DNA from: Flavobacterium azizsancarii
GTDB taxonomy: Bacteria > Bacteroidota > Bacteroidia > Flavobacteriales > Flavobacteriaceae
Length of the DNA: 64,000 nucleotides
Direction: 5' to 3'
Assembly: GCF_027980145.1 (NCBI RefSeq)
Contig: NZ_JAMZNK010000012.1
Span: forward strand, 1 to 64,000
The notes below the pieces were generated by a model. It saw only the letters and a list, made by a program, of their open reading frames with translations. It did no database searches and was not told the origin of the DNA. Positions 1 to 64,000 of this stretch are shown piece by piece (position 1 is the first letter of the stretch; every line of letters starts with the position of its first letter). The position numbers were made by a program, and so were the translations under genes.

Positions 1-112
1 GGGTTTAAAAATAGAAAAAAAGTTATTTCCGAAAAACATTTTGAGCTTTTAAATTTGCTCAAATATTTTTCAGAATAACTTTTCAACTTACACAGTTAGT
101 GAGACACTACCT
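1..112. mobile_element. possible insertion-sequence end
   Basis: Positions 20-46 and 57-81 form a long imperfect hairpin that could end a transcript entering from the left. Positions 89-112 contain a CTGTGTAA-type sequence (minus strand) like the termini of some IS256-family elements. Immediately beside it a short membrane-protein frame stops abruptly. I infer that an IS lies mostly outside the window and ends near 112. No transposase is visible, so the family assignment is weak. Confidence 0.3.
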
Positions 113-234
113 ATAAAATATGTATCATGAACATTAATGTCTAATGTTTCGTCAGGATTAAATGTTCCGATCAATAAAACAATTATGGAAACAAACCAGA
201 AAAGATGATAAACTTTTATTTTTTTTAAATTCAT
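88..234 (-). pseudogene. truncated small membrane protein with DINVHDTYF motif
   Basis: A 48-codon frame starts at the ATG at 232-234, encodes a hydrophobic segment at about residues 11-24, then the motif DINVHDTYF, and stops soon afterwards. The motif resembles small Flavobacteriaceae membrane proteins in which hydrophobic sequence continues after HDTYF, recalling a heme-copper oxidase subunit I signature. Here the frame runs into the putative IS end near 112, so the gene appears cut off. It lies 5 bp downstream of the broken gene at 240-1019 on the same strand and was probably cotranscribed with it. Family identity is from memory and uncertain. Confidence 0.4.
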
Positions 235-239
235 GTTTA

Positions 240-1019
240 TTACTCAATTCTCTTCACAACATTATTTAAGTCCTTAACAACTGGTTTGAAAATAATTTTA
301 TTATCAGGAAAGTCTTTTTGCATATTTTTTCTTAGCTCGACAAAAGAACTGTAAGCAACTGGATCATATGAAATTGACTCATTGCAGGATATAGATATTT
401 CGTAACTGTTATCGATTTTCTCTAAGTAGATGTATTTTGTAATAGAGTCATCAAAAAAAGTTTCTTTCGTAAAGGCCTTGGCAATTTTATTGACTTCGTT
501 TTCATTGATATTAGTTTGGTAAACAATTTCGTGATTCATTGCTCCATACGTTTTTGTTGACTCCGAAATTCTTTCGTTTGCCGCTTCACTAAAAAAGGCA
601 ATGCCAAATATTACGCCTAAAGTTACGAGACACCCAATAAGAGATATACCTACTGTTCGCCACCAATTAAACTCTTGACCGCCATTTTGAATGTGTTGGA
701 CAATATTTTTCTCCTAATATGTTTTCGTCAGATAAGCTGCTATCCCCATATAAATAAATGGAAATACAATGTTAGGAATTTTAACGTCTTCAGGAATCAT
801 AAAAATCAAGCTGAAGATGACTATTGTCGAAAGAATTGTTATAATCCATGTATTTCTTACTTTATTATAATCGCCAAAAACTTTAAAGTTTTCAGCCATA
901 AAATAACCCGCAACCAGCGGTCCTCCTAAAAAGGTCCCAACCCGAATTGCTTTTTCAGAATAAATTTTTTCTGTTGGTATTTCTTCGAATACTGATTTTT
1001 CAATTACTAATTCTTCCAT
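240..1019 (-). pseudogene. membrane protein interrupted by an in-frame amber stop
   Basis: The ATG at 1019 opens 101 codons with two hydrophobic stretches (about residues 27-45 and 55-100), ending in KTY at a TAG at 714-716. Reading continues in the same frame without another stop to 240. The continuation begins EKNIVQHIQNGG, followed by a Trp-Trp pair and a strong transmembrane segment, then a soluble C-terminal domain of about 100 residues. The first ATG after the stop (537-539) would drop the membrane segment, so a separate gene starting there is unconvincing. A CAG-to-TAG change in a protein of about 259 residues is the simplest reading. Readthrough or a base-calling error would look the same. 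I do not recognise a function. Confidence 0.6.
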
Positions 1020-1218
1020 GATTTATTACTAGTTTATTTACTGACGTTTTTTGGTCAGCAAAAGCATAAAATAAAGTAAGATATTTCGTTGAATTGGTAC
1101 TTTTGCCAAGCCTAATTACATGGCTTAATTTTTCTATTGTTGGTGGTTTTAATTCTAGAGTATAATAAAGCGAATATTTCGTCTGGTTCGTTGTTCATTT
1201 ATTTTATTAATGTAAAAT

Positions 1219-1638
1219 TCATAGCAACTCAAACAAAATATAATCTCCATGTTCAGATGGACCTCTTTCTTTTTCTATGAATCCTTTTTGTTTATAAAAG
1301 GCAACGGCTTTGGTATTATTCTCAAGACATTTTAAAGTAATAGGAAAATTGGCTTTTTCAATTGCCGCTTTAAGTAATTGGGTTCCGATGCCTTTATCAT
1401 GATATTTTTGATCGACATATAAATGATGAATAAAATTTTCGGGCAGCCAGACAGAGATAAAACCAACTACAACATTATCAAGAATAGCGACTAAAACTTC
1501 TTCGTCTTTAATTTCTGAATCAAAATCTTTCAAATGAAAACTAGAAGAATCAATCCACAAAAAAGTGGTTTGTCTTTCCTTTAAGAATAAGATTCTCAAA
1601 GCAGGAAGGTCGTTTTTTCTGATTTTAATTATTTCCAT
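1219..1638 (-). CDS. GNAT-family N-acetyltransferase
   Basis: A 139-residue single-domain GNAT acetyltransferase, the usual size for the family. The acetyl-CoA-binding motif A is visible around residues 71-95, with a YVDQKYHDKGIGTQLL segment carrying the R/Q-x-x-G-x-G/A type loop. The C-terminal NNTKAVAFYKQKGF segment is the typical motif B. The acceptor substrate cannot be deduced. It lies 38 bp downstream of the PhzF gene on the same strand and may share its transcript. Confidence 0.85.
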   Translation of the reverse strand: MEIIKIRKNDLPALRILFLKERQTTFLWIDSSSFHLKDFDSEIKDEEVLVAILDNVVVGFISVWLPENFIHHLYVDQKYHDKGIGTQLLKAAIEKANFPITLKCLENNTKAVAFYKQKGFIEKERGPSEHGDYILFELL

Positions 1639-1676
1639 TATAGTTACTTGGTCTTGTAAAATGAATAAGTGCTTGT

Positions 1677-2579
1677 TTAGATTTCTATTTCGGCTCTAAA
1701 AACAACTACGGCATCACCTTTTATCTGAATCAATGCTGGTTTGTTGTCTTCTATACTAACTTTAACTTTTATAATTCCCAAACGGTCTATTTTTTCGCCT
1801 TGTCTTCCGTTGAACTCGAATTCATTATTTTTAAAATCAGCGATTTTGTTTTGTACCAAATAACCTCCTAAAGGTCCGTTTGCATTTCCGGTAACAGGAT
1901 CTTCATTAATGCCAATTGCCGGGGCAAACATTCTGCCGTAGGTTAATATATCCTTATCGTTAGAATCGAAAGTAAAAACAAAATAACCATTACAGTTAAT
2001 CTCTTTACTTAAATGTGCTAAGTCAGCATAATTGGGAGATAAGGAATTTAGTTTTGTTCTGCTTTTGATTCCTATCATTACTTTAGAATGTCCTGTTGAA
2101 GCAATCTGAATGGGACATTTTTCGTCGATATCTGATTTTTCAAGACCTAATGCTGTGATCATTTTTTGTGTTACATCAGCATCAAATGGTGGACTAAGTT
2201 CAAAACTTCCCTGAGTCATTATAATTTGATAGTCTTCGTTTTTCTTAATTATTTCAAACGGAAGAATACCCACTTTGGTTTTGAATCGTAGAATGCAGGA
2301 ATCTAATTTTTCTTCGATTGCTTTTGCATACATGGCTGCAATTGTAGCATGTCCGCAAATTGGAACTTCGGTATTTGGGGTAAAGTATCGAATTACTCCA
2401 TCGCAATCTGTACTGTCAGGAGGGAAAAGAAATGCAGTTTCGGAATTGTTTAATTCGCGCGCAATTTGTTGCATTTGATAATCATTCAGTCCATCTGCAT
2501 TTACAACAACTCCGGCGGGATTTCCTTTGAATTTTTCTTTTGTGAAAGAATCAATTTGGTAGGTTATTAGTTTTTTCAT
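1677..2579 (-). CDS. PhzF-family isomerase/epimerase-like protein
   Basis: 300 residues, full length for the PhzF/YddE family with its duplicated diaminopimelate-epimerase fold. The N-terminal half has GNPAGVV and the conserved SETAFLF, whose Glu is the presumed general acid/base. The EVPICGHATIA segment follows, and the second half has the EDPVTGNANGPLGGY motif. Members isomerise small metabolites, but only PhzF itself has a firm role in phenazine synthesis. No phenazine genes are nearby, so a general housekeeping or detoxifying isomerase is more likely. The start is the ATG at 2577-2579. Confidence 0.85.
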   Translation of the reverse strand: MKKLITYQIDSFTKEKFKGNPAGVVVNADGLNDYQMQQIARELNNSETAFLFPPDSTDCDGVIRYFTPNTEVPICGHATIAAMYAKAIEEKLDSCILRFKTKVGILPFEIIKKNEDYQIIMTQGSFELSPPFDADVTQKMITALGLEKSDIDEKCPIQIASTGHSKVMIGIKSRTKLNSLSPNYADLAHLSKEINCNGYFVFTFDSNDKDILTYGRMFAPAIGINEDPVTGNANGPLGGYLVQNKIADFKNNEFEFNGRQGEKIDRLGIIKVKVSIEDNKPALIQIKGDAVVVFRAEIEI

Positions 2580-2774
2580 TATGATTTTAAGCGGTATAAA
2601 TAGTAATAAGATTTTTATTGATGTAATAACTGAATCATCAGCTTTTAGCCAAACGAAAATACAAATTATTATACGAAGTTTAGGTTTGGATATTATTGTT
2701 AATTGGTTCTTTTATCGTTATTGTTTTTTGCGTAATTGGGGCGATATCCTTTTGTGGCCCGGGAATACGCAAAA

Positions 2775-2806
2775 AAAATCCGACTTACTTTCATAAATCG
2801 GATTTT
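2775..2806 (-). terminator. intrinsic terminator after the ankyrin gene
   Basis: Inverted repeat AAAATCCGA...TCGGATTTT with a run of T on the minus strand, 12 bp past the stop of the gene ending at 2818. Confidence 0.75.
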
Positions 2807-2817
2807 AAATAATGTCT

Positions 2818-3564
2818 TTATAATAATGGAACTAAATGATCCCATTTGAGTTCTTGAGCAAAATCTAAAGGTGTTTTATTGTTGTGCGTTTTCGCATTTT
2901 TATCAGCACCGGATTCTAATAGTACTTCGACAATTGTACTATTTCCTGCGATGGCTTCACGGTGCAAAAAAGTATATCCAAATTCATCCTGAGCAGTTAA
3001 TTCATTAGGATTAGCTTTTATAAATTCAAGAAGACTTTCCTTCATATTCTTGCTCATAGGGTGTTCTGTAAGGTTTTCTGGCTTTTCTTTTTGTTCATAA
3101 GCAACCAGAATATCATCAAAATCCCCAAAATTTAATCCCCACGCTGCGTCATGGTCTTGTCTTTCGGTTTCGCTCATTTCTGAACGCATTGACTGTATCG
3201 TAAAACCTCCATAAGTTTTGTCTTGGGTTACAAATAACCAATCGCTAATTTGGTTTGCCGGAATCTCGACATATTCACCATTAGTAACATTAGTTAATTC
3301 GTCCGGATCATTTACCAGGATACCTTTGATTTTCTCGCCGTCAAAATTGATATCATTGATCCACATATGTTCTACCACTGTATTGCCATTTATTTCTTGT
3401 GTAAATGCCAGTTTTACGCAGGCAACGTCAAGTGCCGGAACGATTCTACGGTATTCCCAAGATAGTTCTCTCCAGAAATATTTAAAAGTTTCCTGTGCTT
3501 TTCTGAATGCGTCAATGATTTTTGGACTTTCTCCGTCGGCAAAGAATATTGGTGTATTTTCCAT
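2818..3564 (-). CDS. DUF2314 (YegJ-like) protein with ankyrin repeats
   Basis: About 248 residues in two parts. Residues 1-150 match the DUF2314/YegJ type: a WINDINFDGEKIKGILVND core followed by an ISDWLFVTQDKTYGGFT segment. Residues 170-248 form about two ankyrin repeats (FGYTFLHREAIAGNSTIVEV, then GADKNAKTHNNKTPLDFA). No signal peptide is seen, so it is probably cytoplasmic. DUF2314 proteins often occur with ankyrin or SEL1 repeats, suggesting protein contacts, but the function is unknown. The upstream codon at 3565-3567 is GTG. I use the ATG just inside it. It has its own terminator downstream. Confidence 0.75.
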   Translation of the reverse strand: MENTPIFFADGESPKIIDAFRKAQETFKYFWRELSWEYRRIVPALDVACVKLAFTQEINGNTVVEHMWINDINFDGEKIKGILVNDPDELTNVTNGEYVEIPANQISDWLFVTQDKTYGGFTIQSMRSEMSETERQDHDAAWGLNFGDFDDILVAYEQKEKPENLTEHPMSKNMKESLLEFIKANPNELTAQDEFGYTFLHREAIAGNSTIVEVLLESGADKNAKTHNNKTPLDFAQELKWDHLVPLL

Positions 3565-3696
3565 CACTTATATTTTTAGAATAATTATTTCTTTTTACGT
3601 AAATATAAATTTTTTGTCAGATAGTAAAAAGTGGACTTGTTGATTTTATGAATGTTTTAAGGAGTTGAGGTTTTATTTACAGCGTAAAAACAAAAA

Positions 3697-3724
3697 AATC
3701 CGATTTACAAAAGCAAATCGGATT
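3697..3724 (-). terminator. intrinsic terminator after the TPM gene
   Basis: AATCCGATTT paired with AAATCGGATT, with a minus-strand T run, 21 bp past the stop of the gene ending at 3746. Confidence 0.75.
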
Positions 3725-3745
3725 CTATAAAGTAGTATTTTAATT

Positions 3746-4255
3746 CTATTCCAGTTTTTTTATGATCTGCGTTACTGCATTTTCTAAACCTTTATAATAA
3801 TCGCCTTTTTTAAATTCGGGAATTGCAAAACTATTTATAATGCTTTTCGTTTCTTCCTCGGTTAGTTTATTGCGTGCCTCGTAGCTGCTCTGAATCTGGA
3901 TTTGTCTTAACTCCTTGCTTAATACAATTAGAAATGTGGGATTCAATTTCAAATTATCGGATAGATAGTTTTTCAAATTAGAAGCATACTCCGGAACAGT
4001 TGTATAAGGTTGTATGGAAGAAATCGTGACTACAATAATTTTAGTTCCTGATTTTTTTTCAGAAGATTTTAGCGTTGTATTTAAAGTGGTAATTTGGGAT
4101 GAGGTTAAGATTTTCTCGAAATCATTGAGATAATTATATGATTTTGAAAAAGTATTTTCTGTTACTGAATTTTGAAAAGTGCTTTTGTTTGACTGACCAA
4201 AAAAGGTACTTGGTAAAAGAAAAGAAATTGTAATAATGAAGAGTAGGTTTTTCAT
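3746..4255 (-). CDS. secreted TPM-domain protein
   Basis: 169 residues. An N-terminal signal peptide of about 20 residues ends near FFGQ, followed by a TPM domain (residues about 38-165) with the features KSGTKIIVVTISS and a family-typical YKGLENAVTQI C-terminus. TPM proteins are periplasmic or membrane-associated. Some have acid phosphatase activity or help photosystem or respiratory complex repair, but most are uncharacterised. This one lacks the C-terminal membrane anchor of longer relatives. It is a single gene with its own terminator. Confidence 0.75.
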   Translation of the reverse strand: MKNLLFIITISFLLPSTFFGQSNKSTFQNSVTENTFSKSYNYLNDFEKILTSSQITTLNTTLKSSEKKSGTKIIVVTISSIQPYTTVPEYASNLKNYLSDNLKLNPTFLIVLSKELRQIQIQSSYEARNKLTEEETKSIINSFAIPEFKKGDYYKGLENAVTQIIKKLE

Positions 4256-4432
4256 CTTAAAATAATTTTGGGTGCTGCAAAAATATCATTTTAATATTAT
4301 AATCTTCTTTTGTTTTAGATCAAAAGAGGAATAATTTATTTGTCTTTTTATTGGTAATACAAATAAGTTAAATCTGATGTTTTATTAGTTTGTAAAAATG
4401 TATATTATTGTAAAAATATTCCCCAAAAGTAT

Positions 4433-4789
4433 TTATTCTAAAGGCGGATATTCAATTCCTGCCTCTTTAATAAGTTTATATCCGTATTTCATAATTGTTT
4501 CAATTACAGGTATTGCTTTTTGTCCTTTTTCTGTTAATTTGTATTCTACTTTTGGAGGTACAGTGGGATAAACTTTTCTAGTAATTAGTCCTTTACTTTC
4601 AAGTTCTCTTAATTGGCTCGTAAGCATTTTGTCTGTAATATGCGGAATATCTTTTTTTAATTCGCTGAAACGTAAAATAGTGTTTTGTAATCTCCACAAT
4701 ATTGGCATTTTCCAAGTTCCGCCTATATGCGCTAAAGCAAATTCGATTGGAGTGTAATAGAGTTTTCTATCATAAAAAAAATCAGGCAT
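4433..4789 (-). CDS. HxlR-family transcriptional regulator
   Basis: 118 residues of winged-helix HxlR/MarR type. The family start HIGGTWKMPILWRL and the recognition region ITDKMLTSQLRELESKGLI are clear, followed by the wing VPPKVEYKLTEKG. HxlR proteins usually sense electrophiles, aldehydes or drugs and regulate a neighbouring gene. It is transcribed divergently from the MFS transporter at 4900, the likely target, across 110 bp that contains a direct repeat. Confidence 0.9.
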   Translation of the reverse strand: MPDFFYDRKLYYTPIEFALAHIGGTWKMPILWRLQNTILRFSELKKDIPHITDKMLTSQLRELESKGLITRKVYPTVPPKVEYKLTEKGQKAIPVIETIMKYGYKLIKEAGIEYPPLE

Positions 4790-4822
4790 TGTATAACTGT
4801 TTAAAAATCAGTTAACTTTCTT

Positions 4823-4851
4823 AAAAGTAAGTGTAGTACATAAAAGTAAGT
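4823..4851. promoter_or_regulatory. candidate HxlR operator (direct repeat)
   Basis: AAAAGTAAGT occurs at 4823-4832 and again at 4842-4851, 19 bp apart, between the divergent hxlR and MFS genes. Spacing and position fit binding by the HxlR dimer. This is inference only. Confidence 0.45.
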
Positions 4852-4899
4852 AAAGTGTAAATGATTTATTACTTCTGCAAATTTGCAAAAAATAAATTT

Positions 4900-6039
4900 A
4901 TGAAACGCACACTTTACATTTTAGCTTTAGGTACTTTCGGGATTGGAACCACAGAATTTGGAGTTATTGGAATTTTACCACAAATTGCTTCGGCTTTCTC
5001 TGTCACAATTGATAAAGCAGGATGGCTTTTAAGTTCATTTGCATTGACAGTGGCTATATTTGGCCCATTTGTAATGCTTCTGTTATCCTCAATTAATAAA
5101 AAGAAATTAATGTTGTTTGTATTGGGAATTTTTGCTATTTCAAACATTATGTCTGTATTTGCTAATAGCTTTTCGTTTTTATTAATAGCAAGAATATTGC
5201 CGGCATTTTTGCATCCGGTATTTTGGTCTATTGCTCTTGCCTTGGCAGCAAATACTTTACCTGATAATCAATCTTCAAAAGGAGTTGCCATTGTTTTTGG
5301 TGGATTTACTCTTGCCTGTGTTTTTGGGATTCCTCTGGCAACATTTATGGCAACATTATTTAATTGGCAATCGTCTTTTATACTATGTGCTATTATTAAT
5401 GTTTTATCTTTTATTGGGGTATTACTTTTTTTACCATCAACTCTAATTGTTGAAAAACAAACGATTGGATCGCAAAGTAAAATTCTTAAAAAGCCTGTAT
5501 TCTGGATAAATTTTATTTTATCATTTTTAATGATAGCCGCAATGTATTCTATATACGGCTATATGGCAGATTTTTTGGGTAAAATTACCGGAATGAATGG
5601 AATGCAGATTAGTTATACATTATTAATTTTTGGGATAAGCGGAGTTGGAGGTAATTGGCTGGCAGGAAGATTTTTGAGTAAAAATGTTTTGACGACTATT
5701 TTAGTCTTTATAATAGCGCTATTAATTGTTCATGTTTTGTTGTTTTTTTATGGATTTTACTATATTCCTATGTTATTGCTGGTAATGGTATGGGGTTTTG
5801 TACATACATCAGGATTTTTAATAAGCAATGTAAACCTGACTTCATCGGCGCCGGAATCTGCGGAATTTATTAATAGCATTTTTACCACATGCGGAAATTC
5901 TGCTGTAACGTTTGGTACGTTGTTAGGAGGATATTTTATATATCATTTTGAGATAAAGTATATTATTTGGTCAAGTGTTATTCTACTTGTAACTGCTTTA
6001 ATTTTTTGGTTTTTAAAAAGGTTTAGTAGTTTTAAATAA
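4900..6039 (+). CDS. MFS transporter, AraJ/YdhP-like efflux
   Basis: 379 residues with about 12 transmembrane segments. The N-terminal signature LGTFGIGTTEFGVIGILPQIA is typical of the AraJ/YdhP/PbuE efflux branch of the major facilitator superfamily. An upstream ATG at 4861 would add 13 polar residues before the first helix. The start at 4900 matches the family better. Divergence from an HxlR regulator suggests inducible export of a drug-like or small toxic compound. The substrate is unknown. Confidence 0.85.
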   Translation: MKRTLYILALGTFGIGTTEFGVIGILPQIASAFSVTIDKAGWLLSSFALTVAIFGPFVMLLLSSINKKKLMLFVLGIFAISNIMSVFANSFSFLLIARILPAFLHPVFWSIALALAANTLPDNQSSKGVAIVFGGFTLACVFGIPLATFMATLFNWQSSFILCAIINVLSFIGVLLFLPSTLIVEKQTIGSQSKILKKPVFWINFILSFLMIAAMYSIYGYMADFLGKITGMNGMQISYTLLIFGISGVGGNWLAGRFLSKNVLTTILVFIIALLIVHVLLFFYGFYYIPMLLLVMVWGFVHTSGFLISNVNLTSSAPESAEFINSIFTTCGNSAVTFGTLLGGYFIYHFEIKYIIWSSVILLVTALIFWFLKRFSSFK

Positions 6040-6120
6040 AATCTTTTATAACGATCATTTGTGTTTATTAAGCGAAATAAAATTGGAAAAATGATTTGCA
6101 AACGCCTTTATAAACATAAA

Positions 6121-6153
6121 AAAATCCGACTTGCTTTCGCAAATCGGATTTTT
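6121..6153. terminator. bidirectional terminator between MFS and lpdA genes
   Basis: AAAATCCGA...TCGGATTTT stem flanked by A and T runs, between convergent gene ends at 6039 and 6192. Nearly the same stem as the terminators at 2775 and 3697. Confidence 0.75.
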
Positions 6154-6191
6154 AAATTGAAAATTATATATAACCGTAAAACGGTATGTTT

Positions 6192-7580
6192 TTACAAGTG
6201 AATTACTTCGCCGTAAGCATCAGCAACAGCCTCCATAACAGCCTCGCTCATTGTTGGGTGAGGGTGAATAGATTTAAGGATTTCATGACCTGTAGTTTCT
6301 AGTTTACGGGCTACAACTGCTTCAGCAATCATATCTGTAACACCAGCACCAATCATGTGGCATCCTAACCATTCTCCGTATTTTGCATCAAAGATTACTT
6401 TTACGAATCCGTCAGCAGCACCGGCAGCTTTTGCTTTTCCAGAAGCTGAGAATGGGAATTTACCAATTTTTAATTCGTATCCTTTTTCTTTAGCTTGTTT
6501 CTCTGTTAAACCTACAGAAGCGATTTCTGGAGTTGCATAAGTACAACCAGGAACGTTTCCGTAATCGATTGGGTCTACGTGTAAACCAGCAATTTTTTCA
6601 ACACAGTTAATTCCTTCCGCCGAAGCTACGTGAGCTAAAGCTTGACCCGGAGTAACATCTCCAATTGCGTAGTATCCAGGAATATTAGTTTGGTTATAAG
6701 CGTTTACTAAGATTTTATCTCTGTCAACAGCGATTCCAACTTCTTCTAAACCTATGTTTTCAATGTTAGTTTTGATTCCAACTGCAGAAAGTACGATATC
6801 AGCTTCAAGGATTTCTTCTCCTTTAGCCGTTTTTACAGTTGCTTTTACTCCAGTTCCGGTAGTATCAATTTTCTCAACAGATGAGTTGGTCATGATTTTT
6901 ACACCTGCTTTTTTCATAGAACGCTCCATTTGTTTAGAGATATCCTCGTCTTCAACAGGAACGATATTTGGCATAAATTCTACAATAGTAACATCAGTTC
7001 CCATAGAGTTGTAGAAATGTGCAAATTCAACTCCAATAGCTCCAGAACCTACAATGATCATAGATTTTGGTTGTGTTGGTAATGTCATTGCCTGACGGTA
7101 ACCAATTACTTTTACACCATCTTGTGGTAAGTTTGGTAACTCACGAGAGCGAGCTCCGGTTGCGATGATAATGTGATCAGCGCTATATTCAGTAACTTTA
7201 TTGTCTTTATCAGTAACGTCAAGTTTTTTTCCTGGTTTTAGTTTTCCAAAACCTTCGATAACGTCAATTTTATTCTTTTTCATTAAGAATTGAACCCCCT
7301 TGCTCATTCCGTCAGCAACGTCACGGCTGCGTTGCACTACTGCAGGGAAATCTTTATCAAATTCAGAAACCTTCAATCCGTAGTCAGAAGCGTGTTTTAA
7401 GTAATCAAAAACCTGAGCTGATTTTAGTAATGCTTTTGTTGGGATACAACCCCAGTTTAAACATACACCACCTAAGTTCTCTTTTTCAACTACAGCTACT
7501 TTAAAGCCTAATTGTGAAGCTCTAATAGCTGTTACATATCCGCCAGGACCACTTCCTAAAACAATAATGTCGTATTTCAT
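6192..7580 (-). CDS. lpdA: dihydrolipoyl dehydrogenase
   Basis: 462 residues, full-length E3 flavoprotein. It reoxidises dihydrolipoamide in the 2-oxoacid dehydrogenase and glycine cleavage complexes, using FAD and NAD+. Visible parts are the FAD-binding GSGPGGY at residues 9-15, the redox disulfide in GGVCLNWGCIPTK (Cys40, Cys45), the NAD-binding GSGAIGVEFA near residues 180-190, and the C-terminal His441/Glu446 pair in HPTMSE. It stands alone here, without E1 or E2 genes, as is common in this group. Confidence 0.95.
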   Translation of the reverse strand: MKYDIIVLGSGPGGYVTAIRASQLGFKVAVVEKENLGGVCLNWGCIPTKALLKSAQVFDYLKHASDYGLKVSEFDKDFPAVVQRSRDVADGMSKGVQFLMKKNKIDVIEGFGKLKPGKKLDVTDKDNKVTEYSADHIIIATGARSRELPNLPQDGVKVIGYRQAMTLPTQPKSMIIVGSGAIGVEFAHFYNSMGTDVTIVEFMPNIVPVEDEDISKQMERSMKKAGVKIMTNSSVEKIDTTGTGVKATVKTAKGEEILEADIVLSAVGIKTNIENIGLEEVGIAVDRDKILVNAYNQTNIPGYYAIGDVTPGQALAHVASAEGINCVEKIAGLHVDPIDYGNVPGCTYATPEIASVGLTEKQAKEKGYELKIGKFPFSASGKAKAAGAADGFVKVIFDAKYGEWLGCHMIGAGVTDMIAEAVVARKLETTGHEILKSIHPHPTMSEAVMEAVADAYGEVIHL

Positions 7581-7923
7581 TTTTTTGGTTTTTAGTATTT
7601 ATTACCGAAAAATGAAGTTTATTCCGAAACTCATTTTTCGATTTATTCTTTTGTTATTTGTGATTGCGAATTTAAGGAATTATTTTAAAAAACACTTGAA
7701 ATTTTATTTTTACCCACACTGATTTTGATCTTTTCACAGAGATAGGTCAGAATGTTAATTGTAAATTGTGAATTCTGAACTGAAAAAACAGATTTAGAAA
7801 CGAAGTCTCAAATTAAATTGTTTGTCAAAATAAACAAAGTCGAAGTCTTTTCGTGTTGAAAAACTTCGACTTTGTTAAGTGTGATAGTAAGAGAATTAAT
7901 AATTCACAATTTATAACTTATAA
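7581..7923. other. 343-bp intergenic region with palindromic sequence
   Basis: No credible gene. A strong stem at 7833-7876 (AACAAAGTCGAAGT with its complement) may end transcription from the gene stopping at 7924. Sequence near 7754-7776 (TTAATTGTAAATTGTGAATT) recurs inverted near 7895-7924, making a larger palindromic unit of the repeat type common between genes in this window. Confidence 0.6.
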
Positions 7924-8520
7924 TTAAACTTTAATATGTCCCCAGTTTTCACCACTGGCAATTCGTCTTATTTGCATTTCGCTCACGCCAAATTGTTTGG
8001 CGATCATTTTAAGACGTGTTTTTTGTTCAGGTCTGGCCAGGATTTTCTTGATTAACATTACTTTGGTAGTTGTTAATTTTCTTCCGTCGGCTTTTAAGTT
8101 GTGCTCGATCAGATTCTTTTTTGCCTGAATAACGCGCGGGCTTTTACGACTGTGCGCCATCATTTCGGCTTTTGTAGCCCAACGTAAATTATTTACATCA
8201 TCATTACTTCGGTTGTAATCTAAATGAAGTACATAAGTTTGTTCTTCTGAAGCTTTTGGAATGAAATAATGGGCAACTAATTTGTATAAAAAAAGATATT
8301 TATTGACAATTTTGTCGTCATTTTTAACCTTAAATCTAAAGGTTGGATATCCATCACTTAGACCGCCTTTTAAAAGACGTCCGTTTTGAATTTCATCCGT
8401 AAAGCTTATAAGTCGGCCTTTGTTTGAAATTGCATATCTAAGTTGTAATGAGGCGTTTATTTCTATTTCTTTGAATTCTTCGTTTGGATAAAATCTATTT
8501 TGTGGCATTTTCTTTTGCAT
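7924..8520 (-). CDS. NUMOD4/HNH-type endonuclease-like protein
   Basis: 198 residues from the ATG at 8518-8520. The open frame extends 11 codons further, but only to a TTG. The N-terminal half resembles NUMOD4 plus HNH proteins: an YAISNKGRLIS strand, then LHLDYNRSNDDVNNLRWAT, which is the usual H-x-D-x-N-x-x-N-x-NLRW signature. The C-terminal 45 residues look like a helix-turn-helix (MIAKQFGVSEMQIRRIASG). Such proteins are widespread single genes in Flavobacteriia. No intron or homing context is visible, so DNA binding or nicking is plausible but its purpose is unknown. Confidence 0.65.
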   Translation of the reverse strand: MQKKMPQNRFYPNEEFKEIEINASLQLRYAISNKGRLISFTDEIQNGRLLKGGLSDGYPTFRFKVKNDDKIVNKYLFLYKLVAHYFIPKASEEQTYVLHLDYNRSNDDVNNLRWATKAEMMAHSRKSPRVIQAKKNLIEHNLKADGRKLTTTKVMLIKKILARPEQKTRLKMIAKQFGVSEMQIRRIASGENWGHIKV

Positions 8521-8650
8521 TTGAATTTTGTCTCTCAAAGATAAATAATTCAAAAACTATAACAATTACATAATTTCGCTCAGATATTACATTTATGATT
8601 CCTATAACGCTTATTTAACTTTTTTAAGAATTTTTTTAGCATTTCAAAAT

Positions 8651-10405
8651 CTAATTAGCGACTGAAAATTGGGAGTCGTAGAGATTTTTGTAGTAACCAT
8701 CGACTTTATTCAGTAATTCCTGATGTGTTCCTTGTTCTACAATTAAACCTTTATCCATTACTACAATTTTATCGGCGTTTACAATTGTTGCCAATCGATG
8801 TGCGATAATAATAGAAGTTCTTCCTTTAGTAATTGTCTCGGTCGCACGCTGAATCAATTCTTCAGAATATGTATCGATAGAGGAGGTTGCTTCATCTAAA
8901 ATCAAAATACTCGGATTGCTTACATACGATCTCAAAAAGGCAATTAACTGGCGTTGTCCTGATGAAAGCATTACGCCACGCTCTTTTACATCAAAATCAT
9001 AATTATCAGGCAAACTCATAATGAAATCGTGAACGCCAATTTTTTTGGCAGCATTAAGAACATGTTCACGGGTAATTTCCGGATTATGCAAAGTGATATT
9101 ATTATATATGGTATCAGCAAACAAAAACACATCCTGCAAAACGACCGCGATTTGTTTTCTTAGCGAAGCCAAAGTATAGTTTTCGATATTATGACCGTCG
9201 ATAAAAATAGTTCCGCTGTTGATTTCGTAAAAGCGATTCAGTAAATTAATGATGGTTGATTTTCCGGCACCTGTAGAACCTACAATTGCAATGGTTTGTC
9301 CGGCATCAACCGATAGGTCAATACCTTTTATCACTTCTTCTTCCGGAATATAACTAAAACGGACGTCTTTGAATTCAATACTTCCATTAAAAACAGGTGC
9401 TTCAAGCGTTCCTGTATCTTGTATATGATCTTGTGTATCTATAATATCAAATACACGATTGGCAGCAATCATTCCTAATTGCATCTCGTTGAACTTATCC
9501 GCAATCTGACGCAATGGGTTAAACAGCATCCCGATAAACATAGTGTAAGAGAATAGATCACCAAAAGTCGTAAAATGATCTCCGTTCAAAATTTTGAATC
9601 CCCCATACACCACAACTAATCCCAAAGTAATCGACGAAATAATATCAGCAATCGGGAAAAATATTGAGTTGTATAAAATCGTTTTTATCCAGGCAACCCT
9701 GTGTTTGTTGTTGATTTCCTTAAAATTATCAGCTTCGATTTTCTCACGGTTAAAAAGCTGAACAATCTTCATTCCCGTAACGCGCTCCTGTACAAACGAG
9801 TTCATATTGGCAATTTGCGTACGAACTTCCTCAAAAGCAACCTGCATTTTACGCTGGAATATTCGGGTAATGTAAACCAGAATTGGCATCGCAACGACCA
9901 CAATCCAGGTCAGTTTCCAGTTCATGTAAAACATAAAAATCAGTACGACCAGCATCTTCATCAAGTCACTAATAATCATAAACAGACCCTGACTAAAAAT
10001 ACGAGCGATCGACTCAATGTCTGACACAGATCTGGTTACCAGTTGTCCTACCGGAACCAAATCAAAATACTTCATTCTAAAACTCAAAATATGCTTGAAA
10101 AGTTTTGTCCTGATATCTTTTACAATATCCTGTCCCAGCCAGTTGGCCCAATACACGAAGTAAAACTGTGAAAAAACTTCAAACAAAAGAACTACTCCCA
10201 TTAAAACAATATACATCAGCAAACCTTCTTTGTCGTGCGTCTTGATATAGCCGTCCACCGTTTGTTTTAATAAATAGGGGCGAAGTGCAGCAAAAATCGA
10301 TAATGAGACTGCAAAAATGATGACACCATAATAGCGCCATTTATAAGGTTTAGTATATTTTAAGATTCGTTTGAATAATCCGGTATCAAATGCTTTTGCT
10401 TTCAT
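8651..10405 (-). CDS. ABC exporter, MsbA-like half-transporter
   Basis: 584 residues with fused membrane and ATPase domains. Six transmembrane helices occupy about residues 20-310. The ATPase domain has Walker A GSTGAGKST, the signature LSSGQRQ, Walker B ILILDEATSS and the switch region IIIAHRLAT. The architecture fits homodimeric lipid or drug exporters of the MsbA/LmrA type. The substrate cannot be read from sequence. It lies downstream of truA on the same strand, but a degenerate palindromic repeat separates them. Confidence 0.9.
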   Translation of the reverse strand: MKAKAFDTGLFKRILKYTKPYKWRYYGVIIFAVSLSIFAALRPYLLKQTVDGYIKTHDKEGLLMYIVLMGVVLLFEVFSQFYFVYWANWLGQDIVKDIRTKLFKHILSFRMKYFDLVPVGQLVTRSVSDIESIARIFSQGLFMIISDLMKMLVVLIFMFYMNWKLTWIVVVAMPILVYITRIFQRKMQVAFEEVRTQIANMNSFVQERVTGMKIVQLFNREKIEADNFKEINNKHRVAWIKTILYNSIFFPIADIISSITLGLVVVYGGFKILNGDHFTTFGDLFSYTMFIGMLFNPLRQIADKFNEMQLGMIAANRVFDIIDTQDHIQDTGTLEAPVFNGSIEFKDVRFSYIPEEEVIKGIDLSVDAGQTIAIVGSTGAGKSTIINLLNRFYEINSGTIFIDGHNIENYTLASLRKQIAVVLQDVFLFADTIYNNITLHNPEITREHVLNAAKKIGVHDFIMSLPDNYDFDVKERGVMLSSGQRQLIAFLRSYVSNPSILILDEATSSIDTYSEELIQRATETITKGRTSIIIAHRLATIVNADKIVVMDKGLIVEQGTHQELLNKVDGYYKNLYDSQFSVAN

Positions 10406-10415
10406 TATATTTTTT

Positions 10416-10556
10416 AGGAGCTATTCCTGCTTTCCGTTACAAGTTTTTCTCAAAAATATGTTTTTGTACTGTTTTTATAAAGCTTCCGCTGGTCGCTCCA
10501 TAAAAACACAAAAACAATATTTTTTTTCAAAAAAGCTTTTGACTTCAATCAGGGCT
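10416..10556. repeat. degenerate copy of the GGAGCTA...GGGGCT palindromic element
   Basis: Starts AGGAGCTATTCCTGCTTTCCG and ends TCAATCAGGGCT, with imperfectly complementary arms around a long middle section. The ends match the shorter elements at 29327 and 50817. The right end overlaps the last 2 bp of truA. Confidence 0.5.
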
Positions 10557-11295
10557 ATTTTATGATGTAATCGTAATCAATTTCGGTTAAATATAATCCG
10601 TGTGCCGGAACCGAAAAACCAGCTTTTTCTCTGCTTTTGCTGGCAATAATGTTTTCAAAATCGATGAGAGAAATTTTATGTAAACCAATGTTTACCAAAG
10701 TGCCTACAATGGCACGAACCATATTTCGTAAAAACCGATTGGCGGATATGGTAAAAACCAATTTGTTGTTTTCGCTTTTCCAATGGGCCTCAAAAATCGT
10801 GCAATCAAAAGTATTTACATCCGTATTTACTTTCGAGAAACATTGAAAATCCGTATGATTCAGCAAGATTTTCGCGGCTTCATTCATCAAAGCTACGTCT
10901 AATTTTTGATTAAAATACCAACTCAATTCCTCCGTAAACGGATTTTTAACAGTATTGATATGGTATTCATACGTTCTTTTTGTAGCGTCAAATCTGCAAT
11001 GAGCCTCATCATGAACCGGGATAATATCAAAAACCGCAATGTCTTTTGGCAAATACGAATTTAGTTTATGCACTAAAGTTGGAACATCAAATAGAGTTTC
11101 ATAATCAAAATGGCCATACATTTCCTGTGCATGAACACCGGTATCAGTTCTTCCGGCGCCCATTATATTAATCGGCGAATTTAATAAAACCGAAAAAGCT
11201 TTGTTTAAAGTTTCCTGAACAGAAGATGCGTTGGGCTGAAATTGCCAACCATGATAATGTGTTCCGTTATAAGCGAATTGAATAAAATATCTCAA
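10555..11295 (-). CDS. truA: tRNA pseudouridine(38-40) synthase TruA
   Basis: 246 residues, normal TruA length. It converts uridines 38-40 of the tRNA anticodon stem to pseudouridine. The catalytic Asp51 is in GAGRTDTGVHA. The N-terminus FIQFAYNGTHYHGWQ and the segment NRFLRNMVRAIVG are typical. The start codon is TTG (11293-11295). No in-frame ATG lies upstream, and the next internal Met (about residue 45) would remove the first conserved strand, so the TTG start seems real. Confidence 0.92.
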   Translation of the reverse strand: MRYFIQFAYNGTHYHGWQFQPNASSVQETLNKAFSVLLNSPINIMGAGRTDTGVHAQEMYGHFDYETLFDVPTLVHKLNSYLPKDIAVFDIIPVHDEAHCRFDATKRTYEYHINTVKNPFTEELSWYFNQKLDVALMNEAAKILLNHTDFQCFSKVNTDVNTFDCTIFEAHWKSENNKLVFTISANRFLRNMVRAIVGTLVNIGLHKISLIDFENIIASKSREKAGFSVPAHGLYLTEIDYDYIIK

Positions 11296-11534
11296 AGTGA
11301 AGGTTCAAAGGTTCTGAATTGCAAAGGTACAAAGATTTTCTTTAAAGGTTCAAAGTAGCAAAGCAACAAAGGCTCTGAGGTTTTAATATTGTGCTTTGAC
11401 ATTATAATCGAATGTGTTTAAATTATAGGTCACATAAGAAAAACTTAGAATCTTAGCAACTCAGGCCCTTAACAACTATAAAGAAAAACCTTTGTACCTT
11501 TGCGCCTCTTAAACCTTTGTTTGCTTCAAAAAGA
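11296..11534. repeat. AAAGGTTCAAAGG-type repeats between divergent genes
   Basis: Region between truA (minus) and the phosphoesterase (plus). It carries several degenerate copies of AAAGGTTCAAAG/GCAAAGG and, inverted near 11480-11520, CCTTTGTACCTTTGCGCC. It must also hold both promoters, but no motif is clear. Confidence 0.45.
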
Positions 11535-12029
11535 ATGAAAAAAATACTTCTCCTCTCAGATACTCACAGTCATATTGATGATACTATTTTAAAATATGTA
11601 AATCAGGCAGATGAAGTTTGGCATGCAGGAGATATTGGAGATTTGAATGTTACGGATACGATAAAGAAGCTAAAACCTTTACGATGCGTTTACGGAAACA
11701 TTGATGATGCACAAGCGAGATTAGAATTTCCGTTGCATAATAGGTTTTTATGCGAAAATGTTTCAGTTTGGATCACTCATATCGGTGGTTATCCCGGAAA
11801 ATACAATCCGGCGATTAGAGAAGAAATGGCTCTGAATCCGCCTAAATTATTCATTTGCGGACATTCGCACATTTTAAAGGTAATGTTTGATAAGAAACAT
11901 AATCTCTTGCACATGAATTCCGGTGCAGCCGGAAAAAGCGGTTTTCACCAAGTGCGTACTATGTTGCGATTTGTTATCGACGACGATAAAATTAAAGATT
12001 TAGAGATCATCGAGATCGGAAAGAAATAG
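11535..12029 (+). CDS. YfcE-type metallophosphoesterase
   Basis: 164 residues from the ATG at 11535. The frame opens a few codons earlier without an ATG. All metal-binding motifs of the YfcE/MJ0936 calcineurin-like family are present: SDTHSH, AGDIGD, GNIDD and GHSHI. These small enzymes hydrolyse phosphodiesters using two metal ions. The physiological substrate is unknown. It is convergent with the histidine kinase gene, leaving 6 bp between stops. Confidence 0.88.
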   Translation: MKKILLLSDTHSHIDDTILKYVNQADEVWHAGDIGDLNVTDTIKKLKPLRCVYGNIDDAQARLEFPLHNRFLCENVSVWITHIGGYPGKYNPAIREEMALNPPKLFICGHSHILKVMFDKKHNLLHMNSGAAGKSGFHQVRTMLRFVIDDDKIKDLEIIEIGKK

Positions 12030-12035
12030 TCTTGC

Positions 12036-12962
12036 TTAATGCGGTAACGGTATTCTGATTTTAATCGAAGTTCCTTCATTTTCTTTTGAGACAATTGCAA
12101 AACTTCCCTTATATTTTTTGATTCGTGCCCTGATTCGGTTCAGGCCAAAGCCTTCGACCTCATTTAATTTTTCGGGTTTAAAACCTTTTCCGTCATCATG
12201 AATGATAATGGTAAATTGACTATTACTTTCCTGCAATGAAATTTGAGCTTTTTTTGCGTCACTATGTTTTATAATGTTGCTGAATAATTCAGACACAATA
12301 AAATAAACCTTCATTTCAAACTTTTCCGTATACCTTTTATCAGTTGGGATTGCACTTGAAAATTCGAAATTAATACTCGAATTAGAGTTCCTTTCGCATA
12401 AGTCTTCCAATGCATAAATTAGTCCAAAACGAACCAAAAGGGTAGGGATCAGGTCATGAGACATATCACGCAAGAGATCGTGTGCTTCTTGAAGTATATT
12501 TTTTGCTTTCTGAATTTCGTCAGATTTTATATTGTTTTGTGCCGTAAAAGTATTCAGGTGCAAACCTACAGAAGACAATAATGAATTAATGTTGTCATGT
12601 AAAAAAGAAGCAATTTTTTTACTTTCGATTTCATGACTGTCAATTCCTGCGTTAATAATATTAAGGAGTATTTTTTGTTTGGTATCTTTCCGTTTAATTT
12701 TCTGTTTTAATTTATTATTCTGATAAAAGAAATAAAATAAAAAGAACAATATTATGACAAGAACAATAGATAAACTAACAATTTTTTTGTTTCTCAGTTT
12801 TTCAAATTTCCTTGCTTCGGGAAAAATATTTTTTTTAACGATTTCCTGACTTATACTATCGGATTGTGTTGGAGGTAGAGTTGACTTTTGCTGACTAAAC
12901 AAAATAGTCCCACTTGTAGAAGTGAAAAAAAGCAATAGTATAAAAACTCTCAGTAACCCCAT
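12036..12962 (-). CDS. NarL-type sensor histidine kinase
   Basis: 308 residues: a signal-like hydrophobic N-terminus (1-23), a short extracytoplasmic stretch of about 35 residues, one transmembrane helix (about 61-80), then a HisKA_3 dimerisation domain with His122 in FLHDNIN, and a HATPase domain ending in the GFGLNRIRARI segment. Such kinases in Bacteroidota often carry TPR sensor repeats. Here almost no sensor is left, so input is probably membrane-based or via a partner. The response regulator gene lies immediately upstream (37 bp) on the same strand. Confidence 0.88.
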   Translation of the reverse strand: MGLLRVFILLLFFTSTSGTILFSQQKSTLPPTQSDSISQEIVKKNIFPEARKFEKLRNKKIVSLSIVLVIILFFLFYFFYQNNKLKQKIKRKDTKQKILLNIINAGIDSHEIESKKIASFLHDNINSLLSSVGLHLNTFTAQNNIKSDEIQKAKNILQEAHDLLRDMSHDLIPTLLVRFGLIYALEDLCERNSNSSINFEFSSAIPTDKRYTEKFEMKVYFIVSELFSNIIKHSDAKKAQISLQESNSQFTIIIHDDGKGFKPEKLNEVEGFGLNRIRARIKKYKGSFAIVSKENEGTSIKIRIPLPH

Positions 12963-12999
12963 AAATAATTACGTAATAGATTTTGACTTTAAAATAAGA

Positions 13000-13662
13000 C
13001 TAAGGATTTATTAAGTTGTTTTTTAGCGCATACTTTACAAGCCCGATAGTGTTTTTGGTTTGTAACTTTTTCATGATGTTTTTTCGATGGGTTTCTACCG
13101 TATTCACGCTAATAAAAAGTTGTTCGCTTATTTCTTTTCCACTATATTCAAGTGAGATCAACGTAATAATTTCGATTTCGCGAGCACTTAATATAGGATT
13201 CTCAATATAAAGCGGTTTGTTTAATTTTGGATTGTTATTTGCAAAACTATTAAAGATTTTCTCTCTTACAGCATCACAAAAGTATTCTTGTCCCTGATAA
13301 ACACTTTGGATGGCTTCTATGATATTTTCACCGGCACATTTTTTTGTGAGATAACCTTTGGCGCCTAATTTCATTACTTCTTTTATGATTTTTAAGTCAT
13401 CATAACTGGAGAGGATAATCACTTTGCATGGAAATCCTTTTTGGCTGAATTCTTTTAATACTTCGATCCCATCTTTTTTAGGCATACTAATATCTAAAAC
13501 TAAAATATCGGCTTTGTTATTAATGACATCATCATAAACAGTAGTTCCGTCTAATGAATTACCTACAACTTCAAAGTTATTTACGGTTTGCAGCAAATTG
13601 GTAAGGCCATCAATAAGTACTTGATGATCATCGGCAAGATGTATCCTTATTTTGTATATCAT
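13000..13662 (-). CDS. LuxR/NarL-family response regulator
   Basis: 220 residues. The receiver domain has the acidic pair DDHQ at 11-14, the phosphoacceptor Asp57 in LVLDISMPKKDG and the switch Lys in GYLTKKC. The C-terminal LuxR helix-turn-helix includes LSAREIEIITLI and ISVNTVETHRKNI. It is first in an operon with the histidine kinase downstream, the presumed partner. The target genes are unknown. Confidence 0.93.
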   Translation of the reverse strand: MIYKIRIHLADDHQVLIDGLTNLLQTVNNFEVVGNSLDGTTVYDDVINNKADILVLDISMPKKDGIEVLKEFSQKGFPCKVIILSSYDDLKIIKEVMKLGAKGYLTKKCAGENIIEAIQSVYQGQEYFCDAVREKIFNSFANNNPKLNKPLYIENPILSAREIEIITLISLEYSGKEISEQLFISVNTVETHRKNIMKKLQTKNTIGLVKYALKNNLINP

Positions 13663-13774
13663 GATTGTTTTTGGAACTAAAACGCAAATTTATGAAAAAA
13701 ATATCTTACAAAGCTGTTTTCGGTCTTTGTTTAAGATGATATTGGGAGTGATTATAAAATTTAAGGCACAAAAA

Positions 13775-13798
13775 AACCCGAATTATAAAATTCGGGTT
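13775..13798 (-). terminator. intrinsic terminator after DUF4293 gene
   Basis: AACCCGAATT paired with AATTCGGGTT, followed by a T run on the minus strand, 32 bp past the stop at 13830. Confidence 0.85.
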
Positions 13799-13829
13799 CT
13801 CTTCGCACAAAAAACTTAAGTTTATAGGT

Positions 13830-14243
13830 TTACCTCAAACGGTCTACAGATTTTACAAGATCTTCATCCTTCTTGATGGCCTTATTAGCTAAAACTAATA
13901 ATACGATAGCAACAATTGGTAGAAACATCCCAATACCTTTCTCTGAAACAGCAACTGTTTCTCCAGATAGATTTAGAGAGCGATATACAAACAATCCTAA
14001 TAAAATTAAATTTAATATTATGTTCAGTCTGCCCATGACAAACTGATTTTGTCTTTTTTTGTATGAAATGATACTGAAAACAGTTAAGACAGTACTTAAA
14101 CCTAATAACACAGTATAAAACTGGTCCTGCATAAAGTAAAATGGTTTCCCATTATTTAATGTCCAAAGCGGAATAAAAAACAGTAATACACCTGTAATTA
14201 TAAAGGTAAGAATTAAATATACGGTCTGAATTCGTTGTATCAT
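13830..14243 (-). CDS. DUF4293 family membrane protein
   Basis: 137 residues with four predicted transmembrane helices and a positively charged C-terminus. The N-terminus MIQRIQTVYL and the overall pattern match DUF4293, a family confined to Bacteroidota and commonly found next to rho, as here (divergent, 183 bp apart). Function unknown. Confidence 0.88.
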   Translation of the reverse strand: MIQRIQTVYLILTFIITGVLLFFIPLWTLNNGKPFYFMQDQFYTVLLGLSTVLTVFSIISYKKRQNQFVMGRLNIILNLILLGLFVYRSLNLSGETVAVSEKGIGMFLPIVAIVLLVLANKAIKKDEDLVKSVDRLR

Positions 14244-14426
14244 GGTGTGAAATTGTTTTACAAAAATATATTTTCTTTTTTTAAAATACTATTGTATGAT
14301 TAAATTTTATTCGTATTATTGCATCATAATACCGTAAGCACTTCATACTGCGGTCAATTGAAAACAATTATCTACCTATTCTTTTTACAGTATTTCCGTT
14401 AAAATAATTAAATTCATAGAACATTC

Positions 14427-16337
14427 ATGTTTGATATTTCTGCATTAAAAGAAATGAAGCTTTCTGAGCTTCAAGAAATAGCTAAGTTAGCTAAAACTAT
14501 AAAGTTTACCGGTGTCAAAAAAGAGACCTTAATTAGTCAGATTTTAGCACATCAGGAAATCACTGTAGCACCACCTGTTAGTGCTGTAACTGAAACGGAG
14601 AATATTGATGATAAGCCTAAAAGAGCAAGAATTGTTCCTGTAAAAAAAGCAGCCATCAGTAAAAATGCTCCAGTTTTAGAATTTGATAAAATAGAGGAAA
14701 CTCCAGAAAAAATAGAAACTCCTGTAGTTGTAAAACAAACTCCGGCAGCAAAAATAACTCCTAAAGCAAAAGCTCCAATAGTTAAAGCAGTTGCAGAAAT
14801 AAAGGAAGTTGCAGAAGTTAATGAAACTCCCGAAACTCCCGAAGTTAATGAAGCTCCTGAAGTTAAAGAAGCTGCAGAGAATGAAGTAACGGAGAAAAAA
14901 GGACCAAAAATCGTAAAATTTAATAAATCAGCTTACGAGAAAAAGGTCGCTTTGCAAAAAGAAAAAGAAGCCACAAAAGAAGCAATTCCGGAAGGCGAAG
15001 CTGTAGCAGAAACTTCGACTGCTGAAAAAACAGAAGCACCGCTTTTAGTTAAAAAGGTCAATCCGAACCAGATTAAAAATCCAAACCAGAGTCCCAGCCA
15101 AAACACTGCAGCTCCACAGAATCCAAATCAAAATGGAAACACAAACGGAAATGTTAGTAACGGGAATCAAAATCCAAATCATAAAAACAAAAAGAATAAT
15201 TTCAGGGATTCAGACTTTGAGTTTGATGGAATTATCGAAAGTGAAGGTGTTCTTGAAATGATGCCGGATGGTTATGGTTTTTTACGTTCATCAGATTATA
15301 ATTATTTAGCCTCTCCGGATGATATTTATTTATCAACTTCACAAATCAGATTATTTGGTCTTAAAACCGGAGATACTGTAAAAGGAGTGGTTCGTCCTCC
15401 AAAAGAAGGCGAGAAGTTTTTTCCATTAGTTCGTGTACTTAAAATCAATGGTCACGACCCGCAAGTTGTTCGCGACAGAGTTTCTTTTGAGCACCTTACG
15501 CCAGTTTTTCCTTCTGAAAAATTTAAATTAGCCGAAAAAGGCAGTTCAGTTTCAACCCGTATTATCGATTTATTTTCTCCTATCGGGAAAGGACAGCGTG
15601 GTATGATTGTAGCTCAGCCTAAAACGGGTAAAACAATGTTGCTAAAAGACATTGCAAACGCAATTGCAGCAAATCACCCAGAAGTGTATCTTATCGTTCT
15701 TTTGATTGATGAGCGTCCTGAAGAGGTTACAGATATGCAACGTAGTGTTCGTGGAGAAGTTATTGCTTCTACCTTTGACAGAGAACCACAAGAACACGTG
15801 AAAATTGCTAATATCGTCCTTGAAAAAGCAAAACGTTTAGTAGAATGTGGCCACGATGTAGTGATTCTTTTAGATTCGATTACACGTTTGGCAAGAGCTT
15901 ATAATACAGTTCAGCCAGCGTCCGGAAAAGTATTAAGTGGTGGTGTTGATGCAAACGCATTACAAAAACCAAAACGTTTCTTTGGGGCGGCAAGAAATGT
16001 AGAAAATGGTGGTTCATTAAGTATCATCGCAACTGCATTGACTGAAACGGGTTCTAAAATGGATGAGGTGATCTTTGAGGAATTTAAAGGTACTGGTAAC
16101 ATGGAACTTCAATTGGATCGTAAAATCGCAAACAAACGTATTTTCCCCGCAATTGATCTTACTTCGTCAAGTACACGTCGTGATGATTTATTATTAGACG
16201 AAAAAACATTACAAAGAATGTGGATTATGCGTAAATATCTATCAGATATGAACCCAGTAGAATCGATGGATTTTGTAAACGAACGTTTCAAGAAAACAAG
16301 AAATAACGAAGAGTTTTTGATCTCTATGAATGACTAG
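14427..16337 (+). CDS. rho: transcription termination factor Rho
   Basis: 636 residues, longer than the 419-residue E. coli protein. The Rho N-terminal domain occupies about residues 1-45. A low-complexity insert of about 220 residues follows, with Glu/Val/Pro-rich and then Asn/Pro/Gln-rich repeats, typical of Bacteroidota Rho. The cold-shock-like RNA-binding domain is at about 265-340 ([13 protein letters not shown]), and the hexameric ATPase follows with Walker [18 protein letters not shown] and [13 protein letters not shown]. It is monocistronic with a strong terminator. Confidence 0.96.
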
Positions 16338-16400
16338 TGGAAAGGCTCTAAGTTGCTGAGGTACTAAGTTCCTAAGGTTTTCTTAGAATATATAAATATA

Positions 16401-16435
16401 AAAAAGGGATGAGTTTTTTTAACTCATCCCTTTTT
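16401..16435 (+). terminator. rho terminator
   Basis: AAAAAGGGATGAGTT paired with AACTCATCCCTTTTT, T-rich on both sides, 63 bp past the rho stop. It may also serve the opposite strand. Confidence 0.85.
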
Positions 16436-16570
16436 CTTGTCCAAACTTTATGTTTGTTATTTGTTTTGGATTCTGTTTTTTCTAAACCTGAAGATTCGCG
16501 ACTTTTAACAAGACGTTCTGCTGCGCGTCTTTACTTTAAAAACTTAGAACCTTACTTAGTGCCTTAGAGG

Positions 16571-17587
16571 CTACTTTTTATCAACTACCGGTCTGTTTTC
16601 TCTATTGGCTAAATCCCAGGCGATAACGAATGCTAACTTCGTTCTTTTTGTTAAGGCGTCGTATTCGATTTTTTCTGGTTCGTCACCTTTTCCGTGATAG
16701 TCTTCATGAACTCCGTTGAAGAAGAAAACTGCAGGAATACCTAATTTTGCAAAGTTATAGTGATCAGAACGCTCGTAGAAATGATTAGGGTCTTTAGGAT
16801 CATTAAACTTAAAGTCTAAATCTACTTTGGTGTATTTCTCATTTTGAGCCACGACAATATTATGTAGATCTGTTGATAATCTGTCAGCGCCAATTACATA
16901 AACATAGTTATTAGTTTTGGCATGTTCTACATCGCGACGTCCAATCATATCAATATTAATGTCGGCAATGGTATTGGCAATAGGGAATAAAGGATTTTCA
17001 GAGTAATAACGAGAACCGTGTAAACCATGTTCTTCTCCGGTTACGTGCAAGAAAAGGATAGAACGTTTTGGTCCGTGCCCGTTTTTCTTCGCTTTAGCAA
17101 ATGCTTTTGCCATTTCTATTAATGCAACAGTTCCTGAACCATCATCGTCAGCACCATTATATACATCACCATTTTTTATGCCTACGTGATCATAATGAGC
17201 AGAGATTACTAAGACTTCATCCGGTTTTTCAGAACCTTCAATATATGCCCAGATGTTTTCAGAATCCGGTAAGTTTTCATTTCGTCTTGCATTCAAAAAA
17301 GCGGCAGGAATGTGCTGGTAAAAATCCGTGGCTCCTTTAGGAAACGAAACGCCGTTTTTCTTGTATTGTTCGATCATATAAACACCGGCTTTTTTCTGTC
17401 CTTTAGAGCCGGTTTCTCGACCTTCCATTTCGTCAGAAGCAATAACATACAGCATTTCTTTTAAGTCTTTCTCCTTGATGGCTTTTATGTATTTGCTTGG
17501 ATCTGAATTGTCTTTTGATGCAGCCGACTGCATATTCTTGCATGAAAAGGCAGAACCAATTAATAATAGGAGTATGATTTTTTTCAT
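16571..17587 (-). CDS. M28-family zinc aminopeptidase, lipoprotein
   Basis: 338 residues with a lipoprotein signal (LLIGSAFSC lipobox). The M28 zinc-site motifs appear in order: SAHYDHVG, NGADDDGSGT, the catalytic GEEHGLHGS, DMIGR, and a late SDHYNF. These are co-catalytic dizinc exopeptidases that release N-terminal residues. This one is probably anchored in the outer membrane or periplasm for peptide scavenging. It ends near 16572 in repeat-like sequence and starts 6 bp after the DUF3667 gene stop. Confidence 0.9.
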   Translation of the reverse strand: MKKIILLLLIGSAFSCKNMQSAASKDNSDPSKYIKAIKEKDLKEMLYVIASDEMEGRETGSKGQKKAGVYMIEQYKKNGVSFPKGATDFYQHIPAAFLNARRNENLPDSENIWAYIEGSEKPDEVLVISAHYDHVGIKNGDVYNGADDDGSGTVALIEMAKAFAKAKKNGHGPKRSILFLHVTGEEHGLHGSRYYSENPLFPIANTIADINIDMIGRRDVEHAKTNNYVYVIGADRLSTDLHNIVVAQNEKYTKVDLDFKFNDPKDPNHFYERSDHYNFAKLGIPAVFFFNGVHEDYHGKGDEPEKIEYDALTKRTKLAFVIAWDLANRENRPVVDKK

Positions 17588-17593
17588 TTGGTA

Positions 17594-18658
17594 TTAGTGT
17601 AAATTGATAAATGTATAAAAGGCAAAGACAATGAGTAAAAATAAGATAAAAAATGAATTTATGATAAATAATACCATACTTTTAGTGAAAGACACAATTC
17701 TTGATTCGCCATAAAATCTATGATGAGCAGGAAAGAAATAATAAAATGCCCATGCTATTCCAATAAATGTAATGCAATTAATTATAAAATTTACAAAAGA
17801 AAGGTTTATCAAGGCGCCTAATTTTTCAATAGAAAAGAGCATTAAAAATATGAGTAATAAAAATGAAAAATAATGTAGTGTGAAAATTCCGTGGTCAAAA
17901 TAGTACCAACGCTTTTTATTATGAAAAAGCCATAAAAAGAAAGCGAAAAAAGGCATGATAATAAATAAAACTTTAGGCAAATTATGTATAAAAGATTCTA
18001 TGAATTTATCGAGAACTTCCCGACCACTATTTTTGTCTTTTATGAGCTGCACTTTTCTATTGATCCAATAACCAAAGTCAGAAAGCTTTTCAGATTTTGA
18101 ACCGTATTTTTGAATGGAATCGATTTGCTCAACAGATTTATATCCTAAATTGATTAATTTGTCATCACTTTTTTTGGGGTTATCCAACAGATCCTGAATT
18201 GCTTTTTTGTTTTCTTCAGATATTGATTTAGAGTTTAGTAAAGTTTGTACATCCTTATCTTCATTTAATGAATTAGTAGGAGACGAAACTTTTTCTTTAA
18301 CTTTTTCTAATTTAGAAGATTCATGGACAGTATCATTTACATGAACTGGAAACAGAGCAATTAAAAGAAAAGTAATAAAACTGATGAAGATATATAGACG
18401 CACAGGAGCTAAATACGACAATCGTTTTCCTGAAAGATATTCTTTAGTTAAAGAAGAAGGTTTAAATAAAAGGTTTTTAATGGTACGCCAAAAAGCATTT
18501 TCGTAATGCGTCAGATCTTCAAAGAAGTGAATAAATAAATGGTGAAATGTTTTTCGGGAATCGGTATTTTCCTGCCCGCAATTTGGACAAAATTTCTGCT
18601 CAACAACGTGCCTGCAATTCAAACAGGTTTTGTCTTTTCTAATCGGACTATGTGACAT
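17594..18658 (-). CDS. DUF3667 zinc-ribbon membrane protein
   Basis: 354 residues. An N-terminal zinc ribbon has two Cys pairs (CLNCRHVVEQKFCPNCGQEN), then a segment beginning HHLFIHFFEDLTHYENAFWR, characteristic of DUF3667, one transmembrane helix, a long polar region (about 120-210) and four C-terminal helices. The family is common in Bacteroidota and uncharacterised. Probably cotranscribed with the M28 peptidase. Confidence 0.82.
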   Translation of the reverse strand: MSHSPIRKDKTCLNCRHVVEQKFCPNCGQENTDSRKTFHHLFIHFFEDLTHYENAFWRTIKNLLFKPSSLTKEYLSGKRLSYLAPVRLYIFISFITFLLIALFPVHVNDTVHESSKLEKVKEKVSSPTNSLNEDKDVQTLLNSKSISEENKKAIQDLLDNPKKSDDKLINLGYKSVEQIDSIQKYGSKSEKLSDFGYWINRKVQLIKDKNSGREVLDKFIESFIHNLPKVLFIIMPFFAFFLWLFHNKKRWYYFDHGIFTLHYFSFLLLIFLMLFSIEKLGALINLSFVNFIINCITFIGIAWAFYYFFPAHHRFYGESRIVSFTKSMVLFIINSFFILFLLIVFAFYTFINLH

Positions 18659-18696
18659 TTGATGTAAATTGGTTTGGTTTTGGTTGTTATTTTTTA

Positions 18697-18820
18697 CCCA
18701 CAGATTAGGCCGGTTTAAACGGGTTTAAGCTGGTTTCTTTTCGCCACAAATTTCACAAATTAGCACGAATTAATTTTTATAAAATCTGTGTAAACCCGTT
18801 TAATCTGCACCATCTGTGGG
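18697..18820. repeat. CCCACAGATT inverted repeat
   Basis: CCCACAGATTAGGC...AAACGGGTTTAAG at the left pairs with AAACCCGTTTAATCTG...ATCTGTGGG at the right. A palindromic intergenic repeat of a kind common in Flavobacterium genomes, between the DUF3667 and dienelactone hydrolase genes. Confidence 0.65.
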
Positions 18821-18830
18821 CTATAAAGTG

Positions 18831-19604
18831 CTATTTTTTGAATACTTCATTCAGGAAAAGCTGTAAATGCTCAAATGATCTCTTTGCAGCAACAGGATTG
18901 TATGCTGCACCTTTTGAGTTGTCACTTCCAGCTTCAGGATTGGTGAAAGAATGTACTGCGTTTGCATAATAAATCATTTGCCAATCGGCTTTTGAGTCGC
19001 GCATTTCTTGCTGAAAAGCAGTGATTTCTTCTTTTGATTCAAACGGATCATCAGCACCATGGCAAACTAGTACTTTAGTTGTTATTGGTTCAACTGGACG
19101 GCTTGCATCTTTGCCTAAACCTCCGTGAAATGAAGCAACGCCTTTTAAATTCAAATTTCCGCGGGCAGCTTCAAGAACTCCTGTTCCGCCAAAACAATAT
19201 CCTATAGCAACTATATTATCTGCGTTTGCTCCTGATTTTACTAATTCTTTTAGGGCTGCATCAATACGTTTTTGATAGACTTCGTAATTTTTTTTGTAGT
19301 AACCGGCTTGTTTTCCAGCTTCGGCAGTATTTGTTGGGTAGTTTCCTTCGCCATATATGTCTGCGATGAAAACATTGTAACCTAATTTAGATAAATTTTC
19401 TGCGATATCTTTAGACGCTTTATCAATTCCAAGCCACGCCGGTAAAAGTAAAATACCTGGATTTTGAGTGCTTTTCTTTACAGATTTTACAAATAATCCA
19501 TTTAACGCCTGAGAACCGTCTGTATATTTTACAGCTTTTAATTGTGCATTTATAGTGTTAGAAAACAAAATAGAAGCAAACAGAAGAAGAGACAGATTTT
19601 TCAT
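18831..19604 (-). CDS. secreted dienelactone hydrolase-family protein
   Basis: 257 residues. A signal peptide of about 20 residues ends in INA-Q, followed by an alpha/beta hydrolase domain of DLH type. The nucleophile elbow is GYCFGG with Cys137, a Cys nucleophile as in dienelactone hydrolase. The Asp is in CHGADDPF and the His in ANAVHSFTNP. The true substrate of these periplasmic members is unknown. Classical chlorocatechol degradation is unlikely because no aromatic pathway genes are near. Confidence 0.85.
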   Translation of the reverse strand: MKNLSLLLFASILFSNTINAQLKAVKYTDGSQALNGLFVKSVKKSTQNPGILLLPAWLGIDKASKDIAENLSKLGYNVFIADIYGEGNYPTNTAEAGKQAGYYKKNYEVYQKRIDAALKELVKSGANADNIVAIGYCFGGTGVLEAARGNLNLKGVASFHGGLGKDASRPVEPITTKVLVCHGADDPFESKEEITAFQQEMRDSKADWQMIYYANAVHSFTNPEAGSDNSKGAAYNPVAAKRSFEHLQLFLNEVFKK

Positions 19605-19650
19605 AGTTTTGCAATTTTTAACAAATATCTGAAATATTATGTTACAAAAA

Positions 19651-19678
19651 AACCTCGAAAGGTATTTCTTCCGAGGTT
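19651..19678 (-). terminator. terminator after the acylase gene
   Basis: AACCTCG paired with CGAGGTT, with a T run on the minus strand, 26 bp past the stop at 19704. Confidence 0.75.
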
Positions 19679-19703
19679 TCTAAGTTAATTTTTAAGCTAA
19701 AAA

Positions 19704-21905
19704 TCATTCGCCGGGATGATATGTTTTTTTAGCATTTTTAAGTACATCTTCTTTATAAAATAAAACATCTTTAAATTGTCCTTTTTGATACATTTCTGCC
19801 TGATCATCAAAATGTCTTGAATTGGGATCACTGCTGTTTCCTCCCGCCAATAATGATTTTGCCTTTATTTTTGGTCCAAATTCAACAGCACATACAAAAC
19901 TGTTTCCGTTGTATCCGTAACGTTTCTTTGAGCTATTTTGATAACTGCTTTTAAAAGAGGGCAGACTTCCCCAGGAACCGGGACCAAAAGCAATTGGTAA
20001 ACTTGGTCTCGAGTCGTCGTATTTTAAATCTATATCGCCGCTGGAACGCTGAAAACGGTTTATTTCACCCCAGGCAACTTGCCAGGTTCCCCATTTTGAT
20101 TTTAAATCTTTTAGAACTTCTTGTAATTGAGGCAGGAGTTGTTTGACAGTCGCATTCTTTGCAAAATTTTTAGTATTCTCCACCTGATCTAATTCTCCTT
20201 CGTCAATGTATGCTTTTAAGATAATCGGATCCAATTTATACGCCCATTCGACCGCTAATGTTGTGGCTATTGAATTTTCTTTGGCATAATAATCCCAGTT
20301 CTTTAAAATGGTAATAGGTTCGATTAGTTCAGCATACTCCGGATCTGTAGGTTTAATATTTTTTTCGAAAACAGAAATCAAACTTGGAACCAGAATTTCA
20401 AAAATTGATAATTTAGTATCATATCCGTCCGAGATTACTTTGTCTAAAGTATAATGATCGCCTTTGGTGAAAATACGAACGGCATTTATTCCTCTAAAAT
20501 TTTCTCCGTCCGGTGCCATATAAGGAAGGTAGTTTTCTTTTTTAGGGCTATTTTCTCCGGCAACAGAATAGGGTGTTGAATTACAATTTTGCAGCCACCC
20601 GTTTACCGGATTATAAATATGCACGGTTTCGTCTACTTCATGCAAACCCTTCCATTGTGTAGATGAAATAGATCCGTCAACGACTTTTGCCCAATTGAGA
20701 TTTTTATCCCGTATTGGGATAAAGTTACCGTGCCAATAAGCAATATTTCCTTTACTGTCTGCATAAACGGTGTTGTTGGATGTATTGGCTTTCAAATTCA
20801 TTGCCTTTTTGTACTCTTCGAAATTGGTCGATTTTGTTCTGACCCAACTCTGAATCAAACTTGTCATCGAACGATTGTTCGATTTTAAGCTAATCCATTT
20901 CCCGTCACGTTTTGCCATAACTGGACCATTGTTGGTAAAATAGGTTTTGAATTTTTTTGGGATTAGTTTACCGTTTTCACTATAATTGATTGTAATTTCT
21001 TTTTCGATAACAGGCAATAGTTTTTTATCGAATTCATAAAATAATTTACCGTTTTTATTGGTGATTTTCTCGGCATACATATCTGCAACATCTACGTTTG
21101 ATGAAGTGTGCATCCAGCCGCAATTGTCATTAAAACCCTGATAGATAAAAAATTGTCCCCAGGTTACAGCTCCGTAAACATTTAAACCTTCTTCGCTTGT
21201 AATCTGAACCTCAGGTCTAAAGTAAAATGTAGTATGCGGATTAATGTACAAAATAGCATTTCCATCAACAGTTTTCGATGGCGAAAAAGCAAATCCATTG
21301 GAGCCGGTTTGCACATTTTTTTTTCTCTCAACATAAGCGACTTTATCATTGTTGCCGGAATAAAAGGCTTTTAGTTCTCCTGTCGAAAGATCAGCGGTAC
21401 TAATGGCGCCAATACTTCCGTCTGTCCATAGCAAAGGAAACCACGGTTCAAAATGTGTTAAAAGAGCTGGTTTTATTTCAGGATGTTTGTATAAATAAAA
21501 GTTGATGGCATCAGCATAGCTGTTCAAAATTTTTTTAAGCCAAAGCGGTGCTTTTTTATAATCTGATTTTGCTTCTTCGGTATCAATCAAAAGACGGATT
21601 TCTAAATCATTGTATAAAACCGATTGGCCTTTTATCTCAGAAAGCCGACCCAGTTTTTCGATATAATTCATTTCGATACGTTTAAAATCATCTTCGCATT
21701 GCGCATATAATAACCCAAAAACCGCATCAGCATCTGTTCTTCCATAAACATGCGGAATTCCCCATTTGTCTCTGATGATAGAAACCTGTTGCGCTAATTT
21801 TTCCAGACGAATGACTTCTTTTGTATTATTTTTTTGTGCAGTAATCTGAAAATTGATGCAACAAAAAACAAAAAATAGTTTTAATATTTTTGGGTAATTG
21901 AACAT
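19704..21905 (-). CDS. penicillin acylase-family Ntn hydrolase
   Basis: 733 residues with a signal peptide (about 1-23). The order alpha-chain, linker, beta-chain fits the penicillin/aculeacin acylase family. The linker ends at VQTGSNGFAF, making Ser202 the likely N-terminal nucleophile after self-cleavage. Downstream NNTVYADSKGNIAYWHGN is a family-typical beta-chain motif. Such periplasmic enzymes cleave amides, including acyl-homoserine lactones and aculeacin-type lipopeptides. The substrate here is not predictable. The Lrp regulator lies 15 bp upstream in the same direction. Confidence 0.88.
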   Translation of the reverse strand: MFNYPKILKLFFVFCCINFQITAQKNNTKEVIRLEKLAQQVSIIRDKWGIPHVYGRTDADAVFGLLYAQCEDDFKRIEMNYIEKLGRLSEIKGQSVLYNDLEIRLLIDTEEAKSDYKKAPLWLKKILNSYADAINFYLYKHPEIKPALLTHFEPWFPLLWTDGSIGAISTADLSTGELKAFYSGNNDKVAYVERKKNVQTGSNGFAFSPSKTVDGNAILYINPHTTFYFRPEVQITSEEGLNVYGAVTWGQFFIYQGFNDNCGWMHTSSNVDVADMYAEKITNKNGKLFYEFDKKLLPVIEKEITINYSENGKLIPKKFKTYFTNNGPVMAKRDGKWISLKSNNRSMTSLIQSWVRTKSTNFEEYKKAMNLKANTSNNTVYADSKGNIAYWHGNFIPIRDKNLNWAKVVDGSISSTQWKGLHEVDETVHIYNPVNGWLQNCNSTPYSVAGENSPKKENYLPYMAPDGENFRGINAVRIFTKGDHYTLDKVISDGYDTKLSIFEILVPSLISVFEKNIKPTDPEYAELIEPITILKNWDYYAKENSIATTLAVEWAYKLDPIILKAYIDEGELDQVENTKNFAKNATVKQLLPQLQEVLKDLKSKWGTWQVAWGEINRFQRSSGDIDLKYDDSRPSLPIAFGPGSWGSLPSFKSSYQNSSKKRYGYNGNSFVCAVEFGPKIKAKSLLAGGNSSDPNSRHFDDQAEMYQKGQFKDVLFYKEDVLKNAKKTYHPGE

Positions 21906-21920
21906 GATTATTTACTATTG

Positions 21921-22373
21921 TTATAATGTAATATTTCGTTTAAAGGCGCAACCTAATTCTATAATAGAGTCAGTTTTGGCAATACCCGGAATATTGTCGA
22001 TTTTTTCATAAAGAATTTTTCGCATATGCTCGTGATCCTTTGCAACGATTTTGATATAAAGCGTGAAAGAACCGGTTACATAATAACATTCTGTAATTTC
22101 GGGAATATCTTTTAATGCTTCAATAATGCGATCAGAATCAGAATCTTTATTTAAGGTGATTCCCGTAAACGAAGCCCAGTCATAACCAATTTTCTTTTCC
22201 TGAATAATAGGTTTTATTCCACCAATAACACCTTGCTCTATCATTCGATTAATGCGTTGGTGCACCATAGTGTTTGATATTTTCAAATTAGCAGCAATTG
22301 CAGAAAAAGCCATTCTTCCATCTTTTTCTAATTCTTTTATGATGCTAATGTCAAATTCGTCTAATATATCCAT
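21921..22373 (-). CDS. Lrp/AsnC-family regulator
   Basis: 150 residues: an AsnC-type winged helix (residues 6-60, with the EKDGRMAFSAIAANLKIS core) and an RAM ligand-binding domain (about 70-145). Such proteins sense amino acids. It is divergent from ornithine aminotransferase at 22700, a plausible target, and lies directly upstream of the acylase. Confidence 0.92.
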   Translation of the reverse strand: MDILDEFDISIIKELEKDGRMAFSAIAANLKISNTMVHQRINRMIEQGVIGGIKPIIQEKKIGYDWASFTGITLNKDSDSDRIIEALKDIPEITECYYVTGSFTLYIKIVAKDHEHMRKILYEKIDNIPGIAKTDSIIELGCAFKRNITL

Positions 22374-22699
22374 TCTTTAAATTGTAATGTAATTATCTAC
22401 TGTTTTATTGTTGTGGTAAATATGTAGTTCCTACGGAACATTTTTACTGGTTTGTGATCTTCTTTTTCTACCAATATTTTATTCCTAACGGAATATATGC
22501 TGATTGTTCAGATTCATAAAAGTAATTGTTTTTTTTAATAAAAAGGAATAAAAGACTTTCATTAAATAAATAAAATTGATTTTTTATCGCCTTAAAAATG
22601 TTATTTTTGACTTAAATAATGAATTTTAAAAGTCAAAATAATGTTTATGCCTTGGTAATGAATAAATTTTAATACTTTTGTGCTTTAAATAAATAAATC
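22374..22699. other. divergent promoter region with a short repeat
   Basis: Between lrp and rocD. At 22421-22495 the sequence TAGTTCCTACGGAACATTTT and later TTATTCCTAACGGAATAT are two small palindromes of an intergenic repeat seen widely in Bacteroidota. The rest is AT-rich and holds the rocD promoter described separately. Confidence 0.5.
22652..22680 (+). promoter_or_regulatory. Bacteroidota-type promoter for rocD
   Basis: A TTGG at 22652-22655 and TACTTTTG at 22673-22680, 17 bp apart, match the TTTG / TAnnTTTG elements of Bacteroidota sigma factors, about 20 bp before the start codon. Assigned by pattern only. Confidence 0.5.
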
Positions 22700-23953
22700 A
22701 TGATTCATACTGAAAAATCCCTTTCTTCAAAATCTGAGGTTTTGATTGAAAAAGAAAATAAATACGGAGCTCATAATTATCATCCACTTCCAGTTGTTTT
22801 AGAACGAGGAGAAGGTGTATATGTTTGGGATGTCGACGGTAAAAAATACTATGATTTTTTATCTGCTTATTCTGCGGTAAACCAAGGGCATTGCCATCCT
22901 AAAATTGTAAAAGCAATGGTAGATCAGGCACAGAAACTTACCTTGACTTCACGTGCTTTTTATAATGACAAATTAGGTGATTATGAAGAGTTTGTGACAA
23001 AATATTTTGGTTTTGATAAGGTTCTGCCAATGAATACTGGGGCAGAAGCTGTAGAAACAGCCCTTAAAGTATGTAGAAAATGGGCGTATGAAGTAAAAGG
23101 TATTCCGGAAAATCAGGCGCAGGTTATTGTTTGTGAAAACAATTTTCACGGAAGAACTACTACGATCATTTCATTTTCTAATGATGAAGGTGCCCGTAAA
23201 AACTTTGGACCCTTTACAGAAGGATTTATAAAAATTGAATACGATAATCTTGAAGCTCTTGAAAAAGTTCTGGAATCATCAAAAAATATAGCGGGATTTT
23301 TGGTTGAACCCATTCAGGGAGAAGCTGGAGTGTATGTACCTTCTGAAGGGTATTTATCGAAAGCTAAAGCATTGTGCGAGAAATATAATGTGTTGTTTAT
23401 TGCAGATGAGGTTCAGACCGGAATTGCACGTACCGGAAAATTATTAGCGGTACATCATGAAAATGTGCAGCCTGATATTTTGATTTTAGGTAAAGCTATT
23501 TCTGGCGGAGTTTATCCTGTTTCGGCTGTTTTGTGTAATAACGAAATCATGAATGTAATTAAACCAGGTCAGCATGGATCTACTTTTGGAGGAAATCCTG
23601 TTGCAGCAGCAGTAGCAATCGCGGCACTTGAAGTAATTAAAGACGAAAATCTGGCTGAAAATGCAGAACGTTTAGGAATTATTCTAAGAAAAGGTTTAAA
23701 CGAAATTGCAGAAAGAAATAACCTAATTACGCTTGTTCGTGGAAAAGGTTTGTTGAATGCTATCGTAATTAATTGTGGCGAAGATTCAGATCTTGCCTGG
23801 GAAATTTGCCTTAAATTTAGAGACAACGGATTATTGGCAAAACCAACTCACGGTAACAAAATTAGATTGGCACCACCATTAGTAATGACCGAAGCTCAGA
23901 TTCACGAATGTCTTGAAATTATCGAGAAATCATTAAATGATTTTAGAGATTAA
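22700..23953 (+). CDS. rocD: ornithine--oxo-acid aminotransferase
   Basis: 417 residues, a class III PLP aminotransferase that converts ornithine and 2-oxoglutarate to glutamate semialdehyde and glutamate in arginine/proline metabolism. The N-terminal [19 protein letters not shown] and the [13 protein letters not shown] segment are typical of OAT. The PLP-binding Lys265 is in [10 protein letters not shown] and the preceding Asp in FIADEVQTG. It is followed by its own terminator. Confidence 0.93.
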
Positions 23954-23974
23954 ATATCTTTTAAATAATACAAA

Positions 23975-24011
23975 CTAAAAAAGCTGTTCAGAGATGAGCA
24001 GCTTTTTTAGT
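23975..24011 (+). terminator. rocD terminator
   Basis: ACTAAAAAAGCTG pairs with CAGCTTTTTTAGT, 21 bp past the rocD stop. Confidence 0.85.
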
Positions 24012-24283
24012 TTAGTTTTTAGTCTCAGTCTCAGTCTGAGTTTTCAGTCTCGGTTAGAAACTGAAAACTGGAACTGAAAACTATTTTCCCACATTCTATA
24101 AATTATATAACAAAGGACATGAATTGTATAATCTTTTTTAGCGAGTTGAGAAGTAGTTTTGAATGTCTTTGAAACGGAATTAAAAACGAATCTCTAAAAA
24201 GGTTTTTGTTTAATTCTTAATAGAAAGAAAAAGGAAAGAACCAAAATGGTTTTACAAAAATTTATAAATACAATTCTATAATA
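24012..24283. other. intergenic sequence with CAGTCTC/GAACTGAAAACT repeats
   Basis: Short direct repeats of AGTCTC and an inverted copy of AGTTTTCAGT/ACTGAAAACT lie at about 24020-24082. The rest, up to the DUF1810 start, shows no gene or clear regulatory site. Confidence 0.5.
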
Positions 24284-24745
24284 ATGGCTTACTCAAATAA
24301 TGATATAACACGTTTTTTAGATGCGCAGAATAAACTTTATCTTACTGCTCTTTCCGAAATAAAAAAAGGAAAGAAAGAGACCCATTGGATGTGGTTTATT
24401 TTTCCGCAAATACAAGGACTAGGCACCAGTAATATATCAAAGTTTTATGCTATCACTGATCTTAAAGAAGCTAAAGAGTTTCTGGATCATCCTGTTTTAG
24501 CCAAACATCTTATAGAGATTTCAGAACTTTTGTTAACCTTTAAAAGAAAATCAGCCGAAGGTATCTTAGGAGATTTAGGTGCTCGTAAATTATTTTCGTC
24601 GATGACCTTGTTTTCTCAGGTAGAAGGTGCTCATCCTGTATTTCAGGAAATATTAGATACTTTTTTCTTAGGGTATTCAGATCAACTAACTTTATCAATA
24701 ATTGATTCACAAGTAGTGTCGCCAGCTGTTGAAGCATTAATATAA
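24284..24745 (+). CDS. DUF1810 family protein
   Basis: 153 residues with the family core HWMWFIFPQIQGLGTS and the C-terminal GYSDQLTLSII-type end. The family is related to YfhH-like alpha-helical proteins and has been linked to NAD/ADP-ribose biology by distant similarity, but its role is not established. Single gene with its own terminator. Confidence 0.88.
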   Translation: MAYSNNDITRFLDAQNKLYLTALSEIKKGKKETHWMWFIFPQIQGLGTSNISKFYAITDLKEAKEFLDHPVLAKHLIEISELLLTFKRKSAEGILGDLGARKLFSSMTLFSQVEGAHPVFQEILDTFFLGYSDQLTLSIIDSQVVSPAVEALI

Positions 24746-24768
24746 ATTACGCTCAAACGTAAAAAAAG

Positions 24769-24798
24769 AAAACCATTCCACTTAACGCGGGATGGTTT
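24769..24798 (+). terminator. DUF1810 terminator
   Basis: AAAACCAT paired with ATGGTTTT, T-rich downstream, 23 bp past the stop at 24745. Confidence 0.75.
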
Positions 24799-24866
24799 TT
24801 TGTTTTTAATCTGCTGTATCTGGTGTAGTTTTTTTTCGCCACGAATTCCAAGAATTTCTCGAATTA

Positions 24867-25132
24867 TTTTTTGCCACTCTAAATGCCCATCGTGATGAAA
24901 TGATTCTCAAAGCTTTGCGAACTTCATCTGAAAATTTTGAGCTTAGCTTAAAACTTCGCGAACTTTGCGTAAACCTTTGTGCTCTCTGCGGTTAAATTTT
25001 TTGCCACTCTAAATGCCCATCGGGATAAAATGATTCTCAAAGCTTTGCGAGCTTCGTCAGAAAATTTTCAGATCAGCTTAAAACTTCGAGAACTTTGCGG
25101 TTAAATTTTTTTCCACTCCAAATGCCATTCTA
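24867..25132. repeat. tandem 130-bp intergenic repeat, two copies plus a fragment
   Basis: Unit 1 (24867-24996) and unit 2 (24997 to about 25106) both begin TTTTTTGCCACTCTAAATGC, continue with AAATGATTCTCAAAGCTTTG and end near CTTTGCGGTTAAA. A third, short start (TTCCACTCCAAATGCCATTC) follows. Unit 2 lacks about 20 bp near its end. This fills the gap between two convergent gene ends and has no coding potential I can support. Confidence 0.75.
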
Positions 25133-25138
25133 AATAAA

Positions 25139-25169
25139 AAAGCGACTGTTCAAGGAACAATCGCTTTTA
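25139..25169 (-). terminator. terminator of the encapsulin-desulfurase operon
   Basis: AAAAGCGA-TGTTC paired with GAACAATCGCTTTT, T run on the minus strand, 75 bp past the desulfurase stop. Confidence 0.8.
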
Positions 25170-25243
25170 GTTATAATTACTTAAAATATCAAAAAAAGTA
25201 ATTATTTCATTAAGAAAATGCACAAGACACTTCTTTATATTAT

Positions 25244-27178
25244 TTAAAATCTAACTTTTTTAAGTTCCCATAATGTTTTGATAAAAGTATCAACATCCTG
25301 AGTAGTATTATAAAAAGCCAATGATGGACGAACGGTAGTTTCAACACCCATTCTTCGCAAAATAGGCTGAGCACAATGATGTCCGGTTCGTACTGCAACA
25401 CCTTCTTTATTCAAAGCTTGACCCACCTGATCGTTGGTATAACCTTGTAAATTAAAAGAAAGAACACTCGCCCTATTTTTCGCCGTCCCGATCAATCGAA
25501 CACCCGGAATTTCTTTTAGCAGCTTTGTCGCATATTCCAGTAACTGATGTTCGTAGTGACCAATAGCGTCGATACCTAGTTTAGTAACATAATCTATTGC
25601 AGCGCCTAGACCAATGGCATCGGCGATATTTCCGGTTCCGGCTTCGAAACGATTCGGTGCTTTGTGGTATTTTATTTCCTCAAAAGTTACATCCTGAATC
25701 ATGTTTCCGCCAGCTTGATACGGTTCCATTTCGTTTAGCAAATCTTCTTTTCCGTATAAAGCGCCAATTCCCGTTGGACCAAAAAGTTTATGACCGGAAA
25801 AAACCAGCCAATCCGGATTTAAATCCTGAACATCGACTTTCATGTGCGAGACCGATTGTGCGCCATCAATTAAAACTTTTGCACCAATGGCGTGTGCCAT
25901 TTTTACAATTTCTTTAGCCGGAGTTACAGTTCCTAAAGCATTTGAAACTTGCGTAAAAGCAACCAAACGCGTTTTAGAATTCAGTAGTTTTGAATATTCA
26001 TCCAATAAAATTTGTCCGTCGTCATCAACAGGAATTACACGAAGTTTTAGACCTTTTTTATCCGCCAGACGTTTCCACGGAACAATATTCGCATGATGTT
26101 CCAGATTACTCACAATGATTTCGTCTCCGGCAACCAGATTATGATCGCCCCAACTTTGAGCCACCAGATTAATTCCTTCTGTGGCACCGCGAACAAATAC
26201 AATTTCGTTTACAGAATTTGCATTTAGAAATGTTTTTACTTTTTCACGGGCGGATTCATAAGCATCTGAGGCACGAGCCGCAAGTTCATGTGCTGCACGA
26301 TGAATGTTTGAATTTTCATGCTCGTAGAAATAAGCAATACGATCAATAACCGATTGTGGTTTTTGGGTCGTAGCAGCATTATCAAACCAAACCAGAGGTT
26401 TTCCGTTTACAGTTTCTCTCAAAATGGGAAAATCTTTTTTAATGAGATTAGCATCAAAATGAGAGTCTGAGATAGTACCAAAATCTGGTTTTTCAAAAGT
26501 ATTTCCAACAACCAAATTCGAATTTCTCTGATCAAAAGCAAACGGATTCTGATCTAAAAAATAATACGAATTGGGTATTTCATTTCCGTTTAACGGAAAA
26601 TCAAGACGTTTTGTAAATTGTGTATCAACAAATGACAATGCCACTTTTAATTCCGTTTCAAAAGAAGAACTGTCGGTTTGAAAAGGCAGATAATCATGGT
26701 TCAAAAGCAATTTCGAAAAAGACAATTCTTCATTTGATTGCGCCGTTCCGCTATTCTTGAAATTAGCATCCTGAAAACCCGTTTGCGGATTGTTGACATT
26801 TACATTATTTCCGTGTGGAATCCCCGATGGAGAAACGCCACTTTGAGGATCAAATCCGGCTCCGGCGTTTGGATACAAAGCCGAAGCTCCTGAACCATAA
26901 TTGGCAACAGTTGGCGAAACTCCAAAACCACTAAATGCAGGCGCACCAGAAGGTGGCGTTGCTACATCTTGTAATGGAAGAGTTGCATTATTACCGCGTA
27001 AGTTCCCTGAATTCAACAAAGTCTCTGCAATTTTTGTAGCACGAGGATGTTCACTACGATCAGGGCTCAACGAAATTTCCTTAGGAAACTCATTAGGCAA
27101 TGACTTGAACAATTCGTTCGCTAAAAGCTGCAAATCCTCAATGTTGGGTAAACCGTCGTGGTTAGTATTTATACTCAT
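25244..27178 (-). CDS. cysteine desulfurase with encapsulin-targeting extension
   Basis: 644 residues, about 240 more than ordinary SufS/CsdA. The catalytic domain begins near residue 242 (FDANLIKKDFPIL). It is a PLP-dependent group II desulfurase with His361, PLP-binding Lys464 in SGHKLFGPTG and persulfide-forming Cys602 in RTGHHCAQP. It moves sulfur from cysteine to itself, giving alanine. The extension has a conserved-looking helix (GLPNIEDLQLLANELF, residues 9-24), a Gly/Pro/Asn/Ser-rich stretch (60-150) with repeated GVSP, and a third part (150-240). Family 2A encapsulin cargo desulfurases carry such disordered N-terminal domains for loading. Its start overlaps the shell gene end by 17 bp, indicating coupled translation. 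The extension has no Cys and no Met after the initiator. Confidence 0.93.
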   Translation of the reverse strand: MSINTNHDGLPNIEDLQLLANELFKSLPNEFPKEISLSPDRSEHPRATKIAETLLNSGNLRGNNATLPLQDVATPPSGAPAFSGFGVSPTVANYGSGASALYPNAGAGFDPQSGVSPSGIPHGNNVNVNNPQTGFQDANFKNSGTAQSNEELSFSKLLLNHDYLPFQTDSSSFETELKVALSFVDTQFTKRLDFPLNGNEIPNSYYFLDQNPFAFDQRNSNLVVGNTFEKPDFGTISDSHFDANLIKKDFPILRETVNGKPLVWFDNAATTQKPQSVIDRIAYFYEHENSNIHRAAHELAARASDAYESAREKVKTFLNANSVNEIVFVRGATEGINLVAQSWGDHNLVAGDEIIVSNLEHHANIVPWKRLADKKGLKLRVIPVDDDGQILLDEYSKLLNSKTRLVAFTQVSNALGTVTPAKEIVKMAHAIGAKVLIDGAQSVSHMKVDVQDLNPDWLVFSGHKLFGPTGIGALYGKEDLLNEMEPYQAGGNMIQDVTFEEIKYHKAPNRFEAGTGNIADAIGLGAAIDYVTKLGIDAIGHYEHQLLEYATKLLKEIPGVRLIGTAKNRASVLSFNLQGYTNDQVGQALNKEGVAVRTGHHCAQPILRRMGVETTVRPSLAFYNTTQDVDTFIKTLWELKKVRF

Positions 27179-28082
27179 GATACTTACCTATTTCTACATC
27201 TTCAAGAACTGCGATTGCATCGTCTACCAAAATTGCCAATGAGCAATAAAGAGATACCAAATACGAAGCAATTGCTTTTTCATTGATTCCCATAAAGCGA
27301 ACCGATAATCCAGGTGATTGCTCGCCTTGTAATCCAGGTTGAATCAATCCGATAACGCCCTGACGGCTTTCGCCTGTACGCAATAAAATGATTTTAGATT
27401 TTCCGTTTACGATAGGTAATTTATCTGATGGAATAAGCGGAATGCCTCTCCATGTTAAAAATTGAGATCCAAACAAAGATGTAGTAGGAGGCGGAACACC
27501 ACGACGAGTACATTCACGGCCAAAAGCAGCAATTGCTAAAGGGTGCAACAAGAAAAATCCCGGTTCTTTCCATACTTTTGTCAATAATTCGTCTAAATCG
27601 TCCGGAGTTGGTGCGCCGGTTCTGGTTTTGATAATTTGCGATTTTGCAACATTGCTTAACAAACCATAATCTTTGTTGTTGATTAATTCGCTTTCCTGAC
27701 GTTCTTTGATCGTTTCAATTGCCAAACGAAGCTGCTCAGAAATTTGATTGTATGGTTTGCTGTACAAGTCAGAAACTCTTGTGTGCACATCTACAATCGT
27801 TTGTACTGCCGCTAGATTGTATTCTCTTGGATTATCGATATAATCGACAAAAGTGTTAGGTAAAACTCTTTCGTCACGTGCAGAACAATCGACTTCGATA
27901 TGACTTCCGTCTTTTACTTTATTCAAACGAAAAACGCCTGATTCTACTGGTGTCCAATGCAAAAGATGCGTTAACCAGCGTGGCGAAATTGTCCCAATTT
28001 GGGGAACCGTACGTGTTGCAATTGCTAATTGTCTTGCTGCAACATCTCCTAATGCCGTCTGTTGTTGTTTTTGTTCAGCCAT
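27162..28082 (-). CDS. Family 2A (SrpI-like) encapsulin shell protein
   Basis: 306 residues, HK97-fold shell protein. Recognised from the family-typical stretches TISPRWLTHLLHWTPVESG, PNTFVDYIDNPREYNLAAVQ and HPLAIAAFGRECTRRGVPPP, and the late ESRQGVIGLIQPGL. There is no cyclic-nucleotide-binding insertion, which separates Family 2A from 2B. Similar entries are often misnamed as Crp-type regulators or membrane proteins. Family 2A shells enclose cysteine desulfurase, are induced by sulfur starvation in Synechococcus (SrpI), and have been shown to hold elemental sulfur in Acinetobacter. The cargo gene overlaps its 3' end. Cysteine synthase lies 167 bp upstream. Confidence 0.92.
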   Translation of the reverse strand: MAEQKQQQTALGDVAARQLAIATRTVPQIGTISPRWLTHLLHWTPVESGVFRLNKVKDGSHIEVDCSARDERVLPNTFVDYIDNPREYNLAAVQTIVDVHTRVSDLYSKPYNQISEQLRLAIETIKERQESELINNKDYGLLSNVAKSQIIKTRTGAPTPDDLDELLTKVWKEPGFFLLHPLAIAAFGRECTRRGVPPPTTSLFGSQFLTWRGIPLIPSDKLPIVNGKSKIILLRTGESRQGVIGLIQPGLQGEQSPGLSVRFMGINEKAIASYLVSLYCSLAILVDDAIAVLEDVEIGKYHEYKY

Positions 28083-28249
28083 GGTGTAATGGTTTAAAGA
28101 TTAATTTTATTTTTAATGTTTTTGTGAAATCTTCGCATAGAAAAACACATTTTTGTTCTATCAGTAAATTTATGTTAAAAACAGTAGCCTTTGATTTTAT
28201 TACTGTTTAATTTACGGTATAATAACATGTAATTTGTTGTATCACAGAA

Positions 28250-29170
28250 TTATGAAAGCGGGTCGAATAACTCGTCAACTGAAAGATATCGTTCTCCCGT
28301 ATCATAATTAAAAGTCAGTACAACCGCATCTTTCGGGATTTTATTTATTTGTTTTGAAATTGCCGCCAAAGAAGCTCCCGTCGATATTCCGGCAAAAATT
28401 CCTTCTTCTTTTGGTAATTTTTTAGCAAAATAAAAAGCATCTTCTTTTTCTACCGGAATAATCAAATCGACATAATCCCGATTAAAAACTTCCGGAATAA
28501 ATCCTGGTCCAATTCCCTGAATAGGATGTGGGGCAGGAGAACCACCGCTTAAAACCGGTGATAAGGCAGGTTCTACAGCATAAGTTTTAAGATTAGGAAA
28601 ATGTTGTTTCAAAATTTTAGAAACTCCCGTAATATGTCCGCCCGTTCCAACTCCCGTGATGAGGTAATCAATTCCATCAGGGAAATCTTGTAGAATTTCC
28701 TGTGCCGTAGTTTTCTCATGAATTTCGACATTTGCAGGATTTGTAAACTGAAAAGGCAAAAACGAATTGGGAGTTGATAATGCTAGTTCCTTAGCTTTTT
28801 CTACCGCGCCCGAAGTTCCTTTTTCTCGTGGAGTCAGAACAAATTCCGCACCATAAGCATTCATGATTTTACGCCTTTCGATACTCATTGATTCCGGCAT
28901 CACCAGAATAACGTTGTATCCTTTTACCGCAGCCACCAGCGAAAGCCCTATTCCGGTATTTCCTGAAGTGGGTTCTATAATGATCGAATCAGGATTTAAA
29001 AGCCCTTTTTCCTCTGCATCTTCAATCATTGCCAATGCAATCCTGTCTTTGATACTCGCACCCGGATTCGACTTTTCAATCTTAATCCAGACCTGATGCT
29101 CTGGAAAAATCTTGTTGAGTTTTACGTGAGGCGTGTTTCCTATGGTTTCTAGTATATTTTGATATTTCAT
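28250..29170 (-). CDS. cysM: O-acetylserine sulfhydrylase (cysteine synthase)
   Basis: 306 residues. It makes cysteine from O-acetylserine and sulfide (CysM types also use thiosulfate). PLP-binding Lys41 is in [11 protein letters not shown], the substrate loop PTSGNTGIG is at about 68-76, and the phosphate-binding [10 protein letters not shown] at about 175-184. CysK and CysM are hard to separate by eye. The compact length and the pairing with EpsC favour the symbol CysM as used in flavobacteria. It lies between serine acetyltransferase and the encapsulin operon on the same strand. Confidence 0.9.
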
Positions 29171-29702
29171 GATGTTTTGTTTTTAAACCATATAAGTGAT
29201 TATAAGTTCATTTTAGTTTAAATGCGTTGCGTTTTTTATTGACAACTTTTTCAAAGATTTATGCTCAATATTATTATGTTCATTTTTGTCATCCCAATTT
29301 CTAGGATAAAACCAAATCTTTTTTTCAGGAGCTAATCCCGCTATCCGTTTCAATCTTTTGTGGCGAACCCCGCCACAAAAGGATTTCCACTTCTATCGGG
29401 GCTATGGCGGTCATTTTCATAAGAATGTTTTCGTTTAGTATTTCATTTCTTACGCTCATTTTTTGTTCATTCCGAGGAACGAGGAATCTCCGCAAGAAAC
29501 TCCGCATGCAAAATTGTCAATCTTTGTCGAGCTACTAACGGAGATTCCTCGTTCCTCGGGATGACAAGATTGCGGTTAGAGATTGTGTGGCTAAACACTT
29601 TGTCAAAGTTTCGAACTTTGACAAAGTTTGCAAGACCTTTTTTATATGCTCTTATATTCCTTATATGGTTCAAATATTACTTACATGGTTCAAAAAAACA
29701 TT
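29171..29702. repeat. 532-bp intergenic region with two palindromic repeats
   Basis: Element A (29327-29403) begins AGGAGCTAATCCCGC, has a CTTTTGTGGCG...CGCCACAAAAG stem and ends TATCGGGGCT. Another copy is at 50817. Element B (29467-29566) has arms GAGGAACGAGGAATCTCCG and CGGAGATTCCTCGTTCCTC. Copies are at 46041 and 50958. A third small palindrome (TTTGTCAAAGTT...AACTTTGACAAAG) lies at about 29600-29626. The cysM promoter must lie in 29171-29300. No gene is supported. Confidence 0.75.
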
Positions 29703-30527
29703 TTAAATCGAATAAAAAATAGGCTCCGGAAACGGATTATTGTCCTTCACTTTAATCTCATTTTTATGATACACAACTGAATTTGACGGAACCGTATACG
29801 TCAGCCAGACATTTCCTCCAATGATCGAATCTCTTCCTACCACGGTTTGTCCGCCCAGAATCGTACTATTCGAATAAATAATGACATTGTTCTCAATCGT
29901 GGGATGTCTTTTTATAAAGGCTTCCTCTTTTTTTACACTCAAAGCGCCTAACGTAACACCTTGATATATTTGTACATTATCGCCAATAATAGTCGTTTCG
30001 CCTATTACAATTCCGGTGCCGTGATCGATGGCAAAATCATTGCCGATTTGAGCGCCAGGATGAATTTCGATACTGGTTTTGATGTGTGCATATTCTGAAA
30101 AAGTTCTGGCTAAAAGCTTTAAATCCTGTTCCCAGATTTGATGCGAAAACCGATAAACGGCTATGGCGAAAAAACCGGGATAAGCGTATAAAACTTCTTC
30201 TATAGATTTAGCTGCAGGATCTTTCCTGAAAATGGTATCGGCATCATTTAGTGTTTTCTTGTACAGATGAGGCAATGCTTCAAAAAATATCTTAGTTTGC
30301 TCGAAACTGTCGTCTTTTTTGGATGCATAATCAATTACGATTTCATTAAATTGCTTTTCTAGAACTTCAAATTTGTTTTTGATAATGGATAAATCTCCAA
30401 AACGCTTTGAAGTATTCGAAAATAAAACAGAGAATAAATCCTCAATAAATTGATGGATTACCTTTTTTTGAGGAAGGATCAATAAACTCTGATGGTTGTT
30501 GGCTATTTCTTGATAAAATGAATTCAT
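29703..30527 (-). CDS. epsC: serine O-acetyltransferase
   Basis: 274 residues from the ATG at 30527. An upstream ATG at 30557 would add ten residues of low conservation. The enzyme acetylates serine to O-acetylserine, the acceptor for sulfide in cysteine synthesis. The C-terminal left-handed beta-helix is clear: IHPGAQIGNDFAIDHGTGIV, then IIGDNVQIYQGVTLG and INNGGQ-like turns. The N-terminal helical domain of about 150 residues fits the long EpsC form rather than short CysE. It lies upstream of cysM, and the two probably work as a pair. Confidence 0.9.
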   Translation of the reverse strand: MNSFYQEIANNHQSLLILPQKKVIHQFIEDLFSVLFSNTSKRFGDLSIIKNKFEVLEKQFNEIVIDYASKKDDSFEQTKIFFEALPHLYKKTLNDADTIFRKDPAAKSIEEVLYAYPGFFAIAVYRFSHQIWEQDLKLLARTFSEYAHIKTSIEIHPGAQIGNDFAIDHGTGIVIGETTIIGDNVQIYQGVTLGALSVKKEEAFIKRHPTIENNVIIYSNSTILGGQTVVGRDSIIGGNVWLTYTVPSNSVVYHKNEIKVKDNNPFPEPIFYSI

Positions 30528-30624
30528 AATAAATTGTTTTTTGGTTCGTACTAACATCTTTATGCGAAATCAACTAGTCTAACGAGGTATTCTAAAGCAA
30601 CTTTTTGGATTCATAAATATTATT

Positions 30625-30773
30625 AAACCCATAGAAACATAGATTTTATGTTTCGAAAAGGAGACAAAAAGAAATACATTTCTCTCACATAGTCCAGAAG
30701 CTTCGGGATGATTTATTCTAAAGTGAAACCCCTTTTTTTAAGCAACCAATAAGCTATGTTTCTATGTGTTAAA
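30625..30773. repeat. CATAGAAACATAG palindromic repeat, copy 1
   Basis: Left arm AAACCCATAGAAACATAG and right arm AAGCTATGTTTCTATGTGTT are inverted around an unrelated 110-bp core. A second copy is at 35305. MITE-like or REP-like, between epsC and the permease gene. Confidence 0.7.
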
Positions 30774-30789
30774 GAATTACCCCAACCGC

Positions 30790-32223
30790 TTAAATGTCTT
30801 CGGTTTTGGGTTTTGAAAACTTCTCCCTGATATAAAAAACAGGTATTCCTATTCCTGCGATGATTAATCCCGGCCAGGTATAGGTGGGTTTGTAAATGAT
30901 TAATAATATACAGAACGCTGATCCCATAATGATATAAATGGCAGGTAAAAATGGATATCCAAAGGCTTTATAAGGTCTTTCATGTTCCGGTTTTTTACTT
31001 CTCAAAACAAAAATTCCAGTAATAGTGATAACGTAAAACAGAACAACTACAAATGAAATCATGTCTAATAAATTCCCGTAACGACCGCTTAAACTCAAAA
31101 CAACCGCCATAAAAAATTGAATCCAAAGTGCATTTGCCGGAACCGAATGTTTGTTTAAAATCGCTGTCTTTTTGAAAAATAAACCATCTTTTGCCATACT
31201 CTGATACACTCTCGCGCCTGATAGAATCATTCCGTTGGCACAACCAAAAGAAGCAATCAAAATCATTAACGCGATAATCGAAGTTCCGCTTGAGCCAAAA
31301 ATCGCTTGTGCAGCGGCAATTCCAACTCGGTCTTTTTCAGGTGTTCCAATGGCTTCAACGGGTAAAACGGCAGTAAACATGATGTTTAAAGAAACGTATA
31401 TAATCGTTACCACGGCAGTTCCTAAAAGCAGACTCAAACCGATATTTCGTTTTGGATTTTTTATTTCATCCGAAACAAACGTCACATTATTCCAGGCATC
31501 ATAACTAATAACTGTTCCCACCAAAGCAGAAGCGATTGCGCCCCAAAAAGCAGGCGTATTCGTGTATTGCAAAAACGAACCATCCGGATTTAGTTTTTGC
31601 AAATGAAACGGATTCGTCCAGTTTGCCTGCCATACTTCGGGTTTAAAAAATATAAACCCGAAGACAATAAGAACTAGTAAGCTTATCAGTTTGGTTCCGG
31701 TGAAAAACTTCTGAATTATTTTTCCGAGTTTTACGCCTTTGGTATTGATATAGGTTAAGATGAATAACAAGACAATAGAGGAGAGCTGTGCCGGCGAAAT
31801 GGTAAAGGATTCTCCGATTCTAAAAGCAACCAAATCTTCACTAAATAAAGGAAAAAAGTACGCCAGAAATTTAAAGAACGATACACAAACCGCAGCAATT
31901 GTTCCCGTTTGAATTACGGTAAACAAACTCCATCCATACACAAATGCCACAAGCGGATTATAAGCTTCTTTAAGATAAACATACTGACCTCCTGATTTTG
32001 GGAACATTCCGCTTAATTCTCCGTAACTCACAGCTGCAATCAACGTCATGAATCCGCCAATTAACCAAACCAAAATTAGCCAGCCTGCTGATCCTACATT
32101 ACGGGTAACATCGGCACTCACAATAAAAATTCCCGAACCAATCATTCCGCTGGCAACCAATAAAGCTGCATCGGCAAGACCGAGTTCTCTTTTATATTCT
32201 TGTTTTTTTTCTATTTCTGACAT
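30790..32223 (-). CDS. APC-family amino acid permease
   Basis: 477 residues with about 12 transmembrane helices. The first helix region GLADAALLVASGMIGSGIF has the APC substrate-binding GSGIF, and helix 3 has YVYLKEAYNPLVAFVYGW, typical of the LAT-like branch that carries neutral amino acids. In this context cysteine, cystine or a sulfonated amino acid such as taurine or cysteate are possible substrates, but this is only context. It sits 21 bp downstream of the flavin monooxygenase gene and is probably in the same operon. Confidence 0.85.
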   Translation of the reverse strand: MSEIEKKQEYKRELGLADAALLVASGMIGSGIFIVSADVTRNVGSAGWLILVWLIGGFMTLIAAVSYGELSGMFPKSGGQYVYLKEAYNPLVAFVYGWSLFTVIQTGTIAAVCVSFFKFLAYFFPLFSEDLVAFRIGESFTISPAQLSSIVLLFILTYINTKGVKLGKIIQKFFTGTKLISLLVLIVFGFIFFKPEVWQANWTNPFHLQKLNPDGSFLQYTNTPAFWGAIASALVGTVISYDAWNNVTFVSDEIKNPKRNIGLSLLLGTAVVTIIYVSLNIMFTAVLPVEAIGTPEKDRVGIAAAQAIFGSSGTSIIALMILIASFGCANGMILSGARVYQSMAKDGLFFKKTAILNKHSVPANALWIQFFMAVVLSLSGRYGNLLDMISFVVVLFYVITITGIFVLRSKKPEHERPYKAFGYPFLPAIYIIMGSAFCILLIIYKPTYTWPGLIIAGIGIPVFYIREKFSKPKTEDI

Positions 32224-32244
32224 TCTGATTTTTTGTTTTTATAA

Positions 32245-33411
32245 CTAAACCAATTCGGCATTGGTCAAAGGTGTTGTAGGTGTTTCTTTTGGAATTCTTC
32301 CTTGCAGATGCGGTAACGATGCATTTGGCAAACGTGGCAGCACCAATTTGGCAAAATAGTTCGCTTCTTCAATCAAAGGGAAACCGGAGAAAATAAAAGA
32401 GCGGAAACCCATATCCATATAGCGATTCAGTTTTTCTATAATTTGATCGGCACTTCCTACCAAACCACTTCCGCAGCCAGAGAAAACTTTACCAATATCG
32501 GTCCATAAGATATCTTCTACATAACCATCCTCATCCGAAGTTTCTCTTAATTCATCTTGTTTTAAAACTCCTAACGAACGCGAATCTTCGCCACGGCTTC
32601 TGATTTCCAAACCTCTTTTCTCATCAAACTTCGAGATTAGCTTTTTCGCGTAAGCTCTGGCTTCTTCCTGTGTTTCACGAACAATGACATGAATTCTTAA
32701 CCCGAAATCTATCGTTCTTCCTTCTGCAGCAGCACGTTCGCTCATTTCTTTCAGAGTCGCATACATCGATTCTTCAGATTCCGGCCAGGTCAAAAACACG
32801 TCGCAATGTTTCGCACAAACGGCTCTGGAACCAGGGGAAGTTCCTCCAAAATACAATAATGGACCGCCGTTTTGCTGATAGGATTTTACCGGATCAGATG
32901 GCAAATCAAACTGATAAATTTGTCCTTTATGCGAGATTCTGTCTTGTGTCCAGCCTTGCTGCAAAATCTGAATCACCTCAGAACATCGTTGGTATCTTAG
33001 ATTAGGATCTTCACGGGTTCCCGGTAAATCTGAGTTGATGATGTTTAAAATCAATCTTCCTTTCAAGATGTGATCTAATGAAGAAATCGCTCTTGCCAAC
33101 ATGGGCGGATGTACTTCTCCGGTACGGATCGCCAACAAAAATGTAATGTTATTCGTTTCCGGCGCAACACTTGCCGCAAAAGCCAGTCCGTCTTGTCCTA
33201 CGGTATAGGCAGATGGATATAAGATGTTGCTAAAACCTAGTTTTTCTGCTTCTAATGTTATTTCACGACAATGTTCGTAACTGCTTCGGCGATCATTATC
33301 TAATACGCCTAAATATGCTGTATCTCCACCAATAATGTCATTGAACCAGGAAATTTCTGCTACTCTTTCCGGGGTTCTAATGGCTACTGTTTCAATTTTA
33401 CCTTCAATCAT
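32245..33411 (-). CDS. SsuD-like flavin-dependent monooxygenase
   Basis: 388 residues, close to the 381 of E. coli SsuD. It belongs to the bacterial-luciferase-like fold (LLM class). Features include GVLDNDRRSSYEHC, the central NIINSDLPG segment, the GGTSPGSRAVCAKHCDVFLTW stretch (in SsuD this region contacts FMN), and C-terminal GSADQIIEKL. SsuD-type enzymes use reduced FMN and oxygen to release sulfite from alkanesulfonates. The flavin reductase SsuE and the usual ABC importer are not present in the window. Its start overlaps the end of a 49-residue reading frame. Sulfonate substrate is inferred from similarity and context. Confidence 0.85.
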   Translation of the reverse strand: MIEGKIETVAIRTPERVAEISWFNDIIGGDTAYLGVLDNDRRSSYEHCREITLEAEKLGFSNILYPSAYTVGQDGLAFAASVAPETNNITFLLAIRTGEVHPPMLARAISSLDHILKGRLILNIINSDLPGTREDPNLRYQRCSEVIQILQQGWTQDRISHKGQIYQFDLPSDPVKSYQQNGGPLLYFGGTSPGSRAVCAKHCDVFLTWPESEESMYATLKEMSERAAAEGRTIDFGLRIHVIVRETQEEARAYAKKLISKFDEKRGLEIRSRGEDSRSLGVLKQDELRETSDEDGYVEDILWTDIGKVFSGCGSGLVGSADQIIEKLNRYMDMGFRSFIFSGFPLIEEANYFAKLVLPRLPNASLPHLQGRIPKETPTTPLTNAELV

Positions 33412-33553
33412 TTTCTTTCTTCTTTTTTAAGCTCTTTTTCAATTTTTTATTTTTATCCTGCGCATTTTTTCCAGCTTCACTCAACCAGGAAATTTCAGTA
33501 TTTTTAATTCTCATTGATACAACAGGTGCGGGATTTAGGTTGGTCTGATTCAT
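33404..33553 (-). CDS. 49-residue Lys-rich peptide, coupled to the monooxygenase
   Basis: An ATG at 33551-33553 opens 49 codons (MNQTNLNPAPVV..., ending KKKKEND) and stops at 33404-33406, overlapping the monooxygenase start by 8 bp. This ATGA-type overlap and the 19-bp gap to the amidohydrolase upstream suggest a translated linker gene in the operon. The C-terminal third is almost all Lys. No homologous family is recognised. Confidence 0.5.
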   Translation of the reverse strand: MNQTNLNPAPVVSMRIKNTEISWLSEAGKNAQDKNKKLKKSLKKKKEND

Positions 33554-33572
33554 ATTTTTTGAGTTTTAGTTA

Positions 33573-35273
33573 TTATTTTTTAAAGACTGTTTTTCCTTCT
33601 TTAATGGTTTCCAGAACAGTAATGTCTTTTATTTTAGAAGGATCTATTTTGGTTAAATCGTCTGAAAGTACCACTAGATCCGCCAGTTTTCCGGTTTCGA
33701 TAGAACCTTTGCTATTTTCTTCAAAATATTCGTAAGCGCCGTTTATCGTGATGGCACGAAGTCCTTCGATAGGCGTTAATCTTTCATCCGGACCAATAAC
33801 CTGACCTGAACGTGATTTTCTTTCTACAGAGGTCCACAATAAAAACAATTGGTTTAATGGTGTAACCGGATAATCTGTATGGTTCGTGGCGACAACACCT
33901 TTTTTGATGGCTGTTTTTAATGGGCTTAAAAAATTAGCTCTTTCCGGACCTAAGTTGCGAAGGTGTACATCGCCCCAAAAGAAGGCGTGATTACTAAAGA
34001 AAGCGGCAATGATGCCCAGTTTTTTATAAGTATCCAACTGATCAGGTCTTACAAACTGAGAGTGAATCGTTACCGGTCTGCGATCGTTACTATTGGTATT
34101 TAATGTTTTATTGGCATTTTCTATCGCTTTCAGGTACATATCGATCGTGGCATCTCCGTTGCAATGCACAAATGGGCGAACATTATTTTGGAAAGCCTTA
34201 ATAACTAAATCATTAAACTGATCTTGGGTAATGTTGGCGAAACCGGTACATTCGTCGTGGTTACAACCCGGAACTTCTACCAAATATGATTTACTGAAAA
34301 AAGCCGTTTTACCTTGTGGAGAACCATCGGCAATCATTTTTGTTCCGGCCAGTTTTAAGTGGTTTCTTAGTACACCAAATTTAAAATCAGGATTTTGCAA
34401 TACTTTTTCTAAAGTTGGATATCCCGGCAAAGCTTCAATATCAATAAACAATTCATTTCTTTCTGCGGCTTTGTGCAATAATTCAACAGATTCATAACTT
34501 GAATATCCGTCCTGAGCCGTTGTAATACCATTACTGGCATAAAATAATTGCTGCTCTTTTAAATCTTTTATCTGCTGGTCTAAAGTTGGAGCAGGTTTCG
34601 CAGGTCTTTTCAATAATCGGCTTGCATTTTCTTGTAATAATCCTGTTGGTTCGTTAGTTCCTTTTTTTCTTTCGATGGCACCACCGGGAGGATTTGCTGT
34701 ATTGGCATCAATTCCTGAGAGTTTTAAAGCATACGAATTAGAAACCGACATATGCCCGTTGATGTTCGTAATCGTTACTGGATTGTTGGGAAAAGCAGCA
34801 TCAAGATCTTCTTTGCTTGGATGTCTTTTTTCTTCAAGTTGATCCTGATCATATCCAAAAGCATCGATCCATTCGCCTGGAGCGACATTGTTTTTCTTTT
34901 GAAAATCCTGAATACGGCTTACCAAATCGGCAATGTTTTTAACATCTCCCATTGGCGGAGATCCCACATTTACTGTTGTAGATCTCGATAAACCCATAAA
35001 ATGGCTGTGACCGTCAATAAATCCGGGAACTACCGTTTTTCCTTTTAAGTCGACAACAATCGTGTTTTTGTCTTTTAGTTTTTCGATTTTGCTATTCGTT
35101 CCCACAGCCAGAATTTTACCGTTACTTACGGCAACAGCTTGCGCTGTACTGTTTTTGGCATCAACGGTAATAATATTTCCGTTGATAAAAATTTTCTCAG
35201 CTGTATTTTTTTGCTGTGCATGGATAACCGTCGCAGCGAAGAGTATAGCCAGGCATTTTAAATTAGTTCTCAT
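33573..35273 (-). CDS. secreted amidohydrolase (YtcJ-like, Amidohydro_3)
   Basis: 566 residues with a signal peptide (about 1-19, ending IHAQ). The amidohydrolase metal site is visible: GFIDGHSHF early, HCNGDATIDMYLKA in the middle, TIHSQFVRPDQ, and ATNHTDYPVTPLN late. The family hydrolyses N-acyl or formamide-like bonds. Most members have unknown substrates. It lies between SusD and the SsuD-like gene, so it may trim an imported N-substituted sulfonated compound. That is inference. Confidence 0.85.
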   Translation of the reverse strand: MRTNLKCLAILFAATVIHAQQKNTAEKIFINGNIITVDAKNSTAQAVAVSNGKILAVGTNSKIEKLKDKNTIVVDLKGKTVVPGFIDGHSHFMGLSRSTTVNVGSPPMGDVKNIADLVSRIQDFQKKNNVAPGEWIDAFGYDQDQLEEKRHPSKEDLDAAFPNNPVTITNINGHMSVSNSYALKLSGIDANTANPPGGAIERKKGTNEPTGLLQENASRLLKRPAKPAPTLDQQIKDLKEQQLFYASNGITTAQDGYSSYESVELLHKAAERNELFIDIEALPGYPTLEKVLQNPDFKFGVLRNHLKLAGTKMIADGSPQGKTAFFSKSYLVEVPGCNHDECTGFANITQDQFNDLVIKAFQNNVRPFVHCNGDATIDMYLKAIENANKTLNTNSNDRRPVTIHSQFVRPDQLDTYKKLGIIAAFFSNHAFFWGDVHLRNLGPERANFLSPLKTAIKKGVVATNHTDYPVTPLNQLFLLWTSVERKSRSGQVIGPDERLTPIEGLRAITINGAYEYFEENSKGSIETGKLADLVVLSDDLTKIDPSKIKDITVLETIKEGKTVFKK

Positions 35274-35304
35274 TTTGTTGTTTTTTTGTTTATATAATTA
35301 TTTT

Positions 35305-35449
35305 TAAACACATAGAAACATACATTTACTTTATGAAAAGAGGCTTTTCACTTAGAATAAATCACATAGCTATATGAGCTATGTTAAAGAAATTTATTTC
35401 TTTTTGTTCCCTTATCTAAAATCTAGAACCTATGTTTCTATGTGTTAAA
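35305..35449. repeat. CATAGAAACATA palindromic repeat, copy 2
   Basis: Arms TAAACACATAGAAACATAC and ACCTATGTTTCTATGTGTTA flank a core that contains a smaller palindrome (CACATAGCTATATGAGCTATG). Same element type as 30625-30773, between susD and the amidohydrolase gene. Confidence 0.7.
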
Positions 35450-35488
35450 TATTTTTTTTTCCACTTGCATCTAATGGGTTGTAGTATT

Positions 35489-36952
35489 CTATCTCGGAGC
35501 CAGTTTGTTATAAGCTAATTCATTACTTGGGATTGCCCAAACATAATTCGCCGCTGTTGGCAAGACTTCAGGTGCAGCACCAGCATTTCCTGTTTTGGCA
35601 GGAAGCGCCTGAACTCTTCTCAATAAATCCGGCGTACGAAATCCTTCGCCCACCAATTCTATTCTTCTTTCGTTTAGAATTGTATTGACCAATTCGTCTT
35701 TTGTCGCAACTCCTGTTGTAAAAACATAAGCAGCATCAGAACGATTGCGAACTGCCGATAATAGCGTTCTGGCCAAAGGCAAATTGTCGCTTTGTGCCGC
35801 AGCTTCGGTATAATTCAAAAGGACTTCTGCGTATCGAATTACAGGAACATAATCAGTAAAAGGGGCACCATTTTTCTTGAATTTGTTCAGTAATTTTTGT
35901 CCGGTGGCATTAGTGATCACCAAACCTTTTCTGGCATCTGCAGAAGTTGGAGAAGCATAAACAGGATCTGCAATAATTCCTGCGGTATTAAAATAAATAA
36001 CCGGAGTTAAGTAGTTTGCGCCAAGTGCACTTTGCAAGGCTGGAGCTTCTGCCGCAGTAGTAAACGGAATTGAAAATATAGCTTCGTTACCTACATACGA
36101 ACCTCCAAAAACGTTAGCAACATTAGGTTCTAAACGATGTGTCAAACTTCCTGAAACGTATTGAAAAGGAGCTGTTGCAGGAACCAGTTTACTAGCTTCG
36201 GAAATTACTTTTGCATAATCGCCTTTGCTTAAATAAACTCTGGTTTTTAAAGCTATTGCTGATGCTTTATGCGCTCTTGAAACTGTAAGGATTCCTGTTG
36301 CATAACTTTCTGGTAAATCGACCTCGGCTTCGTCAAGATCTTTTAAAATTTGACTATAAACATCTGCAACGCTGCTAAAGGCTAAGTCGTTAAGTCCGCC
36401 CGATGTATTTCCTTTTAAGCGTAACGGAAGCGCCAGTGCAGCACTATTTTGCGCATAAGGTTTTGCATAGGTTTGCACTAAACTTAGATACGAAATCGCT
36501 CTTACAAACTTAGCTTCGGCGATATAATTCTTGCGTAAATCCTCTGTTACAACAGTAGATGTTGCCAGATTATCGATCAGAATATTCGAAAAGTTAATAG
36601 TCGTGTAAGCAACGCTCCAAACTGAGTTTACAAAATCTCCTGATGAAGTTATCGTCTGATTCCAAACATTGGCTCCGGTTGAATTGTTACCATCATTCTG
36701 ACTGAATTCGTTTCCTCTTTGTTCATTAAAAATAATGAAGCGGCCACCGTAAAAAGACGGATTGCTAAACTGACCGTATAGTCCGTTTACCTGACCTAAA
36801 ATTTTGGCTGGTGTGCTGAAAGCCGTTTCTGTAGAAATGCTCGTTTCAGGAACAGTATCTAAAGCATTATCGCTACATCCGGCCAATAATAAAGCTAGAA
36901 ATGGTGTGATAATAAAGGCTTTTTGTATGCTTTTTTTATAATTGAAAATCAT
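35489..36952 (-). CDS. SusD/RagB-type outer-membrane lipoprotein
   Basis: 487 residues with a lipoprotein signal (LALLLAGCSD, lipobox Cys26). SusD-like N-terminal motif TAFSTPAKILGQVNGLYG, TPR-like helices in the middle, and a C-terminal RYAEVLLNYTEAAA...NERRIELVGEGFR motif. SusD proteins cap the SusC channel and capture ligand. The gene is 30 bp downstream of susC. I count no Met after the initiator and no Cys other than Cys26, so the mature protein would hold one sulfur atom. Confidence 0.95.
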   Translation of the reverse strand: MIFNYKKSIQKAFIITPFLALLLAGCSDNALDTVPETSISTETAFSTPAKILGQVNGLYGQFSNPSFYGGRFIIFNEQRGNEFSQNDGNNSTGANVWNQTITSSGDFVNSVWSVAYTTINFSNILIDNLATSTVVTEDLRKNYIAEAKFVRAISYLSLVQTYAKPYAQNSAALALPLRLKGNTSGGLNDLAFSSVADVYSQILKDLDEAEVDLPESYATGILTVSRAHKASAIALKTRVYLSKGDYAKVISEASKLVPATAPFQYVSGSLTHRLEPNVANVFGGSYVGNEAIFSIPFTTAAEAPALQSALGANYLTPVIYFNTAGIIADPVYASPTSADARKGLVITNATGQKLLNKFKKNGAPFTDYVPVIRYAEVLLNYTEAAAQSDNLPLARTLLSAVRNRSDAAYVFTTGVATKDELVNTILNERRIELVGEGFRTPDLLRRVQALPAKTGNAGAAPEVLPTAANYVWAIPSNELAYNKLAPR

Positions 36953-36982
36953 GATGTTTTTATTTTTAATTAAGATGAATGC

Positions 36983-39900
36983 CTAGAAACCTACATTAAG
37001 TCCTAAAGTGAATACTACTGAATTGGCCGGCACGTTTTGATCTTTTCCGGAATTGATGGAGTTCCCGTTGATTGAAATCTCAGGATCTGAACCGCGGTAT
37101 TTTGTCCAGGTGTATAAATTAGAGCCCTGAGCATATACTTTTGCTGTTGAAATGTATTTGTTGACCAACTCGTTTTTTACCGGAATTCTATAGCTTAAAA
37201 TGATGTTTTTTACTTTCAGGTAAGATCCGTCTTCTACATAAGCAGAGTTGCTTGACGAGAAACCTCCTGAAAAACTGTCTCCGTAAATTAACTTAGGAAC
37301 ATCTGTAACCTGACCCGGAGTTGTCCAGCGATCTTTGATGAAAGTTCCGTTGTTGAAGAAACGCTGATCAGATAAAGTAGATCTTGTACCGTTGTACAAT
37401 TTGTTTCCTCCGGAGAAAGTCAGACCAATCGACAAATCGAAATTTTTATACGATAAATTGTTGTTCAAACCTCCGTAATAAGTGGGTAACGAGGGTCCCT
37501 GAATACGACCGTCACGATAGTTGTCGATTGCCGGAGCAGTACCACCATTGAGATAGGTAAAAGCTTTTGTAAGTGCATTGTATTGTACTTCTTCGTTATT
37601 GGCGTTGACATAAACACGGTTTCCGTTTTCAGGATTTACTCCCGTTGTTGGTACGGCAAAAATAGATCCTACAGAATAACCTTCTCTGGTAATATTCTGT
37701 ATTCCGAAAGTGCTTAGAACCGTTGGATAAATATCTCCGTAACCGCCTAATGAAGTTACTTTGTTTTTAATTGTTGATAAATTAAAACTTGCATTCCACT
37801 GAAAATCATTGCCATTTATAATGTTTGCATTAATCGAAAGTTCAAATCCTTTGTTGTATAAAGATCCAACGTTTGCTGCAATAGAATTGTTTGGGATTCC
37901 TTGTGATAAGGATTGAGGCGCATTCAAAATCAAATCGTTGATGTTATTTTTGTAATAATCTGCTTCAACTGTAATGCGGTTGTCAAACAATCCAAAATTG
38001 ATCCCGAAGTCAAACTTTTTGCTTGTTTCCCATTTTAAATCCGGATTGCCTGATTGCCCAAAACTAAGCGTTGGAACTCCTGCATAAGTACCTGCGTTAT
38101 ATTGCGATAAAGCGGCATAATCGTTTAATTCGCTGTTGCCCACAATTCCGTAACTTGCTCTTACTTTAAAAGCATTTAAGACATTTTTTATAGAAGAACT
38201 TTTAAAGAAATCTTCTTCAGATACATTCCATCCTACAGAAGCCCCGCCAAAATTTCCCCATTTATTTCCAGATGCCAATGCTGATAATCCGTCTCTTCTG
38301 AAGTTAAGATTCAGCAGGTATTTTTTGTCATAATCATAAGCAATACTGCTAAAATATGAAAGCAAAACATTTTCTGTCTGAACCGAAGGACCAGGGGCAA
38401 TGCTTGTAAATCCGCCTTGGTAACTCGTGAAGAAAGGATCAGTCAAACCGGTTTTTATTGCTCCCCAACCATCAATTTCGCGAACATTTTTCTCTTGTCC
38501 TAAAAGTACTTTCAAACTATGTTTTTGATCAAATACAGTCGAGTAGGTAAGGGTATTGGTCCAGTTTGATCTGGAATATTTGGTATTAGAGTTTGTTGCA
38601 GCTCCTTTAGTAGAGAAACCATCTCCACTAAACGGATTTCTAAATTCTTTGTTTTCTACTACAAAATTATTGATACCGTAAACCGTTTTGAATTTCAGGT
38701 TTTTGATGATTTCAAGTTCGGCATAAATACTTCCAATAAAAGTGTTGTTTTCAGAAGTGTTTTTATCCAGATCTAAAATCGTCTGTAAGTTATAAGCATT
38801 AAAAACTCCTAGTGAAGGACTGTTTGCTCCGTAGCCAATATTTCCGTTACTCGGATTAATGTTGTAAGATCCATCAGGATTATAAACCGAAACGTTTGAC
38901 GGTAAAATATAAGTAAGTCGGCCCAAAGGTTGTAAACCAATATATTGTGTGTTCACTGCATTTCCAGCCGAAGATCCAATCGAGTTAGGCGTTGATGATC
39001 CTGAGTTTGGTCCTGAATTTAGTGAATTGTTATACGAGAAATTAGTTCCTAAAGTTAGCGAGTTGTTCAATTTATGTTCGAAATTCAATCGGATTCCTTT
39101 TCTAACAAATTCATTCGTTCTTAGAATTCCTTCCTGATTAGAATAATTGGTAGAAATAAAATAACTAGTAGAATTTGTTGCGCCGGAGAAACTTAAATTA
39201 TGATTTTGCGAAACCCCTGTGTGATATGCTACATCATACCAATTGGTTCCTATTGTCGATCCGTCAGCATTTTGTCCTAATGCAAAACCAGGTGTAAGTC
39301 CCGCATTGGTTCTCGCTTCATTTTTGATGCTTACATAATCTTCGGCATTCAAAAGTTTTGGTAAATTCGTTGCTTTATTCCAGCTTACCCAAACATCATA
39401 ATTAACGTTTACTTTTCCTTTTTTTCCTTTTTTGGTCGTAATCACAATCACACCATTTGCTGCACGAGAGCCGTAAACTGCTGCCGCCGAAGCATCTTTT
39501 AAAACGTCGATCGATTCAATATCATTTGGGTTAATGTCTGATAACGGGTTGTTGCCAATTGCTCCTCCGGCAGTTCCGGTAAAAACGGTAACACCATCGA
39601 CAATTACTAAAGGATAAAGCGAACTTGTGATAGAGTTGATTCCTCGAATTCTAATAACAGGCGTACTGTTTAAAGATCCGCTGGGCTGAACAATGTTTAA
39701 TCCTGCTGCCTGACCGCCTAACAATTGATCAAAACTTTGTGCCGGACGATTGGCAATTTGTTTCGCATCAATTTTTGAGGTTGCTCCTGTAAAGGTTTTC
39801 TTGGCCGATGTTCCGTAACCTACAACCACGATTTCGTCTAGTTTTTCAACCTGTTCCGTTAGTTTGATGACCACCGGACTTCCGTCAACTATAACTTCTT

Positions 39901-40168
39901 TAGAATTGTACCCTATGTAACTAATGACTAAAGTGTAAGGGAATTTTTGTCCCGTTTGAAAGTAAAATTTCCCATCAATATCAGTTTCAACGCCATGTGT
40001 AGTTCCTTTGATATTTACCGAAGCGCCAATAATAGGCTGATTCGATATTTGATCTACTATTGTTCCGTTAAGTTTCGATTGAATATTTGGTTCCGTATTT
40101 TGAGCATTTATTCCGATGGAGATGAACAAAATGCTAATCCATAAAATAAGTTTTGTATTTTTTTTCAT
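36983..40168 (-). CDS. SusC/RagA-type TonB-dependent transporter
   Basis: 1061 residues: signal peptide (about 1-22, ending GINAQ), a carboxypeptidase-like domain (about 30-105), the DEIVVVGYG segment, TonB plug (about 120-250 with RIRGINSI and VLKDASAAAVYGSRAANGV) and a 22-strand barrel ending FTLGLNVGF. It imports ligand captured by the SusD partner with TonB energy. The context points to a sulfur-containing organic ligand. I find no Met after the initiator and no Cys in the whole protein. The N-terminal 110 residues closely match the other SusC in this window, while the barrels differ. Confidence 0.96.
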   Translation of the reverse strand: MKKNTKLILWISILFISIGINAQNTEPNIQSKLNGTIVDQISNQPIIGASVNIKGTTHGVETDIDGKFYFQTGQKFPYTLVISYIGYNSKEVIVDGSPVVIKLTEQVEKLDEIVVVGYGTSAKKTFTGATSKIDAKQIANRPAQSFDQLLGGQAAGLNIVQPSGSLNSTPVIRIRGINSITSSLYPLVIVDGVTVFTGTAGGAIGNNPLSDINPNDIESIDVLKDASAAAVYGSRAANGVIVITTKKGKKGKVNVNYDVWVSWNKATNLPKLLNAEDYVSIKNEARTNAGLTPGFALGQNADGSTIGTNWYDVAYHTGVSQNHNLSFSGATNSTSYFISTNYSNQEGILRTNEFVRKGIRLNFEHKLNNSLTLGTNFSYNNSLNSGPNSGSSTPNSIGSSAGNAVNTQYIGLQPLGRLTYILPSNVSVYNPDGSYNINPSNGNIGYGANSPSLGVFNAYNLQTILDLDKNTSENNTFIGSIYAELEIIKNLKFKTVYGINNFVVENKEFRNPFSGDGFSTKGAATNSNTKYSRSNWTNTLTYSTVFDQKHSLKVLLGQEKNVREIDGWGAIKTGLTDPFFTSYQGGFTSIAPGPSVQTENVLLSYFSSIAYDYDKKYLLNLNFRRDGLSALASGNKWGNFGGASVGWNVSEEDFFKSSSIKNVLNAFKVRASYGIVGNSELNDYAALSQYNAGTYAGVPTLSFGQSGNPDLKWETSKKFDFGINFGLFDNRITVEADYYKNNINDLILNAPQSLSQGIPNNSIAANVGSLYNKGFELSINANIINGNDFQWNASFNLSTIKNKVTSLGGYGDIYPTVLSTFGIQNITREGYSVGSIFAVPTTGVNPENGNRVYVNANNEEVQYNALTKAFTYLNGGTAPAIDNYRDGRIQGPSLPTYYGGLNNNLSYKNFDLSIGLTFSGGNKLYNGTRSTLSDQRFFNNGTFIKDRWTTPGQVTDVPKLIYGDSFSGGFSSSNSAYVEDGSYLKVKNIILSYRIPVKNELVNKYISTAKVYAQGSNLYTWTKYRGSDPEISINGNSINSGKDQNVPANSVVFTLGLNVGF

Positions 40169-40234
40169 TCTTGGTTATTGATTTTTTGTAATTAAAATGC
40201 CGGGAGATTGGATTTCTGGTGCATTCTTTATTGA

Positions 40235-40280
40235 GTGATAAATGTTCTTTAAGCCTTGCCATTTCTATTGCCGTAGAAAT
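40235..40280 (-). promoter_or_regulatory. conserved 46-nt hairpin leader upstream of susC (copy 1)
   Basis: On the minus strand a stem ATTTCTA / TAGAAAT with loop CGGCAA is followed by GGCAAGGCTTAAAGAACATTT, ending 66 nt before the susC start. It matches 59993-60038 at 44 of 46 positions, and the two differences form one base pair of the stem. Candidate cis-regulatory RNA. Confidence 0.6.
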
Positions 40281-40500
40281 ATTTAGGTTCGGTTTTGTAG
40301 TGGTATTTGTGTCATGTTTGTTCGTATTTAGTTGTTGTTTTTGGATGATTTATAGTTATGCGTGATACTTCTTCCTGATGAAAAAAAGCATCAAAATGAT
40401 TGTATAATATTCAATAAGAAACCGTTGAGGTTTAAGAATTTTCGTTTTTTTAATTCTGATTCTTTGGATAAAAATCACTTATAAACGAAAAGGAGGTGAG

Positions 40501-40641
40501 GGAATTAACAACAGAAGCACATATAACAAAAAGTGTTATAAGTATATTTTTTGGGAAGAATGTAAAATGCTATGCTTTCGGTTGTTTTCAAAATGTAGTT
40601 CTTTTGGTTTTAAACTCTACTAATTCTATAGACAAAGTTAA
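40501..40641 (-). promoter_or_regulatory. duplicated promoter segment upstream of susC (copy 1)
   Basis: About 140 bp closely similar to 60275-60424. In the minus direction it holds CTATAGAATTAGTAGAG (40615-40631), a 17-bp gap, TACATTTTG (40589-40597, like the TAnnTTTG -7 element) and downstream a small TATAAC/GTTATA hairpin. Reads as an activator-type site plus core promoter. Inference from conservation. Confidence 0.55.
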
Positions 40642-40763
40642 ATTTAATATAATAAAAACCAAATATTTTTTTTAACAAGTTGCAGGTTATTAGTGATTTA
40701 ATTTAATGGTTTGGGTTTAATGTGTTGTATTATAGTGGTTTGTGTTTATTCTGTGTGAAATAA

Positions 40764-40817
40764 AAAAGACAGAAAAAAAAGTATAAGGTTTATTTTTATA
40801 CTTATTTTTCTGTCTTT
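40764..40817 (-). terminator. terminator between sulfatase and susC transcripts
   Basis: Long stem AAAGACAGAAAAA-AAGTATAA pairing with TTATACTT-TTTTTCTGTCTTT. It lies 190 bp past the sulfatase stop at 41009 and ends that transcript before the susC promoter. Confidence 0.8.
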
Positions 40818-40838
40818 AAGTGTTTTAGGTAAATATTA

Positions 40839-40990
40839 TTTAAAGCTCCGGAGGAGTGATATATTTATAGCAATTATATATTTCCCCGTATTAAAGCTCC
40901 GGAGGAGCGACATATATACCACCCCGCTGGGGTTCGGATTCTTCTTGTCAAATTAAATTTCTATAAATATATCGTCCCGCTGGGACTTGG
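40839..40990. repeat. AGCTCCGGAGGAG / CCCGCTGGG repeats
   Basis: TTAAAGCTCCGGAGGAG occurs at 40839-40855 and 40891-40907, followed by ACCCCGCTGGGGT (about 40921) and GTCCCGCTGGGAC (about 40973). A palindromic intergenic repeat cluster of a type common in Bacteroidota. Confidence 0.6.
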
Positions 40991-41008
40991 TTTAGGATTA
41001 ATTACAAA

Positions 41009-42655
41009 TTACTTTTTCAAAGTTGCACCGCCAGGCATAACCTCTGTTTTCAGTTTGAACTTACTGTATTCAACCACTCCCGTTTTATCAGCCCAGTCAA
41101 AATAAGAAGCCGAAAGCTTGTTCACAATTCCTGGGTTTTGTTGTGCGACATTTGTAGTTTCGCCACGATCTGTTTCGATATTGTAAAGTTCCCATTCGTA
41201 CGACGGATAGGTCGAAACCAATTTCCATTTGCCATCTCTCACGGCTCTGTTTCCGGCTCTTTCCCAAAATAATGGTGCGCCTCTATCGACCTGCGAAACA
41301 TTATTAAATAAAACAGGCAACAAACTGCTTCCAACCAAAGGGTTTGTCGTCACACCATTATATTCTTTGGGATATTCAATTCCGGCCAATTCGTAAAAAG
41401 TAGGGGCAAGGTCAATAATATGTCCTGTTCCTTTGTCGATTCTGCCCGCTTTTATTTTTGATGGAAACCACGCAATAAACGGAGAACTGAATCCGCCTTC
41501 GTGCATATTATTTTTGTATTGTTGTAATGGAGTATTAGACAAATACGCCCAGTTTTGTTCCTGGTAATCAAACGATTCTGAAGTTCCAACGGGTCCGTCA
41601 TTTCGAACCAAACCTCTTCCTAACGGATTATACGAATTGAAACCACCTTGTGCTCCATTATCTGAAATGAAAATAATCAGCGTATTTTTATCTTTCTTCA
41701 ACGCTTTTAATTTCTCTAAAACTTTGCCCACGTTCTGATCCATATTATCGAGCATTGCGGCATAAACTTCCATTTTGGCTTTCCAGAATTGTTTCTCGTC
41801 ATAGGTTAGTTTACTCCATTCCGGTACTTCCGGATCTCGTGGAGAAACGGTTTGATTCGCGGGTAAAATGCCGTTTGCTTTTAGTTTTTCGATTCTTTTT
41901 TCTCTGAGAACATCCCAGCCTTCATCAAATTTCCCTCTATATTTAGCAATGTCAATCGGTTTTGCCTGCAACGGCCAATGCGGAGCTGTAAATGCCAAAT
42001 ACAAAAAGAAGGGTTTGTTTTCTTTATTTTGTTCGTCTAAGAAAGTCATGGCATTATTCCCGATCTCATCTGTAAAATAATACGAATCATCTTTGGGATG
42101 CAGTTCTTCATTATTACGAATCAATTTTACAGGATAAGGCGTTTTTCCAAATGGCAAAGGTTTGGTATCAAAATAGTTTGATGCTCCTTTTAAGATCCCA
42201 TAGAATTTATCAAATCCTCTTTGATTTGGCCATTGCGCCTGATCTTCAGAACCTACGTGCCATTTTCCGGATAATAAAGTGCTGTAACCGCCGGAACGGA
42301 AAACTTCTCCCAATGTCAAAGATTCTTTGTTTAGATATCCCTGATATGCCGGTAATCCCAAATTGACATCAAAAAATCCCATTCCGGCTTTGTGCTGATA
42401 TTGTCCCGTTAGCAAAGAGCCGCGGGTTGGCGCACAAATTGAGTTATTGTAAAATTCGCGTAAGCGTAAACCTTCGCTGGCTAATTTATCTAAGTTGGGT
42501 GTTTTAATTTCGGAACCGTAATTTCCTAAATCAGAATAGCCCATATCATCGACCATGATTAAAATGATGTTGGGTTTTTCAGCAGTTGTTTTATTTTGTG
42601 CATTTAAAGCCACTACAGAGAGTAGAAGATTTAGGGAAAGAATTGTTTTTTTCAT
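41009..42655 (-). CDS. secreted S1-family sulfatase
   Basis: 548 residues with a signal peptide (about 1-20, ALNAQ). Metal-binding Asp36-Asp37 in IMVDDMGYSD, the formylglycine site Cys74 in NSICAPTRGSLLTG, and GKWHVG further on. It hydrolyses sulfate esters after a maturation enzyme turns Cys74 into formylglycine. Similar to arylsulfatase-like periplasmic enzymes. The substrate is not predictable, because S1 subfamilies span glycan, steroid and aryl sulfates. Met content is normal, unlike several neighbours. It is the last gene of its transcript. Confidence 0.93.
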   Translation of the reverse strand: MKKTILSLNLLLSVVALNAQNKTTAEKPNIILIMVDDMGYSDLGNYGSEIKTPNLDKLASEGLRLREFYNNSICAPTRGSLLTGQYQHKAGMGFFDVNLGLPAYQGYLNKESLTLGEVFRSGGYSTLLSGKWHVGSEDQAQWPNQRGFDKFYGILKGASNYFDTKPLPFGKTPYPVKLIRNNEELHPKDDSYYFTDEIGNNAMTFLDEQNKENKPFFLYLAFTAPHWPLQAKPIDIAKYRGKFDEGWDVLREKRIEKLKANGILPANQTVSPRDPEVPEWSKLTYDEKQFWKAKMEVYAAMLDNMDQNVGKVLEKLKALKKDKNTLIIFISDNGAQGGFNSYNPLGRGLVRNDGPVGTSESFDYQEQNWAYLSNTPLQQYKNNMHEGGFSSPFIAWFPSKIKAGRIDKGTGHIIDLAPTFYELAGIEYPKEYNGVTTNPLVGSSLLPVLFNNVSQVDRGAPLFWERAGNRAVRDGKWKLVSTYPSYEWELYNIETDRGETTNVAQQNPGIVNKLSASYFDWADKTGVVEYSKFKLKTEVMPGGATLKK

Positions 42656-42732
42656 TATAGTTGATATTTTAATTTTTTGGAAATTGGAGGAGTTTCACTT
42701 TGTCAAAGTTTAAAACGTGAAAAACAGGAGAG

Positions 42733-42812
42733 ACATAGCCCGAGGTTTCAACCTTGGGAATACGGATTTTGTCAATTTATTGCGCTCCAACGGTTAAAAC
42801 CGTTGGCTATGT
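42733..42812. repeat. ACATAGCC...GGCTATGT palindromic repeat
   Basis: ACATAGCCCGAGGTTTCAACC at the left and GGTTAAAACCGTTGGCTATGT at the right form an imperfect inverted repeat between the sulfatase and YeiH-type genes. Confidence 0.6.
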
Positions 42813-42862
42813 TTATAAAATGTTTTCTGTATGAAACAATATTTTTTTAAGTTTGAAGTAGT

Positions 42863-44125
42863 TTATTTACCAAACAACAAAAAAGCAATAATCAGCGTAA
42901 TAATCACATTGAATAACTGCGCGATTAAAAAAGCATACAAAGGTTTTCGGCTATTATTACTCAGTAAATCTTTAAAGTTCGTTTCTAAACCAATACTCGT
43001 GAAAGCCAATGCAAACCAAATGCCTTGTAAGTTCTTCAAACTATCTTTTACGCCCTCTCTGGTTTCAGCAGTAAGCAGGAAAGAGAAGAGTAGGGAAGCG
43101 GCAATAAAACCGATAACAAATTTTGGAAAACGTTCCCAAATGACACCCAAAGTAGGTTTTGATTCAACAGCTTCGGCTGAATTGTTGTGTGTGTAGGTCC
43201 AATAAAAGGAGATCGCAAAAGCAGCGATTCCTAATAATACATTTTGGGAGAATTTTACGATCGTGCTAATTTTCAAAGCGGTTTCGCCTACCAAAGAACC
43301 AGAAGCGACAACAGCGCCGGATGTGTCGATACTTCCGCCTAACCAGGCTCCGGTAACTTCTTCGGGAAAATTGAAATATTTGGCAATTATAGGCATGAAA
43401 ATCATCATTGGGATTGCGGTTACTAATACAATCGAAATTACATAAGACAGTTTTTTGGAATCTCCTTTGATGGCTCCGGATGTGGCAATAGCGGCAGAAA
43501 CGCCACAAATAGAAACGGCACTTGAAATCATCATGGTCAATTCGTCATCGACTTTTAATTTTTTACACAACCAAAAAGCAAAATACCAAACGGATAAAAC
43601 TACCACCAAAGCCTGAATTAATCCTAAAGAACCAGCTTTTAGAATGTCTGAGAAAATAACACTGGTTCCCAATAATACCAATCCTATTTTGACAAATACT
43701 TCTGTCGAAAGTGCTGACCGAAACCAATCCGGAAGTTGGAAGAAATTGCCAATTGCTAAACCAATTGCCAAACTGAAAATGACAGCTTCAAGATTCAGTC
43801 CTTTTACGGCTGTATTTCCTGCAATAATTAGCGCAATAACAGTCAGGATATAAACAACCGGGAAACCCAATAAAAAGTATTTTACCGATTTGCCAATTAA
43901 AAAAGCGCCTAAAGTTCCGATAGAAATGAGATATAAAAATTGTAATCCGATTATTTTTAGGTTTCCGAAATCAAATACATCGTGGAATAAATCTGATCCG
44001 GTAGACCATTTGAAAACAGGAACTTCGGGAAGAAAAATAAAAAGGGAAATTCCGATGATTATAAATCCGAGAATTACGACGGTCCAGTCTTCGTGAATGG
44101 TAAATGTTTTGGTTGGGGTTGACAT
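42863..44125 (-). CDS. YeiH/YadS-type transporter (putative sulfate exporter family)
   Basis: 420 residues with about ten transmembrane helices, belonging to the UPF0324/YeiH family that databases call putative sulfate exporters. Family features include a conserved ISSAVSICGVSAAIATSGA region and WLGGSIDTSGAVVASG. Transport of sulfate, sulfite or another oxyanion is not firmly shown for the family. Here it lies between two sulfatase genes, supporting a role in moving a sulfur anion or releasing excess. It stays an annotation by association. Confidence 0.8.
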   Translation of the reverse strand: MSTPTKTFTIHEDWTVVILGFIIIGISLFIFLPEVPVFKWSTGSDLFHDVFDFGNLKIIGLQFLYLISIGTLGAFLIGKSVKYFLLGFPVVYILTVIALIIAGNTAVKGLNLEAVIFSLAIGLAIGNFFQLPDWFRSALSTEVFVKIGLVLLGTSVIFSDILKAGSLGLIQALVVVLSVWYFAFWLCKKLKVDDELTMMISSAVSICGVSAAIATSGAIKGDSKKLSYVISIVLVTAIPMMIFMPIIAKYFNFPEEVTGAWLGGSIDTSGAVVASGSLVGETALKISTIVKFSQNVLLGIAAFAISFYWTYTHNNSAEAVESKPTLGVIWERFPKFVIGFIAASLLFSFLLTAETREGVKDSLKNLQGIWFALAFTSIGLETNFKDLLSNNSRKPLYAFLIAQLFNVIITLIIAFLLFGK

Positions 44126-44146
44126 TTTAAATTTATTGTTGGTTAT

Positions 44147-44330
44147 CCTAACAGGTTTTTAAAACCTGTTAGGTATTATTATTTATGGTTGAGTTTTTTT
44201 AAAGTTTTCTTGAATAGCCTCCTGCTTTAGCTGGAGGTTATTATTATGAGGTTGACATTGGCTTTAGCCGAATATTTGTATTGTTTATTTTTAAAATTAA
44301 ATACCTAACAGGTTTTGAAAACCTGTTAGG
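44147..44330. repeat. paired CCTAACAGG palindromes
   Basis: CCTAACAGGTTTTT-AAAACCTGTTAGG at 44147-44173 and CCTAACAGGTTTTGAAAACC-TGTTAGG at 44304-44330 flank a third palindrome (CTCCTGCTTTAGC...GGCTTTAGCCG at about 44218-44268). Intergenic repeats between the YeiH and sulfatase genes. Each could also fold as a terminator-like hairpin. Confidence 0.65.
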
Positions 44331-44358
44331 ATAGATAAATGTTGGTTTTGTGTATAGA

Positions 44359-45975
44359 TTACAAATCGACAAAGTATTTTTGTTTGCCAAAATCAAATTC
44401 ATAATGAGTTAAATTTGGCCATAAAGGTTTTACTAAACCCTTTTCCCAATTTTTCAATGCAAGATGTAATTCTTTTACTTTTGCCGGATTTTTTTGAGCA
44501 AGATCTGTAGTTTCAGATTTGTCTGAAGCTAAGTTATAAAGCCATTCTTCATGGGTTTTTCCGCTTATGATTAATTTCCAGTCACCGCTTCTTATGGCTT
44601 TTGCATCGCCGGAACGCCAGTACAAAGTTTTGTGTGCTTCTTTATTTTCGTTGACTGTACTTACAAGATCAACACCATCATAAACTCGGTCTTTTGGTAA
44701 ATCAGAATGAATAGCAGCAGCAATTGTAGCAAAAATATCCAATGTACTTACCGGAGTTTTATAGATTGTATGAGGTTTGATTTTTCCTTTCCACGAAAGT
44801 GCAAACGGAACATTTACGCCACCTTCAAAATGAGAAAACTTTCCTGCTTTCAGAGGTGCGTTTGTCGTAGCAAAAGTATAATCGGCACCACCGTTGTCGC
44901 TGGCAAAAATGATTAAGGTGTTATCTTCCAGACCTTCTTTTTTGACTTTTGCCCTGATTCTTCCCACGGCATCGTCTAAGGCGCTGATCATGGCAAAATA
45001 GACACGTTTGTTCTCGTCTTTTACATTCGGGAAACGATCGTAGTATTTTTTGCGAACCTGAAAAGGTGTATGTGGCGCATTAAACGGCACGTACAATAAG
45101 AAAGGTTTGTTTTTATTTCGATCAATAAAAGCTTCTGCTTCATCAGCAAATGTTTCGGTTAGATAGGCTTTATTGTGTATAATGGTGGTATCACGACGAA
45201 TTTGTCCGATTCCAACGCGTCCATTTCCCCAAATCATTTTATCTGTAAAATCTTTGTGATGATGGTTGATAATATCCGGATTATCATCTTCAGGAGTATA
45301 AAGCGAAAACGCCTGATAAAACCCATAATGATAATCGAAACCTCTGTCTAAAGGAAAAAAGCCTTTGTTGTGTCCCAAATGCCATTTTCCGATAATTCCT
45401 GTGCTGTAACCTTCTCTTTTGGCCAAATCGGCAAACGTAATTTCAGATTGTGGCAAACCTTGTGTGGCTATCGAAGCTTCGTTTGGATAATTGATTTTAT
45501 CATTCAATCTCCAATTATTGGTATTGATCAGATACTTGAAACCATAATATTCAAGATTGTTTTTTGGATACCGATCCCCAGGCTGATATTCATGTCCAAA
45601 ACGTTCCTGATAACGCCCGGTTAAAATTCCTGCACGAGAAGGTGAACAAATCGAAGCCGAAACATAACCATCCTGAAAAGTAACTCCTGACGCTGCCAGA
45701 GAATCTATTTGCGGAGTTGGGGTTGATTTTCCTCCGTATAACGAAATATCATATTTTCCTAAATCATCGGCAAGAAGAATAATGATATTTGGTTTTTTAA
45801 AAGAACTATCTACAGGAATTTTTTCAGCCAGAAATTCCTTTTTTCCTTCAAGTAATTTTGGGTCTGGTTTTATTAAGGTTCCATCTGTATTGATGGGCCA
45901 GAATAAAAATATAGCCAGAATAGCAATTATAATCAGGATTGGAAAAACAATCTTTTTTGTTTTTGATAATGCCAT
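44359..45975 (-). CDS. membrane-anchored S1-family sulfatase
   Basis: 538 residues. The N-terminus has a hydrophobic segment (about 9-27) with no clear cleavage site, so it is probably anchored in the inner membrane facing the periplasm. Metal Asp70-Asp71 in LLADDLGKYD, formylglycine site Cys110 in ASICSPSRAGILTG, GKWHLGHN and SDNGG are all intact. I count two Met after the initiator and one Cys, the catalytic one. Substrate unknown. Confidence 0.92.
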   Translation of the reverse strand: MALSKTKKIVFPILIIIAILAIFLFWPINTDGTLIKPDPKLLEGKKEFLAEKIPVDSSFKKPNIIILLADDLGKYDISLYGGKSTPTPQIDSLAASGVTFQDGYVSASICSPSRAGILTGRYQERFGHEYQPGDRYPKNNLEYYGFKYLINTNNWRLNDKINYPNEASIATQGLPQSEITFADLAKREGYSTGIIGKWHLGHNKGFFPLDRGFDYHYGFYQAFSLYTPEDDNPDIINHHHKDFTDKMIWGNGRVGIGQIRRDTTIIHNKAYLTETFADEAEAFIDRNKNKPFLLYVPFNAPHTPFQVRKKYYDRFPNVKDENKRVYFAMISALDDAVGRIRAKVKKEGLEDNTLIIFASDNGGADYTFATTNAPLKAGKFSHFEGGVNVPFALSWKGKIKPHTIYKTPVSTLDIFATIAAAIHSDLPKDRVYDGVDLVSTVNENKEAHKTLYWRSGDAKAIRSGDWKLIISGKTHEEWLYNLASDKSETTDLAQKNPAKVKELHLALKNWEKGLVKPLWPNLTHYEFDFGKQKYFVDL

Positions 45976-46040
45976 GTTTTTTTGTTTTAGAAATAATGGA
46001 CTTAGTGATAATCTTTGTCAAAGTTTTTATGCGCATTTTT

Positions 46041-46138
46041 GTCATCCGGAGGAACGAGGGATCTCCGCTAGTAGCTCGACATGCTGCATAAACTTTGCGT
46101 TAGTTTCTTGCGGAGATCCCTCGTTCCTCGGGATGACA
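46041..46138. repeat. GAGGAACGAGG palindromic repeat, copy 2
   Basis: Arms GTCATCCGGAGGAACGAGGG and CCCTCGTTCCTCGGGATGAC around a 60-bp core. Related copies at 29467 and 50958. Confidence 0.75.
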
Positions 46139-46160
46139 AAAATGGTGATTATGATTGCGT

Positions 46161-46877
46161 TTATTTTACAGCCAAAGCCACATCAACATCATTTTTCAAA
46201 TCGCCTAAACCTTCTTTTTTGAACACAATTTTTCCATCTTTGTATAAAATCAACGTAGGGAAAACTTTTACGGTTTTTAAATCGGCAATTACTTGCGGGC
46301 TGTCTTCCAGATCAATTTCTACGATTTTTAAATTAGAACCGTATTGTGCTTTTATGGTTTCTAAAACCGGTTTTACTTTTTTGCAGGCGCCACAATAGAT
46401 TGAGCCAATATCTACTAATACATCTTTGTTTTCAGCGATAATTTTTTTGTATTCGGCTAGTGTTAATTTGCTTTTTGAGCTCGCATAAAAAGGTTTTCCG
46501 TTTCCAATCCAGTTGGCGATTCCACCTTCAAGACTATACGCTTCTTTGAAACCTTTTTTTAATAAATCATCAGCGAGCCAAACACTTCTTCCTGCACCAA
46601 TCGAATAGGTAAATACAGGTTTTGATTTGTCTAAAGCGGCAATGCGTTTCTCATAATCTTTTGATTCCAGATTAAAATTCTGTGCGCCATTGATATGGTT
46701 GAGTGCAAATTCTTCAGCTCCCCTGGCGTCAATTATTTGTGGATTTTTTTGGCTTTGAATTTTTGAATAAAAGACCTCTAATGAAACTGTATTTGAACTT
46801 TTATTTTGTGAAAAACCTACGACTGTAAAAAGTAAAATTGCGGTTGCAATACTCTTTTTGAATATTTTATTTTTCAT
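46161..46877 (-). CDS. periplasmic rhodanese-like/thioredoxin fusion
   Basis: 238 residues: signal peptide (about 1-23), a rhodanese-like domain (about 30-130) and a thioredoxin domain (about 135-238) with Cys162 and Cys165 in IYCGACKKVKP. The rhodanese active loop reads TYSIGAGRS, with Ser92 where the catalytic Cys should be, so sulfur transfer by that domain is unlikely. The only Cys residues are the CxxC pair and there is no Met after the initiator. The gene follows the alkylsulfatase by 11 bp. A redox or binding role in the periplasm fits, but its partner is unknown. Confidence 0.88.
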   Translation of the reverse strand: MKNKIFKKSIATAILLFTVVGFSQNKSSNTVSLEVFYSKIQSQKNPQIIDARGAEEFALNHINGAQNFNLESKDYEKRIAALDKSKPVFTYSIGAGRSVWLADDLLKKGFKEAYSLEGGIANWIGNGKPFYASSKSKLTLAEYKKIIAENKDVLVDIGSIYCGACKKVKPVLETIKAQYGSNLKIVEIDLEDSPQVIADLKTVKVFPTLILYKDGKIVFKKEGLGDLKNDVDVALAVK

Positions 46878-46888
46878 GATTTTTTAGA

Positions 46889-48841
46889 TTAGGGTGTAAC
46901 AATATTCCAATACGGATTTGCGGGTTCGAATGTGCCTGCCAATTCTCTGAATTTAAACGGATCACCTTCAAAACTCACACCGTCAGAAGTTAGAATATTT
47001 CTTGCTTCTTCAGGATTGGATAGTAAGGCTACGAACTTGGCTTTTGGAATGGTTAATGTAAATTCGGCTTTATCATTTGCTCGGGTTTGACTTTGATGTA
47101 AAACACCGTTTTTAAGATAAACGAGAATATTTTTATTGAGTTCAGGGAAAATGAAACGCAATTTTACGTCTTTTCCAGCCGCTTTATTTCCGTCAACAGT
47201 TACAGACAAATAATCGAAAATTGCTTCGGGAGTTAGTGTCGACAAAAATCCGGCAGCACGATTCACAGGGTTTTTAGGAACAATTACACCTTCGCGAAGT
47301 TCTTTGGCTCCTGATAAATATAAATCTCTCCAAATTCCGGATTCACTCTGATACGCAATTTGTTCAAAAGCATCAGCTTGTAAATTTTTGGCCGCAACAT
47401 TCTCAGGATTCGCAAAGATCACATGTTTCAGTACTTCGGCAACCCAACGATATTCGCCTTTTTGGTAGCTTTCATTTGCTTTTTTCAAAGCTATTTCTTC
47501 GCCGCCAAACCATTCTACATATTTTTTAGCCGATTCTACTTGTGGCAGTTTATCATAATCAGCAGGATTTCCGTCCCACCAGCCCAGATAGAATTGGTAT
47601 GTTGCTTTGGCATTGTGTTTTACTGTTCCGTAAAAATCACGATTGTACCATTCTTTGCCTAATTCGGCAGGAAGTTTTATTTCTTCGGCAATTTCATCTT
47701 TATTTAAACCTTTATTGGCCAGATGAACGGTTTGATCATGCACGTATTTGTATAAATCTCGTTGTTTTTCCAGAAAAGTAATTCCTTTATCATGTCCGTA
47801 AACCGGCCAGGTATGCGACGGAACGATGAATTCGGTTTTATCGCCAAACAAATCAATCGCTTCATCCAGATATCCTGCCCATGCTTTTGCATCTCTGGTT
47901 TTTGCACCACGAGGCGTAAGGACATTATGATACGTATGACTGGCAATTTCGGCAGAAAAGAAAACTTTTTGAGCAGGAGCAAAGACCGTTAATTCGGCTG
48001 GAGCTTCAGAATTTGGCGTAAGCTGAAAAACCAGATCTAAACCATCAATCGTGATTTTTTGTCCTGTTTTTTCGACTTCAAAATTGGGCTGTAAAAGGGA
48101 GGACGAACCTCTGCTTAAAAACGGTTTTCCTAATCCCACATCGACCTGACCAGTTGCATTTCTTTCTAAACCTAACCCAAATTGATATCCGGCTCTTCGA
48201 CGCATTACATTTCCTAAAAGTACATTTTCGCTCACCGCTTCTTCGTAGAAACCTTTTGGCGTTATAAATTTTACTTTACCGGATTTGATATCTTCTGCAG
48301 AAACTAATCCTTCGATACCACCATAATGATCACCGTGACTGTGCGTGACAATTACGGCCAATATAGGTTTATTAGCAACGTGTTTTTTGACCAGTTCATA
48401 AGCAGCAGTCGACGCTTCGCCAATCGTCAAAGCATCAATAACTACATAGCCATTTTTGGTTTCTATAAACGAAATATTCGCAATATCAAGAGAACGAACC
48501 TGATAAACACCATCGGTAATTTTAAACAAGCCATTGATGTTGTTGAGTTGTGCCTGACGCCATAAAGCGGGATTTACTGTTGCCGGAGATTTGCCTTTTA
48601 TAAAAGCAAAATCATTGAGGTTTACAGCAACATTTCCTGTTTTAGAAAGAATTTTACCGTCGGCAAGAGTGGCGATAAAACCTCTCTTGGCGTCGGTAAA
48701 ATCGGCAGTATCATCAAAGTTTAACTTTGAATATACTGCCTCATTTGATTTTTGGGTATAAGTTGACGCCTGTTTTGGCGCTTGTGCATTTGCAGCAATG
48801 CTGAAACCGATTAACAGTGTCGTTATTTTATTTTTTTTCAT
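46889..48841 (-). CDS. SdsA-type secondary/primary alkylsulfatase
   Basis: 650 residues. A signal peptide (about 1-20) is followed by a metallo-beta-lactamase domain with THSHGDH (His167, His169, Asp171, His172), a helical dimerisation region and a C-terminal SCP2-like domain. This is the SdsA1/Pisa1 architecture. Such zinc enzymes hydrolyse aliphatic sulfate esters, for instance dodecyl sulfate, to alcohol and sulfate and need no formylglycine. I count one Met after the initiator and no Cys in 650 residues. It is in one operon with the desaturase-like gene upstream (7 bp) and the rhodanese-thioredoxin gene downstream. Confidence 0.92.
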   Translation of the reverse strand: MKKNKITTLLIGFSIAANAQAPKQASTYTQKSNEAVYSKLNFDDTADFTDAKRGFIATLADGKILSKTGNVAVNLNDFAFIKGKSPATVNPALWRQAQLNNINGLFKITDGVYQVRSLDIANISFIETKNGYVVIDALTIGEASTAAYELVKKHVANKPILAVIVTHSHGDHYGGIEGLVSAEDIKSGKVKFITPKGFYEEAVSENVLLGNVMRRRAGYQFGLGLERNATGQVDVGLGKPFLSRGSSSLLQPNFEVEKTGQKITIDGLDLVFQLTPNSEAPAELTVFAPAQKVFFSAEIASHTYHNVLTPRGAKTRDAKAWAGYLDEAIDLFGDKTEFIVPSHTWPVYGHDKGITFLEKQRDLYKYVHDQTVHLANKGLNKDEIAEEIKLPAELGKEWYNRDFYGTVKHNAKATYQFYLGWWDGNPADYDKLPQVESAKKYVEWFGGEEIALKKANESYQKGEYRWVAEVLKHVIFANPENVAAKNLQADAFEQIAYQSESGIWRDLYLSGAKELREGVIVPKNPVNRAAGFLSTLTPEAIFDYLSVTVDGNKAAGKDVKLRFIFPELNKNILVYLKNGVLHQSQTRANDKAEFTLTIPKAKFVALLSNPEEARNILTSDGVSFEGDPFKFRELAGTFEPANPYWNIVTP

Positions 48842-48848
48842 GGTATTT

Positions 48849-49910
48849 TTAAGATTGAGCCTGCTCGTAATACACCGGACTCGGAGAAATAGTTTCTGCT
48901 TTTGCTTTTATAGGAACTGATAAAACGCCTTCTGCCAAAGCACTTCCTTCTTTTTTAGATTTGAATATTGGCCATAAAAATTGTGCGTACCATTCTTCTT
49001 GTTTGTAGGACTTCATTCCGTAAGACGTTGGGTATTTACGGGTGATCAAAGCGGTTCCGAAAATCATGTCCCAGATAAAAAACATATTCCCAAAGTTTCC
49101 TTTAAAATGCCCAACACCATCTCCGCTTGTATCGGCGTGATGTGCGTGATGCGTTGCAGGAGTCGAAATTAAGCGTTCAAGAACCCATGCAATTGGGTGT
49201 AATATTCTGTATTTATAAAAAGGTTTGTCCCATTTGATGCTTGAATGTGCGCCAAGAGTGATGAAACTTTTAATCACCAAAACAAACAATGCAGGCAATC
49301 CTAAACCTAAAAAAGTTAAGGTTGCTGTCAAGTAAATTTGAGAAAAGAAAACCGTATAGATAAAGTTTTGTCTCGATGCCATCGCCATGCCCATATACGG
49401 AGCTGAATGGTGCGTTCTATGAAATCTCCATAAAAACGGAACTTGGTGGTGCAAACGGTGGTACCAGTATTGCGTTAAATCATCAGCAATTGCGATTAGA
49501 AAAAATCCTCCCCAAAACGGAACCCATGAAAGCGAGTTGGCCAAATTTGGGATTAAATAAGGTAATGCTGTTAAGCTAAAAAATGCGATTACCGGAGGTA
49601 AAAGTAATTTTGGCGCCAAGAAACAAATGATATCGACTTTGCGTTCTTCGCCCGTCCATTCGTCATCGTATAAACCTGCGGTGAATTCTATAACTCCCAA
49701 AACCAGCATGAAAACGATTAATCCCCAGGTACGAATGTTTTCGAAAGCGGGTTTTGTAAATTCTAAAAACGAGGGTAAAGTAAGGTGTGATTCTGTTATA
49801 ACTCCGTTTGTGAGTTTAAAATAAAGGAAAATTGCCAGTACAGGCAAACTGTATATTAAAAGACTGATGCTTAAATCTCTTGTTAGTTTTTCTTTTTGAA
49901 CTATTGCCAT
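48849..49910 (-). CDS. fatty acid hydroxylase/sterol desaturase family protein
   Basis: 353 residues, about five transmembrane segments. The His motifs of the di-iron membrane hydroxylase superfamily are present: HRLHH, HRTHHS and HHAHHAD. These enzymes hydroxylate or desaturate lipids or alcohols using oxygen. In front of an alkylsulfatase it may act on the alcohol or lipid released, but no family member with that role comes to mind. It is 6 bp after a 39-residue membrane peptide gene. Confidence 0.85.
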   Translation of the reverse strand: MAIVQKEKLTRDLSISLLIYSLPVLAIFLYFKLTNGVITESHLTLPSFLEFTKPAFENIRTWGLIVFMLVLGVIEFTAGLYDDEWTGEERKVDIICFLAPKLLLPPVIAFFSLTALPYLIPNLANSLSWVPFWGGFFLIAIADDLTQYWYHRLHHQVPFLWRFHRTHHSAPYMGMAMASRQNFIYTVFFSQIYLTATLTFLGLGLPALFVLVIKSFITLGAHSSIKWDKPFYKYRILHPIAWVLERLISTPATHHAHHADTSGDGVGHFKGNFGNMFFIWDMIFGTALITRKYPTSYGMKSYKQEEWYAQFLWPIFKSKKEGSALAEGVLSVPIKAKAETISPSPVYYEQAQS

Positions 49911-49916
49911 GATTTC

Positions 49917-50036
49917 TTATTTTAAAAAATTACTAATTAATGCTAAACCTCCCGCCAAAACAGCTAGCGGAACTAAAAAAACGATCGCTCCCACGACAAT
50001 TTTTTTTCCTATAATTTCAAAGTCTACTCTTTTCAT
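49917..50036 (-). CDS. 39-residue single-pass membrane peptide
   Basis: ATG at 50034-50036, MKRVDFEIIGKKIVVG followed by a hydrophobic helix of about 20 residues, ending NFLK. The stop is 6 bp before the desaturase-like gene, so it is probably translated from the same transcript. Charge distribution fits a transmembrane helix with a cytoplasmic N-terminus. No internal Met or Cys. Not recognised. Confidence 0.55.
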   Translation of the reverse strand: MKRVDFEIIGKKIVVGAIVFLVPLAVLAGGLALISNFLK

Positions 50037-50122
50037 GATTTCTAATTTTTTATGTTTTATAACTATATTGAAAATCAGTACGTTTTAGATAATGTAAAAA
50101 TAAATAAAATATTATTCTAATT

Positions 50123-50139
50123 CTATGGATTTAGTAGAG
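50123..50139 (+). promoter_or_regulatory. copy of the susC-upstream motif, inverted
   Basis: CTATGGATTTAGTAGAG matches the 17-bp motif at 40615 and 60399 at most positions. It lies about 90 bp upstream of the small peptide/desaturase/alkylsulfatase operon, in opposite orientation to the other two. Possible shared operator. Confidence 0.4.
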
Positions 50140-50183
50140 TTTTATTTACTATTTTTTTCAAAATTTGTTATAATATGTATTGA

Positions 50184-50780
50184 TTATTGTTTTACTTTTT
50201 GAATCGTTGGAAGCGTTTCAAGCGTTAAATTGTCTCTTAGTTTTTCAGAAGGCAAATACAAACGAATGATCAAACTCGCTTTTTTAACGTCATTGATAGG
50301 CAGCCAGTTTTCTTTTTTCTCCGTTCCCGAAAGATTAATTTTATACGAAGTACTATCCGCTTCATATTTTACATCCTCGAGATTGTAGCTGTATTTGTTG
50401 ATTGCGTTTTTAATTAGAAAACCGTTTTCATCATACGCCGTGATACTCCAGTATTTAGCGTCTAGTTTTTTTCCGCTAATTACGTAATCAGCTTTTGGGT
50501 CTAATGCGTTTCCTTCGCTATCTGTGCTTGTACTTAAGTAGATAACTTCTTTTTTGGTCAAAGCATAAGGCCCATAAACTGCCACTTGAGCAATGGTCAG
50601 CAAATCAGCCGAATTGAGGTCTTTGTCTTTATCGACCGTTTGCCAATTGCCAATAATGCGTTGCGAATCGCTTTTGCCTGATTTGATGTTATAAACACCA
50701 ACGGCACTCCCGAATACAATAGCCAAAATGATCAATGCTACTGCAAGTCCTATCTTTTTAATTTTTTGATTTAAAGCCAT
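50184..50780 (-). CDS. membrane-anchored DUF1214 protein
   Basis: 198 residues from the ATG at 50778-50780. The open frame extends upstream into a palindromic repeat only by way of a TTG. One N-terminal transmembrane helix (about 9-30), then a domain with YWSITAYDENGFLI, the DUF1214 motif (usually YWSLTxYD). Such domains often follow DUF1254 in one protein, and some members occur in sulfatase or lipid loci. Here the two domains are separate genes. No Met after the initiator and no Cys. Function unknown. Confidence 0.8.
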   Translation of the reverse strand: MALNQKIKKIGLAVALIILAIVFGSAVGVYNIKSGKSDSQRIIGNWQTVDKDKDLNSADLLTIAQVAVYGPYALTKKEVIYLSTSTDSEGNALDPKADYVISGKKLDAKYWSITAYDENGFLIKNAINKYSYNLEDVKYEADSTSYKINLSGTEKKENWLPINDVKKASLIIRLYLPSEKLRDNLTLETLPTIQKVKQ

Positions 50781-50816
50781 TTTTACTTTTTTTTTAGTTG
50801 AATGTTGTGTTTTTTT

Positions 50817-51058
50817 AGGAGCTAATCCCGCTATCCGTTCCAATCTTTTGTGTCGCTAAAGAAGCGCCACAAAAGGATTTCCACTTCTATCGGGGCTAGG
50901 TAAGACTTTGGCGAGTTACATTGTGTGCTCTGTGATAAAGTTATTAGGCACATTTTTGTCATTTCGACCGAAGGGAGAAATCACACTCGAAACTCCGCAA
51001 ACAATGTCGACAATCTTTGACGATAAAAGAGTGTGATTCCTCGTTCCTCGGAATGACA
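50817..51058. repeat. two palindromic repeats between DUF1214 and DUF1254 genes
   Basis: 50817-50897 repeats element A (AGGAGCTAATCCCGC... TATCGGGGCT) with an internal stem CTTTTGTG/CACAAAAG. 50958-51058 is a variant of element B (GTCATTTCGACC... CCTCGTTCCTCGGAATGAC). The same two elements lie together at 29327-29566, in the same order. Confidence 0.75.
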
Positions 51059-51089
51059 AAGACTGGGGTTACTTTGACAAAGATTACGC

Positions 51090-51641
51090 TTACTTCCCTA
51101 ACTTTTCTACCGTAACACCATGTTGCAATTCCGCTAATGTTTTTACCGGATATGCTTTTGAAACTAAATAGCGAAACAAAATCAATCCTTTAGTTGTAGG
51201 ACTGTAAATGATTTTCTCTTTCGGAATATTTTTCAATGCTTCAGCGGTACTTCCTTCAGGCGCTAAATAATATTCGAATTTAGCTTTTACTTTTTCTTCG
51301 TTTTCTACAAAAAAGTTAGTGGTGTTTTCCTGATAAGCCGAGATTGACCAATACGTCGAATCAGGAACAATCCCTGAAATTTTCAACACATTTTCTTTCA
51401 AATCATAACTGATGGTTGAATACAAAAAGTCAGGATTTGGTAATGGAATTACCCTGCTGTTGTCAGCATTGGGCTGATCTCCAAATCGGGGAGTGTTGAC
51501 AATGCCCAGACTTTTTTCTGCAAACTTTTTTTGCACGTAATATGGAGTGACCCAGATCGTGAGGTAGTAAAAACTTACTGCAATTACTACAAGAATCAAG
51601 GCGAAGATGCCTTTTTTCAAAATTGGTTTTGTTGCTGACAT
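51090..51641 (-). CDS. membrane-anchored DUF1254-like protein
   Basis: 183 residues with one N-terminal transmembrane helix (about 10-32), then a domain with PNPDFLYSTISYDL, resembling the DUF1254 motif NRDTLYS...D, and YWSISAY. Related in fold and probable partner to the DUF1214 protein encoded 309 bp further along, separated by repeats. No Met after the initiator and no Cys. Function unknown. Confidence 0.72.
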   Translation of the reverse strand: MSATKPILKKGIFALILVVIAVSFYYLTIWVTPYYVQKKFAEKSLGIVNTPRFGDQPNADNSRVIPLPNPDFLYSTISYDLKENVLKISGIVPDSTYWSISAYQENTTNFFVENEEKVKAKFEYYLAPEGSTAEALKNIPKEKIIYSPTTKGLILFRYLVSKAYPVKTLAELQHGVTVEKLGK

Positions 51642-51662
51642 AATTTACTTGTTTTAATATCA

Positions 51663-51700
51663 GTACTATTAATCATTCTTTGCAGGATGATTAATAGTAC
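51663..51700 (-). terminator. inverted repeat after the sulfatase gene
   Basis: GTACTATTAATCAT pairs with ATGATTAATAGTAC, 14 bp perfect, 11 bp past the sulfatase stop. There is no long T run, so it may be an mRNA 3' stabilising hairpin rather than a full terminator. Confidence 0.6.
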
Positions 51701-51710
51701 CGAGGGGTTT

Positions 51711-53636
51711 TTATTTATTTTTCTTGTGAACGCGTTGTTTCAAAACATCCTGCCAATCGATAAAAGGGTAGATGTTGTTTTTCTTCGCCTGATCGTCAAA
51801 AGCAGCCTGAAGTTCTTTTAATTTTTTAGGATTTTTTTTGGCTAAATCGACTCTTTCGTTAAAGTCAGTATTTAGATTGTATAATTCCCAAACATCATTG
51901 TCGTAGGTACTTGGTCCTGTATTTTTAGCCAAAGCGCCATTATCAACGATATCAATAAAATCAGGATGATGAGGTGCTGCAGCTTTCCATCCGTCTTTGT
52001 ACAAAGCTCTTGATCCAAAAATATAATAGTATTGAATTTTATGTCTTGAAGGTGCTTTTGCATCAGAGTAAGAATACGCTAGTGAAGTTCCTTGAATCGA
52101 ATCCTGAGCAATTCCGCGTATTTCTTTTGGGGTTGTAATACCAACAGTTTCCAGAGTGGTTGGTAAAATATCAATTACATGACCGTATTGATTACGAATT
52201 CCGGGAGTTTTTATTCCTTTTGGATAATACACAATCAACGGATTACGTGTTCCGCCTTCAGAATGTGCATCTTGTTTCAGATTTCTAAACGGTGTATTTG
52301 CCGCCAATGCCCATCCGTAAGGATAATTTCCTTCAACAGCTTCAGGAGTTCCCATAAGATCAATTTTCGCAAGATTTTCTTTTACAGCATCTTCTTTTGT
52401 ACCATTTCCGAATAATTTTTTCAATAAAGGCTGATCGATAGTTCCAGATCCTGTTCCTTCTTTACTAGCTCCGTTATCTCCTAAAACAATGTAGAAAACA
52501 GTATTATCTAACTGATTTATTTCTTTCAGATGATTTACGATTCGGCTTACTTCGTAATCGGTATATTCAAGATATCCAGCGTAGATTTCCATAAAACGGG
52601 CATATAATTTCTTTTCATCCGGAGACAAAGTGTTCCATGCTTTTACGTATGAATCGCGCGTTGGCAATTTGGCATCAGCCGGAATTAAACCTAATTTCTT
52701 TTGGTTGGCAATTACTTTATCGCGGTAAACATCCCAGCCTTCATCAAATTTACCTTTGTATTTGTCGCTCCATTCTTTAGCCACCTGATGCGGAGAATGT
52801 GTTGCTCCCGGCGCATAGTACAAAAAGAAAGGTTTGTTTGGCGCTGCAGTTTTTTGGCGATCGATATAAGTAATGGCTTTATCAGTGATTAATTCACTTA
52901 AGTGTTTTCCTTTTAAATCAGCTGTAAATTGATTTTTAGATTTATCATTTCCTGCATTATTTAGTCTCGTATTTCCGTTAAGCCAAGTTTGATCTTCAAC
53001 CAAATCGGGATTATACTGATCGGTTTCTGAACCTAAGAATCCGTAGAAATGGTCGAAACCTTTTCCGGTTGGCCATCTGTCAAACGGTCCGGCATCTGTA
53101 GCATCTTCGTCTGGCGTGACACCATATTTTCCAACGGCAAAAGTGTTGTATCCATTGTCGCGTAAAATCTCAGCAATTGTTCCTGCCGAAGACGGGATTC
53201 TACCATCGTATCCGGGAAATCCAGCCGACATAGCCGTATGCGAAAATCCACCTACGTGAACGGCGTGTGCATTACGACCTGTTAATAATCCTGCACGGGT
53301 TGGTGCACAAATTGCAGTGGTGTGAAAGTTGGTATAACGTAAACCATTATTGGCTAAATTCTCAAAAGTGGGCGTATTGATCAAACCTCCAAAAGCACTT
53401 GTAGCTCCGTAACCAACATCATCCAGTAAAATCCAGACAACGTTTGGCGCACCTTCGGGAGCTTTTACAGGATCTGGCCAATATTCTTTAGAATCTGCAA
53501 GGGTTTTGCCAATTACACCTTTGTAATTGGGATCTGGTTTTGATTGCCCAAAACTTAATTGGGCGACTATTAATGCCGTAATCAAAAGCCCTTTATTAGG
53601 ACTTTTGATTGCAATATTATTTTTAAACTTTTTCAT
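51711..53636 (-). CDS. large secreted S1-family sulfatase
   Basis: 641 residues with a long signal region (about 1-31). Metal Asp72-Asp73 in LLDDVGYGATS, formylglycine site Cys110 in TAICAPTRAGLLTG. Related to the larger arylsulfatases that have the AGPFDRWPTGKGFDHFYGF segment. The usual G-K-x-H motif after the formylglycine region reads GKYGVTP: Lys170 is kept but the His position is Gly172, so activity may be altered. I count three Met after the initiator and one Cys, the catalytic one. Last gene before the DUF1254 gene. Confidence 0.9.
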   Translation of the reverse strand: MKKFKNNIAIKSPNKGLLITALIVAQLSFGQSKPDPNYKGVIGKTLADSKEYWPDPVKAPEGAPNVVWILLDDVGYGATSAFGGLINTPTFENLANNGLRYTNFHTTAICAPTRAGLLTGRNAHAVHVGGFSHTAMSAGFPGYDGRIPSSAGTIAEILRDNGYNTFAVGKYGVTPDEDATDAGPFDRWPTGKGFDHFYGFLGSETDQYNPDLVEDQTWLNGNTRLNNAGNDKSKNQFTADLKGKHLSELITDKAITYIDRQKTAAPNKPFFLYYAPGATHSPHQVAKEWSDKYKGKFDEGWDVYRDKVIANQKKLGLIPADAKLPTRDSYVKAWNTLSPDEKKLYARFMEIYAGYLEYTDYEVSRIVNHLKEINQLDNTVFYIVLGDNGASKEGTGSGTIDQPLLKKLFGNGTKEDAVKENLAKIDLMGTPEAVEGNYPYGWALAANTPFRNLKQDAHSEGGTRNPLIVYYPKGIKTPGIRNQYGHVIDILPTTLETVGITTPKEIRGIAQDSIQGTSLAYSYSDAKAPSRHKIQYYYIFGSRALYKDGWKAAAPHHPDFIDIVDNGALAKNTGPSTYDNDVWELYNLNTDFNERVDLAKKNPKKLKELQAAFDDQAKKNNIYPFIDWQDVLKQRVHKKNK

Positions 53637-53697
53637 TTTATATATTTTTATGTTTATTACTATTCTTTAGAAAATTTCTGTTAGGCTACACTGATGA

Positions 53698-55266
53698 TTA
53701 TTTTATTTTATTCCAATCTTCGACACCTACTTTTACGGACCATTGCTGATGTAATTCAATCAGGGTTTGGAGTAATTTTGGTTCGGATTTTGCCAGGTTT
53801 TTGGTTTCTGTCCGGTCGGTGACAAGATTGTACAATTCCCAAGGCTGATTGTTTTCGGCTATAGCTTTCCAATCACCTTTTCGTACTGCTTTACTGCCTT
53901 CATGTTCCCAAAACAAAGCTTCATGAGCATCAGATTGTTGTCCTTCAAATTCTTTTTTTAAGCTAATACCTTCTAAAGCTGTCAGACTTTTTCCTTGAAA
54001 AGAATCGGGATATTGAATACCGGCATACTCCAAAAGAGTTGGAAAAATATCGATCAAATGACTTACTCTGTTGCTTTGTGTTCCAGCCTTAATGTGTTTT
54101 GGATAATAAGCAATAAAAGGTGTCGCAATTCCGCCTTCGTGGGTGTTCTTTTTGAATAATTGAAAAGGCGTATTGCTCACATTTCCCCACGGACTTTCGT
54201 AACTGTCAATCGAAGCAACTGATCCTGGTGTTCCATTTTTTTGTGTAACATAATTCCAGTTTTTCACATCATCGGCACTTCCGCCATTATCCGAAAGGAA
54301 GAGAACAAGCGTATTATCTTCTTCACCCAAAGATTTCACTTTCGCTAGGATTTCTCCAATTCCGGCATCCATTCGGTCGACCATAGCGGCGTAAATTGCC
54401 ATTCGCGTATCCCATTTGTCTTTTTCTTCGGCACTTAGTTTTTCCCAATCGGGTACTTTTTCACAACGATTTGATAAGTCCCAGTTTTTATCAATGATTC
54501 CCAGTTCTTTTAATTTCTTAAAACGACTTGCTCTCAATTGATCCCAGCCTTCTAAATATTTGCCTTTGTATTTTGCAATATCTTCGGGCAATGCCTGAAT
54601 GGGCCAATGTGGAGCATTATAAGCCACATATAGAAAAAAAGGCTGTTGCTGATTGCGCTGTTTTTCTAAAGAATTAAGCGCGAAATTGGTAATTTCCTGG
54701 GTGAGATAGGTAGAAGTATCGGTGCGGATAATTTCTTTATCTCCTTTCATAAAAGTGACTTTTCTTCCGTCGTTATACAAAGGCTGTGAGTTAAAATAAC
54801 TACTTCCATTGTTTTGTAAAGTAAATGAATCATCAAACCCCCGATTCACCGCCCAGGCCGATGGTACAAGACCAACGTGCCATTTTCCAGAAACAATAGT
54901 ATTGTATCCTGCCTGTTTTAGTGCTTGCCCAATTGTGATACAATGCTCGTTTAAATATCCCTGATAGGCAGGAAATCCTTTGTCCTGAACCATATCTCCA
55001 ATACCTGCCTGATGCGGATACAATCCCGTGAGCAATGACGCACGGGAAGGACAGCAACGTCCGGCATTGTAAAACTGCTTGATAATAAGTCCGTTTTTAG
55101 CGAGCTTATTCAGGTTTGGAGTTTTAATTTCTGAGCCAAAAGCACCAATATCTGAGAAACCTAAATCATCTGCCAAAATGACGATGATGTTAGGTTGTTT
55201 CTTCTGTGCAAATAGCTGAAATTGTACAACAACCAATAGGGCGAGAATGAACAGTTTTTTAATCAT
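53698..55266 (-). CDS. secreted S1-family sulfatase
   Basis: 522 residues with a signal peptide (about 1-21). Metal Asp33-Asp34 in LADDLGFSD and the formylglycine site Cys71 in GRCCPSRASLLTG, here with a second Cys next to it. GKWHVG and SDNGG intact. Similar in order and length to the sulfatase at 41009. Met and Cys content is normal. It is 28 bp downstream of SusD and belongs to that operon, so its substrate is probably the SusCD ligand. Confidence 0.93.
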   Translation of the reverse strand: MIKKLFILALLVVVQFQLFAQKKQPNIIVILADDLGFSDIGAFGSEIKTPNLNKLAKNGLIIKQFYNAGRCCPSRASLLTGLYPHQAGIGDMVQDKGFPAYQGYLNEHCITIGQALKQAGYNTIVSGKWHVGLVPSAWAVNRGFDDSFTLQNNGSSYFNSQPLYNDGRKVTFMKGDKEIIRTDTSTYLTQEITNFALNSLEKQRNQQQPFFLYVAYNAPHWPIQALPEDIAKYKGKYLEGWDQLRASRFKKLKELGIIDKNWDLSNRCEKVPDWEKLSAEEKDKWDTRMAIYAAMVDRMDAGIGEILAKVKSLGEEDNTLVLFLSDNGGSADDVKNWNYVTQKNGTPGSVASIDSYESPWGNVSNTPFQLFKKNTHEGGIATPFIAYYPKHIKAGTQSNRVSHLIDIFPTLLEYAGIQYPDSFQGKSLTALEGISLKKEFEGQQSDAHEALFWEHEGSKAVRKGDWKAIAENNQPWELYNLVTDRTETKNLAKSEPKLLQTLIELHQQWSVKVGVEDWNKIK

Positions 55267-55293
55267 TTTATTTATTGATAATTAGAGCTTTGA

Positions 55294-56766
55294 TTAATAT
55301 CCAGGGTTTTGTGGCAATCCTACGGGATCAAAACTTCTTTCGCTTTGCGGAATCGGATATAGGTTATTTCTTTCTGTAACAGAGTTTTTAGCCGTTACTT
55401 TTTTCACTTCGGTAACAAGGGTTCCCCAACGAACCAGGTCAAACCATCTTTGTCCTTCCTGAACAAATTCTTTTTTACGTTCTTCCTGAATGGCTGCCCT
55501 AAAAGTAACTTGTGTTAATCCCGCTAAATCGATAGTTGCGTCTGGGGTTGCAATTGGTTTTCCAAAAGCTCTTCGTCGTATCTGATTGATCAATTCATAA
55601 GCTTCGGGAGTTGGCGCACCTTGTTCGTTTATGGCTTCTGCCAGAGACAAAAGGATATCAGCATAGCGAATAATTGGAAAATTGATAGCGACATTTCCCG
55701 GTGTTGCCAAATTGCTAAAATCGATATATTTTTTGAAAATTGGTTTCGGGAAAGTATATGTATTTGCTGTACCGGTAATTGGTAATTGTTTCGCATAACT
55801 TTCATCTCTTCTTGTATCTCCCAGAGCATATATGTCATAAAACAAAGCTACATCTGAGACAATATCTGCCGGTTCTGTTGCTGTGTAACCAATGAATGAT
55901 GTGGCTTGAAAATTATTTCCGCTTGATCCGTTTCCTGCCTGATTTGCTTCAAACTGAACAGAGAATATATGCTCTTTTCCGTTCTTTTTGGCTTTATTGA
56001 ATATATCTGCAAAACTTTCGAATAGCCCATATCCGTAACCGCCATTAATTACTTCTCTGGCTTTTAAGATTGCGTTAGGATAATCTTTTCTTGTCAGGTA
56101 TACTTTGGTCAAAATCGCTTTTGCAGCTCCTGATGTTGCGCGTCCTGCATCACTTGCAGGATAAGTTGCCGGTAAAGTTTCAGCGGCATTTAAGTCTGAA
56201 ATAATTTGTGTGTATACTGCGTCTACAGTTTCTCTTCTTGACTTTAAACTTTCTAATTTTATAGAAGTTGGTTCGTGCAATACAATCGGAACTCCGCCCC
56301 AAAGACGAACTGCCTGAAAATACAACAAGGCTCTGATGAATTTTGCTTCATTGATTAATCTTGTTTTTACAGCTTCTGTACCCGCTACTTTAGGTATATT
56401 ATCGATAGAAACATTCGCTCTGTTTATTCCGTTATAGATTTGTCGCCAGGCAACCTGAACACGATCATTTGTAGCATCATGAGTCAGATTACTCATCGCT
56501 CTTACCTGAGGATTCGTTGCAGAAACTCCCGCTGATGCATAATCAGATCCCATATCTGTTAAGAAATAAAGGTTTCGACCAAATAAGCTCTGTTCTCCCG
56601 GATCAAGACTTAACGAGGCATAGGCAGCAGTTACGCTGGCAATAGCATCATCTTGTGTTTTAAAGTAATTATCTTCGGTTACAAAAGAGGTTGGTGTTAC
56701 CTCTAAATCTGTGCATGATGCAAATAAACCGGCACTTAATAGTATTGTTAGTATGATCTTTTTCAT
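55294..56766 (-). CDS. SusD/RagB-type outer-membrane lipoprotein (second pair)
   Basis: 490 residues, lipobox LFASC with Cys18. SusD N-terminal motif YFKTQDDAIASVTAAYASL, helix motif EAKFIRALLYFQAVRLWGGVP, C-terminal EERKKEFVQEGQRWFDLVRWG. Partner of the SusC whose gene ends 16 bp upstream. The EGQRWFDLVRWG ending and the AKFIRALLYF block are the standard type, unlike the SusD at 35489 which ends NELAYNKLAPR. Two Met after the initiator. The only Cys is the lipobox one. Confidence 0.95.
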   Translation of the reverse strand: MKKIILTILLSAGLFASCTDLEVTPTSFVTEDNYFKTQDDAIASVTAAYASLSLDPGEQSLFGRNLYFLTDMGSDYASAGVSATNPQVRAMSNLTHDATNDRVQVAWRQIYNGINRANVSIDNIPKVAGTEAVKTRLINEAKFIRALLYFQAVRLWGGVPIVLHEPTSIKLESLKSRRETVDAVYTQIISDLNAAETLPATYPASDAGRATSGAAKAILTKVYLTRKDYPNAILKAREVINGGYGYGLFESFADIFNKAKKNGKEHIFSVQFEANQAGNGSSGNNFQATSFIGYTATEPADIVSDVALFYDIYALGDTRRDESYAKQLPITGTANTYTFPKPIFKKYIDFSNLATPGNVAINFPIIRYADILLSLAEAINEQGAPTPEAYELINQIRRRAFGKPIATPDATIDLAGLTQVTFRAAIQEERKKEFVQEGQRWFDLVRWGTLVTEVKKVTAKNSVTERNNLYPIPQSERSFDPVGLPQNPGY

Positions 56767-56782
56767 TATGTATATTTTTTAC

Positions 56783-59700
56783 TTAGAAAGTTACGTTCAG
56801 GCCGGAAATGAATGTTTTAGAATTTGGATAAGAGCCAAAGTCAATTCCAGGATATAAGTTGTTTTGTTCGTATGAACTTACCTCCGGATCATAACCGGTA
56901 TATTTTGTCCATGTAATTAAATTTTCGGCAGAGATATAGAATTTAATACTCTTTGTTCCTAATTTTTGAGAAAGGCTTTTAGGCAATGTGTACCCTAAAG
57001 TGATTAATTTTAATCTTAAAAAAGAAGCATCTTCTACATAACGTTCTGATACGATTCCCAGAGGAGAACTTGTTGCTCTTGGAATTTCATTGCTTGGATT
57101 CGTTGGAGTCCAGCGGTCATCTAGTGTAACATTAGCATTAGTTCCCAGTGTAGAAATTTCTAATTGTTGGTTTAATGCATTAAAGACCTTTCCGCCATAA
57201 GAACCCTGAAAAGAGAAATTAAGATCGAAATCGTGATAAGAAACCGTGTTACTGAAACTTCCGACAAATTTAGGCTGTGAGCTTCCAAGATTTCCTTTGT
57301 CAGCAGCTGTAATTACGCCATCGCCATTTGTATCTACATATTTTCTGTCACCTACTTTTGTGTTGGCTAAACTGTTAATCTTAGGCTGCGTATTTACTTC
57401 TTCCTGAGTCTGGAAAATTCCGTTGGTTTTATATCCCCAGAAAGTTCCTAAAGGCAATCCTACTTTTACAGTTACAGGTTGTTGTTGCAATAAAGAACCA
57501 TTTGGCACTACAGGAAAAAACTGATCTACACCGTTTCCTATAGAAACTACTTTATTTTTGTTGGCAGAGAAGACAAAATTAGAATTCCAGGAGAAATTCT
57601 CTGTTTTGATGTTTTCTGTGATCAAACCAACTTCAACACCTTTATTTTCAACACCACCAATATTTTGAAGAACTGTAGCATATCCTGAAGTTAATGGTAC
57701 TGGGACATTAATAAGCAAATCATTTGTTTTTTTGTAGTAAACATCAAACACAAAGTTTATTTTTCTGTCTAATAAAGACAAATCTAAACCCACGTTGTAT
57801 TGATTTGTTTTTTCCCATTTCAAATCCGGATTTGCCAGTCGGGTAGGAGCTAGTCCCGTGTATAAAGTACCTCCAAAAGAATAATTTACAGAACCCATTG
57901 CAGGAAGAGAAAGGTAGTTGCCAATCTCTTGATTTCCTGTTGTTCCGGCTGTTATTCTAAGTTTAGCTTCAGTTACACCTTTTATGTTTTTGGCAAAATC
58001 TTCATCCGTAATATTCCATGAAAATCCTGCTGACGGGAAATATCCCCATAGCGATTCAGAACCAAATCTTGACGAACCATCTGCACGGGCAGAAAGCGTT
58101 AAATTATATTTTCCTCTATAAGAATAATTTATTCTGGTCAACCATGATTTTAATACACTTTCGAATGCATCGCTGTATGGTTTTACCGCAACACCATCCT
58201 GAAGTGCATTATAAGTGTTGGCATCATTTACAAAAGTATTGGCGCCGGCATTTACAACTTCACCCTGAGTGTATTGAAGTGTATATCCTCCTAAAACTGA
58301 GAACTTATGGTTTTCGCCAAAAGTGGTATTGTAGTTCAGAGTATTTTCATTTAGTACAGAACTTACCAATCTGTCTCCAACAGATGCTAACCCTTTTGTT
58401 CCAGCACCTGTTGTAGTAGTTGCCGGAGCATAATAATTTTGTTTTGTATTAATTACGTCACCACTCACGGCAACCTTCGCAACCAGTTTTTTGGTTATTT
58501 TATATTCACCAAATAAGCTGGTCAAAATTCTATTAATTTTAGTTTCATTGGTGGTACTTACCAAATCGTTTATAGGGTTTGGTATTATACCATTAACCGC
58601 TGTTGCGTAAGGATTGTTTGTTAAATTATAACTTCCGTCAGCATTTTTAATTGGTACTACTGGCGGTTGATATAAAGCAACAACTAAAGGACTTGGTGAT
58701 CTTCCGGCTGTAGCTCCTCCATTGGTTCCTACACCATTTGAAACTGAATTACTGTAGTTGGCATTGACACCAAATTTAAAATTCTGGGAATAATTTCTTT
58801 CGTAGTTAACACGTAGAGAAATTCTTTTGAAATCAGAAGCAATCACAATTCCATCCTGTTGAAAGTAACCTGCCGAAACTGCGTATCTTGATTTTTCATC
58901 TCCTCCTGAAAATGATAATTGATGATTTTGAACCGGTGCAGCAGTTCTAAAAAGAGCATCTTGCCAGTCATAACTTCCGGATGTTTTAAAAGCTTCTATT
59001 TGTGCAGCCGAAAAAGACGGAGCCTGTCCAATACTTGCCTGAACGTCATTGCGTAAGCTTGCCCATTGGCTGGCATTCATTAAATGTAATTTTTTCGAAA
59101 CATTCTGAAACCCAAAATAACCCTGATACGAAATATTATCCTGTCCTTTTGTACCTTTTTTGGTAGTGATGATTACAACACCATTTGCACCACGAGATCC
59201 ATATATTGCAGTTGCAGACGCATCTTTTAATACTTCGATAGATTCAATATCGCCGGGATTTATAGTAGACAATACATTGATTGATGAACCGGCGTTTGAA
59301 ACTCCCGCTGTACCATTATTATTGTCATTATAAATCAATATTCCGTCTACTACATAAAGTGGTTCATTACCCGCAGTAATCGAATTTCCTCCTCTAATAC
59401 GTACACTTGAAGAAGCTCCGGGACGTCCTGAACTTTGCGTAACTACCACTCCGGCAATTGCGCCCCGTAATAAATTATCTGCAGATGAGGTAACCTGAGC
59501 TAAATTTGCTTTAGGTACTGAAGCTACAGATCCTGTAATGTCTTTACGTTTTTGAGCACCGTAACCCACAACTACTAACTCATCTAATTCCTGACGTTCT
59601 TCTTTTAGATGAATTGTAACAGGATTTTTGTTTACAACTATTTCCGCTTTTTTGTATCCAATGTAAGAGACAATCAATGTATAAGGAAATTTTTGACCGG

Positions 59701-59914
59701 TCTGAAAATAAAATTTTCCTTCTGCATCCGTCTGAACACCGTGAGTTGTTCCTTTTATATTTATTGAAGCTCCTATAATAGGTTGATTTGTAATATCATC
59801 GACTACAGTTCCGTCAAGCTTAGATTGAATAAGTGGGGTTGTATTTTGGGCATTAATTCCGGCTGATAACAACAGGATAAAAAGCAATGAGTATATTTTT
59901 AATTTTTTTTTCAT
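56783..59914 (-). CDS. SusC/RagA-type TonB-dependent transporter (second pair)
   Basis: 1043 residues from the ATG at 59912-59914. The frame extends 18 codons upstream to a TTG, but the signal peptide begins at the ATG (MKKKLKIYSLL...GINAQ). Carboxypeptidase-like domain (about 30-105), plug with RIRGGNSI and VLKDASATAIYGSRGANGV, barrel ending FISGLNVTF. It imports ligand from the SusD partner. Two Met after the initiator and no Cys. The N-terminal domain is nearly the same as in the SusC at 36983, the rest differs. Confidence 0.96.
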   Translation of the reverse strand: MKKKLKIYSLLFILLLSAGINAQNTTPLIQSKLDGTVVDDITNQPIIGASINIKGTTHGVQTDAEGKFYFQTGQKFPYTLIVSYIGYKKAEIVVNKNPVTIHLKEERQELDELVVVGYGAQKRKDITGSVASVPKANLAQVTSSADNLLRGAIAGVVVTQSSGRPGASSSVRIRGGNSITAGNEPLYVVDGILIYNDNNNGTAGVSNAGSSINVLSTINPGDIESIEVLKDASATAIYGSRGANGVVIITTKKGTKGQDNISYQGYFGFQNVSKKLHLMNASQWASLRNDVQASIGQAPSFSAAQIEAFKTSGSYDWQDALFRTAAPVQNHQLSFSGGDEKSRYAVSAGYFQQDGIVIASDFKRISLRVNYERNYSQNFKFGVNANYSNSVSNGVGTNGGATAGRSPSPLVVALYQPPVVPIKNADGSYNLTNNPYATAVNGIIPNPINDLVSTTNETKINRILTSLFGEYKITKKLVAKVAVSGDVINTKQNYYAPATTTTGAGTKGLASVGDRLVSSVLNENTLNYNTTFGENHKFSVLGGYTLQYTQGEVVNAGANTFVNDANTYNALQDGVAVKPYSDAFESVLKSWLTRINYSYRGKYNLTLSARADGSSRFGSESLWGYFPSAGFSWNITDEDFAKNIKGVTEAKLRITAGTTGNQEIGNYLSLPAMGSVNYSFGGTLYTGLAPTRLANPDLKWEKTNQYNVGLDLSLLDRKINFVFDVYYKKTNDLLINVPVPLTSGYATVLQNIGGVENKGVEVGLITENIKTENFSWNSNFVFSANKNKVVSIGNGVDQFFPVVPNGSLLQQQPVTVKVGLPLGTFWGYKTNGIFQTQEEVNTQPKINSLANTKVGDRKYVDTNGDGVITAADKGNLGSSQPKFVGSFSNTVSYHDFDLNFSFQGSYGGKVFNALNQQLEISTLGTNANVTLDDRWTPTNPSNEIPRATSSPLGIVSERYVEDASFLRLKLITLGYTLPKSLSQKLGTKSIKFYISAENLITWTKYTGYDPEVSSYEQNNLYPGIDFGSYPNSKTFISGLNVTF

Positions 59915-59992
59915 TTCTTTGTATTGGTTTAAGTAATTAACAAGGCACCTTGAAAGTTGAATTTTCAACTCTCTAATGGGATTCTTGATTTA

Positions 59993-60038
59993 GTGATAAA
60001 TGTTCTTTAAGCCTTGCCATTTCTGTTGCCGCAGAAAT
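59993..60038 (-). promoter_or_regulatory. conserved 46-nt hairpin leader upstream of susC (copy 2)
   Basis: Same element as 40235-40280. The stem is ATTTCTG / CAGAAAT, extended here by GCC/GGC to 10 bp, with the loop CGGCAA unchanged. It ends 78 nt before the susC start. One stem pair has changed from A-T to G-C relative to copy 1. Confidence 0.6.
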
Positions 60039-60274
60039 GGCTTTTTTTATTTACAGCAACAATTTTGTATCTTTTTCATTTTAGTTTTTATTAGTTATTA
60101 GTCGTTTTTCTTTTTATTATATAAGTATAGTTTCAAGAATCCTTTCGACACAAATTATGTGTTAAACAGACTTTTGTAATTTCAGTAAATAATCTTGAGG
60201 TGTTTTTTTATAAGTTCGTTTTTAAATCGATTCGATAGGAGAGAGGAATCGAATGCAAACGAAAAAATTGCCAG

Positions 60275-60424
60275 GAATTAGCAACAGAAGCACATATAAC
60301 AAAATGTGTTATAAGTATTTTTTTTAGAAAAAATGTGATACAATATGCTTTCGGTTGTTTTCAAAATATAATTCTTTAGGTTTTTAAATATTTCTATACT
60401 CTACTAATCCTATAGACAAAGTTA
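60275..60424 (-). promoter_or_regulatory. duplicated promoter segment upstream of susC (copy 2)
   Basis: Matches 40501-40641 closely. The motif CTATAGGATTAGTAGAG is at 60399-60415, and TATATTTTG (60362-60370) stands 28 bp away, 11 bp further than in copy 1, one helical turn. The TATAAC/GTTATA hairpin is kept. Confidence 0.55.
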
Positions 60425-61072
60425 ATTTTATTGTAATAATATCCAAAAAATAGTTTAGTTTTTTTTAAAAATAGTTAATTTTATTTTTTTTTAAGTGTAA
60501 TTATTTTTATTTAAATTATTGAAAATCAATTATTTGTAATGTTTTTATTTTGTGTTGTATATGTTAAATAAGTCTTTTGAAAAGGATTCAAAATGTAGTA
60601 TTTTACACTTAATTTTCTAATTTTTAAATCCTTAGCTATTCTAAAAACAGAACAAAAACGTCGAGCATATGCCATTTAGTCATCTGAAACGAGTTTTTTT
60701 AACAAAATATTGATTTTCAAAAAAACATAAAAATGGAATAAAATTAAATGCTCATCAATCACAAAATTTTTTATAATTGAGGAAAGACAATTTTATAATT
60801 TGTTTTTTAAATTAATTGGTAACTAGTTATTTACTATTATTGTTTTTTTTACTTTTATCACGTTAATGGTTTTATTATCAGTTGTATATATGTAATATTG
60901 AAAAATATGAACTGAGGATAAGAGAACTTCAGTACGTTATTCTGGAAGTATATGAGTAATTAAGCTTAAATTTATATTCTTTAAAAAATTTTAGATTATT
61001 AATGAATTCAATTAAGTAAAAATACTAGTATTTGTAATACGTATTTTTTGCTTGTATATAAAATAGCAAACC
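60425..61072. other. AT-rich region upstream of moeA with two palindromes
   Basis: About 650 bp with no credible gene. Near the moeA start lie two perfect palindromes, AAATACTAGTATTT (61020-61033) and AATACGTATT (61036-61045), then T-rich sequence about 30 bp before the ATG. They may be operator sites for moeA. The rest is plain AT-rich DNA. Confidence 0.45.
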
Positions 61073-62245
61073 ATGATTCAAGTCGAAGAAGCCTTATCAA
61101 TTATTGCAGAGAATAGCACTAGAATACTGGTCCAGAAAATCCAGATGCATAAAGCGCTGGGATATATTTTGGCTGAAACGGTTTATTCTCCAATTGCAAT
61201 GCCACCCTTTCGGCAATCATCGATGGATGGGTATGCTTTTATTCATAGCGAAAAACATCAATATGATATTGTAGGTACTATACAGGCTGGTGATCATTCA
61301 AAAATAAAGCTTAAAGAAAACGAAGCAGTGCGAATTTTCACAGGCGCTTTTGTACCTAATAATGCTGATACTGTAGTGACGCAGGAACATGTAATGGCTA
61401 ATGAAAATTCTATTTTGATTACCATAATGCCGGAGCAACATACAAATGTTCGCAATAAAGGAGAACAAATTGGTGAAGAAGAAGTTGTTCTTAAAGTAAA
61501 TACGCTGATTACTCCTGCAGCAATTGGTTTTTTAGCCTGTTTAGGTATTACTGAAATTTCAGTTTATAAAAAACCTACGGTTGCCATTTTGGTAACTGGA
61601 AATGAATTGGTAGAAGCCGGTAAGAAATTGCCAAAAGGAAAAATTTACGAAAGCAATTCGGTAATGTTGCAAGCTGCGCTTCAAACGATTGGAATCAAAA
61701 AAGCGAAAGTTTATAAAGTAAAGGATGATCTAAAAGCGGCAAAAAAAGCCCTGAAAGAAATTCTGAATAAATATGATATTGTTTTAGTCTCAGGAGGAAT
61801 TTCTGTTGGAGATTATGATTTTGTCAAAGAAGCTTTATTGGAAAATGGCGTTCAGGAACTTTTTTATAAAATCAATCAAAAACCTGGAAAACCAATGTTT
61901 TTTGGGTCTAAAAATGAAACCTTAGTTTTTGCTTTGCCTGGAAATCCTGCTTCATCGCTAACTAATTTTTATATTTATGTTTATCCGGCGATCAAAAACA
62001 GAATGGGTTTTTCAGACATTCATTTAAAGAAAATAGTTCGAAAATTACAAGATGACATTCTAAATACAACAGGAAAAACATTGTTTTTAAAAGCCTTATA
62101 TGATGAAACTCAGGTTAGGGTTTTAGAAGGCCAGAGTTCAGCAATGCTAAATACTTTTGCTATTGCCAACAGTTTATTAATTGTTCCGCATGATGTAGAA
62201 TCGATCAAAAAAGGAGAGTTGGTGACTTTATTGCCGATAGGGTAG
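61073..62245 (+). CDS. moeA: molybdopterin molybdenumtransferase
   Basis: 390 residues. It inserts molybdate into adenylylated molybdopterin. Domain order is as in MoeA: domain I-II with PPFRQSSMDGYA and FTGAFVPNNADTVV, domain III with the GNELVEAGKKLPKGKIYESNS and SGGISVGDYDFVKEAL motifs, and a C-terminal domain IV. First gene of a plus-strand group with mobA and cobA, which together supply cofactors for nitrate and nitrite or sulfite reductases. Confidence 0.94.
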   Translation: MIQVEEALSIIAENSTRILVQKIQMHKALGYILAETVYSPIAMPPFRQSSMDGYAFIHSEKHQYDIVGTIQAGDHSKIKLKENEAVRIFTGAFVPNNADTVVTQEHVMANENSILITIMPEQHTNVRNKGEQIGEEEVVLKVNTLITPAAIGFLACLGITEISVYKKPTVAILVTGNELVEAGKKLPKGKIYESNSVMLQAALQTIGIKKAKVYKVKDDLKAAKKALKEILNKYDIVLVSGGISVGDYDFVKEALLENGVQELFYKINQKPGKPMFFGSKNETLVFALPGNPASSLTNFYIYVYPAIKNRMGFSDIHLKKIVRKLQDDILNTTGKTLFLKALYDETQVRVLEGQSSAMLNTFAIANSLLIVPHDVESIKKGELVTLLPIG

Positions 62246-62414
62246 ATTTTAGAGAATAGAGTAAAGAGAATAGAATAAAGAGAATAGAGGATAGAGGATA
62301 GAATAAAGAAGAAAAAGTGTAGAATGCGGTATGTAAATTTAAACATATAGCATAAACCTGAAACAAAAAAACCTGAAACAAAGAAAACCTGAAACAAAAA
62401 AATAAACCTGAAAC
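62246..62414. repeat. low-complexity AGAGAATAGA and ACCTGAAACAAA repeats
   Basis: Degenerate direct repeats of AGAGAATAGA(G/A)T/GATAG at 62252-62315 and of ACCTGAAACAAA at 62358-62425. They fill the moeA-mobA gap. Typical variable intergenic sequence, not a gene. Confidence 0.65.
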
Positions 62415-62432
62415 TTGAAACAAAAATTAGTC

Positions 62433-63005
62433 ATGGAAACATTAGCTGTATTTATTCTTTGTGGAGGAAAAAGTTCTCAAATGCAATCGGAGAAAGGATT
62501 AGTTCTGTTTCAGAATAAACCATTTATTGAACATATTATCAAGGCGATTTTACCAATATCAGAAAACATTAAGCTGATAACAAACAATAAAGAATACGAT
62601 TATCTGACGTATCAAAAAATACCGGATATAATTTTAGACAAAGGTCCGTTAGGTGGTATTTACACAGCTTTGTCAAATTCAGAAACAGAATTTAATTTGA
62701 TTCTAAGTTGTGATATTCCCTTAATCTCGACCGAATTATTATCTGAATTAATTGCAAAACATAATCAGGAAGCTCAAATCACTGTTTTTGCATCTGAAAG
62801 CAGAATGCATCCGTTAATTGGAATTTATTCTAAAAAAGTAATACCTGTTATCAAAAGTGCAATTGATAATGACGATTTAAAAATGACGAATTTAATAGCG
62901 AACGTTCCGCATCAAGTCATCACAATCGAAGAAAGTGAAAACTTTCATTTGACTAATATTAATTCGGCAGACGAATTGAACGATCTGAATATCAATTTAA
63001 GTTAA
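62433..63005 (+). CDS. mobA: molybdenum cofactor guanylyltransferase
   Basis: 190 residues from the ATG at 62433. The frame extends 6 codons upstream to a TTG. It links GMP to molybdopterin. The N-terminal nucleotide motif ILCGGKSSQMQSEKG is the family LAGGxSxRMGxxK variant, and DKGPLGGIYTAL and LILSCDIPL follow. It lies between moeA and cobA and is slightly short for the family. Confidence 0.88.
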   Translation: METLAVFILCGGKSSQMQSEKGLVLFQNKPFIEHIIKAILPISENIKLITNNKEYDYLTYQKIPDIILDKGPLGGIYTALSNSETEFNLILSCDIPLISTELLSELIAKHNQEAQITVFASESRMHPLIGIYSKKVIPVIKSAIDNDDLKMTNLIANVPHQVITIEESENFHLTNINSADELNDLNINLS

Positions 63006-63009
63006 TGTT

Positions 63010-63783
63010 ATGCGAAATTTAAAGACACCAAAATTAACGATTGTAGGTGCAGGACCGGGTGATGCCGAATTGATTACACTAAAGGCGATAAAGACTTTAG
63101 AGAATGCTGATGTAGTATTATACGATGCTCTTGTTAATGAAGAATTATTGCAATATGCGGTAAAAGCAGAAATTGTTTTTGTGGGTAAACGTCTGGGATG
63201 TCACGCTTATACGCAGGATCAGATTAATGAATTGATTGTTTCGATGGCTAATCGTTACGGTCATGTTGTACGTTTAAAAGGTGGAGATCCTTTTATTTTT
63301 GGAAGAGGAAGTGAAGAGATTGAATATGTAGAAAAATTTGGAGTAGAAACAGAAATCGTTCCGGGAATTTCCTCTGCTTTAGGTGTACCGACTTCCGTTG
63401 GGATAAGCCTGACAGAGCGTTTGGTATCAGATAGTTTTTGGGTCATTACAGGAACAACTTCAAATCATGAATTATCTAAAGATATTAATTTAGCTTCAAA
63501 GTCTAATGCAACGGTTGTGATTTTAATGGGAATGCACAAATTAGATGAGATTATTTCCATCTATCAGAAGAACCGAACAGATGATTTACCAATTGCGATT
63601 ATTCAAAACGGAACTAAAAATACAGAACAAAAAGTGACAGGGAGAATAAGTACGATTAGTAAATTGGTATCAGAAAATAAAATTTCATCTCCCGCAATTA
63701 TTGTAATTGGCGAAGTTGTGAAAAACACTTCAGGATTGAATTCTTATGTTAAAGAGCATCTTGATGATGAATCATCCCGATAG
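63010..63783 (+). CDS. cobA: uroporphyrinogen-III C-methyltransferase
   Basis: 257 residues. It transfers two methyls from SAM to uroporphyrinogen III, giving precorrin-2, the start of siroheme. SAM-binding VGAGPGDAELITLKA (12-26), VVRLKGGDPFIFGRGSEE and GVPTSVGISLTERL are diagnostic. It starts 4 bp after mobA. Siroheme serves nitrite and sulfite reductases, so it could also serve sulfate assimilation. The stop falls in sequence resembling an ATCCCGATAG repeat. Confidence 0.94.
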   Translation: MRNLKTPKLTIVGAGPGDAELITLKAIKTLENADVVLYDALVNEELLQYAVKAEIVFVGKRLGCHAYTQDQINELIVSMANRYGHVVRLKGGDPFIFGRGSEEIEYVEKFGVETEIVPGISSALGVPTSVGISLTERLVSDSFWVITGTTSNHELSKDINLASKSNATVVILMGMHKLDEIISIYQKNRTDDLPIAIIQNGTKNTEQKVTGRISTISKLVSENKISSPAIIVIGEVVKNTSGLNSYVKEHLDDESSR

Positions 63784-63872
63784 CGATGAGGGCACGAGGT
63801 CCAAAATCCAAATTCAAAATTTATCGCAATAATTATTTTTGCTTAGTGCAATAGATAATGCCCACCAAAAAA

Positions 63873-63899
63873 AAGGTTCAACTTTATAAGTCAAACCTT
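63873..63899 (-). terminator. terminator for the gene at the right edge
   Basis: AAGGTTCAACT pairs imperfectly with AGTCAAACCTT, followed by T's on the minus strand, 10 bp past the stop at 63909. Confidence 0.65.
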
Positions 63900-63908
63900 C
63901 TTTCTAAA

Positions 63909-64000
63909 TTATTTCTTCTTTTTTGCTTTTGCCTTTTTCTGAGACTTAGCTTTCTTTTTTGCTATTTTTTTCGCTTTTGCTTTATCCTTAGCTTTTTTTG
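63909..64000 (-). CDS. C-terminal tail of a Lys/Ala-rich protein (partial)
   Basis: The frame read from the right edge to the TAA at 63909-63911 gives about 30 residues, almost only Lys and Ala (KKAKDKAKAKKIAKKKAKSQ then KKAKAKKKK). The rest lies outside the window. Such tails occur on histone H1-like or nucleoid proteins and as extensions on ribosomal or RNA-binding proteins in Bacteroidota. The body of the protein cannot be identified. Confidence 0.6.
   Translation of the reverse strand, partial: KKAKDKAKAKKIAKKKAKSQKKAKAKKKK

Follow-up and report, generated by a model that had tools for sequence, protein, structure and literature searches.

The window analysed here is a stretch of 64,000 nucleotides of Flavobacterium azizsancarii DNA. 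It contains two SusCD importers, four sulfatases, an alkylsulfatase and an SsuD-like monooxygenase, and also a CysE-type acetyltransferase, a CysK and an SrpI-type encapsulin with its cysteine desulfurase (Table 1). Membership of the SusCD families is clear for all four importer proteins, since the SusC pair exceeds the TIGR04056 cutoff (776 and 905 bits) and the SusD pair that of PF07980 (73 and 109 bits). The encapsulin genes are adjacent. Two other names are looser: the monooxygenase is below the TIGR03565 cutoff (239.5 versus 518.2 bits) and can only be called SsuD-like, and the acetyltransferase is below that of TIGR01172 (169 versus 210.65 bits) and is only CysE-type; it scores 150.3 bits against the EpsC model NF041874, whose cutoff is 150. 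We place the SusC2 start at the ATG at 59914, the start at 59968 being a mechanical TTG extension.

Table 1. Features of the island, with counts as Met after the initiator/Cys, or percentage of Met plus Cys (M+C)
Feature	Coordinates	Strand	Met/Cys or M+C	Remarks
Family 2A encapsulin cargo cysteine desulfurase	25244..27178	-	0.93%	NF041166, over cutoff
Family 2A encapsulin shell (SrpI-like)	27162..28082	-	1.31%	NF041162, over cutoff
Cysteine synthase CysK	28250..29170	-	4/0 in 306	
CysE-type serine acetyltransferase	29703..30527	-	0/0 in 274	from inner ATG
SsuD-like flavin monooxygenase	32245..33411	-	2.58%	undepleted
SusD1 lipoprotein	35489..36952	-	0/1 in 487	sole Cys is lipobox Cys26
SusC1, TonB-dependent SusC/RagA transporter	36983..40168	-	0/0 in 1061	TIGR04056, 776 bits
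Leader hairpin of SusC1	40260..40281	-		upstream of SusC1; R1 match 40188-40318 (training sequence)
Leader uORF of SusC1	40283..40315	-		upstream of SusC1; MTQIPLQNRT*, no Cys
Sulfatase SulfA	41009..42655	-	1.82%	undepleted
Sulfatase SulfB	44359..45975	-	2/1	Cys within CxPxR motif
Rhodanese-thioredoxin	46161..46877	-	0/2	signal-like N-terminus; both Cys in thioredoxin CGAC
Alkylsulfatase	46889..48841	-	1/0 in 650	metallo-beta-lactamase, Alkyl_sulf_dimr/C
DUF1214 protein	50184..50780	-	0/0 in 198	ATG start
DUF1254 protein	51090..51641	-	0/0 in 183	
Sulfatase SulfC	51711..53636	-	3/1	Cys within CxPxR motif
Sulfatase SulfD	53698..55266	-	1.72%	undepleted
SusD2	55294..56766	-	2/1 in 490	Cys is lipobox
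SusC2	56783..59914	-	2/0 in 1043	
Conserved leader hairpin of SusC2	60016..60041	-		GCCATTTCTG-CGGCAA-CAGAAATGGC; R1 match 59933-60082 (training sequence)
Leader uORF of SusC2	60047..60079	-		upstream of SusC2; MKKIQNCCCK*

A first-pass annotation of positions 35,489 to 59,914, made from sequence alone, had claimed that many of these proteins are nearly devoid of Met and Cys, and every figure it gave was reproduced exactly when recomputed. LpdA, in the same window, has 18 sulfur residues in 462. The rhodanese domain of the rhodanese-thioredoxin lacks Cys, and the single Cys of SulfB and SulfC lies in a motif where we take it to have the formylglycine role. CysE is outside the span first annotated, yet it belongs to the depleted set. 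The annotation had also described the depletion as gene-specific, sparing SulfA, SulfD and the monooxygenase. This held in the window, where the permease and the fatty-acid hydroxylase of the island are undepleted too, and it held across the genomes we read: SulfA, SulfD, the fatty-acid hydroxylase and CH698 remain at 1.3-2.3% M+C, whereas SusC, SusD, SulfB, SulfC and the DUF1214 and DUF1254 proteins are low. In the encapsulin pair and in CysK the depletion is only slight; in stretches of some 300 residues, the CysK paralogues of the F. azizsancarii genome count 4/3, 5/3 and 8/1.

Is this composition simply that of the families concerned? The first-pass idea would have been refuted had the other SusC and SusD proteins of the genome been equally low, and they are not: SusC1 and SusC2 rank first and second from the bottom for M+C among 51 SusCs, as do SusD1 and SusD2 among 42 PF07980 SusDs. 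The depletion is not due to chance, because the other 49 SusCs, which are essentially without Cys, average 1.23% M+C (standard deviation 0.43), so that about 13 such residues are expected in SusC1 and 12.7 in SusC2, where 0 and 2 are seen. Overdispersed (negative-binomial) P-values are 4e-5 for SusC1, 2e-3 for SusC2, 3e-3 for SusD1 and 1.3e-2 for SusD2, the last two computed against 34 other SusDs and not the full set of 42. Ranked by z-score, no residue is more depleted than Met in any of these four proteins. The five sulfatases found elsewhere in the genome have 1.77-2.96% M+C.

The first-pass annotation further supposed that the depleted importers would be abundant. Codon usage gives this no support, showing no sign of unusually high expression for the depleted proteins. 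We also discarded it as an expression proxy, since codon usage and M+C are uncorrelated across 21 island genes (rho -0.22, p 0.35).

The proposed link between depletion and sulfur supply is supported by comparison with other genomes, although we have no induction or abundance data: other species show the depletion in their sulfur loci too, and homologues encoded elsewhere lack it. F. seoulense has 28 SusCs over cutoff, of which the three poorest in M+C lie within 25 kb in a single sulfur cluster, and the two island SusDs that we measured rank 1 and 4 among 25. A Chitinophagales metagenome-assembled genome (MAG) with the same gene order has, in the island, the lowest of the 18 SusCs and of the 17 SusDs that were sampled. 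Eight other full-length SusC1 orthologues are also 0/0, and in loci marked by an island-type CysE, all 17 SusCs (13 genomes) have 0.51% M+C or less. In the window and in these loci, the depleted proteins are encoded alongside genes for sulfur acquisition or assimilation. Outside such loci the picture is different. An alkylsulfatase homologue (L154) counts 18/1 versus 1/0 in the window, the housekeeping-type CysE paralogue has 2 Met and 3 Cys in 234 matched residues (the same 2 and 3 in 9/9 genomes), and a SusCD pair without module or leader at the edge of the F. frigidimaris island has 1.00 and 1.51% M+C.

Substitution patterns between close species were weakly informative (1/233 differences versus 11/572 in controls, p=0.20; for Met, 1/522 versus 8/577 variable columns, p=0.04). 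It is also not shown that low Met is confined to sulfur genes. Two other SusCs of the F. azizsancarii genome, C75 (0.39%) and C78 (0.41%), a Chitinophagales SusC (L159; 0.30%, nearly as low as the island SusC at 0.29%) and a Nonlabens SusC (L105; 0.10%) are low without any sulfur gene recognised in the stretches read, mostly by eye. The encapsulin was rejected as a marker of sulfur loci in the class, being present in only 5 of 395 genomes; in the three of these that lie outside the genus, no SusC was found in the stretches read (40 kb, 5 kb and 20 kb).

The SusCs of Flavobacterium sulfur loci share more than composition. Their genes begin with a common 5' cassette, made of a short leader ORF (uORF) that usually contains Cys, a conserved hairpin close to its stop codon, and a near-identical N-terminal module that travels with the leader and is fused to different barrels. 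The cassette spans at least three distant barrel lineages, and on the barrel tree the S-type label must have been gained or lost at least four times, as forced by the starred branches. Cys codons occur in 28 of the 35 leaders and a Cys pair in 19, whereas among 1,175 background short ORFs the shares are 17% and 0.9%; in 16 further genomes, every uORF has Cys, and 15 have the pair. Relatives of the SusC2 uORF keep the Cys codons, with TGT/TGC exchange at codons 7 and 8, whereas the changes at codons 3 and 6 alter the amino acid. Cys is absent from seven of the 35, including those of SusC1 and of a third SusC of the genome, C90; SusC1-type uORFs in L090 and L095, however, read MTQIPLQNCS*, with Cys. 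Conservation is stronger in the hairpin than in the uORF, and 2 of the hairpin's 8 pairs show double changes; it is not followed by a T-run and so does not resemble an intrinsic terminator.

A genome search with our leader model R1 recovered SusC1, SusC2 and C90, all three of them sequences on which it was trained, and picked up none of the remaining SusCs. The cassette N-terminus and leader single out three of the 51 SusCs, with M+C ranks 1, 2 and 5. Outside SusC genes, other island genes included, nothing in the genome rose above noise (C81 match, E 0.85). No leader was found in the Chitinophagales loci searched, nor any R1 match in stretches L250, L251 and L252. Over the SusC2 leader, the matches to Rfam were weak (E 0.12-0.37) and to seemingly unrelated families. 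Flavo-1 RNAs at 29330 and 50820 were ruled out as sulfur regulators, as the genome has 97 such matches.

We consider it likely that the depleted proteins are sulfur-sparing ones made under sulfur starvation, and that the SusC operons are switched, probably, by a cysteine leader peptide; in the absence of expression data, both starvation induction and which way the switch works are inferences. The window would then be a sulfur-scavenging island in which selection has purged Met and Cys from CysE and from many exported-looking proteins, because these are made when sulfur is scarce. The composition is shown; its cause is inferred. The residues left would be mainly functional (lipobox Cys, sulfatase CxPxR Cys, CxxC), plus a few Mets. 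When charged tRNA-Cys is scarce, ribosomes would stall on the Cys codons of the uORF, leaving the hairpin free to form and raising SusC expression. In a Cys-replete cell, they would reach the stop codon beside the hairpin and disturb it. SusC production would thereby be tied to Cys shortage, when proteins free of Met and Cys may still be cheap to make.

Could the composition have been inherited without any selection by sulfur? A few low-Met SusC and SusD lineages might sit in sulfur loci by happenstance and pass on their make-up. In favour of this, C75, a sister of the SusC1 group, is low as well, and the replicate genomes hold mostly orthologues and are not independent. However, the repeated label changes on the barrel tree, the low values in unrelated families (alkylsulfatase, sulfatases, CysE, DUF1254) and a Saprospiraceae SusC within the SusC1 group (L098), which has no sulfur neighbours in the DNA read and counts 17 Met and 1 Cys, make this explanation unlikely. 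Still more remote is resistance to oxidation, by which surface and periplasmic proteins would avoid oxidisable Met and Cys. Most depleted proteins do look exported, and SusC paralogues are almost without Cys anyway, but 48 other SusCs in the same location are not comparably depleted (only two at or below 0.51%), and CysE is depleted although presumably cytoplasmic, whereas its housekeeping-type paralogue is not.

A third alternative accepts sulfur sparing but not the sensor: the cassette may be kept for mRNA stability, for a protein binding the hairpin, or through co-inheritance with the N-terminal domain. The seven leaders without Cys, the stronger conservation of the hairpin and the joint travel of domain and leader all speak for it. 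Against it stand the enrichment in Cys pairs, the synonymous exchange of Cys codons and the presence of Cys in all 16 further genomes, and we consider it less likely than not.

Returning to the cysteine-switched reading, a bolder version can be proposed, for and against which we would give equal chances. A sulfur-response 5' cassette (polycysteine sensor uORF, hairpin, signal peptide and N-terminal SusC domain) may have been joined in Flavobacterium to several distant barrels. Each joining would recruit an importer into a regulon under cysteine control, and loss of Met and Cys from the barrel, from its SusD and from the associated enzymes would follow. Depletion would then be a sequence signature of sulfur-regulated importers, and could reveal those whose substrate is unknown, for example the orphan pair G000:C90:226006.

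Proteins tied to sulfur supply or sulfur starvation are already known to avoid Met and Cys, the precedents being cyanobacterial light-harvesting proteins (Mazel and Marliere 1989, as cited in PMC5513900) and, in E. coli and yeast, assimilation enzymes (Baudouin-Cornu 2001, as cited in PMC5513900). Here, in contrast, it concerns outer-membrane SusCD importers of about 1,000 residues, one without any internal Met or Cys, seen against 49 paralogues in one genome. As a natural experiment on selection by elemental cost it is a clean one, since a single genome holds proteins of the same family that do and do not serve sulfur supply, and an apparent limit is reached, in the window and eight other species, at 1,061 residues. 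The SrpI family 2A encapsulin with cysteine desulfurase is upregulated on sulfur starvation in S. elongatus (PMC8049743); its shell and cargo are both present here, but in Flavobacterium they are part of a SusCD/sulfatase island.

Polycysteine leaderless uORFs are described in mycobacteria (Canestrari 2020, doi 10.1111/mmi.14498; title seen in the reference lists of PMC9094748 and PMC13236596). Judging by that title, these are likewise short multi-Cys ORFs upstream of operons, and are cysteine-responsive; ours belong to another phylum, precede SusC importers and are followed by a conserved hairpin, and their cysteine response is inferred. To our knowledge, no cysteine-sensing leader peptide has been reported in Bacteroidota, and a narrow literature search, which left out most subscription journals, returned none; our observations suggest that one exists. 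The two sequence marks, leader with N-terminal module and scarcity of Met and Cys, may predict which of dozens of SusCD importers handle sulfur compounds. A Chitinophagales SusC picked out by its low Met and similar N-terminus is adjoined by a sulfatase.

The first-pass annotation had held that many transporters and enzymes of the island, the window's presumed sulfur-scavenging gene cluster, are nearly devoid of Met and Cys, and every one of its counts was reproduced on recount. Apart from a few Mets, the sulfur residues left are the lipobox Cys of both SusDs, the thioredoxin-domain CGAC and the CxPxR Cys of the sulfatases at 44359 and 51711. The same annotation would have abandoned the link to sulfur supply had other SusC and SusD proteins of the genome been equally poor; this was checked and is not so, the window pairs being the lowest. 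We measured Met after the initiator plus Cys (M+C) in all 51 SusCs of the genome (TIGR04056 over its cutoff) and all 42 SusDs identified by PF07980. SusC1 (0.00%) and SusC2 (0.20%) rank first and second, the other 49 SusCs averaging 1.23% (sd 0.43, lowest 0.39), and SusD1 (0.22%) and SusD2 (0.43%) likewise hold ranks 1 and 2. Four SusC partners were added beyond the PF07980 list (two tested as SusD-like_2, two named by position); one of these four, the SusD paired with C90:226006, falls even lower, its lipobox Cys being the only residue counted. Low M+C is not a general property of SusC or SusD proteins. Across 181 ORFs of 200 aa or longer, taken from parts of the genome that had not been selected for SusC, the background mean is 2.46% and the first percentile 0.42; five other sulfatases of the genome contain 1.77-2.96%. 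By z-score, Met is the most depleted of the twenty residues in SusC1, SusC2, SusD1 and SusD2; SusC1 is also Asn-rich and Asp- and Arg-poor. The island CysK is mildly low (4 Met/0 Cys in 306, versus 4/3, 5/3 and 8/1 in three genome paralogues).

The window sits on contig C33, which spans 136,543 bases in a genome of 5.84 Mb, and every island gene lies on the minus strand.

Coordinates of the island and of related features (window positions unless a contig or stretch handle is given)
Feature	Position	Strand	Content or basis
Island	25244-59914	-	Family 2A encapsulin and its cysteine desulfurase, CysK, CysE-type acetyltransferase, amino acid permease, SsuD-like flavin monooxygenase, amidohydrolase, SusD1-SusC1, SusD2-SusC2, four sulfatases, PF03601 (CH698) protein, rhodanese-thioredoxin, alkylsulfatase, fatty-acid hydroxylase family protein, DUF1214 and DUF1254 proteins
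Rhodanese-thioredoxin	46161-46877	-
Inverted repeat upstream of CysK	29171-29702		intergenic
Inverted repeat upstream of SulfB	45976-46160		intergenic
Variant repeat upstream of DUF1214	50781-51089
Flavo-1 RNAs (RF01705)	29330-29407, 50820-50901, 10419-10560
C90 SusCD pair	G000:C90:226006-229092 (L080:7911-12533)		cassette leader and N-terminal module
SusC-SusD-arylsulfotransferase	L092:1737-7667		Pfam
SusC-SusD-arylsulfotransferase	L093:1723-7651		similarity to L092
SusC-SusD-arylsulfotransferase	L219:10938-16544		similarity to L092
Membrane-like proteins	L134:8680-11507, L243:6843-9580		no Pfam match where tested
Nonlabens SusC	L105:9935-12979		1 Met in 1014 aa

The depletion recurs in other sulfur loci. 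Eight full-length orthologues of SusC1 from other Flavobacterium species each have no Met or Cys in 1061 residues, and a ninth (in stretch L096), which is frame-broken, has none in its first 252. The SusC1 counterparts of F. frigidimaris and F. bizetiae are 97% identical to the window's, which marks the genome as a Flavobacterium. In F. seoulense, where all 28 SusCs over the cutoff were measured, the three lowest (0.00, 0.30 and 0.61%) lie within 25 kb, in a cluster encoding by Pfam an FGE-type sulfatase-modifying protein, TauE and a rhodanese/metallo-beta-lactamase protein, together with sulfatases, CysE and CysK named from sequence starts only. Of the SusDs in this cluster, two were measured and take places 1 and 4 among 25; the third runs off the end of its stretch. 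In a Chitinophagales MAG, SusC and SusD are followed in turn by an amidohydrolase, an SsuD-like protein and a permease, these three named by sequence starts. Its SusC contains 0.29% M+C and its SusD only the lipobox Cys, without Met; these are the lowest values among 18 SusCs and 17 SusDs, a hand-picked sample drawn from about 53 SusCs with the locus SusC included on purpose. Another SusC of the same MAG, in stretch L164, was flagged by N-terminal similarity and 0.50% M+C; as a small prediction there, its SusD is followed by a PF00884 sulfatase gene, and farther along are, by eye, membrane proteins and an FAD oxidoreductase like those of the F. seoulense cluster.

Sampling by a marker gave the same picture. 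Of 150 Flavobacterium genomes, 15 encode a CysE with 74% or more identity to that of the island. Beside it, in 13 of the 14 non-own genomes (19-40 kb read each), stand 17 SusCs, all at or below 0.51% M+C, and 17 SusDs at or below 0.66%; in the fourteenth (G748), no SusC occurs in the stretch read, which is near a contig end. Among the genome's own 48 other SusCs, two are at or below 0.51%. Orthologues rather than independent events make up most of the 17 SusCs, and some genomes may repeat the same species.

Is this a single lineage of transporters? On a barrel-region tree of 66 rows, 11 of them labelled S (SusCs of sulfur-locus type), starred branches force at least four changes of label, whether gains or losses, and the label falls on the SusC1 group, the SusC2/SusCx group, C90 (the SusC at C90:226006) and one F. 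seoulense SusC. Despite their different barrels, the Flavobacterium S SusCs share a near-identical N-terminal module (score 230-378, versus at most 124 in 48 other genome SusCs) and a common 5' leader, which together we call the cassette. The Chitinophagales SusCs L170 and L164 carry weaker versions of the module (155 and 163), and no leader match was found at either. Three SusCs of the genome have the module; a search with R1, a sequence model of the leader built partly from those three, returned the same three and no other SusC.

The leader comprises a short reading frame (uORF), which for SusC1 and SusC2 of the window lies about 115-165 nt before the SusC start and ends just before a hairpin. 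In most leaders the latter reads ATTTCTG-CGGCAA-CAGAAAT; a conserved TTAAAGAA stretch comes after it, and the R1 match stops about 20 nt short of the SusC ATG. Double changes occur at two of the hairpin's eight pairs and lend it modest support. The uORF contains Cys in 28 of 35 leaders and CC in 19 (18 and 11 of 23 distinct peptides), against 17% and 0.9% of 1,175 short intergenic ORFs of the genome; those without Cys belong to SusC1 of the window, C90 and stretches L093, L094, L096, L097 and L099. R1 located the leader in 33 of 150 Flavobacterium genomes. In 16 further genomes (best locus each), Cys is present in 16 uORFs and CC in 15, and the partial SusCs downstream, most of them SusC2 orthologues by sequence starts, have 21 M+C in 7,459 residues (0.28%, range 0.00-0.93; mean 1.37%, lowest 0.21, for the same stretch of 48 other own-genome SusCs). 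Among 28 ten-residue uORFs (22 distinct DNA sequences), codons 3 and 6 vary freely in residue, while Cys stands at codon 7 in 27, at codon 8 in 28 and at codon 9 in 26; at codons 7 and 8, TGT and TGC replace each other. No Rfam family reaches its gathering score, and the weak matches over the SusC2 leader are to families that look unrelated. Flavo-1 RNAs also occur in the window; we rejected them as a sulfur regulator, their 97 matches in the genome pointing to a dispersed element.

Position alone does not cause the depletion: in F. frigidimaris the SusCD pair next in line after the cysteine desulfurase, which has neither module nor leader, contains 1.00 and 1.51% M+C and is not depleted. Away from a sulfur setting the homologues keep their Met and Cys: housekeeping-type CysE has 2 Met and 3 Cys in 234-235 matched residues in 9/9 genomes, versus 0-2 Met and 0-2 Cys in the island type. 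A count of 17 Met and 1 Cys was obtained for a Saprospiraceae SusC 52% identical to SusC1 (L098), which adjoins genes resembling, by eye, a respiratory complex. Alkylsulfatase matches at E 1e-50 or better occur in 3 of 296 genomes of the order, namely our own, one congener (96%) and G129, from another family (43%), whose enzyme has 18 Met and 1 Cys in 661, with no sulfur genes recognised by eye in the 20 kb read. Several results count against the sulfur reading. No sulfur genes were recognised near two low-Met SusCs of the genome, on contigs C75 (neighbours are peptidases and a thioredoxin-like protein) and C78, nor by eye in the 29 kb contig of a 0.30% SusC (L159) from the L164 genome; the Nonlabens SusC adjoins ribosomal-protein-like genes, with no evident sulfur context beside it. 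Nothing in their codon usage singles out the depleted genes as unusually expressed, and close-species substitution tests gave p=0.20 and p=0.04, which we count among the results against.

The composition, its link to sulfur loci and the cassette are shown; what follows is inferred. Selection may have acted for sulfur economy, as in known sulfur-sparing cases in E. coli, yeast and cyanobacteria (PMC5513900), or for translation under scarce charged tRNA-Cys/Met. The island would be induced by sulfur starvation, by analogy with SrpI (PMC8049743) and without expression data. The uORF may act as a ribosome-stalling switch: the hairpin would stand free while a ribosome is stalled on the Cys codons, but would be disturbed by one at the stop codon. 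From the uORF-hairpin spacing we guess that the hairpin is the on-state; since no T-run follows it, it is not a plain terminator. Polycysteine uORFs are reported, judging by a paper title, in mycobacteria. We found no description of a Met/Cys-poor SusCD or of a Bacteroidota cysteine leader peptide, but the search was partial, mostly in non-subscription literature, and does not show absence.

C90, with 0.48% M+C (rank 5 of 51), a Met-free SusD and no Cys in its uORF, has no sulfur gene recognised by eye in 19 kb and 13 kb around it, and is therefore predicted to be an orphan member. The pair is predicted to be a third sulfur-regulated importer of the genome.

Some islands (F. hydrophilum, F. 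pectinovorum and genome G002) hold an extra SusC-SusD-arylsulfotransferase module, whose SusC is likewise Met-poor. Two membrane-like proteins of F. seoulense (1 and 2 Met in 448 and 489 aa) adjoin SusCD and an FAD oxidoreductase, and have lookalikes in a Chitinophagales MAG. The rhodanese domain of the window's rhodanese-thioredoxin has no Cys at all, hence no catalytic Cys, only the thioredoxin CGAC being present. CysK and SulfB are preceded by inverted repeats of the kind GTCATCCCGAGGAACGAGG...CCTCGTTCCTC, and DUF1214 by a variant; by their appearance they may be dispersed repeats.
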